From Crambe crambe (lineage: Eukaryota; Porifera; Demospongiae; Poecilosclerida; Crambeidae), in NCBI GenBank assembly GCA_963924555.1, contig OZ004593.1, forward strand, positions 5,824,480-5,888,479: 64,000 nucleotides of DNA, written 5' to 3'. The notes beneath the pieces are model-generated. The model was given only the letters and a program-made list of their open reading frames with translations, was not told the DNA's origin and did no database searches. The translations under genes were made by a program, and so were the position numbers. Within the stretch, counting starts at the first letter, position 1, and every line of letters begins with the position of its first letter. Positions 1 to 64,000 of the stretch are shown one piece after another.

Positions 1-1363
1 GCGTGTCCCCACACTCACTGAACTAGATGGTGACATGTGGGCAAGTCAACTACTCACTATAAACACAATACAATCCTTGACTATTGTCATCTTTGACTTC
101 ACTGACACACCAGGCTATGTTGGGATACGGAGAGTCGAGGTGGTGATGTTCAACTGTCCACAGCGGGGGATAGCATTTACTACCGTCAACCTCTTAGTAG
201 CCACAGGTAGAGGTCAGCCCTTCAATCATCTTGGTCCCATCTCTGTCAGTTCCCTCACCTCCTGTAAGTATCTCGTGAGAGTGTGTTTGTCAATCACTGA
301 TTCTCGACCAGTAATTGGTCTACAATTCAGCCTTGACCAGGACTCTGACTGGGTGCACCTGGCTGAGGTGACCTTCTATGCCAGAGGTTCCACATGTCCA
401 CCAAATATCATCCTCAATCCACCTACAACACCACCACCAGATACAACACCACCAAATACAATGTCACCAACTACACCCACAACACGATTGGATGCAATAT
501 CATCAGATAATATTTTGGCATCATCAGGAGAATCATCACAGAATACAACGACTTCAATGGAATTTTTTGGAATATCCACTCAAGATAAAATAACCACCAC
601 CATCATAGCAGTAGTGGTCCCTCTCTCCATTGTCCCCATTATTATTATCATTGTAGTTGTCCTGATCCTCTGCATAGTCTGTACCACTAAACACAAGTAC
701 CGACTCGGAACCAAGGAGGACCACACAACCACCCACAGACAAACACACAACCATCAACCTCCACAAGACAGAGGACATATCAACCTGTGTGAAGAGACAG
801 GACAAGCATACTACTCCTCAATACACGACATTCAAGGAGAAGATGTCCCAGCAGATCAAGTCTACAACCGCCTTGAACGAGACACTGGTCCAGAGAGGGG
901 AGGGGCCAAGTCTTCCCGGGGGGCTACTGTGGACCAAAACAAGGCAGAGATGGGAGCATACTCTACCGTGTCCTACATTAAACAACCTCAAGTCTCCAAG
1001 GAAGCTGGTATGAATGATCCACTCTCACAGCTCTATGCTCAAGTTGATGAGGATGTAAAGAAAAAGAAAAGTGAAGACATCTTTGCAACTGACCAACAAG
1101 AAGAGGCTTCTGCTTCTGCATTATATGCTCAAATGGATGAGAAGAGAAAGAAAAAGAAGAAGAAAATAGAGGAAGACACTCCACCCCATGAGCCAGACCA
1201 GCTGTATGCGCAAGTAGACAAGAAGAAGAGGAAGAAGAGAGAGAAGGAGGAGATTGAGGAGGTGTCTCCACAGGAGTCAGGGGATGTGTACTCTGTAGTT
1301 AATAAACCTAGTGCTCCTCCAGTACCTCTCAAGTCAGACCTCCTCATGGAAGAACTCCAGTAA
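1..1363 (+). CDS. C1: kinase-less DDR-like receptor, partial (5' end outside window)
   Basis: This is the last exon of a type I membrane receptor, and its open frame runs from the first bases of the window. Its signal-peptide exons and the first two ectodomain cysteines lie upstream. Visible parts are the VPTLTELDGDMW block, FNCPQ, LTSCKYLVRVC and the W-x-x-LAEVTFY strand. A Thr/Pro-rich stalk and one membrane helix (VVPLSIVPIIIIIVVV) follow. The tail carries YYSSIHDI, VYNRL, YSTVSY, three LYAQ(V/M) modules spaced by Lys/Arg tracts, VYSVVNK and APPVPLK. No kinase domain follows the helix. The tail is almost identical to those of C3 and C8, so these three are recent duplicates. The DS-like (discoidin receptor) assignment is from pattern only. 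A signalling role through SH2 and SH3 partners is inferred. Confidence 0.8.
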   Translation, partial: RVPTLTELDGDMWASQLLTINTIQSLTIVIFDFTDTPGYVGIRRVEVVMFNCPQRGIAFTTVNLLVATGRGQPFNHLGPISVSSLTSCKYLVRVCLSITDSRPVIGLQFSLDQDSDWVHLAEVTFYARGSTCPPNIILNPPTTPPPDTTPPNTMSPTTPTTRLDAISSDNILASSGESSQNTTTSMEFFGISTQDKITTTIIAVVVPLSIVPIIIIIVVVLILCIVCTTKHKYRLGTKEDHTTTHRQTHNHQPPQDRGHINLCEETGQAYYSSIHDIQGEDVPADQVYNRLERDTGPERGGAKSSRGATVDQNKAEMGAYSTVSYIKQPQVSKEAGMNDPLSQLYAQVDEDVKKKKSEDIFATDQQEEASASALYAQMDEKRKKKKKKIEEDTPPHEPDQLYAQVDKKKRKKREKEEIEEVSPQESGDVYSVVNKPSAPPVPLKSDLLMEELQ

Positions 1364-4300
1364 ATGCATAGCCACATAACTAATGAATGTTTGAGTTAAA
1401 CGAATAATGCATGCCATTATGGTCAGGATTACGTCATTTCCCCCTTATGCTGTCACACAGAGTGAATGAATATGTTCATTAGCTAACTAGTTCACTTTTG
1501 TTATATTGTAGCCAATGTTGAACTTATGTGTGTGTCATGAATTCAAGCTGTGAAATTGAATACATTCAACTAAGTGATCTCATAGTACTGAAATATCAAA
1601 ACCCATACCTGTTCTGTATACATTGAAACATGCACTGGAAATGGGTGGTAGCTAACTTTCAAGATCATCAATCAGTTCATAACCTTGCATGGCCAGAGCT
1701 AAAGTGGTACGGCTGAATAGTAGGAGTGTGTTAGCACTCCTTATGTAGGGTTGGCAGGTCAAAGACTATACCTAAGACTGTATAAACCAAAAAACTTCTC
1801 TTGTGACACAGGTCGTCAAAAGAACTACAGTGAATATCAGCTCAAAGAATTCAAAACACATTTCATAAGAGAAAGAAAATGATTCATAAAAGATTTGTTT
1901 TGTCTGTTTATCGCTTAGAAATTGAATAAAGAATTATTTCTAGCTATGTAGTTATTATGTCCATCTAGACAAAATAATAATTACTTGACAATGATCTTTT
2001 CCCAATTTGAGTTCAGTCGCTGCTATAGCAACTGCAAAAGGTGGTATGGCCATGGCTGTATAGCTCTGGCCATGCTTTGTACCCACATTCAATTTTTAAA
2101 TACAGGTTTCAATAGAATACCCACTCTAACCAACTACATTACTGTAGCTATGAATAGCTAGTTAGTTTTGTACTGAAGTGAAAAATAAGTTCAGCCGTTA
2201 CATGATGATGTTACCATGAAATTGTAGCTACTGGGCTGGAGGGAGGGTAGATTAGGACAGTGAGGAATGATCCTCAGTTAGAATTATCCATGGAGGGATC
2301 ACAGGGGCCCCCCTAAATTTTTCTCTACTAACTGAATCAGCAAGCAAAATAGCAAAACTATCTATTGATGCTGGGCTCCCTAAAATCATCATCCTATGCC
2401 CATAGGAGGTTTAACATGCCTGTTCAGATGGAGTGGCCATTCCTTACCAGATAGTACTACAATTGCAACTAATTACCAAAATAGATGTAGTGCTTCTCTG
2501 AATACCATGGGATTTGTCTTCAGGTATTAATTTCCACAATAATATAGTCTATAGCTACTTAGCCTTACAAGATCAGAATTGATAGAGACACAATGAGCTT
2601 CTAAAAGGAAATGTGTGGCTAGTTATTTATAACTAAGCTAGCAGTTGGGTAGGCCATATGGTTACTACTACATACAAAAGGCCAGACAGAGGTTATGGTC
2701 AAAGTGGTGTAATAGGAAAGAAGTCCATCATCTATACACATCCATCTTTATATTTTTACAACATAACACAGTGCAACAAAAAAATTTTAGTGGTCAGGCC
2801 AGGATGTAGGTGTGGTCAAATGAAATGGGTGTGGCTAAACAGTGTGTCACTTATTATACTCATCAATAAATTATGCTGGCATTTATTTTAGGTGTGCTGG
2901 AGCATTTTGAATAGAATTAGCTAGGTATGCTGAAGCATTATAGTTAGGTAGAATTCTAGTGGCTGGTTCGCATGACATGATGAATAGCATGCACACAGCT
3001 GCTGCAGCCGGTCAGCATTGACTTAGCAACATCTAGGTCAGCATTTTTAGCATATTGATATAGAAAGTAAAGATGCCCGAATGTTCGATGATTCCATTTT
3101 ACATGCATGACATGATGAATAGCATAGTCCTTTGAGAAAGTCCTGCTCCATCAGACCAGATATCAAAGGTAGATCTCAAAGCATTTTGGGCAGTGTGCTT
3201 CAGAATTTGAGAATAGCATTATAGGGAGAAATTCAACATGAATGTGTTAGGTCAAAGGTTAACTTATCTCCCAAATTGGTCAGGCCATGGCCTGACTGGC
3301 CTGACCAGTTGCTACAGGCCTGCTAGCTACTAACTATATTTTCTTTTAAAATAACTATAACCAGGCATGTGTCACGTAAACACTTTTAAAATGGATTGTG
3401 AGTGGTAGATATAGGAAATTAGGATCTGATAGGATCAGAAGCCTGAATGGGCCTGCCCCTCTCTACTCTTAAACTCCTTCCACCACCAATGCAAATGACT
3501 TCATTAATTAATAATAGTGGGTAGCTACTGATTAAGTTTAAATCACTAAATAATAATACCCGCAATTTAAAATATCCTCAAGTATTCTTTTCAACTGTAC
3601 CCATGATTTTCATGCGGAAAAGTTATACTGAGGTTCTAAAGCCTTCATATTTGCTGGAAAATGTACCAGTTGCTGCATAATATGTGGATCAACCAACTTT
3701 ACATAACTTGTGTGAACTTCTCTAAGTCATGTAATTTGCCCCAATATTCTGCCTAGGTATTACCTTGCACATAAGGTTGATTATCTGGTCTGACCAATCA
3801 ATACGCAATGTAGTTACACAGCCTCACATGTAACTACATCTCCTTGACTGAACATATTGATTTGCTCAGCTATAGTATAAAACTTGAATGCATTTAGCTA
3901 GTCCATTGACCAAATTTCTCTGGCTACTGACAGTTACCTAGTTACATCATTATAAGCACCCCTAGCTAGGCCATGCAACATGATCCATTAATCTCTATGA
4001 ACTTAAGTTCTTAGCTATAGCTGTTCTCATACCTTTCATGTATCAGCAATGGAGATGAAATCCTGTTGAAGATGGAGGGCATTTCTAGATGCAATACTTT
4101 AGACACTTGAAGAAGGTAACTGCATGAAAAAATAACGATTGAAATTAAACTCATGAAAGAAACCACTAAACCTATGTACATACGTACCATTAGCCATAAA
4201 GGAAACTGATGAATTCATAATTACGACATAATCATAAACATTCCATATGCCATAACTATACACTTTTTATATTGTCAACAGAATCTAATAAAAGTTATGC

Positions 4301-4398
4301 CTGTCCTATCAGCAAGTCATATTTAAGAGCAGTGAAGTATCAGTTTCCTGAAGTCTGACTAGCAGTTAAACTCTATACAGTGTGAAACTACATACACT
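1364..4398. other. Intergenic spacer, type A
   Basis: No convincing gene is seen; the short open frames here have no conserved features. By eye the spacer is nearly identical to 11488-14538 and closely similar to 36126-39107. It contains a perfect-looking palindrome around 3277-3307 (GGTCAGGCCATGGCC followed by TGACTGGCCTGACC) that recurs in other spacers. The last ~160 bases are the upstream block of the next gene. Confidence 0.7.
4241..4398 (+). promoter_or_regulatory. Conserved upstream block of the array genes (putative promoter/5' UTR)
   Basis: About 150 bases directly before the first coding exon are repeated upstream of every complete C2-C10 copy. They include a TTTTTATATTG AT-rich (TATA-like) stretch, AATCTAATAAAAG, AAGAGCAGTGAAGTATCAG and CTCTATACAGTGTGAAAC. 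Equivalent blocks end at 9241, 14538, 19022, 24186, 29315, 33940, 39107, 44144 and 44675. Conservation next to the start codon suggests a shared core promoter and 5' UTR. The transcription start is not visible. Confidence 0.45.
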
Positions 4399-6968
4399 AT
4401 GCTAAAGGTAAGACTAATACTGTAGTATGCAGACCTATACTTTTTGATACAGTAGCTATCATACTCTTTATGATGTGAAGGATAATTATCATATTCCTTT
4501 AATAGGAAAATAATAATCTATATGTATAGCTACATAAATGGTGGATTTTTTTATTCATCACCCAACAGAAAAAAAAGTTACACTTGCTAATAATTAGCTC
4601 ATGCAGGCATCACAGAAGGTATACAATTATTGCTGCTTTTTATTTCATGAAACTATTCCATGAAAATTTAAGGTTAATAATTTTATGGCTTTGCATAGCT
4701 ACATCTCTGGCTGAACATGCTGATTTGCTTAGCTACATAATTATGTATATTATTACATTGACTCTGCTTACTGAGAATGACAGTTATCGCTAGTTACATC
4801 ATTATAAAGAATAACTTGCTAGGCCATGCAACATGATCTATGAATTTTAGTATGGTCATCCTCCTTAGCTACAGCTATTCTCATACCATCAGCATTAGAG
4901 ATGAAATCCTGGATGGCACCTCTGAATACAACACTTTGGACACATGAAGGCTGGCAAAGCATGTAAACTGCAAAAACAAGTTATAACAATGATTAGTCTC
5001 ACCTAACAGGTATATTTATCAAAAATAACATTTGTTTTTGCAGTGAACTGCACTTTTTGAGTTAGCAAGTATAAGTATTGTAAGTATTGTATTTGTGAAT
5101 GGTACCCACACCATTGGCAATAGCTACTTGGTCCTTTCTATAACTTTCAGATGGTTTATATACACACATGAAACTAAAAGATGGATTGTTTAGTTAATTT
5201 CTGGTCAGACAATTCTAAGGTACTCAACTTGTGACTATAAATTAAAATTAAAGAGCAAAACTAAACAAATACTTCAAAAATTAATTCTTATTAACCTCTT
5301 CTATTTACCTCTATACCATTGAATTTTACTGTTGTACAGGGGTACGAGTTTGTAATAGCACTCTTTCTGAGTATTTTTCTTCCACTCATCTCGTCTCAAG
5401 GTAAATCTATTATTATCTGAAAGCATTCCACTTTTGATATAGCTGCATTATAGTTGACTATAATATTCCACACAGTCTATCCTGAACACTACACATTTCC
5501 CACTGGTATATCAGAGAATGGATCATCTCCTACTGGAAACTGTTCTAATGTTAGTATGGCTGGCACAATGACAACCTGTCTACAACCAACCTCCAGTGTT
5601 CTGTTTGATGGGCATGTCCCTACACTCACTGGACTAGATGATGACATGTGGGCAAGTCAACTACTCACTACACAATCCTCGACTAAGGTCATCTTTGACT
5701 TCACTGATACACCAGGCTATGACAGAATAGAAAGAATTGAGGTGGTGATGTTCAACTGTCCACAGTGGGGGACAGCATCTACTTTAATCAACATCGCAGG
5801 GGCCACTGCTAGAGATCAACTCTTCAAAGCTTTTGCTTTTACCTCTGTTAGTTCCCTCACCTCCTGTGAGTCTCTTGTGAGAGTGTGTTTGTTAACCAAT
5901 GTTTCTCAACCAGTAATTAGTCTACAATTCATCCTTGACCAGGACTCTGATTGGGTGCACCTTGCTGAGGTGACCCTCTATGACAGAGGTTCCACCTGTC
6001 CACCAAATGTCATCCTCAATCCACCTACAACACCACCAGATGCAACGCTATCAAATACAACATCACCAACTATACCCACGACACGATTGGATCCAATAAC
6101 ATCAGATAATATTTCGGCATCATCGAAAGAACCATCACAGAATATAACAACTTTGATGGGACTTGCTAATCAAGATAAAACAACCACCACCATCATAGCA
6201 GCAGTGTTCCCTCTCTCCATTGTCCTCATTATTGTTATGATTGTAGTTGTCCTGATCCTCTGCATAGTCTGTACCACTAAACGCAAGCACCAACTCAGAG
6301 CCAAGGAGGACCACACAACCACCCACAGACAAGCACACAGCCATCAACCTCCACAAGACGGAGGACACATCAGCCTGTGTGAGGAGACAGGACAAGCATA
6401 TTACTCCTCAATACACAACATTCAAGGAGAAGACATCACAGCAGATCAAGTCTACAACCGCCTTGAACGAGATACAGGTCCAGTAAGGGGACGGGCCAAG
6501 TCTTCATGGGGACTTACTGTGGACCAAAATGAGGCAGAAGTGGGAGCTTACTCTACTGTGTCCTACAGCAAACAACCTCAAGCCTCCAAGGAAGCTGGTG
6601 TGGAGGGTATGGAAGATCCATTCTCACAGCTGTATGCTCAAGTCAATGAGGATGTAAAGAAACCGAAGAAAAGTGAAGACATCTTTGCAACTGACCAACA
6701 AGAAGAGGTTTCTGCTTCTGCATCATATGCTCAAGTGGAGGAGAAGAGAAAGAAAAAGAAGAAGAAGAAGAAAGAAAAAGACACTCCACCCCACGAGCCA
6801 GACCAGCTGTATGCGCAAGTGGACAAGAAGAAGAGGAAGAAGAAAGAGAAAGAGGAGATTAAGGAGGTGTCTCCACAGGAGTCAGGGGATGTGTACTCTG
6901 TAGTTAATAAACCTAGTGCTCCTCCAGTACCTCTCAAGTCAAACTTCCTCATGGAAGAACTCCAGTAA
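4399..6968 (+). CDS. C2: kinase-less DDR-like receptor with tyrosine-motif tail
   Basis: Three exons are 4399-4407 (Met-Leu-Lys), 5340-5400 (61 bases, signal peptide) and 5476-6968, all with GT-AG borders. The spliced frame gives 520 residues. A hydrophobic signal peptide ends in LISSQ near residue 23. The ectodomain has six cysteines at about 46, 58, 118, 154, 161 and 198, and DS-like blocks (DMWASQLL, VIFDFTDTPGYD, IEVVMFNCPQW, DWVHLAEVTLY). A Thr/Pro-rich stalk spans about 199-262 and the membrane helix about 263-289. The tail has YYSSIHNI, VYNRL, YSTVSY, three YAQV modules with Lys-rich spacers, VYSVVNK and APPVPLK. A likely poly(A) signal AATAAA lies at 7004-7009. The start was chosen because only splicing to the Met-Leu-Lys exon supplies a signal peptide in frame. 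Binding of SH2 proteins is inferred; the ligand is unknown. Confidence 0.85.
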
Positions 6969-9241
6969 ATGCATAGCCACATAACTAATGAATGTTTGAG
7001 TTAAATAAACAATGCATGCCATTATGGTCAGGATTACATATAATGATACAGGCACACTTTTCCCCTTATGCTGTCACACAGAATGAATGGATATGTTCAT
7101 TAGCTAACTAGTTCACATTTATCTTTTTATGTGTGTGTCATAAATTCAAGCTGTGATAACTATGAAAATGAATATACATTTAACTAAGTGATTTCCATTC
7201 TGTATACATTGAAACATGCACTGGAAATGGGTGGTAGCTAACTTTCAAGATCATCAATCAGTTGATTACTTTGTAGCTACCCACATTCAGGGTCAAGGGA
7301 TATTTTTAAAAATACAGGTTGATAGAATACCCACTCTAACCAACTACATTACTGTAACTATGTAGATTTCAGGATAGTTAGTTTTGTACTGAATTGTTGA
7401 ATGTTATGAAGGGAAAACTAGCTACTTAGCTACATGATTCATAAAGTTCAGCCATTACTTCAGAATGTATATACGCTACCATGAAATTGCACTTGGCTGG
7501 AGGAGGGTAGATTAGGACAGTGAGGAATGATCCTCAGTTAGAATTATCCACTGGCAGAGGATGGGGATCACAGGGGTCAGGCCCCCCCCCCTAATTTTTT
7601 TCTCCCATAAATTGCTTTTACTTTATGAATCTTCTTCCTATGCCAATATTATCCATAGGAGGTTTAACATGCCTGTTCAAATGGAGTGGCCCTTCCTTAC
7701 TACAATACAATTACCCCAAATAGGTGTAGCTATAGTGCCTTTTAACCTCTGAATACCATGGCCTCAGCTAGAAAAATAAGGGGATCTTTTATCTTCAGGT
7801 ATTAATTTCCATGACAGTTTATACTCAGCCTTACAAGAGCAGAATCAATAGAGACAATGAATGAGCAACTAAAAGGAAATGTGTGGCTAGTTATTTATAA
7901 CTATGTGATGGAACCACAACAGCTGGGTAGGCCATGGCCTCTCCACTTTCTGGTTACAAATTCTAACTATAGAGTTCAGCAGAAAACATACCCCACACTA
8001 GTGATGATGGGTGTGGCCTTCCAGTAGTCACTCATGCATATTGAGTGCAGAAATTGCCACTGTTGAAAGAGTGAATGCAGAAGCGTCTTCCAGCGCTTCA
8101 CAATGTGAGTCTATCACTAAGGTAGCTACCATTCAGATTTTACCTTTGTAGCTACACATTATTAGCTACTATAGCTATACACAGACACTAAGCCTGATCA
8201 CTTTACTCCTTGCTGCGCATGCGCACGCAGGGTAATAACACATGTACTAGTAAAGGATTGATAGCATGTAAATTTTGGACCATGCCCACTTTGCCAAGCT
8301 ATTAAAAAAATTTTTTGACAACTTAATTTTCTACATTTTAGCTATAGAGGCTCTACTTATGGAACAATGAAGAGAAATGGATCATAATAGCTATGCAGGC
8401 TAACTAATGCACTACAGTACACTAGTCAGTAGTGCCACTACATACAAAAGCCACTACATACAAAGCCAGAGAGGCATCTGAGGAAGAAATCCACATACCA
8501 GTTGCTGCAGATGTGGATCAAACTGATTTACTAATTATTAACCAACTTGTGTGAAGTCATGTAATATGCCTCAATATTCTGCCTAGGTATTACCTTGCAC
8601 ATAAGGTTGATTATCTGGTCTGACCAGGCAATCATCCAACTAGAAAAAAGTTTATGGACTGACATTGTAGCCTCACATGTAACTACATCTCCTTGGCGCG
8701 ATTTGCTCAGCTATAGTATGAAACTTGAATGCATTTTAGCTAGTTCATTAACCAAATTTCTCTGGCTACTGACAGTTAGTTAGTTACATCATTATAAGCA
8801 CCCCTAGCTAGGCCATGCAACATGATCCATATTTTGCTTAATCTCTATGAACTTGAGTCCTTAGCTATAGCTGTTCTCATACCTTTCATGTATCAGCAAT
8901 GGAGATGAAATCCTGTTGAAGATGGATGGCATTTCTACAATACTTTAGATTCATGAAGAAGGTAACTGCATGAAAATGATGACTGAAATTAGACTCATGG
9001 AAGAAACCACTGCACCTACGTACCATTAGCCATAAAGGAAACTGGAAGTGATTATAGATTCATAAATACGTCATATAAACAGTCCATGCATTAACTATAC
9101 AGTTTTTATATTATCAACAGAATCTAATTAAAGTTGTGTCTGTTCTATCAACCAGTCAGATTTAAGAGCAGTGAAGTATCAGTTTCCTGAAGTCTGACAA
9201 GCAGTTAAACTCTATACAGTGTGAACTATATACAGTACACC
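6969..9241. other. Intergenic spacer, type C
   Basis: No supported gene. The sequence resembles 16825-19022 and 31599-33940. Shared landmarks are a C-rich run after CAGGGGTCAG, CATAGGAGGTTTAACATGCC, and a short inverted GC patch (GCGCATGCGCACGC near 8214-8228) before GGTAATAACACATGTACTAG. The last ~160 bases (9081-9241) are the conserved upstream block of the next receptor. Confidence 0.65.
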
Positions 9242-11487
9242 ATGCTAAAGGTAAGACTGAGACTGTAACTATTGCAGGTCATCCCTCAGTCAGTAAAGGC
9301 TATGTACACCTTTTTCAAATAAACTAAATGATATCTTTTGTTTTGCTGTGTGTATGTGCAATCGCTGCATGGACTGCATTTGTCACTATGCTCCGCTAAC
9401 TGTCATAAAATTGACATAAACCCTACATCGCTGCTGCCATAATGATATTATCCTTTTTGGCTACACCTTGCAGCAATATAGGGTTTATGTCAATTTTATG
9501 ACAGTTAGCGGAGCATAGTGACAAATGCAGTCCATGCAGCGATGTAGGGTTTATCAATTCTGTGACAGTTATTAGCAGAGAAAAATGCAATACATAGCCA
9601 GCACCTTGTTTCTGTACTTGGTCTTTGAATCCGTATTCTTATCTCTTTTGTGGGTAATTTACATAGCTATAAAAATACATGACAGATGGTTCAGTTGCTC
9701 TCTGGTCTGATAATTCTGATAGTAAAATACTTGGCTATGATTAGAAAAGCACAATACTTTATTATTATATTGTGCATTGATTAGCTTTAGTTATTATTGT
9801 ATAGGGATACAAATTTGGACCAGCACTCTTTCTGAGTGCCTTTTTCCAACTCATCTTCTCATCTCAAGGTAGCTAGCTAGCTATTCTATTTGACGTATTC
9901 AATATTACAGCTACTGGTAGCTATGACTTATTATCTGAGAGGATTTTCACATTTAAACTTTGATGTGACTATAATCCCACAGTCTATCCTGAACGCTACA
10001 TATTTGTCACTGGTACATCAGTGAATGGATCATCTCCTACTGGAAACTGTTCTGATGTTAGTATGGATGACAAAATGACAACCTGTCTGCAACCAACCTC
10101 CAGTGTTCTGTTTGATGGGCATGTCCCCACACTCACTGAACTAGATGGTGACATGTGGGCAAGTCAACTACTCACTATACCACGATCTATGGATAAATCA
10201 ACTACTTTTGTCATCTTCGACTTCACTGATACACCAGGCTATGACAAAGTAAAGAGAATTGAGGTGGTGATGTTCAACTGTCCACAGCGGGGGATAGCAT
10301 TTACTACCATCCACCTCAAAAGAGCCACAGCTAGAGGTCAGCTCTTCAATGATTTTGGTAAGATCTCTGTCGGTTCCCTCACCTCCTGTAAGTATCTCGT
10401 GAGAGTGTGTTTGTCAGCCACTGTTTCTCAACCAGTAATTGGTCTACAATTTGACCTTGACCAGGACTCTGACTGGGTGCACCTTGCTGAGGTGACCTTT
10501 TATCCCAGACGTTCCACCTGTCCACAAAATGTCATCCTCTATCCACCTACAATACGACCACCAGATACAAAACCATCAAATACAATGTCACCAACTATAC
10601 CCACAAAACGATTGGATGCAATAACATCAGATTATATTTCGGCATCATCAGGAGAACCATCACAGAATACAACGACTTCAATGGAATTTTTTGGGATATC
10701 CACTCAAGATAAAACAACCACCATCATTATAGCAGCAGCGGTCCCTCTCTCCATTGTCCTCATTATTGTTATTATTGTAGTTGTACTGATCCTCTGCATA
10801 GTCTGTACCACTAAACACAAACACCAACTCAGAGCCAAGGAGGACCTCACAACCACCCACAGACAAACACACAACCATCAACCTCCACAAGACAGGGGAC
10901 ATATCAACCTGTGTGAGGAGACAGGACAAGCATACTACTCCTCAATACACGACATTCAAGGAGAAGATGTCCCAGCAGATCAAGTCTATAACCGCCTTGA
11001 ACGAGACACAGGTCCAGAGAGGGGAGGGGCCAAGTCTTCCCGGGGGGCTACTGTGGATCAAAACAAGGCAGAGATGGGAGCATACTCTACCGTGTCCTAC
11101 ATTAAGCAACCTCAAGTCTCCAAGGAAGCTGGTATGAATGATCCACTCTCACAGCTCTATGCTCAAGTTGATGAGGATGTAAAGAAAAAGAAAAGTGAAG
11201 ACATCTTTGCAACTGACCAACAAGAAGAGGCTTCTGCTTCTGCATTATATACTCAAATGGATGAGAAGAGAAAGAAAAAGAAGAAGAAAATAGAGGAAGA
11301 CACTCCACCCCATGAGCCAGACCAGCTGTATGCGCAAGTAGACAAGAAGAAGAGGAAGAAGAGAGAGAAGGAGGAGATTGAGGAGGTATCTCCACAGGAG
11401 TTAGGCGATGTGTACTCTATAGTTAATAAACCTAGTGCTCCTCCAGTACCTCTCAAGTCAGACCTCCTCATGAAAGAACTCCAGTAA
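9242..11487 (+). CDS. C3: kinase-less DDR-like receptor with tyrosine-motif tail
   Basis: Exons are 9242-9250 (Met-Leu-Lys), 9805-9868 (64 bases, one codon longer than in most copies) and 9983-11487, giving 525 residues. The signal peptide ends in LIFSSQ. The ectodomain has the six family cysteines and the DS-like blocks. It differs from C1 and C8 mainly after QLLTI, in the segment between FTTI and SLTSC, and just before GLQF. The tail is nearly identical to C1, with IKQPQVSKEAG, three YAQV-type modules (the second is YTQM), VYSIVNK and APPVPLK. A foldback element sits in intron 1 at the same place as in C8. C3 and C8 are therefore duplicates of one ancestral gene, and the tail may be homogenised by gene conversion. 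Confidence 0.85.
9361..9542. repeat. Foldback (palindromic) element in intron 1 of C3
   Basis: An arm of about 75 bases starting ATCGCTGCATGGACTGCATT is repeated in inverted orientation, ending in AATGCAGTCCATGCAGCGAT, around a short centre near 9436-9470. The arms match closely, so the transcript could form a long hairpin. The same element is found at 34032-34204 in C8. It looks like a non-autonomous foldback transposon; no coding capacity is seen. Confidence 0.75.
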
Positions 11488-14400
11488 ATGCATAGCCACA
11501 TAACTAATGAATGTTTGAGTTAAACGAATAATGCATGCCATTATGGTCAGGATTACGTCATTTCCCCCTTACGCTGTCACACAGAGTGAATGAATATGTT
11601 CATTAGCTAACTAGTTCACTTTTGTTATATTGTAGCCAATGTTGAACTTATGTGTGTGTCATGAATTCAAGCTGTGAAATTGAATACATTTAACTAAGTG
11701 ATCTCATAGTATTGAAATATTAAAACCCATACCTGTTCTGTATACATTGAAACATGCACTGGAAATGGGTGGTAGCTAACTTTCAAGATCATCAATCGGT
11801 TCATAACCTTGCATGGCCAGAGCTAAAGTGGTACGGCTGAATAGTAGGAGTGTGTTAGCACTCCTTATGTAGGGTTGGCAGGTCAAAGACTATACCTAAG
11901 ACTGTATAAACCAAAAAATTTCTCTTGTGACACAGGTCATCAAAAGAACTACAGTGAATCAGCTCAAAGAATTTAAAACATATTATTTCATAAGAGAAAG
12001 AAAATGATTCATAAAAGATTTGTTTTGTCTGTTTATCGCTTAGAAATTGAATAACAAATTATTTCTAGCTATGTAGTTATGTCCATCTAGACAAATAATT
12101 ACTTGACAATGATCTTTTCCCAATTTGAGTTCAGTTGCTGCTATAGCAACTGCAAAAGGTGGTATGGCCATGGCTGTATAGCTCTGGCCATGCTTCGTAC
12201 CCACATTCAATTTTTAAATACAGGTTTCAATAGAATACCCACTCTAACCAACTACATTACTGTAGCTATGAATAGCTAGTTAGTTTTGTACTGAAGTGAA
12301 AAATTAAGTTCAGCCGTTACATGAAGATGTCACCATGAAATTGTACTGGGCTGGAGGGAGGGTAGATTAGGACAGTGAGGAATGATCCTCAGTTAGAATT
12401 ATCCATGGAGGGATCACAGGGGCCCCCCTAAATTTTTCTCTACTAACTGAATCAGCAAGCAAAATAGCAAAACTATCTATTGATGCTGAGCCCCCTAAAA
12501 TCATCATCCTATGCCCATAGGAGGTTTAACATGCCTGTTCAGATGGAGTGGCCATTCCTTACCAGATAGTACTACAATTGCAACTAATTACCAAAATAGA
12601 TGTAGTGCTTCTCTGAATACCATGGGATTTGTCTTCAGGTATTAATTTCCACAATAATATAGTCTATAGCTACTTAGCCTTACAAGATCAGAATTGATAG
12701 GGACACAATGAGCTTCTAAAAGGAAATGTGTGGCTAGTTATTTATAACTAAGCTAGCAGTTGGGTAGGCCATTTGGTTACTACTACATACAAAAGCCAGA
12801 CAGGCTGGCATCTGAGGTTATGGTCAAAGTGGTGTAATAGGAAAGAAGTCCATCATCTATACACATCCATCTTTATATTTTTACAACATAACACAGTGCA
12901 ACAAAAATTTTTTAGTGGTCAGGCCAGGATGTAGGTGTGGTCAAATGAAATGGGTGTGCTAAACAGTGTGTCACTTATTATACTCATCAATAAATTATGC
13001 TGGCATTTATTTTAGGTGTGCTGGAGCATTTTGAATAGAATTAGCTAGGTATGCTGAAGCATTATAGCTGGGTAGAATTCTAGTGGCTGGTTCGCATGAC
13101 ATGATGAATAGCATGCACACAGCTGCTGCAGCCGGTCAGCATTGACTTAGCAACATCTAGGTCAGCATTTTTAGCATATTGATATTGAAAGTAAAGATGC
13201 CCGAATGTTTGATGATTTTACATGCATGACATGATGAATAGCATAGTCCTTTGAGAAAGTCCTGTTCCATCAGACCAGATATCAAAGGTAGATCTCAAAG
13301 CATTTTGGGCAGTATGCTTCAGAATTTGAGAATAGCATTATAGGGAGAAATTCAACATGAATGTGTTAGGTCAAGGGTTAACTTAGCTCCCAAATTGGTC
13401 AGGCCATGGCCTGACTGGCCTGACCAGTTGCTACAGGCCTGCTAGCTACTAACTATATTTTCTTTTAAAATAACTATAACCAGGCATGTGTCACGTAAAC
13501 ACTTTTAAAATGGATTGTGAGTGGTAGATATAGGAAATTAGGATCTGATAGGATCTGAAGCCTGAATGGGCCTGCCCCTCTCTACTCTTAAACTCCTTCC
13601 ACCACCAATGCAAATGACTTCATTAATTAATAATAGTGGGTATAGCTACTGATTAAGTTTAAATCACTAAATAATAATACCCGCAATTTAAAATGTCCTC
13701 AAGTATTCTTTTCAACTGTACCCATGATTTTCATGCGCAAAAGTTATACTGAGGTTCTAAAGCCTTCATATTTGCTGGAAAATGTACCAGTTGCTGCATA
13801 ATATGTGGATCAAACTGACTTTACGTAACTTGTGTGAAGTTCTCTAAGTCATGTAATTTGCCCCAATATTCTGCCTAGGTAGCTATTACCTTGCACATAA
13901 GGTTGATTATCTGGTCTGACTAATCAATACGCAATCACCCAACTAAAAAAAAGTTTATGGACTGACATCACATTATTATTTTATAGCCTCACATGTAACT
14001 ACATCTCCTTGACTGAACATATCGATTTGCTCAGCTATAGTATAAAACTTGAATGTATTTAGCTAGTCGATTGACCAAATTTCTCTGGCTACTGACAGTT
14101 ACCTAGTTACATCATTATAAGCACCCCTAGCTAGGCCATGCAACATGATCCATATTCTTAATCTCTTGAGTCTTTAGCTATAACTATTCTCATACCTTTC
14201 ATATATCAGCAATGAAGATGAAATCCTGTTGAAGATGGATGGCATTTCTACAACACTTTGTAGACACATGAAGAAGGTAGCTGCATGAAAAATGATGACT
14301 GAAATTAAACTCATGAAAGAAACCACTGAACCTACGTACCATTAGCCATAAAGGAAACTGATGAATTCATAATTACGACATAATAAACATTCCATATGCC

Positions 14401-14538
14401 ATTAACTATACAGTTTTTATATTGCCAACAGAATCTAATAAAAGTTGTGCCATTATGCCTGTTCTATCAGCAAGTCAGATTAAAGAGCAGTGAGTTTTTC
14501 TGAAGTCTGTAGCTTAAACTCGTGAAACTACATACACA
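11488..14538. other. Intergenic spacer, type A
   Basis: No supported gene. By eye this is an almost colinear copy of 1364-4398 with few substitutions and small indels, including the GGTCAGGCCATGGCC palindrome at about 13396-13426. The final ~150 bases are the conserved upstream block of the next receptor. Confidence 0.7.
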
Positions 14539-16824
14539 ATGCTAAAGGTATAGGACTAATAGTGCATGTCACCCCTCAGTCAGTAAAGGTTGTGTAGACT
14601 CCTTTGTTTTGCTGTGTGTGTATGTGCATACATATTTGGGAGAGCTCTACTTCGAAAATGTGACCACCAAAGCATTGTTATTTTAATTCCCACCTATAAG
14701 GAGAATAATCCTTCAACAATAGTTTCATACAACAGATAATTATGCTGGCAGAGCATGTTAGATATCAGTTTGAACAGTATTTTTGATGATGGTGATTGCA
14801 GAGCAAAATTAACATAAGTTAGATAAGTACATAGCTGAATGGTAAAGTCACACGTACTGTTATGGGCCTGTTTTAGAAAAATGGTATGTAGCTAGCTAAT
14901 TAACATGTTTAAGTGTTCTTATCTTTCTTTGTGGGTGACCTAAACACCTGGAATATAATTCTTTTACAGTAGCTATAGTTGTACATAATAGACACATAAG
15001 AATTGTTCAGTGGCTTTCTTGTCTGACAAATTCTGATAGTAAAGTAAAAGCTAATCAACTAGTGACTGTAAATCAGATGTAAATTAAACGTAGAGCAAAG
15101 ATTAACTCTATACTATTTATTATTGTAGGGGTATGAATTTGGAATAGCACTCTTTCTGAGTACCTTTCTTCTACTTATCTCATCTCAAGGTAACTATTAT
15201 TCTTACTACTTTCTATTGGTAGCTATGATGAGATAATTTGGCACATTCGACCTGTATATAAATTTCATTGCACATAATTATTCATAGCTACGTACATAGT
15301 TGACAGTAATATCACTAATGTCATACAGTCTATCCTGAATGCTACACATTTACTACTGGTATGTCAGTGAATGGATCATCTCCCACTGGTATCTGTTGTA
15401 ATGTTAGTACTGATGACACAATGATAACCTGTCTGCAACCAACCTCCAGTGTTCTGTTTGATGGGCATGTCCCCACACTCACTGGACTAGATGGTGACAT
15501 GTGGGCAAGTCAACTACTCACTATAAACACAACACAATCCTTGACTAATGTCATCTTTGACTTCACTGATGCACCAGGCTATGAAAGGATAGAGAGAGTT
15601 GAGGTGGTGATGTTTAACTGTCCACAGTGGGGGATAGCATCTACTACCATCACCCTCACAGCGGCCACTGCTAGAGGTCGGACCTTCAACATTTTTGTTT
15701 TAACCTCTATTATTTCCCTCACCTCCTGCGAGTCTCTTGTAAGAGTGTGTTTATTATCCAAAACACTTATTTCTGGACCAGTAATTCGTCTACAATTCAC
15801 CCTTGACCAGGACTCTGACTGGGTGCACCTTGCTGAGGTGAGCTTCTATGCCAGAGGTTCCACCTGTCCACCAAATATCATCCTCACAACACCACCACCA
15901 CAAAGTCAAACACCACCATCACCTGCATGTACAACACCACCACTAACTACAATACCACCTGCAGAACAATCGAGTGCAGATGAAACTTCAGAAAAATCAT
16001 CACAGGGTACAATACTAACTTCCATAAGGACATCTACTCAAGATAAAAAAACCATCATAGCAGCAGTGGTCCCTCTCTCCATCCTCCTCATTATTATTAT
16101 CATTGTAGTTGTCTTGATACTCTGCATAGTCTGTACCACTAAATGCAAGCACCAACTCAGAGCCAAGGAGGACCATACAACCACCCACAGACAAACACAC
16201 AACCATCAACCTCCACAAGACAGAGGACACATCAACCTGTGTGAGGAGACAGGACAAGCATATTACTCCTCACTACACGACATTCAAGGAGAAGACGTCC
16301 CAGCAGATCAAGTCTACAACCGCCTTGAACGAGATACAGGTCCAGTGAAGGGAGGGGTCAAGTCTTCCCGGGGGGCTGCTGTGGACCAAAACAAGGCAGA
16401 AGTGGGAGCATACTCTACTGTGTCCTACAGCAAACAACCTCAAGCCTCCAAGGAAGCTGGTGTAGAAGGCATGGAAGATCCACTCTCACAGCTGTATGCT
16501 CAAGTTGATGAGGACGTAAAGAAGCCGAAAAAGAAAAGTGAAGTAGTCTTTGCTACTGACCAACAAAAAGAGGTTTCTGCTTCTGCATTATATGCTCAAG
16601 TGGATGAGAAGAGAAAGAAGAAGAAGAAAGAAGAAGACACTCCACCCCACGAGCCAGACCAGCTGTATGCACAAGTGGACAAGAAGAAGAGGAAGAAGAG
16701 AGAGAAGGAGGAGATTGAGGAGGTATTTCCACAGGAGTCAGGGGACATGTACTCTGTAGTTAATAAATCTAGTGCTCCTCCAGTACCTCTCAAGTCAGAC
16801 CTCCTCATGGAAGAACTCCAGTAA
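14539..16824 (+). CDS. C4: kinase-less DDR-like receptor with tyrosine-motif tail
   Basis: Exons are 14539-14547, 15129-15189 (61 bases) and 15329-16824, giving 521 residues. The signal peptide ends in LLLISSQ. The ectodomain has the family blocks (DMWASQLLTI, FDFTDAPGYE, VEVVMFNCPQWGI, LTSCESLVRVC, DWVHLAEVSFY). Its first segment has an extra cysteine pair-like CC in GICCNVS. The stalk is Pro/Thr-rich (TTPPPQSQTPPS). A strongly hydrophobic helix (ILLIIIIIVVVLIL) follows. The tail has YYSSLHDI, VYNRL, YSTVSY, three YAQV modules, MYSVVNK and APPVPLK. The donor after Met-Leu-Lys reads GTATAG instead of the GTAAGA seen in most copies, a small deviation that may affect splicing. Confidence 0.83.
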
Positions 16825-19022
16825 ATGCATAGCCACATAACTTATGAATGATACAGGTACATTTCTCCCCTTATGCTGTCACACAGAGTGAATGAATATG
16901 TTCATTAGCTAACTAGTTCATATTTATCTTTTTGTTAATGTTATGTGTGTGTGATAAATATCAAAGCTTGCTATGAAAAATGAATACGTTTAACTAAGTG
17001 ATACCCATTCTGTATACATTGAAACATGCACTGGAAATGGGTGGTAGCTAACTTTCAAGATCATCAATCAGTTCATATCTTTGTAGCTACCCACATTCAG
17101 GGAAATACAGGTTTCAATAGAATAGCTACCCACTCTAACCAACTACATTACTGTAGCTTTGTAGATTTCAGGATAGTTTGTTTTGTACTGAATTGTTGAA
17201 TGTTATGAAGGGAAATACTTAGCTACATGATTCATAAAGTTCAGCTGTTATTTCAGAATGTACACACATGAATACATGTTACCATGAGGGAGGATAGATG
17301 AAGGGATGATTCTCAGCTAGAATTATCGACTGGCATAGGAACAGGGGAGATGAATCACAGAGGTCAGCCCCCACCCCCCCCCCCTAAATTTTTTCTCCCA
17401 TGAATTGTTTTTACTTTGATGAATCTTCTTCCTATGCCAATATTATCCATAGGAGGTTTAACGTGCCTGTTCAGATGGAGTGGCCATTCCTTACCAGATA
17501 ATACTACAATATGCAAAATTGCAACTTTTGTGAATTACCCAAAATAGATGTAGTGCCTTTAACCTCTGAATACGATGGCCTCAGCTAGAAAAATAGGGGA
17601 TTTTTTATCTTCAGGCATTAATTTCCATGATAGTCTATACTTAGCCTTACAAGAGCAGACTCAATAGCTAGAGACAATTAATGATACCCGGTTCCATCAC
17701 ATAGTTATAAATAACTAGCCACACATTTCCTTTTAGAAGCGGCTATGGCCTCTGCACTTTCTGGTTACAAATTCTAACTAGAGTTCAGCAGAACACATAC
17801 CCCGCACTAATGATGATGGATGTGGCCTTAATAGTCACTCATGCATGCAGTGCACTTTAAAAAGAAATGCATAATTCGTTTTAAAAGAAACTGCAGGATT
17901 ATCGAGTGCAGAAATTGCCTAAAGCTGGTGCTTCTACCACTAAGGTAGCTATCATTCAAATTTTACTTTTGTAGCTACACATACACACATGGCTATATAC
18001 ACAGACACCAAGCCTGATCACTTTACCCCTTGCTGCACATGCGCATGCAGGGTAATAACACATGTACTAGTAAAGGATCATGCAAATTTTGGACCATGCC
18101 CACTTTGCCAAGCTATCTAAAACAACTTGATTTTCAAGCTTTATGGAACAATAAAGAGAAATGAACTAGGCTAACTAATGAACTACAGTACACTAGTGCC
18201 ACTACATAAGCCACTACATACAAAAGCCAGACAGGCATCTGAGAAAGAAATCCATGGTTACGTTTACATTTTTAGCTGCAGATGTGGATCAAACTGATTT
18301 ACTGATTATTAACCAAATTGTGTGAAGTTCTAATATAGCTAATTTGCCCCAATATTCTGTTTAGGTACTTGCACATAAAGTTGATTATCTGGTCTGACCA
18401 TTCTAATCAATAGGCAATCACCCAACTAAAAAAGTTTATGGACAGACATCACATTATTTTATAGCCTCACACGTAACTACATCTCCTTGACTGAACATAG
18501 CTATTAATTTGCTCATATTAAACTTGAGTGTATTTTAGTCCATTGACCAAATTTCTCTGGCTACTGACAGTTAGTTAGTTACATCATTATAAGCACCCCT
18601 AGCTAGGCCATGCAACATGATCCATGTTCAATCTCTATGAACTTGAGTCCTTAGCTATAGCTGTTCTCATACCTTTCATGTATCAGCAATGGAGATGAAG
18701 TCCTGTTGAAGATAAATAGCATTTCTACAATATTTTAGATGCAAGAACAAGGTAACTGCATGAAAAATGATGACTAAAATTAGACTCAAGAAAAAAACCA
18801 CTGCACCTACATACCATTAGCCATAAAGGAAACTGGAAGCGATCATAAATATGACATATAAAACATTCCGTGCATTAACTATACAGTTTTTATATTGTCA
18901 ACAGAATCTAATAAAGGTCATGCCTGTTGTTTTTTTAGCCAGTCAGATTTAAGAACAGTGAAGTATCAGTTTCTTAGAGTCTGTAGCAGTTAAACTCTAT
19001 ACAGTGTGAAATTATATACACT
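16825..19022. other. Intergenic spacer, type C
   Basis: No supported gene. It matches the layout of 6969-9241, with a C-run at about 17370-17386 and the GC patch before GGTAATAACACATG near 18036. A reversed stretch around 17690-17740 (TCACATAGTTATAAATAACTAGCCACACATTTCC) is the opposite strand of a motif that reads forward in other spacers, so a small local inversion is likely. The last ~160 bases are the conserved upstream block. Confidence 0.6.
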
Positions 19023-19136
19023 ATGTTAAAGGTAAGACTGAACTGTAACTACGTAGCATGTGCAGTTGCCCTCAGTCAGTAAAGGCTGTTTAGACTCTTT
19101 TTAAGAATTGTTTTGCTGTGTGTGTGTGCATGCATG

Positions 19137-19178
<42 letters not shown>

Positions 19179-21650
19179 CACATGCATGCATGCATAATTA
19201 CAGTGGAACCTCCGAATAATGGACACTCTGAATAAAGAACACCTCTCTGTAAAGGACACTTGTTGCTGTCCCACCATAGTACTTTGTGTATTAAATGACC
19301 TCTGAATAAAAGTCACCTTTCTATAAAGGACAATTTCAGTGGCCCCAGATTGTCCATTATTCAGAGGTCCCACTGTACTTCAGTTTCGCAATTAATGTAT
19401 TGATTCCATGTAGACCACACTATACTTGGCCTACACTCTCCAATATTTATGCTGAACTGCATTTTTGATGATGGTGATAGCAGTTCTAGATCAGAGCAGA
19501 GCAAAATACGTAGCTAGCTACATAATGGCAGCTAGCTGGTATGTTTAAAAAATTGGCAATACTTGGCATGCTTTTATCTCTCTTTGTGAGTAACATGACC
19601 TAAACACCTGGAATATAATTTTCAGATGCTTCAGTTGCTTTTTTGTCACTAGTTGAGTAAATTTACAGTGGAACCTCCAAATAATGGACACACTTGGAAC
19701 CCAGCCTTTATCCTTGTGAAGAAGCTGTCCTCTTTTGGAGATTATTTTTATATACAAGGGCACAATCCTTTGTAGAGAGATTTGTTTCTTTTGGAGTGTC
19801 TTTTATTGGAGATTCCATTCTACTATCAGAATTGTCTGACTGTAAATTAGTAAAGCAAAGCGAATACTTTAAATAATGTTTTGATTCACTATCAGTCAAA
19901 TAATAATAATCTCACAACATAACTATAATATAGTAATCGATTAACTACTTATTATTGTAGAGGTACAAGTTTGGAATAGCGCTCTTTCTGAGTACCTTTC
20001 TTCCACTTATCTCATCTCAAGGTATAACCCTATGGCTTTCATCTTTAATTTTTTTGATGTAGCTGTAGCTACATACTGAGGTTACTGTTATATCCTTAAT
20101 GTCATGCAGTCTATCCTGAACACTACACATTTATTAATGGCACATCAGTGCATGGATCATCTCCTACTGGAAACTGTTCTAATGTTAGTATGGCTGGCAC
20201 AATGACAACCTGTCTGCAACCAACCTCCAGTGTTCTTTTTGATGGACATGTCCCCACACTCACTGGACTAGATGGTGACATGTGGGCAAGTCAACTACTC
20301 ACTATAAACATATCACGATCTTTGACTCATCCTTTCATCTTAACTACTACTGTCATCTTTGACTTCACTGATACCCATGGCTATGACAGAATAGAGAGTG
20401 TTGAGGTGGTGATGTTCAACTGTTCACAGAGTGCGATAGCATCTACCATCAACCTCAACGGTGCCACTGCTAGAAGTGAACCCTTCACTGTTTTTACAAG
20501 TACTTCTGTTAGTTTCCTCACTTCCAGTGAGTCTCTTGTGAGAGTGTGTTTATCATCCTTCATTAATCGATCACTAATTGGTCTACAATTCCAAAACTCT
20601 GACTGTGTGTACCTTGCTGAGGTAACCTTCTATGCCAGAGGTTATAACTGTCTACCAAGTGTCATCCCCACTCCATCAACAACAGCACCAGTTAAAACGA
20701 CTACTTTAGCTATGACAGGAGTGAATCCAGTTATCATGACAACTATATCTATGACAACATCAGAAGGATCATCCAAAATGACAACTTCCACGGGTTCCAC
20801 TGAAATATCAATCATCATAGGAGTAGTGGCTCCTCTTTCCATTGTCCTCATTATTGTTATTATCATAGTTGTCCTGATCCTCTGCATAGTCTGTATCACT
20901 AAACACAAACACCAACTCAGAGCCAAAAGGGACCACATGACCACCCACAGACAAACACACAACCATCAACCTCCACAAGACAGAGGACACATCAACCTGT
21001 GTGAGGAGACAGGACAAGCATACTACTCCTCACTACACGACATTCAAAGAGAAGACGTCCCAGCAGATCAAGTCTACAACTGCCTTGAACGAGATACAGG
21101 TCCAGTGAGGGGAGGGGCCAAGTCTCCCTGGGGGGCTACTGTGGACCAAAACGAGGCAGAGGTGGGAGCATACTCTACTGTGTCCTACAGCAATCAACCT
21201 CAAACCTCCAAGGAAGCTGGTGTGGAGGGTATGGAAGATCCACTCTCACAGCTGTATGCTCAAGTCGATGAGGACGTAAAGAAACCAAAAAAGAAAAGTG
21301 AAGATGTCTTTGCTACTGACCAACAAGAAGAGGTTTCTGCTTCTGCATTATATGCTCAAGTGGATGAGAAGAAGAAGAAGAAGAAGAAGAAAGAGGAAGA
21401 CACTTCACCCCACGAGCCAGACCAGCTGTATGCACAAGTGGATAAAAAGAAGAGTAAGAAGAAAAAGGAAGACACTCCACCCCACGAGCCAGACCAGCTG
21501 TATGCACAAGTGGACAAGAAGAAAAGGAAGAAGGAGGAGATTGAGGAGGTGCCTCTACAGGAGTCAGGGGATGTGTACTCTGTAGTTAATAAACCTAGTG
21601 TTCCTCCAGTACCTCTCAAGTCAGATCTCCTCATGAAAGAACTCCAGTAA
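19023..21650 (+). CDS. C5: kinase-less DDR-like receptor, four YAQV modules
   Basis: Exons are 19023-19031 (ATGTTAAAG), 19961-20021 (61 bases) and 20110-21650, giving 536 residues. The signal peptide begins MLKRYKFG and ends in LISSQ. The ectodomain is the most unusual of the main group. It has an insertion after SLTH before VIFDF, FNCSQ replaces FNCPQ, and SSESLVRVC replaces SCESLVRVC, so one of the six cysteines is lost. The strand motif reads DCVYLAEVTFY, where a Cys replaces the usual Trp and might compensate. The stalk is short of prolines. The tail has four LYAQV modules, because the EDTPPHEPDQLYAQVDKKK unit is duplicated. VYSVVNK and PPVPLK follow. Two MITE-like repeats lie in intron 1. 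Confidence 0.83.
19117..19193. repeat. (TG)n / (CATG)n microsatellite
   Basis: A run of about 17 TG dinucleotides is flanked by GCATGCATGCATG on the left and a CGCGCGCACATGCATGCATGC tract on the right. It lies in intron 1 of C5, directly before a MITE. It is a simple repeat with no coding meaning. Confidence 0.9.
19201..19375. mobile_element. MITE with pogo/Tigger-like termini (intron 1 of C5)
   Basis: Imperfect terminal inverted repeats begin CAGTGGAACCTCCGAATAAT and end ATTATTCAGAGGTCCCACTG. TA lies on both sides (19199-19200 and 19376-19377), as expected for a TA target duplication. The CAGTGGAACCTC end is typical of pogo/Tigger-type MITEs. Internal sequence is short and noncoding. Confidence 0.75.
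19666..19820. mobile_element. Second, diverged MITE of the same family
   Basis: The left end CAGTGGAACCTCCAAATAAT matches the element at 19201. The right end (TATTGGAGATTCCATTC) is a degenerate inverted copy, followed by TA at 19821. TA also precedes the element at 19664-19665. It is likely an older insertion in the same intron. Confidence 0.55.
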
Positions 21651-24186
21651 ATGTACATAACTAATGAATGTTTGAGTTAAATGAACAATGCATGAAGTTA
21701 TGGTCAGGATTACGCATAATTATGATACAGGTCACATTTTCCCCCTTATGCTGTCACACAGAAAGAATGGATATGTTATTAGCTAGTGAGTTCACATTTT
21801 GTCTTTTTGTTATTGTAGCCATGCAATGTTGAACTATGTGTGTGTGTCATGAATTCAAACTGTGATAACTATGAAATTGAATATGTTTAACCATTCTGTA
21901 TACATACACTGGAAATGAGTGGCAGCTAACTTTCAAGATCATCAATCAGTTCATAATTTTGTAGCTAGGTCAAGGGATAAATACAGAATACCCACTCTAA
22001 CCAACTACAATACTGTAGCTATGTAGGGATGGTTTATTTTGTACTGAATTGTTGAATGTTATGAAGGCTGTTACTTCAAAATGTACACACATGACAGTGA
22101 GGACAGTGAGGGATGATCCTCATGCAGTTAGAATTATCCACAGGGTTTTTTTTTTTACTGAATCAGCAAGCAAAATAGCACAATTACTCAATATTTGTGG
22201 TGCTGGGCCCCCTAAAATCATCTTCCTATGCCAATATTATGATCCATAGGAGGTTTATCATGCCTGTTCAGCTGGAGTGGCCATTCCTTACCAGATAGTT
22301 ATTTAGTAGCATAGGCTTATTGATAGGTGGTGGAACCACAGCAACTGGGTAGGCCATATGGTTACTACTACATACAAAATCCAGATAGGCTGGCATCTGA
22401 GGCTATGGTCAAAGTGGTGTGAATAGGCCATACATGTATACACATCAATCATTTGGTTTATATTTTTTTAAGATCACACTTTACGTAACACAGTGCAACT
22501 AGCTACTCAGGCCAATATTTTAGTGGTCAGGCCAGGATGTGGGTATGGTCAAATGAAATGGGTGTGGCTACACAGTGTGTCAAATTTATTATACGCATCA
22601 ATAAATGCTGGGTGTGATGGAGCATTTTGAGTATGCTGAAGCATTTTCAGCATCATAGCAGTAAGCTAGGTAGAAAATTTAATTGTCTGGCAACTTGCTG
22701 ATTCCCTTTTGACATGCATAACATGATGAAATACATGTAGCATGCACACAGCTGCTGCAGCCAGTCAGCATTGACTTAGCAACATCTTGGTCAGCATTTT
22801 AAGCATTATTGATACTGAATTAAAGATGCCTGAATGTTTGAGTGATCTGATGATTCCATTTCATACATGACATGATGAATAGCATAGTCCTTGAGAAAGC
22901 CCCGTTCCATCAGACCAAGAGGAAATCCAGGCATTATAGCTAGGTAGTTAGATATCAAAAGTAATGTTGGGCAGTATATGTGCTTGAGAATTTGAGGATA
23001 GCATTATCAGGAGAAATTAGACACTGGCATGTAGCTATGTGTTAGGTCAAAGGTTAATTTAGCCCTAAAAGTGATCAGGCCAGACTGCCCTGACTGGTTG
23101 CTACAGGCCTGTGATTTCTTTTAAAATAGCTAATAACATCATGTAAACTTTCAAAATGGTGGTAAATTCAGATCTGAAATCAAACTTAATTTCTTCATTC
23201 CAATGCACTTCATTACTGAAAGGGCCTCTCTACTTCTAAACTTGATCCTTCCACTGCTAATGTAAATGATTTCATAATCAACTGTGGGCACTAAATAATA
23301 TCTTTTTTCAACTGTATAGCTACCCATGATTTTAATGTTTCATGCATAAAAATTATACTGAGGTTTCTAAAGCCTTCACGTTTGCTGAAAAATGTGCCAG
23401 TTGTTGCAGATGTGGATCAAACTGACTTCACTAATAAACTTGGGTGAAATTTTATAAAGGTTATGAAATTTGCCTCAATATTCAGTCTAGAACTTAAGAT
23501 GGTTAGCTACCTGGTCTGACCAATCTGCCATCACTCAACTTAAAAAAAGTTTATGGACTGATTAAAAGTTCATAACTTAGCTGAACTCATGCATGCAGCA
23601 TCACATTATTCCTGTTTTTTTTTTGTTTTTTGTTCCAATAATTTGTATAGCCTTGCATGAAGCTACATCTCCTTGGCTGAACATATTGATTTGCTCATAT
23701 ACTTGAGTGCATTTTGCATTGACCAAATTTCTCTGGCTACTGACAGTTAGCTAGTTACATCATTATAAGCACCCCTAGCTAGGCCATGCAACATGATCCA
23801 TATTCTTAATCTCTTGTATAACTGTTCTCATACCTTTCATGTATCAGCAATGGAGATGAAATCCTGTTGAAGATGAATGGCATTTCTAGATACAACACTT
23901 TGGACAGATGAAGAAGGTAACTTCATGAAAAATAATGACTGAAATTAGACTCATGGAAAAAAAACACTACTAGCTATTAGCCATAAAGGAAACTGGAAGT
24001 AATCATAGATTCATAATAATGACATATAAACATTCCATGCATTAACTATACAGTTTTTATATTGTCAACAGAATCTAATAAAAGTCATGCCTGTTCTATC
24101 AGCCAGTCAGATTAAAGAGCAGTGAAATCTCAGTTTCCTAAAGTCTGTAGCAGTTGAGCTCTATGCAGTGTGAAACTACATACACT
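21651..24186. other. Intergenic spacer, type B
   Basis: No supported gene. It is similar along most of its length to 26778-29315 and, in part, to 41257-44144. Shared marks are ACAGCTGCTGCAGCC, GAGGATAGCATTATC and CACCCCTAGCTAGGCCATGCAACATGATCC. The last ~155 bases are the conserved upstream block of the next receptor. Confidence 0.65.
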
Positions 24187-26777
24187 ATGTTAAAGGTATA
24201 AGACTGATACTGTAACTAGTGCAGGTCATCCCTCCAGTCAGTAAAGGTTGTGTGATTCTTTCCAATTAAACTAGGAAGATATCTTTTATAGTGTATACAT
24301 ACATTTGGGGAGCTCTACTTTTAAAAAATGTAGCCAAAAGCATAGAAAATTGTCTTCATGGTTGATGTTATTATTGTACTTATTCATGCAGGCTATGCAA
24401 ACTACTTGCACTGCATACCATATACGAGTTAATTTTGGTGGGAGTTTTATTTGGCGTTTGTACCAAGGAAGGCTTTAAGCAGACATTATCATTAGCAGTA
24501 GCACATTATCGCGCAGCTGCTTCCCTCTCTTTTATTGGCTGATAGTTTGCTTCGGCTTCTTCACTTCACGATCTATCTCTTTTAACTTTTAACTGAGCTT
24601 CCATCAAAGAAACACTCCCTTTCCTCCTTCTTCTTCAAGAACTTGAGCCATCACAATCGCAAAAAACAACTGGAATTGAAACTAGCTAATCATGTAGTCT
24701 TGATCTTGCGCACGGCAGCTCATCAAGATACATTCAAGCTAGCCCCGTCCCCGGACCCGGCCCCCCATAGCTATAGACATTGGTAGACATTATTATTAGT
24801 GGTTCCAAGACAGACCACCAAACCGTCAAATTTAATACACCGCCAAATTTAAGTTGTATATGGATGTTTGTGAGCTGTCATGTTAATAGTTGTCCATAGT
24901 TGTATATTGCACGAAAGAGAGTTGCTTTCTGGAACTGCTAATTAGATGGTTTAGCAATAAAAATAATATTACAATAATAATTGTAAGTACACTGAAAGAC
25001 CTCTATAGCTAGCTTTTATCGTTCCATATGTACTGTATATTATAGGGGTACAAGTTTGGAATAGCACTCTTTATGAGTATCTTTATTACACTCATCTCAT
25101 CTCAAGGTAACTATTCTACTTCTAATTATCTGAGATTTTACATATATAACCTGTATTAATTTTTATTGCACATTTCACACAGTCTATCCTGAACGCTACA
25201 CTTTTCTAACTGGTACATCAGTGAATGGATCATCTCCTACTGGAAACTGTTCTGGACAGCAGAACGATAGCACAATGACAACCTGTTTTCAACCGCCAAA
25301 CTCTGGTGTTCTGTTTAATCGGTATATCCCCACACTCACTGAACTAGATGGTGACATGTGGGCAAGTCAACTACTCACTATAAACACAACACGATCCTTG
25401 ACTAATGTCATCTTTGACTTCACTGATACACCAGGCTATGACAAAGTAGAGAGAGTTGAGGTGGTGATGTTCAACTGTCCACAGTTGAGGATAGCATCTA
25501 CTACCATCACCCTCTCAGGGGCCACTGCTAGAGGTCAGACCTTCAACAATTTTGCTTCAGTTGCTATTAGTTCCCTCGCCTCCTGTGAGTCTCTTGTGAG
25601 AGTGTGTTTGTCAGCCTTCATTCTTCGACCACTAATTGGTCTACAATTCATCCTTGACCAGGACTCTGACTGGGTGCACCTTGCTGAGGTGACCTTCTAT
25701 GCCAGAGGTTCCACCTGTCCACCAAATGTCATCCTCAATCCACCATTACCTACAACACCACCAACTACAATATCACCATCAGGTATAACTCCTACTACAA
25801 TACCACCTGCAGTACAATCCAATGAAACATCATCAAATGGAGCTTCAACAACTTCCCATGGTACTCCACCATCCAATATAACAACTTTGATGGGCTCCAT
25901 TGAGACATCCAATCGAAATAATATAACCACCACCATCATAGCAGCAGTGGTCCCTCTCTCCATTGTCCTCATTATTATAGCATTCCTGATCCTCTGCATA
26001 GTCTGTACCACTAAACACAAGCACCAACTCAGAGCCAAGGAGGACCACACTACCACCCACAGACAAACATACAACCATCAACCTCCACAAGACAGAGGAA
26101 ACATCAACCTGTGTGAGGAGACAGGACAAGCATACTACTCCTCACTACACAACATTCAAGGAGAAGACATCCTAGCAGATCAAGTCTACAACTGCCTTGA
26201 ACGAGACACAGGTCCAGTGAAGGGAGGGGCCAAGTCTTCCCTGGGGACTACTGTGGACCAAAATGAGGCAGAGGTGGGAGCATATTCTACTGTGTCCTAC
26301 AGCAAACAACTTCAAGCCTCCAAGGAAGCTGGTGTGGAGGGTATGGAAGATCCACTCTCACAGCTATATGCTAAAGTTGATGAGGATGTAAAAAAATTTA
26401 AAAAGAAAAGTGAAGACGTCTTTGCTACTGACCAACAAGAAGAGGTTTCTGCTTCTGCATTATATGCTCAAGTGGACGAGAAGAGAATGAAGAAGAAGAA
26501 GAAGAAGAAGAAGAAAGAGAAAGACACTCCACCATATGAGCCAGACCAGCTGTATGCACAAGTGAAGAAGAGTAAGAAGGAAAAGGAAGACAGTCCACCC
26601 ACTGAGCTAGACCAGCTGTATGCTCAGGTGGACAAGAAGAAGAGGAAGAAGAGAGAGAAAGAGGAAATTGAGGAGGTGTCTCCACAGGAGTCAGGGGATG
26701 TGTACTCTGTAGTTAATAAATATCGTGCTCCTCCAGTACCTCTTAAGTCAGACCTCCTCATGGAAGAACTCCAGTAA
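24187..26777 (+). CDS. C6: kinase-less DDR-like receptor, four YAQV-type modules
   Basis: Exons are 24187-24195 (ATGTTAAAG), 25046-25106 (61 bases) and 25183-26777, giving 554 residues. The signal peptide ends in LISSQ. The N-terminal segment has GQQNDSTMTTCFQPPNSG, which is shared with C9 and differs from the other copies. All six cysteines and the DS-like blocks are present. The stalk is long and Thr/Ser/Pro-rich. The membrane helix is shorter than in siblings (VVPLSIVLIIIAFLILCIVC). The tail has YYSSLHNI, VYNCL, YSTVSY, LYAKV, then three LYAQV modules with Lys-rich spacers, and VYSVVNK. The normally conserved NKPSAPPVP reads NKYRAPPVP, which adds a tyrosine. Intron 1 carries a ~450-base inverted-repeat insertion. 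Confidence 0.84.
24418..24863. mobile_element. MITE-like element in intron 1 of C6
   Basis: The left end (CCATATACGAGTTAATTTTG) and the right end (AAATTTAAGTTGTATATGG) are imperfect inverted repeats. A second inner pair, TTTTGGTGGGAG near the left end and GACCACCAAACCGTC near the right, supports this. Its GC and motif content differ from the surrounding intron, and the segment is missing from intron 1 of the other copies. No transposase is encoded, and no clear target duplication was identified. Confidence 0.55.
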
Positions 26778-29315
26778 ATGTATAATCACATAACTAATGA
26801 ATGTTTGAACAATGCATGCCGTTACAGTCAGGATTACGTATAATGATGCAGGTCACATTTTCCCCCTTATGCTGTCACACAGAGTGAATAGATATGTTAT
26901 TAGCTAGTTAGTTCACATTAATTTTATCTTTTTGTTATTGTAGCCAATGTTGAACAAAGAATAATTATGTGTGTGTGTCATAAATTCAAACTGTGATAAC
27001 TATGAAATTGAATACTTTTAACCATTCTGTATACATTGAAACATGCACTGGAAATGGGTGGTAGCTTACTTTCAAGATCATCAATCAGTTCATAACTTTG
27101 TAGCTAGGTCAAGGGATATTTTTTTTAAATACAGAATACCCACTCTAACCAACATGCTATGTAGGGATGGTTTGTTTTGTACTGAATTGTTGAATGTTAT
27201 GAAGGGAAATACATACTTAGCCATACATGATTCATGAAGTTCAGCTGTTACTTCAAAATGTACATACACATGAATACATGTTACCATGAGGGAGGGTAGA
27301 TTAGGACAGTGAGGGATGATCCTCATGCTGTTAGAAGTATCCACAGGGTTATTTTATACTGAATCAGCAAGCAAAACAATATTTGTGGTGCTGGACCCCC
27401 TAAATCATCTTCCTATGCCAATGTTATCCATAGGAGGTTTAACATGCCTGTTCAGATGGAGTGGCCACTCCTTACCAGATAGTTATGTATACGTTATAGT
27501 AACATTATGGTCAAAGTGCTGTGAATAGGCCATAGCTACATGTATAGCTACACATCAGTCGTTTGGTTTGTATTTTTTAAGATCACACTTTACGTAACAC
27601 AGTGCAACAGGCCAATATTTTAGTGGTCAGGCCACGATGTGGGTATGGTCAAATGAAATGGGTGTGGCTACACGGTGTGTCATTTATGAAAATTTATTAT
27701 ACGCATCAATAAATGCTGGGTGTGATGGAGCATTTTGAACATTTTAAGTATGCTGAAGCATTTTCAGCATCATAGCTAGGTAGAATTTTAATTGTCTGGC
27801 AACTTGCTGATTCCCTTTTGACATACATGACATGATGAAATACATGATGAAATACATGTATGTAGCATGCACACAGCTGCTGCAGCCAGTCAGCATTGAC
27901 TTAGCAACATCTTGGTCAGCATTTTAAGCATTATTGATACTGAAAGTAAAGATGCCTGATTGTTTCAGTGATCTGATGATTCCATTTCATACATGACATG
28001 ATGAATAGCATAGTCCTTTGAGAAAGCTCTGTTCCATCAGACCAAGAGGAAATCCAGGCATTATAGCTAGGTAGCTAGATATCAAAAGTAATGTTGGGCA
28101 GTACGTGTGCTTGAGAATTTGAGGATAGCATTATCGGGAAAAATTAGACACTGGCATGTATGTGTTAGGTTAAACGTTAATTTAACCCTAAAAGTGGTCA
28201 GGCCATGGCCTGACTGGTTGCTACAGACCTGTGATTTCTTTTAAATGTTTTCAAATAGCTAATAACGTCACGTAAACTTTCAAAATGGACTGCTGTGAGT
28301 GGTAAATTCAGATCTGAAATTTTTCATTCCGATTAATCATCTAGCACTTCATTACTGAATGGGCCTCTCTACTTCTAAACTTGATCCTTCCACTGCCAAT
28401 GTAAATGATTCATAATCAATTGTGGGCACTAAATAATATCTCTTTTTCAACTGTAGCTATACCCATGATTTTGCACAAAAATTATACTGAGCCTTCACGT
28501 TTGCTGAAAAATGTGCCAGTTGTTGCAGATGTGGATCAAACTGACTTCACTAATAAACTTGTGTGAAGTTTTATAAGGTCATGAAATTTGCCTTGATATC
28601 TTCTGTCTAGAACTTAAGGTGGTTAACTATCTGGTCTGACCAATTTCAAATAATCTATAGGCTATCACTCAGCTTAAAAAAAATTTATGGACTGATCAAA
28701 AGTTCATAACTTGCTAATTATTAGCTGAACCCATGCATGCAGGCATCACATCTTATTGCTGTTTTTTTGTTCCAGTAATTTGTATAGCCTTGCAAGTACC
28801 TACATCTCCTTGGCTGAACATATTGATTTGCTTAGCTATAGTATAAGTCTTGAGTCCATTGACCAAATTTCTCTGGCTACTGACAGCTAACTAGTTACAT
28901 TATTATAAGCACCCCTAGCTAGGCCATGCAACATGATCCATATTCTCTATGAACTTTATAGCTGTTCTCATACCTTTCATGTATCAACAATGGAGATGAA
29001 ATCCTGTTGAAGATGGATGGCATTTCTAGATACAACACTTTTGGACACTTGAAGAAGGTACGTAACTTCATGAAAAATAACAAGACTCATGAAAGAAACC
29101 AATGCACTTACATACTATTGCCCATAATGGAAACTGGAAGCGATTATACGTAGATTCATAATTACAACATATAAACATTCCATGCATTAACTATACAGTT
29201 TTTATATGGTCAACAGAATCTAATAAAAGTTGTGTCAGCCAGACAGATTCGTGAAGTATCAGTTAACTGAAGTCAGTAGCAGTTGAACTCCAAACAGTGT
29301 GAAACTACATACACT
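26778..29315. other. Intergenic spacer, type B
   Basis: No supported gene. It is closely similar to 21651-24186. A short tandem duplication of CATGATGAAATA is seen near 27830-27852. A GGTCAGGCCATGGCCTGAC palindrome lies near 28197-28215. The conserved upstream block of C7 ends it. Confidence 0.65.
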
Positions 29316-31598
29316 ATGCTAAAGGTAAGACTGAGACTGTAACTACGTATTGCAGGTAATCCCTCAGTAATTAGCTAAAGGTTATGTACCTTTGTTTTGC
29401 TGTGTGATATTTTGGGGGAGCTCTACATACTTCAAAATGTAACCACAAAAACCTATACATCCTTCAACAATAGTTTCATACAATAGATAATTATTGCTGG
29501 CAGAGCATTTTATTAGTTTGAACTGAATCTTTGATGATAGTAATTACAGTTCTGAGAGAGTAAAACACACCATGTAGCTATGTTAATTATGGGCTTGTTT
29601 GGGATAGCAAACATACTTGGTCTCTGGCCATATTCTCTATGGGTGACCTAAACACCTGGAATATAATTTTAGTTCTGTTAATAGTTGTACATAATAATTA
29701 TATGGACACATAAAATTTGTTCAGTAGCTTTCTTGTCTGACAATTCTGATAATAAAGTTAATCTGCTAGTGACTGTAAATCAGAAGGAGCAAAGCAAACA
29801 CATTAACTATTATACCACATAGTATGCAATTCTTAGTGCACTATTAATTGTATAGGGATACAAGTTTGGAATAACACTCTTTCTGAGTACCTTTCTTCCA
29901 CTTATCACATCTCAAGGTAACTATTTACTACTTTCAATTACATCTATAGCTACTTATAGCTATGATGTGCATATTCTTATTTATGGCTATACATAGTAAT
30001 ATCACTAATGTCATGCAGTCTATCCTGAACGCTTCACATTTCTCACTGGTATGTCAGTGAATGGATCATCTTCTACTGGAAACTGTTGTAAAGGCACGAT
30101 GAGAACCTGCTCAAAACCAAACTCCAGCGTTCTGTTTGATGGGCATGTCCCCACACTTAATGGTGATATGTGGGCAAGTCAACTACTCACAATACAAACA
30201 ACACAACACTTGATTAATGTCATCTTTGACTTCAGTGTCACTGATACACCAGTTAATAGAGTTGAGGTGGTGATGTTTAACTGTCCACAGTGGGGGATAG
30301 CATCTACTAGAATTAGCCTCGACGGGAGACCTGATAGAGATAAGTCTTTCAATATTTTTGCTTCAACCTCTGTTAGTTCCCTCACCTCCTGTGAGTCTCT
30401 TGTGAGAGTGTGTTTATCAGGCCCCATATCTAAACCACTAATTCGTCTACAATTCACCCTTGACCAGGACTCTGACTGGGTGCACCTTGCTGAGGTGACC
30501 TTTTATGCCAGAAATTCCACCTGTCCACCAAATATCATCCTCAATCAAACTACAACACCACCAACTACAGATATGACATCACCACTACCTGCATGTACTA
30601 CACCATCACCAGATACAACACCACCTGCAGTACAATCAGAAGAAGATACAACTTCATCACAGAATACTTTATCACAGGTTACAATACTAACTTCCGTTGG
30701 GATGTCTACTCAAGATAAAACAACCAACACTATCATAGCAGCAGAAGAAGATACAACTTCATCACAGAATACTTTATCACAGGTTACAATACTAACTTCC
30801 GTTGGGATGTCTACTCAAGATAAAACAACCAACACTATCATAGCAGCAGTGGTCCCTCTCTCCATTGTCCTCATTATTGTTATCATTGTAGTTGTCCTGA
30901 TCCTCTGCATAGTCTGTACCACTAAACACAAGCACCAACTCAGAGCCAAGGAGGCCACCCACAGACAAACACACAACCATCAAACTCCACAAGACAGAGG
31001 ACACATCAACCTGTGTGAGGAGACAGGACAAGCATACTACTCCTCACTACACGACATTCAAGGAGATGTCCCAGCAGATCAAGTCTATAACCACCTTGAA
31101 CGAGACACAGGTCCAGTGAGGGGAGGGGCCAAGTCTTCCCGGGTGGCTACTGTGGACCAAAACAAGGCAGAAGTGGGAGCATACTCTACTGTGTGTTACA
31201 ACGAACAACCTCAAGTCTCCAAGGAAGCTGGTGTGGAGGGTATGGAAGATCCACTCTCACAGCTGTATGCTAAAGTCGATGAGGACGTAAAGAAAAAGAA
31301 AAGTGAAAACGTCTTTGCTACTGATCAACAAGAAGAGGTTTCTGCTTCTGCATTATATGCTCAAGTGGATGAGAAGAGAAAGAAGAACAAGAAGAAGAAA
31401 GAAGAAGACACTCCACCCCACGAGCCAGACCAGCTGTATGCGCAAGTGAACAAGAAGAAGAGGAAGAAGAGAGAGAAAGAGGAGATGACTGAGGAGGTGT
31501 CTCCACAGGAGTCAGTGGATGTATACTCTGTAATTAATAAACCTAGTGCTCCTCCAGTACCTCTCAAGTCAGACCTCCTCATGGAAGAACTCCAGTAA
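29316..31598 (+). CDS. C7: kinase-less DDR-like receptor with duplicated stalk segment
   Basis: Exons are 29316-29324, 29856-29916 (61 bases) and 30019-31598, giving 549 residues. The signal peptide ends in LITSQ. The ectodomain has the family blocks but a shortened spacer before DMWASQLL and an altered loop (SLDGRPDRDKSF). The stalk contains a perfect 35-residue tandem duplication (bases 30639-30743 and 30744-30848). The membrane helix follows the second copy (VVPLSIVLIIVIIVVVLIL). The tail lacks a few residues after LRAKE. It has YYSSLHDI, VYNHL, YSTVCY (Ser to Cys), LYAKV, two LYAQV modules, VYSVINK and APPVPLK. The perfect identity of the duplication indicates a very recent event or an assembly duplication. 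Confidence 0.83.
30639..30848 (+). repeat. Perfect 105-base tandem duplication inside C7
   Basis: Two adjacent 105-base units beginning GAAGAAGATACAACTTCATC are identical. Because 105 is a multiple of three, the frame is kept. The unit encodes the end of the Ser/Thr stalk and the first residues before the membrane helix (TIIAA). No other array copy has it. Confidence 0.95.
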
Positions 31599-33940
31599 AT
31601 GCATAGCCACATAACTAATGAATGTTTGAGTTAAACAAACAATGCCATTATGGGTCAGGATTACATATAATGATACAGGCACATTTCCCCCCTTATGCTG
31701 TCACACAGAGTGAATGTAGCTAACTAGTTCACATTTTATGTTTTTATTATTGTAGCTAATGTTGAACTAAGAATAATTATGTGTGTGTCATAAATTCAAG
31801 CTGTGATAACTATGAAATTGAATATGTTTAACTAAGTGATACCCGTTCTGTATACATTGAAACATGCACTGGAAATGGGTGGTAGCTAACTTTCAAGATC
31901 ATCAATCAGTTCATAACTTTGTAGCTACCCACATTCAGGGTCAAAGGATATATATTTTTTAAATACAGAATAGCTACCCACTCTAACCAACTACATTACT
32001 GTAGCAATGTAGATATCAAGATAGTTAGTTTTGTACTGAATTGTTGAATGTTATGAAGGGAAAACTAGCTACTTAGCTACATGATTCATAAAGTTCAACC
32101 ATTACTACATAATGTATACATGTTACCATAGATTAGGACAGTGAGGAATGAATCATCCACTGGCATAGGAACAGGGGGGATGGGGATTACAGGGGTCAGG
32201 CCCCCCCTTAATTTTTTCTCCCATAGACTTCTTCCTATGCCAATTTTATCCATAGGAGGTTTAGCATGCCTGTTCAGATGGAGTGGCCATTCCTTACCAG
32301 ATAGTACTACAATATGAAAAATTCCAACTTTTGTGTAGATATAATTACCCCAAATAGGTGTAGCTAGTGCCTTTTGACCTCTGAATACCATGGCCTCAGC
32401 TAGAAAAATAAGGGGATTTTTTATCTTCAGGTATTAATTCCCATGACAGTTTATACATAGCCTTACAAGAGCAGAATCAATAGAGACAATGAGCTTCTAG
32501 CTATAAGGAAATGTGTGGCTAGTTATTTATAACTATGTGATGGTACCACAGCGGCTGGGTGGGCTATGGCCTCTCCACTTTCTGGTTACAAATTCTGACT
32601 AGAGTTCAGCAGAACACATACCCCGCACTAATGATGATGGGTGTGGCCTTCCAGTAGTCACTCATGCATGCAGTGCGCTTTAAAAGGAAGTGCATCATTT
32701 GCTTTAAAAGAAACTGCAGTGCAGCATTGTCGAGTGCCACTGGACCCTAAAGCTGTCAAAAGAGTGAATGCAGAAGCGTCTTCTGGTGCTTCACAACGTG
32801 AGTCTACCACTAAACCATTCAGATTTTACCTTTGTAGCTAGCTATATACACAGACACCGATCACTTTACCCCTTGCTGTACATGCGCGTGCAGGGTAATA
32901 ACACATGTAGCTAGCTACTAAGTAAAGGATCAACATGCAAAATTTGGACCATGCCCACTTTGCCAAACTATTAAAAATTTTTTTTGACAACTTGTTTTTC
33001 TACTTTTTAGCTATAGAGGCTATACTTATGGAATAATGAAGAGAAATGGACCATAATATGTAGGCTAACTAGTGCTCTCAGGAGCCAATATAGTCCTAAC
33101 CCATGGCTCAGGATGGTTATTCCTGCAGTGCCACTTCATACAAAAGCCAGACAGGCTATGGTCAAAGTGGTGTGGATAGGAAAGAAACCATTTTTTGCTG
33201 AAATGTATCAGTTGCAGCAGATGTGGATCAAACTGACTTTACTGATTAACAACATATGTAAAGTTCTCTAAGTCATGTAGTTTGCCTCAATATTCTGCCT
33301 ATTATGTATTACCTTGCACATAAGGTTGATTATCTGGTCTGACCAATCAATAGGCAATCACCCAACTAAAAAAAGTTTATGGACTGACATCACATTATTA
33401 TTTTATAGCCTCACATGTAACTACATCTCCTGGACTGAACATATTGATTTGCTTCTATAAAGCATTTTTGTCCATTGACTTAATTCCTCTGGCTACTGAC
33501 AGTTAGCTAGTTACATCCCCCTAGGTAGGCCATGCAACAAGATCCATATTTTGCTTAATCTCTATGAACTTGAGTCCTTAGCTATAACTATTCTCATACC
33601 TTTCATGTATCAGCAATGGAGATGAATCCTGTTGAAGATGGATGGCATTTTTACAATACTTTAGATTCATGAAGAAGGTAACTGCATGAAAACTGATGAC
33701 TGGAAAAAACCACTACACCTACGTACCATTAGCCATAAAGGAAACTGGAAGCGATCATACGTAGATTCATAAATATGACATATAAACATTCCGTGCATTA
33801 ACTATACAGTTTTTATATTGCCAACAGAATCTAATAAAAGTTGTCTGTTCTATCAGCCAGTCAGATTACAGAGCAGTGAAGTATCAGTTTCCTGAAGTCT
33901 GTAGCTGTTAAACTCTATACAGTGTGAAACTACATACACT
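31599..33940. other. Intergenic spacer, type C
   Basis: No supported gene. It matches the layout of 6969-9241. An open stretch near 32641-32810 has GC and codon-like content (CTTTAAAAGAAACTGCAG, GAATGCAGAAGCGTCTTC) and recurs in degraded form at 8037-8105 and 17850-17940. It could be a remnant of an exon or mobile element, but nothing recognisable is encoded. The upstream block of C8 ends it. Confidence 0.6.
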
Positions 33941-36125
33941 ATGTTAAAGGTAAGGCAGGTCATCCCTCAGTCAGTAAAGGCTATGTACACCTTTTTCAAA
34001 TAAGCTAAATGTTTTGCTGTGTGTATGTGCAATCACTGCATGGACTGCATTTGCCACTATGCTCTGCTAACTATCATAAAATTGATATAAACCCTATATC
34101 GCTGCATGATATTATCCTTTTTGGCTACATGCAGCAATATAGGGTTTATGTCAATTTTATGACAGTTAGCAGAGCATAGTGACAAATGCAGTCCATGCAG
34201 CGATGTATAGGGTTTATCAATTCTGTGACAGTTAGCAGAGCAAATGCAGTACATAGCCAGCACCTTGTTTCCGTACTTGGTTGACTCTGTATTCTTTTCT
34301 CTTTTGGGGTAATTTACGTAGCTACATGACAGATGGTTCAGTTACTTTCTGGTCTGATAATTCTGATAGTAAAATACTCAGCTATGATTAGAAAACCACA
34401 ATACTTTACTATTATATCATCATTCTTAGTGCACTGATTAGCTTTATTATTATTGTATAGGGAGACAAATTTGGACCAGCACTCTTTCTGAGTGCCTTTT
34501 TCCCACTCTTCTCATCTCAAGGTAGCTAGCTAGCTATTCTATTTGACGTATTCAATATTACAGCTACTGGTAGCTATGACTTATTATCTGAGAGGATTTT
34601 CACATTTAACCTTTGATGTGACTATAATCCCACAGTCTATCCTGAACGCTACACATTTGTCACTGGTACATCAGTGAATGGATCATCTCCTACTGGAAAC
34701 TGTTCTGATGTTAGTATGGCTGACACAATGACAACCTGTCTGCAACCAACCTCCAGTGTTCTGTTTGATGGGTGTGTCCCCACACTCACTGGACTAGATG
34801 GTGACATGTGGGCAGGTCAATTACTCACAATGCAAACAACACAATCTGTCTTCTTTGACTTCACTGACACACCAGGCTATGACAGAGTAGAGAGAATTGA
34901 GGTGGTGATGTTCAACTGTCCACAGTGGGGGATAGCATTTACTACCATCTACCTCTTAGGAGCCACAGCTAGAGGTGAGCCCTACGAGCATCTTGGTTTG
35001 ATCTCTGTCAGTTCCCTCACCTCCTGTAAATATCTCGTGAGAGTGTGTTTGTTGACCATTGTTTCTCGACCATTAATTGGTCTACAATTTTACCTTGACC
35101 CGGACTACTCTGACTGGGTGCACCTTGCTGAGGTGACCTTCTATGCCAGAGGTTCCACCTGTCCACCAAATGTCACCCTCAATCCACCTACAACACCACC
35201 ACCAGATACAAAACCATCAAATACAATGTCACCAACTATACCCACAACACTATTGGACACAATAACATCAGATAATATTTCGGCATCATCAGGAGAATCA
35301 TCACAGAATACGACTTCAATGGAATTTTTTGAAATATTCACTCAAGATAAAATAACCACCACCATCATAGCAGTAGTGGTCCCTCTCTCCATTGTCCCCA
35401 TTATTATTATCATTGTAGTTATCCTGATCCTCTGCATAGTCTGTACCACTAAACACAAGTACCGACTCAGAACCAAGGAGGACCACACAACCACCCACAG
35501 ACAAACACACAACCATCAACCTCCACAAGACAGAGGACATATCAACCTGTGTGAGGAGACAGGACAAGCATACTACTCCTCAATACACGACATTCAAGGA
35601 GAAGATGTCCCAGCAGATCAAGTCTACAACCGCCTTGAACGAGACACTGGTCCAGAGAGGGGAGGGGCCAAGTCTTCCCGGGGGGCTACTGTGGACCAAA
35701 ACAAGGCAGAGATGGGAGCATACTCTACCGTGTCCTACATTAAACAACCTCAAGTCTCCAAGGAAGCTGGTATGAATGATCCATTCTCACAGCTCTATGC
35801 TCAAGTTGATGAGGATGTAAAGAAAAAGAAAAGTGAAGACATCTTTGCAACTGACCAACAAGAAGAGGCTTTTGCTTCTGCATTATATGCTCAAATGGAT
35901 GAGAAGAGAAAGAAAAAGAAGAAGAAAATAGAGGAAGACACTCCACCCCATGAGCCAGACCAGCTGTATGCACAAGTAGACAAGAAGAAGAGGAAGAAGA
36001 GAGAGAAGGAGGAGATTGAGGAGGTATCTCCACAGGAGTTAGGCGATGTGTACTCTGTAGTTAATAAACCTAGTGCTCCTCCAGTACCTCTCAAGTCAGA
36101 CCTCCTCATGGAAGAACTCCAGTAA
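33941..36125 (+). CDS. C8: kinase-less DDR-like receptor with tyrosine-motif tail
   Basis: Exons are 33941-33949 (ATGTTAAAG), 34461-34521 (61 bases) and 34636-36125, giving 519 residues. The signal peptide begins MLKGDKFGPALF and ends in LFSSQ, very like C3. All six cysteines are present. Ectodomain differences from C1 and C3 again cluster after QLLT, in the segment before SVSSLTSC, and before GLQFYLD. The stalk has TTPPPDTKPSNTMSPT. The helix is VVPLSIVPIIIIIVVILIL. The tail is almost identical to C1, with three YAQV-type modules (the second is YAQM), VYSVVNK and APPVPLK. The intron 1 foldback element is shared with C3. Confidence 0.85.
34032..34204. repeat. Foldback element in intron 1 of C8
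   Basis: This is the second copy of the palindromic element at 9361-9542, with arms ATCACTGCATGGACTGCATT and AATGCAGTCCATGCAGCGAT and a slightly shorter centre. Shared position in intron 1 shows that it was inserted before the C3/C8 duplication. Confidence 0.75.
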
Positions 36126-39107
36126 ATGCATAGCCACATAACTAATGAATGTTTGAGTTAAACGAATAATGCATGCCATTATGGTCAGGATTACATATAA
36201 TTATAATACTGGCACATTTCCCCCTTATGCTGTCACACAGAGTGAATGAATATGTTCATTAGCTAACTAGTTCACTTTTGTTATATTGTAGCCAATGTTG
36301 AACTTATGTGTGTGTCATGAATTCAAGCTGTGAAATTGAATACATTTAACTAAGTGATCTCATAGTATTGAAATATTAAAACCCATACCTGTTCTGTATA
36401 CATTGAAACATGCACTGGAAATGGGTGGTAGCTAACTTTCAAGATCATCAATCAGTTCATAACCTTGCATGGCCTGAGCTTGTAGTTTTCAAGTGGTATG
36501 GCTGAATAGTAGGAGTGTGTTAGCACTCCTTATGTAGGGTTGGCAGGTCAAAGACTATAGCTACCTACGTAAGACTGTATAAACAAAAAAACTTCTCTTG
36601 TGACACAGGTCGTCAAAAGAACTACAGTGAATATCAGCTCAAAGAATTCAAAACACATTTCATAAGAGAAAGAAAACTATTCATAAAAGATTTGTTTTGT
36701 CTGTTTATCGCTTAGAAATTGAATAACAAATTATTTCTAGCTATGTAGTTATAATGTCCGTCTAGACTAATAATTAACCAACAATGATCTTTTCCCAATT
36801 TGAGTTCAGTTGCTGCTATAGCAACTGCAAAAGGTGGTATGGCCACGGCTGGCCATGCTTTGTACCCACATTCAATTTTTAAATACAGGTTTCAATAGAA
36901 TACCCACTCTAACCAACTACATTACTGTAGCTATGGATAGCTAGTTAGTTTTGTATTGAAGGGAAAAATACGTAAGTTCAGCCGTTATATGAAGATGTTA
37001 TGAAATTGTACTGGGCTGGAGGGAGGGTAGATTAGGACAGTGAGGAATGATCCTCGTGAGTTAGAATTATCCATGGAGGGATCACAGGGGCCCCCTAAAT
37101 TTTTCTCCACTAACTGAATCGGCAAGCAAAATAGCACAACTATCTATTCAATATTTGTGATGCTGGGCCCCCTAAAATCATCATCCTATACCATAGGAGG
37201 TTTAACATGCCTGTTCAGATGGAGTGGCCATTCCTTACCAGATAGTACTACAATTATAACATTTGTGTAGATATAATTACCAAAATAGATGTAGTGCTTC
37301 CTCTGAATACCATGGCCTCTAACATGGTTTTGTCTTCAGGTATTAATTTCTACTATAGTCCTTACAAGACCAGAATCGATAGAGACAATGAGCTTCTAAA
37401 AGGAAATGTGTGGCTAGTTATTTATAACTATGTGACATTATAGTAACATAGGCTAGCAGTTGGGTAGGCTATATGGTTACTACTACATACAAAAGCCAGA
37501 CAAGCTGGCTATGGTACAAAGTGGTGTAATAGGAAAGAAATCCATCATGTATATACACATCCATCTTTTGGTATATATTTTTACAACGTAACACAGTGCA
37601 ACTACTCAGGCCAAAATATTTTTAGTAGTCAGGCCAGGATGTAGGTGTGGTCAAATGAAATGGGTGTGGCTATATAGTGTGTCACTTATTATACTCATCA
37701 ATAAATTATGCTGGCACGATTTATTTTAGGTGTGCTGGAGCATTTTGAATTAGCTATAGGTATGTATGCTGAAGCATTATAGGTAGAACATGATGAATAT
37801 TAGCTATAGCACAGTCTTTTGAGAAAGTCCTGCTCCATCAGACCTCGAGGAAGAGGAAATTCAGGCATTATAGGTAGCTAGATATCAAAGGTAGATATCA
37901 GAGCATTATGGGCAGTGTGCTTGAGAATTGAGGATAGCATTATAAGGAGAAATCAGACATGAATGTGTTATATGAACTTACCTCCTAAAAGTGGTCAGGC
38001 CATGGCCTGACTGCATGGCCTGACCGCCTGCTACTAACTATGATTTTTTAATAAATAATTAGCTATAACCAGGCATGTGTCGCATAAACACTTTCAAAAT
38101 GGACTCTGTGAATGGTAGATATAGGAATTAGGATCTGAAATCAACCTTTCTCAAGCCTCTCTACTTTTAAACTCCTTTTACCACCAATGCAAATGACTTA
38201 TTGTGGGTACTGATTAAATTTAAATCGCATAATACCCACAATTTAAAATGTCAAGTATTCTTTTGAACTGTACAGATGATTTCATACACAAAAGTTATAC
38301 TGAGATTCTTTCTAAAGCTTTCATATTTGCTGAAAAATGCCAGTTGCTGCAGCAGATGTGGATCAAACCGACTTTACTAATTAACCAACTTGTGTGAAGT
38401 TCTCTAAGTCGTGTAGTTTGCCTCAATATTCTGCCTATTATGTAGTACCTTGCACATAAGGTTGATTATCTGGTCTGACCAATCAATAGGCAATCACCCA
38501 ACTAAAAAAAGTTTATGGACTGACATCACATTATTATTTTCATAGCCTCACATGTAACTACATCTCCTTGACTGAACATATTGATTTGCTCAGGTATAGT
38601 ATAAAACTTGAATGCATTTCAGCTAGTTCATTGACCAAATTTCTCTGGCTACTGACAGTTAGTTAGTTACATCATTATAAGCACCCCTAGCTAGGCCATG
38701 CAACATGATCCATATTCTTAATCTCTTGAGTCCTTAGCTATAACTATTCTCATACCTTTCATGTATCACAATGGAGATTAAATCCTGTTGAAGATGGATG
38801 GCATTTCTACAACACTTTGTAGACACATGAAGAAGGTAGCTGCATGAAAAATGATGACTGAAATTAAACTCATGAAAGAAACCACTGAACCTACGTACCA
38901 TTAGTCATAAAGGAAACTGATGAATTCATAATTACGACATAATAAACATTCCATATGCCATTAACTATACAGTTTTATATTGCCAACAGAATCTAATGAA
39001 AGTTATGCCTATTCTATCAGTAAGTCAGATTTAAGAGCAGTGAAGTATCAATTTTTCTGAAGTCTGACTAGCAGTTAAACTCTATACAGTGTGAAACTAC
39101 ATACACT
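36126..39107. other. Intergenic spacer, type A (more diverged)
   Basis: No supported gene. It follows 1364-4398 and 11488-14538 but has more indels. The palindrome near 3277 is altered here (GGTCAGGCCATGGCCTGACTGCATGGCCTGACC around 37994-38026). The upstream block of C9 ends it. Confidence 0.65.
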
Positions 39108-41256
39108 ATGTTAAAGGTAAGACTAATACTGTAACTAGTGCATGTCACCCCTCAGTAAGTGTAGACTCCTTTGTTTTGCTGTGTGTGCATGTGCATACAT
39201 AATTATTTGGGAGAGCTCTACTTCGAAAATGTGACCACCAAAACTTATAAATAATGTCCTCCAACAATACAACAAATAATTATGTTGGCAAAGCATGTTC
39301 AGTTTGGACTGTATTTTTGATGATGGTGATTGCAGTCCTGAGGGAGCAAAATTATGTATTTGTGAATGGTAAAGTCACGTACACCATGTATGTTTGTTAT
39401 GGGCCTGTTTGGGAAAATGGTAGCTAACATGTTTAAAAAATACTTGGTCTCTGACAGTGTTCTTGTCACCTGGAATATAATTTTCTGTTCTGTTACAATA
39501 AACACATAATAAGCATTCAGTAGTGACATTTCTGATAGTAAAGCTAATCAGCTAGAGCAAAGCATAATAGGTACTTCATACTGTAGTAATTCTTAGTGCA
39601 CTGATGATTAACTCTATACCACTTACTGTTGTATAGGGGTACGAGTTTGGAATAGCACTCTTTCTAAGTACCTTTCTTCCAGTCATCTCATCTCAAGGTA
39701 GCTAACTATTTCTAGTAGTACATAGTTGAAAATTTTTATTGTGTAACTTAATCCATGAAGCTAGTGCTGTACATAGCTGAGTTTATAACCACATCCCTAA
39801 TTCCATAGTATATCCTGAACGTTACACATTTCTCACTGGTACATCAGTGAATGGATCATCTCCTACTGGAAACTGTTCTAGACTGCAGAATGATAGCACA
39901 ATGACAACCTGTTTACAACCACCAAACTCTGGTGTTCTGTTTGATGGGCATATCCCCACACTCACTGGACTAGATGGTGACATGTGGGCAAATCAATTAC
40001 TCACTATAAACACTATGCAACCCCAGACTACTGTCATCTTTGACTTCACTGATACACCAGGCTCTGACAGAGTAAAGAGAATTGAGGTGGTGATGTTCAA
40101 CTGTCCACAGCAGGGGATAGCATTTACTACCATCAAACTCTTAGGAGCCGATAGAGGTCAGCCCTTCACAGATCTTGGTTCCATCTCTGTCAGTTCCCTC
40201 ACCTCCTGTAAGTATCTCGTGAGAGTGTGTTTGTCAGCCTTCATTTCTCAACCACTAATTGGTCTACAATTCACCCTTGACCAGGACTCTGACTGGGTGC
40301 ACCTTGCTGACGTGATCTTCAATGCCAGAAATTCCACCTGTCAACCAAATGTCATCCTAACATCATCACCACCAAATACAACACCACCTACTATAACACC
40401 ACCAGATGCAAATATTACTACTATACTACCAACAACAACAACGAATATTTCATCAGATCCAACTACAACTACATCACAGGGGACATCTAATCCAACCACC
40501 ACCATCATAGCAGTAGTGGTCCCTCTCTCCATTGTCCTCATTATTGTTATCATTATAGTTGTCCTGATCTTCTGTATAGTCTGTACCACTGAACACAAGC
40601 ACCTACTCAGAGCCAAGGCGGACCATACAACCATCCACAGACAAACACACAACCATCAACCTTTAGGACACATCAACCTGTGTGAGGAGACAGGACAAGC
40701 ATACTACTCCTCACTACATGACATTCAAAGAGAAGACGTCCCAGCAGATCAAGTCTACAACCGCCTTGAACGAAATACAGGTCCAGTGAGGGGAGGGGCC
40801 AAGTCTCCTCGGGGGGCTACTGTGGACCAAAACGAAGCAGAAGTGGGAGCATACTCTACTGTGTCCTACAGCAAACAACCTCAAGCCTCAAAGGAAGCTG
40901 GTGTGGAGGGTATGGAAGATCCACTCTCACAGCTGTATGCTAAAGTCGATGAGGACATAAAGAAAAAGAAAACTGAAGACGTCTTTGCTACTGACCAACA
41001 AGAAGAGGCTGCATTATATGCTCAAGTGGATGAGAAGAGAAAGAAGAACAAGAAGAAGAAAGAAGAAGACACTCCACCCCACAAGCCAGATCAGCTGTAT
41101 GCACAAGTGGACAAGAAGAAGAGGAAGAAGAAAGAGAAAGAGGAGATTGAGGAAGTGTCTCCACAGGAGTCAGGGGACATGTACTCTGTAGTTAATAAAC
41201 CTAGTACTCCTCCAGTACCTCTCAAGTCAGACCTCCTCATGGAAGAACTCCAGTAA
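39108..41256 (+). CDS. C9: kinase-less DDR-like receptor with tyrosine-motif tail
   Basis: Exons are 39108-39116 (ATGTTAAAG), 39637-39697 (61 bases) and 39809-41256, giving 505 residues, the shortest complete array member. The signal peptide ends in VISSQ. The N-terminal segment (RLQNDSTMTTCLQPPNSG) pairs it with C6. Six cysteines are present. The loop before SVSSLTSC is shortened (LLGADRGQPF). The stalk is Thr/Pro-rich. The tail has lost a few residues at NHQPLGHINL relative to the usual NHQPPQDRGHINL. It has YYSSLHDI, VYNRL, YSTVSY, LYAKV, two LYAQV modules, MYSVVNK and TPPVPLK. Confidence 0.84.
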
Positions 41257-43678
41257 ATGCATAGCTAAATGACTAATGAAAGTTTGAGTTAAACGAACAA
41301 TGCCATCATGGTTAGGATTGTGTATAATGATACAGGTACATTTCCCCCTTATGCTGTCACACAGAGTGAATGAATATGAATAATATGTTCATTATCTAGT
41401 TCACATTTATCTTTTTGTTATTGTAGCCAATGTTGAACTAAGAATAATTATGTGTGTGTCATGAATTCAAAGCTTGGTGTGATAACTATGAAATTGAATA
41501 CATTAAGTGATAGCTACCCATTCTGAAACATGCACTGGAAATGGGTGGTAGCTAACTTTCAAGATCATGCATCAATCAGTTCATTACTTTGTAGCTACCC
41601 ACATTCAGGGTCAAGGGATATTTTTTAAAATACAGGTTTCAATAGAATACCCACTCTAACCAACTACAATACTGTAGCTATAGTTAGTTTTGTAGCTACT
41701 CAATTGTTGAATGAATATGAAGGGAATAGTACTTATAGCTACATGATTTATAAAGTTCAGCCATTACTTCAGAATGTATACACATAAATACATGTTACCA
41801 TGAGGGAGGGTAGATTGGGACAGTGAGGGATAATCCTCAGTTAGAATTATCCATGGGGGGGGGGGGGGGGGGATTACAGGGGTTTTACTGAATCAGCAAG
41901 TAAAATAGCACAACTATCTAATTTTGTGGTGCTGGGCCCCCTAAAATCATCTTTCTATGCCAATATCCATACGAGGTTCTGTTCAGATGGAGTGGCCATT
42001 CCTTACCAGATAGTACTAGCTAGCTACAATATGCAAATTTCGTGTAGACCCAAAATAGATGTAGCTAGTGCTTCCTCTGAATACCATGGCCTCAGCTAGC
42101 AAAGGATATATAAGCATCATACTAATAGGTGATTCCTAACATGATTTTGTCTTCTATACTTAGCCTGTATTTTCAAGATCACACTTTACGTAACACAGTG
42201 CAACTAGCTAGCTACTCGGGCCAAAATTTTAGTAGTCAGGGGTATGGTCAAATGAAATGGGTGTGGCTACACAGTGTGTCACTTATAATATGATACTCGT
42301 CAATATGTGTGCATGCTACATGTGTTGCCAGACAATTAAAATTCTACCTAGCTATAATACAGAAAATGCTTCAGCATACCTAAAATGCTCCGACTTAGCA
42401 ACATCTTGGTCAGCATTTTGATACTGAAAGTAAAGATGCCTGAATGTTCGAGTGATTTGATGATTCCATTTCATGCATGACATGATGAATAGCACAGAAA
42501 GTCCTGTTCATCATACCTCGAGAAAGAGGAAATCCAGACATTATATAGCTAGGTAGATATCAAACATAGATATTAAAGCATTATGGTCAGTGTGTTTGAG
42601 AATTTAAGGATAGGATTATAGGGAGAAATTAGACACTGGCATGTACGTATGTGTTAGGTCAAAGGTTAATTTAGCCCTAAAAGTGATCAGGTCATGGCCT
42701 GACTGGCCTGACTGGTTGCTACAGGCCTGTGATTTCTTTTAAATGTTTTCAAATAGCTAATAATGTCACGTAAACTTTCAAAATGGACTGCTGTGAGTGG
42801 TAAATTCAGATCTGAAATTTCTTCATTCCGATTATAATCATCTAGCACTTCATTACTGAATGGGCCTCTCTACTTCTAAACTTGATCCTTCCACTGCCAA
42901 TGTAAATGATTTCATAATCAATTGTAGGCACTAAATAATATCTCTTTTCCTGCTATACCCATGATTTTCATGTTTCATGCGAAAAAATTATACTGAGGTT
43001 TCTATTTGCTGAAAAATGTGCCAGTTGCTACAGATGTGGATCAAACTGACTTCATTAATAAACTTGTGTGAGGTTTTATAAGGTTATGAAATTTGCCTCA
43101 CTAGGACTTAAGGTGGTTAGCTATCTGGTCTGACCAATTTCAAACAATCTAATCAATAGGCCATCACTCAACTAAAAAAAAGTTTATGGACTGATTAAAT
43201 GTTCATAACTTGCTAATAATTAGCTGAACTCATGTAAATTATTGCTGTTTTTTGTTCCAGTAATTTGTATAGCCTTGCAAGTACCTAGCTACATCTCCTT
43301 GACTGAACATATTGATTTGCTCAGCTATAGTATAAAACTTGAGTGCATTTTAGTCCATTGACCAAATTCCTCTGGCTACTGACAGTTAGCTACATCATTA
43401 TAAGCACCCCTAGCTAGGCCATGCAACATGATCCATATTCTTAATCTCTATGAACTTGAGTCCTTAGCTATAGCCATTCTCATACCTTTCATGTATCAGC
43501 AATGGAGATGAAATCCTGTTGAAGATGGATGGCATTTCTAGATACTACACTTTTGGACACTTGAAGAAGGTAACTTCATGAAAAATAATGAAACTCATGG
43601 AAGAAACCACTGCACCTACGTACCATTGCCCATAATGGAAACTGGAAGCGATCATAGATTCATAATTACGACATATAA
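41257..43678. other. Intergenic spacer, type B, with poly(G) run
   Basis: No supported gene. The second half is close to 23040-24030 and 28140-29170. A pure run of 18 G lies at 41855-41872, where sibling spacers have a short G/C-rich stretch. A modified palindrome (GGTCATGGCCTGACTGGCCTGAC) lies near 42690-42712. Confidence 0.6.
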
Positions 43679-44153
43679 ACATTCCATGCATTAACTATAC
43701 AGTTTTTATATGGTCAACAGAATCCAATAAAAGTTGTGCCAGCCAGACAGATTAGTGAAGTATCAGTTAACTGAAGTCTGTAGTATGTCACTACTCTGAC
43801 TGGGTGTACCTTGCTGAGGTGACCTTCTATGTCAGAGGTTCCTCCTGTCTACCAAACGGCATCCTAACACCATCACCTACAACACCACCTACTACAACAC
43901 CACCACCAGATACAACACCACCAGATGCTACTATGCTACCAACATCAGCTATAAAGGAAACTGGAAGCAATCACAGATTCATAACTACGACATAGCTATA
44001 AACATTCCATGCATTAACTATACAGTTTTTATATTGTCAACAGAATCTAATAAAAGTCATGCCTGTTGTGAAGTATCAGTTAACTGAAGTCTGCATGTAA
44101 GTAGCAGTTAAACTCTATATGGCTAGTGTGAAACTACATACACTATGCTAAAG
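43679..44153 (+). pseudogene. Array gene fragment fused to duplicated upstream blocks
   Basis: A truncated copy of the conserved upstream block (43679-43790) runs directly into a ~159-base piece of receptor exon 3 (43793-43951). This piece encodes SDWVYLAEVTFYVRG, the final cysteine and a TTPPPDTTPPD stalk. It then breaks into another upstream block that ends in a Met-Leu-Lys exon (44145-44153) with a good donor (GTAAGAC). The body of the gene, signal exon and tail are absent. This looks like the scar of a deleted array copy, joined by unequal recombination. The Met-Leu-Lys exon at 44145 could still serve as an alternative first exon for C10. Confidence 0.7.
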
Positions 44154-44675
44154 GTAAGACTAATACTGTAACTAGTCATCGTACACTCTTTCAAAATAAA
44201 GATACCTATTTTGGGGGAGCTCTAAAAATTTTTTCCACCTATAAGGAGGAACAATAGTTTCATACAACAGATAATTATGCTGGCAGAGCATGTTAGATAT
44301 CGCATGTTAGATATCAGTTTGAACTATATTTTTGATGATGGACTGGTGATTGCAGTTCTGAGAGAGCACATAGCACTATAATTGTAAGTAGCTAACTACT
44401 GTATTTGTGAATGGTAAAGTCACACCATGTATGTTTATTTTTTCTGTTTGGGAAAATGGTAGTTAGGTAGCTAACATGTTTAGTAAAATCCACTGCACTT
44501 ACACACCATTAACCATAATGAATTCATAATTTCAACATATAAACATTCCATGCCATTAACTATATTGCCAACAACGTCATGCCTGTTCTATCAGACAGTC
44601 AGATTTAGAGCAGTGAAGTATCAGTTTCCTGAAGTCTGACTAGCAGTTAAACTCTATACAGTGTGAAACTACACT

Positions 44676-47108
44676 ATGTTAAAGGTAAGACTGATATGCA
44701 GGTCACTCCTCAGTAAGTAAAGGCTATGTAGACGCTTACTTTTTTTTGTACACTATAAACATGAAAGTGTGTACTGCACACATTAAAAACAGTGTGTGTA
44801 TTGGGACAAAATGGTGTGCAGTAAACACTTTTATTTTTGCATGCATACTTTTGGGGAAGCCACCAAAAGTATAGTAATTTCAATTACCATTAACATCCTC
44901 TAACAATAGTTTCATACAACAGATAATTATGCTGGCACAATAATATTTAGACATCAGTTTATTTTTGATGATGGTGATTGCAGTTCTGAAAAGAGTTAGC
45001 ACCATAATTGTACAGTATTTGTGACACCATGTATGTTATGGTCCTGTTTGGGAAAATGGTAGCTAACATGTTTAATAATACTTGGTCTTTGACCATGCTC
45101 TTATCTTTCTTTATGGGTGACCTAAACACCTGGAATATAATTTTCATACTATAATATAGACACGTAAAGAAGTGTTCAGTTGCTTTCTGGTCTGACAATT
45201 TGGTTTAGCAGGAGCAAAGCAAATACATTTATGCCATAGTAATTCTTAGTGCACTGATTAACTCTATACTATTTATTGTTGCATAGGGGTACAAGTTTGG
45301 AATAGCACTCTTTCTGAGTACCTTTCGTCCACTTATCTCATCTCAAGGTAGACATTCTTACTACTTTCTATAGCTATGATGAGAAGATTTTTTGCACAAC
45401 CGACTTGTATAACTGACAATAATATCACTAATTTCATACAGTCTATCCTGAGCACTACACATTTCCCACTGGTATGTCAGTGAATGGATCATCTCCTACT
45501 GGAAATTGTTGTAATGGTACAATGAAAACCTGTTCCCGACCTAGATCCAGTGTTCTGTTTGATGGGCATGTCCCCAAACTCACTGGACTAGATGGTGACA
45601 TGTGGGCAAGTCAACTACTCACTATAAACACAACACAATCGTTGGCTAATGTCACCTTTAACTTCACTGATACACCAGGCTATGACAGAATCGAAAGAGT
45701 TGAGGTGGTGATGTTCAACTGTCCACAGTGGGGGATAGCATCTACTACCATCAATCTCGATGGGGCCACTGCTAGAGGTCAACCCTTCAATATTTTTGCT
45801 TCAACCCCTGTTAGTTCCCTCACCTCCTGTGAGTCTCTTATAAGAGTGTGTTTGTCAGCCAACGTTTCTCTACCACTAATTCGTCTACAATTTGCCCTTG
45901 ACCAGGACTCTGACTGGGTGCACCTAGCAGAGGTGACCTTCTATGCCAGAAATTCCACCTGTCCATCAAATATCATCCTCAATCAAACTACAACATCACC
46001 AGATACAACACCACCTGCAGTACAATCAAGTACAGATACAACTCTAACTTCCGTAGGGACATTCACTCAAGATAAAACAACCACCACCATCATAGCAGTA
46101 GTGATCCCTCTCTTTATTGTCCTCATTATTGTTATCATTGTAGTTGTCCTGATCCTCTGCATAGTCTGTACCACTAAACACAAGCACCAACTCAGAGCCA
46201 AGAAGGACCACATGACCATCCACAGACAAACACACAACCATCAACCTCCACGAGACAGAGGACACAACAACCTGTGTGAGGAGACAGGACAAGCAAACTA
46301 CTCCTCACTACATGATATTCAAGGAGGAGATATTCCAGCAGATCAAGTCTACAATTGCCTTGAACGAGACACAGGTCCAGTGAGGGGGAGAACCAAGTCT
46401 TCCTGGGGGGCTACTGTGGACCGAAACGAGGCAGAAATGGGAGCATACTCTACTGTGTCCTACAGCAAACAACCTCAAGCCTCCAAGGAAGCTGCTCAAG
46501 TTGATGAGGATGTAAAGAAACCAATAAAGAAAAGTGAAGATATCTTTGCTACTCACCAACAAGAAGAGGCTTCTGCTTCTGCATTATATACTCAAGTGGG
46601 TGAGAGGAGAAAGAAGAAGGAAAAGAAGAAGAAAAAGAAGAAGAAAGAAGAAGATACTCTGCCTTATGAGCCAGACCAGCTGTATGCGCAAGTGGACAAG
46701 AAGAAGAGGAAGAAGAAAAAGGAAGACAGTTCACCCCCTGAGCTAGACCAGCTGTATGCTCAGGTGGACAAGAAGAAAAGGAAGGAAGACAGTCCACCCT
46801 TTGAGCTAGACCAACTGTATGCTCAAATGGACAAGAAGAAGAGTAAAAAGAAAAAGGAAGACAGTCCACCCCCTGAGTTAGACCAGCTGTATGCTCAAGT
46901 GGACAAGAAGAAGAGTAAAAAGAAAAAGGAAGACAGTCCACCCCCTGAGTTAGATCAGCTCTATACTCAGGTGGACAAGAAGAAGAGGAAGAAGAGAGAG
47001 ATTGAGGTGTCTCCACAGGAGTCAGGGGATGTGTACTCTGTTGTTAATAAACCTAGTGCTCCTCCAGTACCTCTCAAGTCAGACCTCCTCATGAAGGAAC
47101 TCCAGTAA
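44676..47108 (+). CDS. C10: kinase-less DDR-like receptor with expanded YAQV tail
   Basis: Exons are 44676-44684 (ATGTTAAAG; a second candidate is 44145-44153), 45287-45347 (61 bases) and 45442-47108, giving 578 residues, the longest member. The signal peptide reads MLKYG-type hydrophobic sequence with an unusual Arg (TFRPLISSQ). The ectodomain has all family blocks, and the N-terminal segment has NCCNGTMKTCSRP. The stalk is short. The tail has lost 13 residues in frame, including the tyrosine of the first YAQV module (KEAAQVDEDV). It has gained others: six further YAQV/YTQV/YAQM modules are seen, four of them in a near-perfect repeat of DSPPPELDQLYAQVDKKK type. VYSVVNK and APPVPLK end it. 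The Lys codons form long AAG/GAA tracts. Confidence 0.83.
44748..44852. repeat. Small inverted-repeat element in intron 1 of C10
   Basis: AAAGTGTGTACTGCACACAT and TGGTGTGCAGTAAACACTTTT form inverted arms around AACAGTGTGTGTATTGGGAC. A related sequence lies at 51541-51658. It is probably a short MITE with decayed ends. Confidence 0.5.
46655..46995 (+). repeat. In-frame tandem LYAQV/Lys-tract repeats in the C10 tail
   Basis: About five units of 60-75 bases each encode an acidic-proline linker, DQLYAQVD and a Lys/Arg run. Two neighbouring units (about 46801-46940) are almost identical at the DNA level. Unit number differs between array genes (three in most, four in C5, C6 and C11, six in C10), consistent with slippage or unequal exchange. 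Confidence 0.85.
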
Positions 47109-48080
47109 ATGTATATACTCACATACGTAGCTAGTAGTATTTTGTTACACAGAGTATTTGTTTTATTCATTCCAATTGATCACATCATTATAGATTACAT
47201 CATTACCTTAACACATTGTCTACAGTGAATCTATTGGCATCTACAAATAGCACCACATGGTACTTTCTACAAAATATTTTATTTCTTGTGATAATAACTA
47301 CACAGGGTATGATTGTTTGGCATACAAGTTACAAAGTACGTATACTTGCCAACTAAGGTCTTCTTCTTGCTATAGCTACTGAAATATAGATTACTAGCCA
47401 CTCATTCTGATCGTTTGATATAGGGAAAGACACATTGTATGCAAAAAATGTTTGCATACAAATGAGGGATGACAAGTCAAGCAAAAAGAGATGAATACAG
47501 CTTAAACTTATAACATACGTAGCTAAAATCTCATATAGGGAAGACATTGCATTCCTAGTGACTCAATGCAATTTTACTGTCATCACGCATCTTAGACTGT
47601 TGTTGTTAAGTTACTTAGCTATGGGGTAAGTGAATAATCTAATAGCAAATCGACTGAGGGACTTCATATTCTAGCATTACAGTTTATTTTCATGACGACC
47701 TTGGTACACTAAGCATGTGCGTTCGCCCCACAACAGCAAGTCAACAACTGGTCTAGCCTCATTATAACATTAATGTGATAATATAAACTGTTTTGCTACC
47801 ATCACACTATATTGCTATAATGATGGTCCAGCTACAAGATTGTTTTCATTACACTTCCCTCTAAGCAAGCTGTAGCTATGTATGTATCAGACCAAAATGC
47901 TGCAATTATATATATAGACAGACATTATTGTGTTTGCACTGAAGAAGGTTGCTTCATACATACGTATGCTAAAATTGAAGGAGGAATAATGAATAAAGTA
48001 AGTTGATTATTCAGTGATAGCTAGCAAAATGGTTTTTGCTTATGTTGATCTGATGGTGTTGTCATGGTTCTAATTTCTAT
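47109..48080. other. Intergenic region after C10
   Basis: No supported gene. The sequence is unlike the A, B and C spacers, which marks the end of the regular array periodicity. A weak resemblance to the array upstream region (GAAGAAGGTTGCTTCATACA near 47941-47960) may be a remnant. Confidence 0.5.
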
Positions 48081-48819
48081 ATGTACCTACTCAGAGTATG
48101 GCAGCTGTTTTGTGGATGCTAAACATCTTGATGACACTATGGTGCACTTGCAGTGGTTAGTAAAGTAGCATGCAATCTAGTTGGCACAAGCCATCTTATT
48201 TCGGCCCATGATGAATAGTATCCAACTTGGGAGCTACAATACATATGTAGCTACGTATTAGAGCTAGGGCTAGGGATAAAAATTTGTGGGTTAACACTTG
48301 AGACAGAGAGAAAACCAACTAGCTACAGCCTGTTTTCTGGCATTCTTCACAACTGTGGCATAGAGCTTTCACATCCGATGTGAGTCCCGGCCAGTAAAAA
48401 TCTCTGATTGTTATACATCTCAACAAAGTGGCAAACATGCAATGTAAACACCCAGGAACAACAAGGTTCCTCTATGGATCAAAAATAAATAATGGTGATA
48501 AGTAAATTCAAGGTCTTGGCATGTGGTATTAGTCATAGTTACTGCAGTACTTCGCTACTTTTTTTCAGCTTGTGAACCTGTGAGTCATAAAGTATGCCCC
48601 TCCTGTATCGGTGCTGTTGTTATTACAGCCCTCATCACTGCCATATTGGCTACAGTCGTCTTTTCAGCAGTGCAGATAGCTCTCTGTGAGTGCCATCCGA
48701 GATACAGACCCAGAGGAACTGAAATAGGAGCCTCAGCAGGAATATCATATGCATGTAGGAGAGGAGATGAGGGAGGTGTGATTATGAAGGAAAATCATCG
48801 TATAACAAGTCATAATTGA
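48081..48819 (+). pseudogene. Relic P1: receptor relative with signal-exon and membrane-exon remnants
   Basis: Bases ~48095-48160 (CATCTTGATGACACTATGGTGCACTTGCAG then TGGTTAGT) resemble the 61-base signal exon of the genes at 54858 and 56606, but no intact frame remains. An exon-like segment 48569-48819 follows a TTTTTTTCAG acceptor. It encodes VCPSCIGAVVITALITAILA and a helix, then CECHPRYRPRGTEIG, matching the membrane exon of the gene at 54858 (VCPSPSSTPAIL, CKCHPSKFRSGGTKI). The ectodomain exon is missing, so this is a decayed copy. The membrane exon itself is still open and ends in a stop. Confidence 0.65.
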
Positions 48820-51375
48820 GAAGCAACACCTTCAAAACTGAAGTTTTAGTGTACTAGTGGACTATAATAATAATGGGCATATACAATTCTTGTTTCATAG
48901 TAATCAAGCAAAGTTAAAACATGGATCAACTTCAAATATCTATCTGCTAGTTCATGAAAAGTGTGCTAAATTGTAAATGACAATTCTACAGTCACCTGTA
49001 GCTAGTTGGCATGACTTTTTTTTTGGAGGGGGGGGGGGGGAGGGAGGGTGTCACTGTGAGAAGGATGTTCCCATGAGGGAGGAAAGCTTCAATGAGGACA
49101 CATACTTTATGTTTTGTATAGAGAGAGCCTGAGGTGTCAAATTCAGTATTCAGTGGAAGTCATAAAGTCTCATGATAAGTATTTTTCATAATAATTATTA
49201 TCATGAGGCTATACACTCACTCATCTCAGGCTTGATTTAGACTTATACTATGTCAAATAACCATATAAACGGTTAATAGAGTGGTGCCCACTTTTTTGCT
49301 ACCAATGTTTCAAAGTGTGTCCCCCTCTTACGTATTTTGTCATCTGATATCACAGTTCCGATCAAAGCTATTATGTTATCTTAGTAGTGGTACTGCAGGT
49401 TATGCTATCAGTATCTGCAAGTGCCACCACCCACTCACTGAATTATATTATTATCCTACTAGCGAGTACCCGCAGAAACTCTGCGCATGCCTGCGTCCGC
49501 AAAAACTCTACACACGGAATGTGTGTGTGTCCACTCACTGGCAGTGAGTGGCTACCAGTGACATATATGAAGGGTACAAGTTATGCATGTCAAGTAAAGG
49601 TCTATTTGAGACTATTGCAAGGGCATTATCATGTCAGATTCCACTAATTGTAATGTGCAAACTTTAAGCAAGATTTAATTGTGCAAATATTTTGATTTTA
49701 ACTTGTACGCTTGAGTTTATTCTCCCTTTTCACATGCATTAATCTGTAGTGAGTCTGACTTTATTAAGTACCACAACCTGCAATAGAGGGTTGCAAGTGT
49801 TTGCATAAGGATTGATTTTCTCACGTGCAACATAGCTACGTAGCTAGTTACTCAATCCATTTCTCAACTGGAGTAAATCCTTTTAGTGATCAATTCCAAG
49901 TTGTCCCAAATTTCATTTTAACCAGTAAACAGTTCTTTGAGTGCAGAAGGATAATCAATAAGAGGTAGCTAGTCCATTGTGACAGCAGTTGAGAGCTTCA
50001 CTTGCAAACCTCAAACTTGACAATGGGGCCAAGATGCTGCTTGTTTCATTAGCACCTAGCCTATGTCTTTGTTCTTCCCTGTTAGTTTTCTCCTAATACT
50101 CTCTCTCTCCCTTCTCTCCTTCACTCTGTACCTCTCTCTTTCTCTTGCTCTTTCATCTTCTGTCAAGTGTGTTCTTCGACTTCTCTCCCTCTCTCTCCCT
50201 TGCTCTTTCATCTTCAGTGAAATGTGCTCTCTGACTTCTTTGCCTCTCTCTCTCCCTTGATCTTCTAGTTTCTGAACTTCAACTCTGCCTCTCTCTCCCT
50301 GAATTTCGCGCCATTGTATTTAAATCTGAGCATGCGCAGTCATGTCTAAGTATGCGCACATTCGTCGCAAGCTGACTTCCCATCTCTCATCTTGCTACTC
50401 TGTGGGAGTTGAATTTATCCCGCTTGTGGCTGAAACTCTAGGTGGCCTCGTGGAGGATGCTATCACCTGATGCCACCTCGTCCACCAAGCACCTTTTCGG
50501 GCATGTCGCCATTGCTCTTCGGCATGGGAATGCAAGTTTATGGCTGCGACCCTGCCCCCTGAACTGGATGGTCTTTGTTTTACTGCTGTTGTGTTTTTGT
50601 TGTTTTATTTTATCTTTCTTTTGATTTTTGTTCACTTGTTTTTTGCTTGTCCCTTGTTTGTTTGTCTTTTGGTTTCATATCATCAGAATTCAATCAAAAA
50701 CAAACAAAAAAACAACAGCATATCTGATCTGCAAAATTATTTTGTTTTTCTTTTGATTTCTGTTCACTTATTTTTTTGTTTGTCCCTCTTTTGGTTTTAT
50801 CTTTTCACAATCATCAGAATTCAATCAAAAAAAAAACAAAAAAAAAAACAACCCAGCATATCTGATCTGTTTTTGTTTTTGACTCGGGTTCGAGCCCCAA
50901 ATCAATTAGGTTTTTTTCTTTTTCTTTCTCAATTATTAACTGTGATGCATACCTTGACGTAGTGCGTATGTACGCACTGACAAGCACATTATTATATAGA
51001 TTGAATGTAAATATTACTATAAAGTGCATCATGATCCACTGTTTACATATCATTTGCAATTAAACTGTGCAGCCCATAAGTAACTTGCAGTCCCTTGAGC
51101 CTGCCTGCTGTAGTGTTTAGTGTATCACAATGACTGTATCATCATTATCTAATTATGTATCACTCTTGTTATTTCCTTGTATCATAAACATGTTATGATG
51201 TAATAGATAGACATGTGATATAGACCTCATGCTATGTAGACATTGGAAAAAGAAATTAAAGAATCCATTATAATCTAGTATCATCCATAGAGTTGGAATA
51301 CTACACCTGCCTGAGACGTGACTAACCACTGAGGACAGAGGATAATCATCTTGTGTGATAATCTAGTAGCTAACT
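48820..51375. other. Intergenic region rich in simple repeats
   Basis: No supported gene. It contains a run of 13 G at about 49028-49040 and a polypyrimidine block of CTCT-rich partial repeats at about 50092-50290. A more GC-rich segment lies at about 50410-50580 (GGTGGCCTCGTGGAGGATGC); its source was not recognised. Two T- and A-rich tandem copies lie at about 50617-50735 and 50747-50870. GGGTTCGAGCCCC near 50885 resembles a tRNA-type B box but has no tRNA fold around it. Confidence 0.5.
50617..50870. repeat. Two diverged tandem copies of a ~125-base unit
   Basis: Both copies hold TTTTGATTT(T/C)TGTTCACTT, TTTGTTTGTC, ATCATCAGAATTCAATCAAAAA and CAGCATATCTGATCTG in the same order. Poly(A)/poly(T) stretches have drifted. 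It may be a duplicated tail of a retroposed or SINE-like element, but that is not certain. Confidence 0.7.
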
Positions 51376-53799
51376 ATGGTGAGTTCTATTCAGCAGAATC
51401 AAATTCAATAAAATTATATAGCTATAGTCCTTGTTCAATCAGATTTAAGGGCAGTGGTTACTATAGCAGGTCATCTCTCAGCTTAAAAATAAACTGCTAT
51501 CCAGTGGTGTTCATTATAATCATGGTACAAGAACACTATACACTGTAAAAACAAGTGTTTACTGCACACCATTTTGTCCATATACACACACTGTTTTTGT
51601 TTTTGGTGTGTGTATTGGGACAATTTAGTGTGCAGTACACACTTTCATTTTTACAGTGCTAGAGTAGCTGAAGTAATAATTATCCATTAGGCCACTATTT
51701 ATAGAATCCTAGTTTCCTGTCCAAGAAAATATCCATAAGTGCTGCGGGCGGGCGGTTATTATAATTATTCTATTACTGCTTCGTTGTTTGTCTCAAGGGT
51801 CCTGTCTTCATCATTCACTAGTCTCGCGGCCCACGAGACTAGTCATTCACCACGGGCTTTCCCAAAAAGAGCTGCATGTGAAGCCAAATGTGCGCGCTCT
51901 ACTGCGCGCATGAGCAATGGCAGGCGCTATAGGCAGTAATAATTTTTGATGCGGTGACATTTTCAATACGCGGGCGGTGGACAGGAAACAATCATTCTAT
52001 TAATAGTGGCCTTATATATACTCTTCATAGATGTGAGGATTAATATGTTGATTCTTCTAGGTGCACAAGTTTGAAACACTTCTTTTGGGTATCTTCCTTC
52101 CTCTTGTCTCATCTCAAGGTATACTATCAAACTCTACTGGTATAGAGTGACTATCATGTATAGGGTCTGTTATGTGACTCTAGTATGATTATAAGATTAT
52201 TAACTGGCTCTGCATCATACAGAACATGATGTATGTACAATATTTCTCTTTTGTCCGATGCATGCATTTGCAGTAATCAATCCAGAATACTATTCATTTT
52301 ACTATGGCAAGTCAGTGAATGGATCAGTAAATGGATCATCTCCTACTGGAAACTGTTCCAATAGCCGCTTATCTGATGAAGTAATAACCTGTCTGCAACC
52401 AAACTCCAGCTTTCTGTTTGATGGGCATGTCCCCACACTCACTGGACTAGATGGTGACATGTGGGCAAGTCAACTACTCACAATACGATCAATAAATAGC
52501 CGTATTGATATCTCATCTTCTTTTATTGAAGAAACAGCACTTATACCTGATTCAGATAATGTAACAATTGAAAGGGTTGAAGTGGTGATGTTTAACTGTC
52601 CAGAGTCAAGTCAAAGTATCTCTCTTGAGATCTCGGTAGGAAATCAAGAGAATTTGACTTTTATAACAGAGAAAGATTTGGGATCTGTCACTTCTTGCGA
52701 CTCGTTTGTGAGAGTATGCATATCAGTCAATACTAATTCTCTTCAAGTTCTTAGGATGAGATTCCTTTCTGGGGGGCAAGACTATTTGCTTTACCTTGCT
52801 GAAGTGACTTTCTACAGTCATAATTCTACCTGCAGTTCACCAGACCGTAATTATACCAGCGGTTCACCAGAAATCATTTTTACTTCACCTACACAACCAC
52901 CAGATACCATGTCACCAGTTGTAAAAATTGCGGATACAGGCACCATCACTATAGCAGATAAAATAACTGCTGGTGTAGCTGCAGTCTTTATCATCATCAT
53001 TATTGCTATCCTCATAGCATTCCTGATCCTCTGCATAGTCTTTACCACTAAACAAAAGCACCAACTCAGACCCAAGGAGGACCACACAATCACCCACAGA
53101 CAAACACACAACCATCAACCTCCACAAAGCAGAGGACACATCAACCTGTGGTGTGAAGAGACAGGACAAGCATACTACTCCTCACTACATGACATTCAAG
53201 GAGAAGATGTCCCAGTAGATCAAGTCTACAACCACCTTGAACGAGACACTGGTCTAGTGAGGGGAGGGGCTAAGTCTTCCCGGGGGGCTACTGTAAATCG
53301 AAACAAGGCAGAGGTGGGAGCATATTCTACTGTGTCCTACAGCAAACAACCTCAAGCCTCGAAGGAAGCTGCTGTTGCTCAAGTCGTCTTTGCTACTGAC
53401 CTACAAGAAGAGGCTTCTGCTTCTGCATTATATGCTCAAGTGGATGAGAAGAGAAAGAAGAACAAGAAGAAGAGAGAGGAAGACACTCAACCCCATGAGC
53501 CAGACCACTTGTATGCACAAGTGGACAAGAAGAAGAGTAAGGAAGACAGTCCACCCTCTGAGCTAGACCAGCTATATGCTCAGGTGGACAAAAAGAGTAA
53601 GAAGAAGGAAGACAGTCCACCCCCTGAGTTAGATCAGCTGTATGCTCAGGTGGACAAGAAGAAGATGAAGAAGAGAGAGAAAGAAGAGATTGAGGAGGTA
53701 CCTCCAGGGGACGTGTACTCTGTAGTTAATAAACCTAGTGCTCCTCCAGTACCTCTCAAGTCACACCTCCTCATAAAAGAACACCAGCTTAACCACTAA
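51376..53799 (+). CDS. C11: diverged array-type receptor with hybrid 5' end
   Basis: Proposed exons are 51376-51378 (ATG alone, donor GTGAGT), 52061-52118 (58 bases, signal peptide VHKFETLLLGIFLPLVSSQ) and 52274-53799, giving 528 residues in one frame. The single-codon first exon matches the two genes downstream, not C2-C10, where Met-Leu-Lys is used. The ectodomain keeps LFDGHVPTLTGLDGDMWASQLLTI but is strongly diverged after it (SSSFIEETALIPDSDN, ISLEISVGNQENLTF). FNCPES, VTSCDSFVRVC and LYLAEVTFY are kept. The helix differs (AAVFIIIIIAILIAFLILC). The tail has YYSSLHDI, VYNHL, YSTVSY, four LYAQV modules, VYSVVNK and APPVPLK, then a slightly longer end (EHQLNH). The first YAQV module is deleted. 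Start choice is less certain than the rest. Confidence 0.75.
51541..51658. mobile_element. Short MITE with CACTGTAAAAA termini (intron 1 of C11)
   Basis: The ends CACTGTAAAAACAAGTGTTT and ACACTTTCATTTTTACAGTG are inverted repeats. Inner inverted segments (TACTGCACACCATTTTGTCC and GGACAATTTAGTGTGCAGTA) extend the arms almost to the centre. A relative is at 44748-44852. The target duplication is unclear. Confidence 0.65.
51690..52011. mobile_element. Harbinger-type MITE with TTA target duplication (intron 1 of C11)
   Basis: Terminal inverted repeats GGCCACTATTTATAGAAT and ATTCTATTAATAGTGGCC are followed inward by TTTCCTGTCC and GGACAGGAAA. TTA flanks both sides (51687-51689 and 52012-52014), the target size typical of PIF/Harbinger elements. 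The GC-rich interior is noncoding and includes a smaller palindrome (ACTAGTCTCGCGGCCCACGA then GACTAGT). The right end lies only ~50 bases before the signal exon of C11. Confidence 0.8.
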
Positions 53800-54237
53800 A
53801 TGTATATACTCATCCATCAGTTACACTGTGTGCTTCATGTCTACTTTTAACATTTTTTCATTTTCCATAGCTGCATATACGTACACATAACATAACATAG
53901 CTGCATATAAAATACACATAACTTAGCTACAATATCCATAGCTGCATATAACACAAGTAAGTGAAATAAATAAAAAAAATGTAGATTTGACCATCGCTTG
54001 AAAATATAAGGAAACAAGGGTAGGGATGAAGGATGGAAATGGGATAATCTTTGTTCTGCATATCCAGCCAACAATCCCTACAAAATATACATACATTACT
54101 GCACATGCATAATCTGAAGCTACCCGACAAAGTTTATCAAACTTTAGACAGTTATAAAAGTTGCATCACTCGATAAGGCAAGTCAGAATTTCCACCCCAC
54201 CACCAACCAAACATTTTCTGGTCATTATACAGATCAC
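53800..54237. other. Intergenic region after C11
   Basis: No supported gene. Short repeats of TAGCTGCATATA and ACACATAAC occur at 53868-53960. The sequence is otherwise unremarkable. Confidence 0.5.
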
Positions 54238-54632
54238 TGTTAATGTTGTGTGTCTCTCTCATCTTGATGGCACTATGATAGTAATGAATGAATTTTGTAA
54301 GGATTTTGGCTAACAGTTGCAAGCACTGTAGTGTTGCATGTTATGACATCTCTTCTATAGGTCATAATTATATACCCACAACTAGAGGATCTCGGCTCGA
54401 AGCATGTTCCTTCTGTTCCAGCACTCCAGCCATCTTTTACGCTGTCATTGCAGTCATCACAACAGATTTACTGGCCACAGTCATGTGGTGCGGGTTGTCA
54501 TCTGCCAAAGTTAAAATAAAAGACAGCTGTCAGACTATCACACCTTTGAACTTCAGCAAAATGAAGCATAATATTGTGGTACATACTCATCATGGTGAGA
54601 TTTCACTTCCTGTACAGCTTAGATTATTATAG
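54238..54632 (+). pseudogene. Relic P2: remnant of a short-tailed receptor
   Basis: Bases 54238-54280 (GTTAATGTTGTGTGTCTCTC, then CATCTTGATGGCACTATG) match the signal exon of the next genes but break off before its donor. After a CTTCTATAG acceptor, 54361-54632 matches the membrane exon of the gene at 54858: GGATCTCGGCTCGAAGCATG, CCAGCACTCCAGCCATCTTT and, further on, ACTTCAGCAAAATGAAGCAT. The middle of the tail is deleted and the frame is shifted. The ectodomain exon is absent, as in P1. Confidence 0.65.
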
Positions 54633-54857
54633 TCATGATACCCATTGCTAGTACTGCTGCCTGCTGCCATGATCCAGTGTGTTGCAAACAACTCAAGTGA
54701 TAAGTAAACTGTGTAATTCATTAGTGACCCAATCACTTTAGTGTAATGAAGTTAATAATTGTAGTGTTAGAACATTATCTAGAACTAATCATTGACATTG
54801 AAGGCAGAGAATAACTATTCGGCTCGAGTGCCCAAAAGAAAGAAGCTTCTGGTAACT

Positions 54858-56220
54858 ATGGTGAGTTCTAGTCAACCTTTATAGCAAACTGGATAAAATA
54901 TGAGGCATTATACAGATTGATGCTAATGTAGTATGCGTGTCTCTCATCTTGATGGCACTATGGTACACTGGCAGAGGTTAGTACAGTATTACTTTATAAT
55001 CTATATGGAGTATCATTATTCACCACCATTAATGACTTACCTAGGTGCCTTTATTCATCCTACTGCTTACACACTGACTGCTGTGACATCACTAAATGGA
55101 TCATCTGTGAACGGGAGTTGTCCTCAAGAGTGTGTAGGGAGTGATGAATTTATACTATGTGATTGCACTAATACAACATTGAATATAATTGGAGTCCTTA
55201 TTGATAGTGCCAACTATAGACATTACTCAAAGGAGAAGCACCTGGGCAAGACAACTGCTTGCTGTAAGAACAGGAAGACAGAATTATGTTATTGGGTTCA
55301 GGTTTGGGAGCAGAATTGTACTTCATGTGGTGGAACTCTATGTATTTCACTGTCCATCGTGGAACATTGGAACCGACACTATCAACATATACAATGCACT
55401 GACATTCCCCAGTTTGATTAAGCAGTTCAACAGTGCTGGGAATGTGACTCTGACTAGTAACATGGAGAACTGTGAGTCCCTCACTAGGGTATCCATTCCC
55501 TTACAAACATCAATAAATATATCGAATTACTTCGTTGAATTCACAAATTCAAATGGAATGCAAGTACATCAGGTTTATGTTGGTGAAGTAAGATTCTCTG
55601 ATCAACCTACCCCAAATCCAGAAGAAATGAGTATAACTACATATACACATTCAATCACAACCTCATCAACAATATTCATTCCACAACCAACTACAACACA
55701 ATCAAATGTAACACAACCCTCTACAACAGAACCCACTACCACAAAACCAAATACCATAATACCTCAATCAAATAATATGATGATACCAGAAGCAACTGAT
55801 GCCATAAGTAAGTATTGCAATGCTGCATGACACAAGTCAACATCTCTTCTTTCCTTAGGTCATATACCCACTACTAGAAGATCTCAGCTTGAAGTGTGTC
55901 CCTCCCCTTCCAGCACTCCAGCCATCTTGTCAGCTGTCATTGCAGTCATTGTCACAGCTCTACTGGCCACAGTCATCTTTGTGGTGGTGCAGGTTGTCAT
56001 CTGCAAGTGTCACCCATCAAAGTTCAGATCTGGAGGGACTAAGATAGCAGGAGGGGAGGGGCAGGAGTATGAGATGGTGGTGGGTGGATACGAGGGAGGT
56101 GTAGCTGTAGGTGACGACAATGGAGTCACATACATGGAAGTTGGAGAACAAAGAGGACAGTCGGGCAAACACACTTTTGAACTTCAGCAAAATGAAGCAT
56201 ATGGTACATGCTCATCATGA
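54858..56220 (+). pseudogene. Short-tailed DDR-like receptor with ITIM, ectodomain frameshift
   Basis: Exons are 54858-54860 (ATG alone), 54916-54976 (61 bases, signal peptide VVCVSLILMALWYTG), 55045-55807 (ectodomain and Thr/Pro stalk) and 55859-56220 (membrane helix and tail). The ectodomain is close to that of the kinase gene downstream (VPTIDITQRR, ELYVFHCPSWNIGTDTI, MENCESLTRVS). Near 55201-55210 it lacks 5 bases relative to the kinase gene (TTGATAGTGCC against TTGATGGTGTAGTGCC), which shifts the frame. Everything downstream stays open in the shifted frame, so the lesion is recent or a sequence error. The helix is AILSAVIAVIVTALLATVIF. The ~70-residue tail has EYEMV and VTYMEV; the latter fits the strict ITIM pattern (V-x-Y-x-x-V). 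There is no kinase. Confidence 0.7.
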
Positions 56221-56605
56221 TGAGACAACACTTTCAGTATACATACATATAGCTTAGAAGTTCAGTATACATAGCTTAGAGGCATGGTACACCATTATTA
56301 TTGATATAGTCGTGATTATTAACAAACTCCCCATTGCAACTTTAGGTACATTATCAATTGCTGCCATGTTCCATTGTAAACTTTCATTTCTTTATATAAT
56401 CAGTTATACAGTTATACAGTTCCTAGTAATTGAAAACAACTCAAGCGATAAGTAAACTGTGTACTTCATTAGTAACCCAATCACTTTACTAGTGTAGCAC
56501 AGTAAAGTTCAGAATTGTAGTGCCTTGAGTCTAATTATTGACAGATCATAAGTAACTAAGATTGAAATAGAGGATAGCCATCTTGTATGCCAAAAAGTAA
56601 GGAAT
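56221..56605. other. Intergenic region before the kinase gene
   Basis: No gene. A short direct repeat (AGTATACATA, CATAGCTTAGA) lies at 56235-56282. The last ~150 bases resemble the region before 54858 (AGTAAACTGTGTA.TTCATTAGT.ACCCAATCACTTTA), so the two genes share a duplicated upstream region. Confidence 0.55.
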
Positions 56606-59349
56606 ATGGTAAGTTCTATTCAACTTTATATAGCTAGAAGACTGGATAAAATTAAGATGAGGTAATATTATATAGACTGCTGTTAATGTGGTGTGTGTCT
56701 CTTTCATCTGGATGGCACTATGGTACACTGGCAGAGGTTAGTATTCTAATCTACTTATGAAATGAAATATCACTGTTAATGACCTACCTAGGTGCCTTTA
56801 TTCATCCTACTGCATACACACTGACTTTTGTGATATCACTAAATGGGTCATCTGTGAATGGGAGTTGTCCTCAAGAGTGTGTGGGAGGTGATGTATGTGA
56901 TTGCACTAATACAACATTGAATATAACTGGAGTCCTTATTGATGGTGTAGTGCCAACTATAGACATTACTCAAAGGAGAACCACCTGGGCAGGACAACTG
57001 CTAACTGTAAAACCAAACAGACTTGATTATGCTATTGGGTTCAGGTTTGAGAGCAGAATTATGCTTTGTGAGGTGGAACTCTATGTATTTCACTGTCCAT
57101 CATGGAATATTGGAACTGACACTATCAACATTTACAATGCACTGAAATTCCCCAATTTCATTAAGCAGTTCAACAGTGCTGGGAATGTGACTCTGACTAG
57201 CAACATGGAGAACTGTGAGTCCCTCACTAGGGTATCCATTCCCTTACAAACGACAGTAAATACATCAAATTACTTCATTGAATTCACAAATTCAAATGGA
57301 ATGGCAGTACAACATGTTTATATTGGTGAAGTAAGATTCTCTGATCAACTGATCCCAAATCCAGAAGAAATAAACACGACTACCACATATACCATGGAAA
57401 CTACAGGTTCGGATTAGTGACACATAATAACTTTATTACATTGATATTGCCTATTTACAGCTGCCTCATATACTTCCCTTCCACCACCTATCACTCCAAC
57501 CATAGTCACACAGATGTCTAATAATCCTCTCACCACTTCACAGATACCTGCCACATCCGATGGACTACAGACCACAGTTACCACAAACATGAATACACCT
57601 ATCAACACCACATCCATGTCAACCAATGAAGCACCCTTCCCTACTGTCATAGTTGGGGCTGTAGTGGGTGTCGTTTTGGGACTCCTGCTCCTAATATGTT
57701 TTGTGGTCACTATCGGATGCTTGATAAAACGGAAAAAGAAATTTCGAACTGAAGTCGAAGAACTCCAGAACATGGTACTGAATAAAGCTGATGTCAAAAT
57801 AGATGAAATTGACTCTCCAGTGAATACAACCTCACATAATAACTATAGTGGTATAGATTCTTCAATTCCTGATACTAGGATGCTAAATGATAGCACTGAG
57901 ACAGGAATGAAACTTGAAGAGTCCAAAAAAGAGGCACTTGGTCAAGATAGCAATGAAGTGAAGAATGAAATCGAAGATGAAGAACAAGTTCAGAATGAGT
58001 TTTCCTACTCAATCATTACATGTAAAGATATAGAAGAGGTTTCCCTCACTCCTGATGCCAATTCACTTCAAGAACACAGTAAACCTGATGAAGAAACATC
58101 TCTGCACAAGAATGAGCTCTGTGCATATGCAGTGGTGAATAAATCAGCCAAAACAGTGAAAGTGGAGGGGACCCATTCATCGGAGGGTTTGAGCAACCGA
58201 GAAGGAGATAGCAGAGATCATGGGAACTCTACCGATAAAAAGCTCACCGTGACTGCTCTACAGGCGAGTGGTGAAGAGCAAGAGGACGACTATGATACTA
58301 TCTACAGAGAACCCATAGAGCCCTCCCTTTTCACTAATTTAGTGATGGAAAGTAATAATACTGCCACTGACAAGGCAATGGAGAATGGAAGTGAAGAATC
58401 GGTGTATGCTTCCATATATGACATACCTGCCATTTCAGCTACTAATACTGTGAAGTTGCTGGAAATCAAACCTGAAAATATTCACAAGATAAAAACACTG
58501 GGTACTGGGAATTTTGGTAAAGTTATTCTGGCTGATACAGTGGGTTTAAGCATGAAAGATTTGAAGATGAGTGACACGGATGATGATAAGACGAAATCGA
58601 TTCGTGTTGCTGTAAAGCAGTTGAAGAAAAGTGCATCCACTTCAGGGAGAGAAGCTTTTGATAAAGAGTTGAAGTTCATGTCACGTTTAAACCACCCGAA
58701 TGTTATCCAAATCTTGGGGGCATGCACTCTAGATGATCCTTTCATCATGATAGAATATATGGAGAAGGGAGACCTCAACGAGTACCTGCTGAACTTTGAC
58801 ACCATCTCACCTGGGAATGGCCCCCCTGATGGTTTCACCATTGGCATGGGCACACTGACCAACATGTCAGCACAAATTGCTGCAGCTATGGCATATCTCT
58901 CTTCTCACAACTTTATCCATCGTGATCTTGCAACTCGCAACTGCCTTGTTGGGTCAAACCTTCAGATCAAAGTGGCAGATTTTGGAATGAGTCGAACCCT
59001 CTACAAATCTCATTATTACGTGATCAAAGGTTACGCTGTCCTACCAGTCCGCTGGATGGCAAGGGAATGCTTTTACGGTAAATTTTCAGCAAAAACAGAC
59101 GTCTGGGCATTTGGGGTGACTGTGTGGGAAATCTTTACGCTGGCAAAGGACATCCCTTACGAAGACATGGATGAGAAGGAAATTGTTGTCGATGCCACGA
59201 AGAAGGATGGAAACAGGAAACTCATGGAACAGCCAAAGAACTGTCCACAGGAAGTGTATGAAGTAATGCTAAAGTGTTGGTCAAACAACCCGAAACTTCG
59301 AGCAACTTTCAAAGAATTACACGCAGCATTATCGTCACTGGCACTCTAG
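56606..59349 (+). CDS. Receptor tyrosine kinase, DDR-like catalytic domain, array-type ectodomain
   Basis: Exons are 56606-56608 (ATG alone), 56676-56736 (61 bases), 56792-57406 and 57461-59349, giving 855 residues in one frame. The signal peptide has VVCVSFIWMALWYTG. The ectodomain parallels the array: GSSVNGSCPQEC, IDGVVPTIDITQRRTTWAGQLL, VELYVFHCPSW, ENCESLTRVS, VYIGEVRFSD. A Thr/Ser/Pro stalk precedes the helix at about 288-315 (VIVGAVVGVVLGLLLLICFV). The juxtamembrane region has candidate docking sites (FSYSII, CAYAVVNK, YDTIYREP, VYASIYDIP). All kinase motifs are present: GTGNFG near 574, VAVK lysine 612, helix-C Glu near 629, HRDLATRN near 713, DFGMSR near 733, then YYVIKGYAVLPVRWMARE and DVWAFGVTVWE. 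The DFGMSR and AVLP-RWM-E pattern is DDR-like. It should be a functional membrane kinase; the ligand is unknown. Confidence 0.88.
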
Positions 59350-59463
59350 ACATTATACAAAGTAGTAACAATTAACACTTTTTTATTGAGCACTTTGCTA
59401 ATTACAAGTATCACTCATGCAGGACCACTTAGTCAGAAAATATTTGTTTATATGTCATTATTA

Positions 59464-59748
59464 TAAAGGAAAAAATATTTATTCTAAATAAAAAAGAGAA
59501 GTAGGGATGGCTGTGTGTGGTTCAAAAAAGTTCAGCAACAAGAGAGTGAACTTCAGTCAAGTAACCCCTTACCCATCACCAACTACGAGGTAACTATAAG
59601 GGAGTGAAGTAGGAATAGTTACCTCGTAGTTGGTGATGGGTAAGGGGTTACTTGACTGAAGTTCACTCTCTTGTTGCTGAAATTTTTTGAACCGCACACA
59701 GCCATCCCTACTTCTCTTTTTTATTTAGAATAAATATTTTTCCCTTTA
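59464..59748. repeat. Long near-perfect hairpin (foldback) repeat
   Basis: Two arms of about 134 bases, with a ~17-base loop near 59598-59614, are almost exact inverse copies. The left arm reads GAAGTAGGGATGGCTGTGTG and the right CACACAGCCATCCCTACTTC; near the centre CAACTACGAGGTAACTAT meets ATAGTTACCTCGTAGTTG. Differences are a few single bases. It lies just past the kinase stop codon. It is probably a foldback MITE. A transcript would form a long double-stranded hairpin. Confidence 0.85.
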
Positions 59749-60070
59749 CTTGTTCATCATCTTTTTGATGCAATGCTCTATTATTTTATTACAGGCAACT
59801 GTATGTTATCAAAAGTTACATTGCAGATTTCCTCATAATATTGTATGAGCCTGATCTGGAAGATCTACAGTTTATAAAGATTACCATTGACCTAATTTGT
59901 ATATAAATTTTAAGGCCTTCACTGATATGTACCTGATATACTGTTACATCAAGGGTTGATTCATAACCAGACTAGACTAGTGCCTAGGGTTTACGCTCTG
60001 AGCATCGAGAGACCGAGAACAGATTCACCGGTCAGTTGCGAGGTCAAGGTCCAAGAATCACGTGGACGGG

Positions 60071-60241
60071 GCGGGGCATAAAAATGTCTGCCTCGTTGTA
60101 GGTTGAAAGCTTACGAGTTGGAGAATGACGTACTATTCTTGAACATGTCGATTTAAAGGTAAAGGATTATAGCGCAGTCATTTCTGAGTAGATTGGTATA
60201 AGAATTATAGCATTTGAATGAGCCATTTCTGAAATAAGCTG

Positions 60242-60281
<40 letters not shown>

Positions 60282-60410
60282 GACCAGATGAAAACGGCGA
60301 TTTTTGAAGTCGCTGTAAAATGATACTGCTTTGTTCTCTGCTCTTCATATTTGAGTCCTAGCATGTTGAAGGTGTTCTGTCTTCAGGTTAGGAGTTGCTG
60401 ACTGCAGGAG
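60071..60410 (+). promoter_or_regulatory. Possible promoter patch and small noncoding exon
   Basis: GGGGCGGGGCATAAAAATG at about 60068-60086 combines a GC box-like and a TATA-like sequence in a CpG-richer stretch. Downstream, CTGTCTTCAG (ends 60386) and GTAAGT (60411) would bound a 24-base exon. This could be the start of a gene lying beyond the transposon, but no coding exon is visible. Confidence 0.2.
60245..60279. repeat. (GAT)n trinucleotide microsatellite
   Basis: About 11 to 12 uninterrupted GAT units are followed by GAACGACC. It is a simple repeat with no supported gene around it. Confidence 0.9.
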
Positions 60411-60810
60411 GTAAGTACTCTGGAGTTATGAATGAAAATATTAAGTACTACTCCAATGGAGCATCCGTGCCATCCCTACTTAGAGAGTACTATCGTACTC
60501 TCTGATGATAGCATATTGCATGGTGTGGAGGGACAGCCTCCACGTGAGGTGACCCATGGCAGTGTGATGTAGGGGAATGTACATGTGTGTATGTGTATAA
60601 TTTGTATCACCATGTGTAATGAATGTATGTATCTATGTACCGTAATAGTATAAATTTTCGATGGGGTTTTATTTTCGTTTTTTTCGTAGTCGATCGGAAT
60701 CCTCGAAAATAAAAAACGAAGTCTTAGTACTATGACCTCATATATGACGACAGTGCGCATGCGTGTGTGCGCGATCGCCACGCATAGCAGCTGGACTGGC
60801 AGCTAGAATA

Positions 60811-62192
60811 ATGGCTCTTTATAAGTACTTCAAGACTTGTGATAGCCCTGCTCAATTACTATTTGGAAAAGAAGTTGAGCAAGAAGTGAAGAAAATTCAA
60901 GAAAAAGGGAAGAAGAGAGGAGTATACACAAGGTTATCGCAGGAAGAAAAGGCTGTTATTGCGAAGTATGCTAGCGAGAATGGGGTGCCAAAAGCTCTGA
61001 TACATTTCAAAGAGAAGAAAGTAAGAGAAGCTAGTGTTAGAGATTGGAAAAGAGCATATGAAAATGAGCTAAAAACCAAATGTAAAAGTGCCAAAATTGG
61101 TGAAGCTATAACTGTACATAGTTTACCAGCAAAGAAAAGAGGAAGGCCTCCGATTTTGGGTGAGAAAATGGATCAGAGTTTGAGGATATAATTGTGGGAA
61201 TGCGCAGCAGAGGTACTCCCATTGGAACAACTGTTGTGATTGGTATAGGGAGAGGGCTGATTATGAAGAGCAAAAATGATTCCCCAGGATATTATTGTGC
61301 TTCAGAAAATATTGAACTCTCTAGGGAATGGGCAAAAAGTGTTTTACGAAGAATGGGGTATTCCAAAAGAAGAGCAAGTTCTAGTACAAAAGTTTCCCCT
61401 GAAAATTTTGCTGATGTCCAAAAGTTATTCTTAAATGACATAAGATCAGTCGTTGTAATGGAAGACATTCCTGAAGATTTAATTCTTAACTGGGATCAAA
61501 CTGCAATGAAATTTGTGCCATCATCATCCTGGACCATGGAGAAAAGAGGCTGTAAACGTGTAAAGATATCTGCTGCTGATGATAAACGTCAGATAACAGC
61601 CGTTTTTGCATGCTCCATGTCAGGTACCTTTTTGCCAGTTCAATTGATTTATAAGGGTACTACTCAAAGATGCTTACCTACTTTTGCTTTTCCTTCTGAT
61701 TGGCATATTACACATACTGCAAATCACTGGTCCTCAGAGGTTACCATGATAGACTACATCAAGAAGATCATAGTGCCATATGTCACAGAAAAAAGGAAGG
61801 AACTCCAGCTTAGCAGTAATCATTCAGCCTTGGTGCTTTTCGATGTTTTCAAAGGACAATGTACTGAAGAAGTTTTCAAGTCCCTAGATGATAACAATAT
61901 TTATTATGTATTGATTCCAGCTAACTGCACTGATCAGCTACAACCATTGGACTTAAGCGTCAACAAGCCTGCAAAGGATTTTATGCGATCACGATTCCAA
62001 GAATGGTATGGAAAGATCATCTGTAAACAGTTGGAAGATAAAAAAGAAGCTGTAGATCTACGTTTAAGTATTATGAAACTATTGGCAGCAAAATGGATCA
62101 CTGAATTGTATCATTATTTTTCATCCCACCAGAGTATAATTATTAATGGTTTTCATGCAGCTGGTATCACTGAGATCTTGCATACCACTTAG
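60811..62192 (+). pseudogene. DDE_1-type (pogo/Tigger-like) transposase, one frameshift
   Basis: The first part (60811-61191, from MALYKYFKT) is basic and has LSQEEKAVIAKYASENGVPK and VRDWKRAYE, consistent with an HTH/CENP-B-like DNA-binding region, followed by an AT-hook-like KKRGRPP. The frame shifts by one base near 61180, and the second part runs from about 61182 to 62192. It has NWDQTAMKF (first Asp, near residue 101 of that frame), LVLFDVFKGQ (second Asp) and NCTDQLQPLDLSVNK (third acidic residue), the DDE/D pattern of this superfamily. It would cut and join DNA at the element ends, in the nucleus. The break may be real inactivation or a base-call error. Confidence 0.8.
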
Positions 62193-62236
62193 TTTTATTG
62201 TTGCTATTGTAATTATTATTTTTTAAAAATCACGAA

Positions 62237-63247
62237 TTATAATATGCATGGAAATTCAATAATTTTTTTCTGTTCAAAGCAAGATATCAAATGAAAACGA
62301 AGTTTTTCTTGATCAAATTTAATATGAAGCAGTTTCTTTGGGTCTTTTCCTGTAGCAAGATGTGTAGCATAGGCCAAAGCAAATAAACCACAATCTTTTA
62401 TACCACGTTGCTTCTGAACAGGTTGCAATACACACTTGATACCAGGAAACACACTTTCTACTTCACAGCCTGTTACTTCATCAATGTTATCATACAGAGA
62501 ATCATAAATGTTGATTTCTCCTTTTTTACATCCGACTGTACTTAGTGTTATCCAGTGATTGCCACGGGAGTGGTAAAGTTGAATGTAGCAATCAACCCAA
62601 GCTTCATGACCATGAAAAGGCTTCAATGTGGAAAATAATCCTTTCAAACCAGGATACTGATACTTTAGCAACTTTTGGCAGATATCTATATGCAAATCAT
62701 GAAGCTCATGGCCTTCCAGTATTGCCTTTTTGTCAGAATATTTTAAACTAATGCCATCCAAACGTACCCATGTGTGTTCACTCTTATCTTTGTCCATTTG
62801 TTTATGTTCATCATTTATTTTCTTCCTTTTTTGAGGTGGGGAACCAGAATCTTCCTCTTTACTTTTTTCTTCTTTATTTTTTTCATTCTTGATGATGTCA
62901 AAAATCGGCTTCTGGACCTTCGTGACAAGATCACATGCCCCAGAAAATATTAGTAGACATGGTATTTCAAGTCCACCTTGAGGTAAGTCACTTGAGAATC
63001 TTCTGCTTCCATTAACCTGGCAGGTTATACTACCGTGTCTTCGCAAAAACAAGGAACAAACAGCAGAAATGGTCCGTGGTATATGACCGACGATAGTATC
63101 GTGCTTCATTACTGCAACAGCGAAGGGATCATGCCCATTACCTGTCTCTCTTCTACAACGAAGGGTCTCGCCTTCCGTGGCAGTCCAGATTTCTCTGTAG
63201 ACATGGTAGCCACGAATCATGGAGTTGAACGAGAAAGTAGCCATCAT
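62237..63247 (-). CDS. HIRAN domain plus Ulp1-like (C48) cysteine protease, transposon-borne
   Basis: The protein has 336 residues and starts at the double ATG (63247), because the open frame upstream lacks an ATG. The N-terminal ~95 residues (RGYHVYREIW, NGHDPFAVAV, VGHIPRTIS) fit a HIRAN-like domain. An acidic and basic linker (EDSGSPPQKRKK) may hold a nuclear signal. The C-terminal half has the order of a Ulp1/SENP peptidase: GNHWITL (His), INIYDSLYD (Asp), LQPVQKQRGIKDCGLFALA (Gln and Cys). All catalytic residues look present. Family members cut ubiquitin-like modifiers from proteins. In a transposon this may counter host SUMO-based silencing or assist transposition; that is inference. 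Confidence 0.8.
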   Translation of the reverse strand: MMATFSFNSMIRGYHVYREIWTATEGETLRCRRETGNGHDPFAVAVMKHDTIVGHIPRTISAVCSLFLRRHGSITCQVNGSRRFSSDLPQGGLEIPCLLIFSGACDLVTKVQKPIFDIIKNEKNKEEKSKEEDSGSPPQKRKKINDEHKQMDKDKSEHTWVRLDGISLKYSDKKAILEGHELHDLHIDICQKLLKYQYPGLKGLFSTLKPFHGHEAWVDCYIQLYHSRGNHWITLSTVGCKKGEINIYDSLYDNIDEVTGCEVESVFPGIKCVLQPVQKQRGIKDCGLFALAYATHLATGKDPKKLLHIKFDQEKLRFHLISCFEQKKIIEFPCIL

Positions 63248-63407
63248 GTCACTCGGCCAAAGTATGCATACAGCTGACAATTATATGCGCATGCGTATAT
63301 TTTCCATGCGCTTTAAACGAAAATTAGACCTGCGGAAATTTTTTATTATAGGAAGAACTCGGAAATCACGAAATTTTAAACCTCCGAAAATTTATACGAT
63401 TACGGTA

Positions 63408-64000
63408 TGTATGTAATTCTGTAATCACCACATGCCCTTTATGTTCGTGTAATTCTGTATCATCTTGTGTATGTGTTAATCCTTGTTCCTGCATGTTCTA
63501 ATCATTATTGTGTCATCTCTCATCAATGTCTTATGTGTGTGTGAATAATATGTTGTATGTGTTGACGAACTCAGGTTCCAGAACCTTCCATGACTGTTCT
63601 ATTTATAGTGTGTGTGTTACTATGTTTAGTTGACGAGGTGAAGAGTATAAAAGCATCAACCTCATTTCCGTCTGTCGATTTTTGTCCTACTTCAGTAATA
63701 ATAATTATCTATTCCTGATCCTGCGCTGGGTAAAACCAGCTGGGGCCATAGACAGAATCCTGGTGGCAGCAACCCTCTTACGTGGCGGCAACTGACGGAG
63801 CTTAAACCCTCCAGCTCATCCCCCCACACATGGAGCACTGGCTGTGTAGAAATACATCCTACAAATCTTGCTATCTTTCTAGAGTAAAGAAAATTGAGTA
63901 CTGGAAATCATCTAGACACCATTGAGGCTAAAATTCAAGTGTTCTAATTGCTACTGGCTGTGGAGTCAATGTAACAGATCTTGGCTTCTTCAAACGCTTT
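63408..64000. other. Right-edge region, no supported gene
   Basis: No coding region is visible. The first ~140 bases are TG-rich. The remainder may be one end of a retroelement, described separately. The window ends inside unassigned sequence. Confidence 0.5.
63560..63754 (+). mobile_element. Possible LTR of a retrotransposon
   Basis: A segment starting TGTTGACGAACTCAGG and ending GGCCATAGACA has TG...CA borders. It contains a TATAAAAG box near 63647 and is followed by TGGTGGCAGCAACC, which resembles the junction after the 5' LTR in many Ty3/gypsy elements. No gag or pol is seen before the window ends, and no second LTR or target duplication can be checked. The call rests on pattern alone. 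Confidence 0.3.

Follow-up and report, generated by a model that had tools for sequence, protein, structure and literature searches.

A tandem array of kinase-less receptors with tyrosine-rich tails in the sponge Crambe crambe shares an ectodomain family with DDR-type receptor tyrosine kinases

It is, to our knowledge, unsettled how sponges and other early animals recognise non-self, and a row of receptor-like genes in the genome of Crambe crambe raises the question of whether it could be part of such a system. The genes lie in a stretch of 64,000 nucleotides (contig OZ004593.1, positions 5,824,480 to 5,888,479; the window), and a sequence-only reading had described them as eleven head-to-tail paralogues encoding kinase-less DDR-like receptors with multi-tyrosine tails. 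Eleven genes were indeed recovered by both the open reading frame (ORF) list and tblastn (11/11), all on the + strand and with a spacing of 4.5-6.8 kb. Ten were complete across the exon that runs from ectodomain to tail (482-555 aa), and copy 1 was cut by the window start, its whole ectodomain starting upstream, at C16:5824343. The array comprised:

2..1363, + strand: copy 1, cut at the window start; ectodomain, stalk, transmembrane (TM) segment and YAQV tail (tblastn)
5475..6968, + strand: copy 2, ectodomain-to-tail exon of 497 aa; signal exon frame 5295-5400 (ORF, tblastn)
9982..11487, + strand: copy 3, 501 aa; signal exon at about 9805-9869 (ORF, tblastn)
15328..16824, + strand: copy 4, 498 aa; signal exon 15129-15189 (ORF, tblastn)
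20109..21650, + strand: copy 5, 513 aa; signal exon 19961-20021 (ORF, tblastn)
25182..26777, + strand: copy 6, 531 aa; signal exon 25046-25106 (ORF, tblastn)
30018..31598, + strand: copy 7, 526 aa, stalk segment duplicated; signal exon 29856-29916 (ORF, tblastn)
34635..36125, + strand: copy 8, 496 aa; signal exon 34461-34521 (ORF, tblastn)
39808..41256, + strand: copy 9, 482 aa; signal exon 39637-39697 (ORF, tblastn)
43795..43866, + strand: ectodomain relic fragment between copies 9 and 10 (tblastn, 24 aa, E 1e-7)
45441..47108, + strand: copy 10, 555 aa, six YAQV-like units; signal exon 45287-45347 (ORF, tblastn)
52276..53799, + strand: copy 11, 507 aa, the most diverged; signal exon 52061-52118 (ORF, tblastn)

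The proposed architecture (an ectodomain followed by a Thr/Pro stalk, one membrane helix and a tail carrying six or more YxxV/L motifs and PPVPLK) was confirmed. A hydrophobic 21-mer (mean KD 3.2-3.9) was present in 11/11 copies, and PPVPLK, a class II SH3 motif, in 11/11 tails. Each tail contained 9-13 Tyr and 6-9 Yxx[VIL] motifs, vs. a mean of 1.2-2.0 motifs in shuffled tails, and the observed number was reached in at most 3 of 2000 shuffles for any copy. Seven columns of the tail alignment had Tyr in all 11 rows, and five of these were followed at +3 by V, I or L in every row. The tail repeats of one relative, L051, were amplified to 16 Yxx[VIL] motifs. The YAQV motifs had also been likened to those of inhibitory receptors, a likeness that falls short of the consensus: the strict ITIM ([SIVLT]xYxx[VIL]) was found in 0/11 array tails. 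An ITIM of the [SIVL] form occurred in two of four short or D-type tails, in one of the two juxtamembranes checked and in the class B tail of the window.

The signal peptide claimed for these receptors was supported but incomplete. A signal-type exon (e.g. GYKFGIALFLSTFRPLISSQ) followed by CAAG/GT, located through its conservation between copies, lay 74-157 nt ahead of the ectodomain exon in each of the ten copies inspected (10/10), and 34-52 of its 52 bases matched the reference copy at 45441; in the copy at 9982 the ungapped match was shifted by 4 bases at the donor. The start-codon exon, however, was not found, no conserved candidate for an ATG exon with a hydrophobic core and a phase-1 donor being detected upstream of the array copies.

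The ectodomain had been described as a six-cysteine domain, which was exact for only half of the complete copies (5/10). Extra cysteines were present in four others (15328, 30018, 34635 and 45441), and the copy at 20109 had Ser in place of the fourth core Cys and one Cys elsewhere; four core Cys were visible in the cut copy 1. The domain matched no family at the Pfam cut-offs. In a scan of nine proteins no Ig family was listed, and the discoidin domain (PF00754), the collagen-binding part of the DDRs (PMC6485061), was unlisted at E values up to 1 in the five ectodomain-bearing pieces. PF00754 gave two partial matches genome-wide, both outside C16 and C21 and one of them above the cut-off, in a search that could miss split exons. 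The DS-like sequence model (PF21114) had no match in the ectodomains, the control of one PF21114 search being silent, and comparison by sequence with the PDB returned chance matches only (6 rows for the single sequence and 2 for the profile, E 0.49 and worse). The predicted structures of an array-type and a kinase-bearing ectodomain were both galactose-binding-like sandwiches, the confidence of each model being moderate (mean pLDDT of 64). DDR1 was the top match for the kinase-bearing version only (DDR1 rank 1, DDR1 DS-like rank 16). The array model matched other galactose-binding-like folds, its top rows being bacterial toxin-pore chains with a TM of about 0.4, and neither DDR1 nor DDR1 DS-like appeared among its best 50 rows.

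Downstream of the array, the window contained a receptor tyrosine kinase (RTK) and a further relative:

55029..56217, + strand: neighbour gene with a kinase-type ectodomain in two frames (change near 55205) and a short-tail (class B) exon at about 55831-56217, likely a broken copy (tblastn)
56761..57417, + strand: RTK ectodomain exon adjoining the array, about 30% identical to the array ectodomains (ORF, tblastn)
57445..59349, + strand: RTK stalk, TM segment, Tyr-rich juxtamembrane and tyrosine kinase, DDR-type by best match (PF07714, E 2e-80)

The window kinase carried GxGxFG, VAVK, HRDLATRN and DFG. For both sister kinases compared with all solved structures, the first 11 rows were DDRs (best 264 and 269 bits), followed by non-DDR rows at 233 bits (labelled EGFR, with TrkB next at 227) and 233 bits (TrkB), so that DDR1/2 led as best match by 31 and 36 bits in 2/2 kinases tested. 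A tblastn search with the neighbouring kinase detected no kinase remnant in the array, and the 11 copies are therefore kinase-less. The label "kinase-less DDR-like" was thus largely supported, by the missing kinase and by an ectodomain family held in common with DDR-type kinases. When the array tail was compared with kinase juxtamembranes, two of three kinases scored better than shuffles keeping the Y blocks (3 and 12 of 1000 as high), and the juxtamembrane of the window kinase scored no better (326 of 1000 as high). These alignments only suggest that the array tail might be a truncated kinase juxtamembrane.

The eleven genes were a slice of an array of 18 that runs past the window and is in turn part of a larger set: counting fragments, related ectodomains were present at no fewer than 141 places in the genome (merged from 149 rows), most of them on two contigs. 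With ectodomains and tails paired by position and tails typed from the main rows, 33 places were assigned to the YAQV class, 58 to the short class, whose tail has few motifs (YEQV/YMEV), and 14 to the tyrosine kinase class; 36 were without an assigned class. On the ectodomain tree (48 ectodomains, 42 labelled) the tail label changed 12 times vs. a minimum of 2, and the starred branches forced at least 6 changes for the short tail, 5 for YAQV and 3 for the kinase, in a tree whose bootstrap had not fully settled. The tail types thus interleave, and therefore ectodomains have been re-assorted among tails, though more clustering of the labels remained than expected by chance (a value this low arose in 3 of 200 shuffles), and the kinase label, carried by 3 rows, was uninformative on this tree. 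Some of the genome-wide ectodomain matches were fragments or contained stops.

The two ends of the receptors also differed in constraint. Omega was 0.87 for the ectodomain (bootstrap 0.67-1.14), which is near neutrality, and 0.38 for the tail (0.28-0.52), indicating purifying selection, and the ectodomain value exceeded that of the tail in 44 of 45 pairs. Positive selection on the ectodomain was tested: the interval was 0.75-2.11 for residues 97-132, and since omega above 1 was not established, either there or overall, diversifying selection is not proven.

Potential readers of such tails were encoded elsewhere in the genome. A gene on C18 with an SH2-SH2-PTP order, both SH2 pieces of which matched PTPN11 best and the PTP piece of which carries HCSAGIGRTG, encodes a putative SHP2-type phosphatase. 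Within about 104 kb of C5 there were 29 SH2 matches, and in the two stretches read Kelch-repeat ORFs adjoined the SH2 runs, forming an array of SH2-Kelch genes. Among other genes, an ORF of the Piwi family on C15 proved to be an Argonaute, whereas a Piwi exon from C9 had its best matches in three entries labelled Piwi or Piwi-A (107 bits, vs. 95 for Piwi-like 2); entry 7kx7 comes from a freshwater sponge, which agrees with a sponge source.

Receptors with one shared ectodomain carry three kinds of tail, among which ectodomains have been re-assorted, a variable ectodomain sits beside a conserved tail, and the array holds no kinase. The reading slightly favoured here is that these genes form one branch of a repertoire of germline-encoded receptors akin to DDR-type RTKs, in which a single ectodomain pool serves three cytoplasmic ends and the kinase-less members signal through docking tails; an immune or allorecognition role may be proposed for it. 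The ectodomain would bind a variable surface ligand (a cell-surface or microbial protein or glycan), and on clustering the tail tyrosines would be phosphorylated in trans by sister kinases or Src-type kinases. The phosphorylated YxxV sites could then recruit SH2 proteins (the SHP2-type phosphatase and/or SH2-Kelch proteins) together with SH3 adaptors, and the kinase-less members would amplify, dampen or reroute the signal of the kinases. By analogy, such a system might work like paired activating and modulating receptors, and would recall the receptor kinases of plants and the receptor-like proteins without a kinase that accompany them.

Other explanations were considered less probable. The array might consist of matrix receptors that kept the job of DDRs on collagen or a spongin-like matrix, with kinase-less copies as adhesion scaffolds and an expansion that tracks a diverse matrix, not non-self. 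The DDR-type kinases and the first rank of DDR1 among the fold matches of the kinase-bearing ectodomain agree with this, but the absence of PF00754 from the five pieces scanned, its two partial matches in a genome search that could miss split exons, the near-neutral ectodomains and their presence at more than 140 places make it rather unlikely. Kinase-less splice forms of DDR1 are known, and the copies could likewise be mere decoys, taking up ligand or acting as dominant negatives by dimerising with sister kinases; the missing kinase and the ectodomain in common with kinase receptors would fit. A passive tail should decay, however, whereas here the tail was the most constrained part, with invariant tyrosines and the SH3 motif in all copies, and its repeats were amplified in L051, so that this explanation appears less likely again.

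Decay of the tandem expansion under relaxed constraint, few of its copies being expressed, would account for the broken neighbour at 55 kb, the relic at 43.8 kb and the ectodomain matches with stops or in fragments; it is improbable given the open frames of 482-555 aa and upstream signal-type exons of 10/10 complete copies and the purifying selection on their tails. Finally, one gene repeated by assembly error is scarcely credible. A 2 kb non-coding stretch was 95% identical between two array units, but the ectodomains of the first ten copies shared 66-81% identity (a difference of 19-34%), which one gene repeated in error would not show, and the array lies inside a 7.06 Mb contig and has related copies on six other contigs; it was thus borne out as real.

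The favoured reading, a receptor repertoire related to DDR-type RTKs, was compared with known systems. DDRs are two genes in vertebrates. The Crambe crambe family resembles DDR1/DDR2 in its two sister receptors with kinases of DDR type by best match, in the predicted galactose-binding-like fold and in a long Tyr-rich juxtamembrane, but differs in having no Pfam discoidin domain found, kinase-less members and more than 140 places. It also differs in the single domain of DS-like fold that the genes read carry, except for L035 on C21, which has two ahead of its tail. No published account of this family was found in the literature searched, outside which most subscription journals lie, so that the earlier statement that it has no name holds there and at the Pfam cut-offs. 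For Amphimedon, a superfamily of tyrosine-kinase receptors specific to Porifera has been proposed (cited in PMC8242945), to which the kinase-bearing members may belong. In Halichondria, nearly 200 "cytokine receptors" were reported, and tyrosine kinases were among their dominant domains (PMC8242945). As compared by description, the accessible part of that source names no such ectodomain, kinase-less siblings or tail swapping.

KIR, SIRP and LILR of vertebrates are tandem-array, single-pass inhibitory or paired receptors with an Ig fold, whose activating partners use an ITAM adaptor. The array is like them in being a tandem array of single-pass receptors with a variable ectodomain and a conserved tail, in its sisters with different signalling ends, in its YxxV sites and in the putative SHP2-type phosphatase, but unlike them it is not of Ig fold, lacks strict ITIMs in its 11 tails and would have a built-in kinase as the activating partner. 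Also similar are two kinds of invertebrate allorecognition receptor: the FcoR of Botryllus, single-pass receptors at one locus having long tails with Yxx[ILV] core motifs, and the alr of Hydractinia, for which similar motifs are reported; FcoR ectodomains, however, are of Ig and sushi type, and kinase-bearing siblings are not mentioned in the accessible part of the source (PMC12065747).

Plants possess receptor kinases and kinase-less receptor-like proteins with the same ectodomain families, in tandem arrays. The domains are unrelated to those described here, and in Crambe crambe animal tyrosine phosphorylation would be used, and the kinase-less receptors end in a docking tail with many sites rather than in a stub. 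It is possible, if doubtful, that the sponge system is an animal counterpart: a germline repertoire built on a DDR-type kinase within an early-branching animal lineage, its variable ectodomain re-assorted among kinase, short tail and docking tail and read by the co-expanded SH2-Kelch array, for self/non-self or microbe recognition. Kinase and kinase-less receptors here draw on one evolving ectodomain pool in an animal, and a recognition role, if right, would link receptor tyrosine kinases with an early kind of paired receptor. The locus offers a concrete, testable candidate recognition repertoire in a sponge.

The eleven genes of the window array belong to a receptor family that is real and large, is related to DDR-type kinases and is laid out as a tail-swapping repertoire. 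The eleven head-to-tail copies proposed from the sequence alone were recovered as 11 ORFs, all on the plus strand, in the ORF list and by tblastn, the first being truncated by the window start. As had been predicted, all 11 encoded a membrane helix, the PPVPLK motif and six or more tyrosine motifs (6-9 Yxx[VIL], far above shuffled tails, shuffle mean 1.2-2.0). The proposed signal peptide was borne out as far as a signal-type exon that has a GT donor and lies upstream of the ectodomain exon in 10 of the 10 copies having upstream sequence; no start codon was found upstream of the ectodomain exons. The description "kinase-less" also held: the kinase of the neighbouring receptor, searched against the array, found no kinase domain there. 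This receptor and two further ORFs near it were located as follows (window positions):

56761..57417 and 57445..59349, plus strand: exons of the receptor tyrosine kinase adjoining the array
61164-62192, plus strand: DDE_1 transposase-like ORF, close to the receptor kinase
62237-63280, minus strand: ORF with HIRAN and Ulp1-type protease domains, opposite the DDE_1 ORF

The window sits in a 7.06 Mb contig (C16) of a 143 Mb genome (119 contigs). This genome's Argonaute and Piwi sequences resembled those of animals, with a freshwater-sponge Piwi entry ranking near the top, and both its size and its wealth of receptor tyrosine kinases would be consistent with a demosponge. The ectodomain search of this genome gave at least 151 matches; 149 rows among the matches listed were merged into at least 141 places, fragments and copies with stops included: 96 on C16, 30 on C21, 6 on C13, 5 on C12, 2 on C20, and one each on C1 and C18. 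When each place was paired, by position alone, with the closest same-strand tail downstream (main tail rows alone), the 141 places divided into 33 with a YAQV tail, 58 with a short tail, 14 with a kinase and 36 with no tail found. Eighteen consecutive YAQV-tail places formed a run at C16:5787198-5877315, the window array occupying its right-hand part. On C21, a second ectodomain followed before any tail in 11 of the 30 places; a double-ectodomain region was observed at 0.88-0.95 Mb (for example locus L035, where a short tail follows two ectodomains).

The YAQV tail (class A) was encoded in one exon together with the ectodomain, and carried 2-6 YAQV-type units per window copy (pattern [LH]Y[AT][QKHL][VM]). 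The short tail (class B) had its own exon with the membrane helix, YEQV/YMEV-type motifs and a C-terminal tyrosine motif, and class C had its own exon with the membrane helix, a tyrosine-rich juxtamembrane and a tyrosine kinase, which in the window kept GxGxFG, VAVK, HRD and DFG. The genome kinase search gave 28 rows at E < 1e-60 among the matches listed, 25 of them on C16 at 5.42-6.05 Mb (two of these being parts of a single kinase). Variants were also seen: L053 (C12) had an ectodomain and a short three-motif tail within one exon; L051:106-2379 (C16, 2.985 Mb), a kinase-less relative, had 12 YAQV-type units and 16 Yxx[VIL] in total, via tandem amplification of a short unit; and L049:2-754 (C16, ~5.735 Mb), a class C kinase copy, had HHD instead of HRD in the catalytic loop and is possibly a pseudokinase.

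For both kinases tested, rows 1-11 among all solved structures were DDR1/DDR2 (best 264 and 269 bits), and the first non-DDR rows scored 233 bits (labelled EGFR, with TrkB next at 227) for one and 233 bits (TrkB) for the other, a best-match ranking and not a phylogeny. For the array ectodomain, neither Pfam (above the curated cut-off) nor a sequence search of PDB gave a match, and the family was unnamed in the sources searched, in line with the earlier claim of no named family. Structure prediction, suggested in the sequence-only reading, was run with AlphaFold on window sequences alone (mean pLDDT 64; pTM 0.65 and 0.67). The top matches of the array model were bacterial toxin pore chains (TM by query ~0.4), followed by galactose-binding-like sandwiches: CBM22, CBM61, IFT25, human PP25 and Eph ligand-binding domains (TM by target 0.4-0.6). 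The kinase-bearing ectodomain model had the DDR1 ectodomain as its top match (E 9e-5; TM 0.52 by query), with the DS-like domain of DDR1 on its own at rank 16. The discoidin family PF00754 had two partial matches in the genome, one above cut-off; the PF21114 search gave no match, its control being also silent.

Over the ectodomain, omega from 45 pairs of ten array copies (the most diverged excluded) came to 0.87; it was 1.10 in the stalk, which is hard to align, and 0.38 in the membrane helix plus tail, dS being alike in ectodomain and tail (0.19 vs. 0.17). Codon bootstrap intervals were separate (0.67-1.14 vs. 0.28-0.52), and the contrast held in 44 of the 45 pairs. Ectodomain residues 97-132 reached 1.22, with an interval including 1. 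On a tree of 48 selected ectodomains from the window and the loci (duplicates and fragments excluded; 42 with a tail label), whose bootstrap was not fully settled, tail labels changed 12 times, against a minimum of 2; strongly supported branches by themselves require at least 6, 5 and 3 changes for short, YAQV and kinase labels, respectively. Even so, the labels clustered beyond random expectation, with 3 of 200 shuffles reaching so low a value; the three kinase rows are uninformative in this respect. Exon re-assortment and gene conversion both fit this scatter. In two of three kinases, juxtamembrane blocks resembled parts of the YAQV tail beyond shuffles keeping the Y blocks (3 and 12 of 1000 as high), but in the window kinase they did not (326 of 1000), and a kinase-receptor origin of the tail is therefore only suggestive.

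A recognition role, which the sequence-only reading had offered as an inference, is still the best one for the family, and is not an established result. In the portions of the literature consulted, DDR orthologues are reported from sponges (PMC6485061), whereas PMC5395295 detected DDR, among its own species, in human and fly only. Yxx[ILV] core motifs, ITIM and hemITAM are described for Botryllus FcoRs, and motifs of this kind for Hydractinia alr (PMC12065747). For Halichondria, PMC8242945 describes a diversity of NLR, SRCR, CTLD and GPCR genes together with nearly 200 "cytokine receptors", whose dominant domains include tyrosine kinase, and cites the suggestion of a Porifera-specific superfamily of tyrosine-kinase receptors; the consulted part of that survey names neither the array-type ectodomain nor kinase-less members. 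In Amphimedon after grafting, aggregation-factor-mediated adhesion genes were not significantly enriched (PMC5450542), and "tyrosine kinase" does not appear in the consulted portion of that paper.

Phosphotyrosine readers are present and expanded in the genome, and for the array tails are candidate readers at most. The best tyrosine phosphatase match among the matches listed carried the HCSAGIGRTG motif and adjoined two SH2 pieces, both with PTPN11 as best match:

C18:6538801-6541400 (L062): SHP2-type gene, two SH2 pieces and a PTP piece

On C5, 29 SH2 matches lay inside 1417826-1522148; the two stretches read (L063, L064) showed runs of SH2 ORFs and then a Kelch-repeat ORF on the minus strand, and Pfam, covering three L063 ORFs, returned two SH2 and one Kelch. 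This array is possibly a co-expanded phosphotyrosine reader set. The phosphatase search gave at least 183 matches (150 of 601 candidates scored), and large clusters of tyrosine phosphatase domain matches were observed on C9 (2.6-3.4 Mb), C12 (0.1-0.4 and 2.5-3.2 Mb) and C13 (3.6-3.9 Mb).
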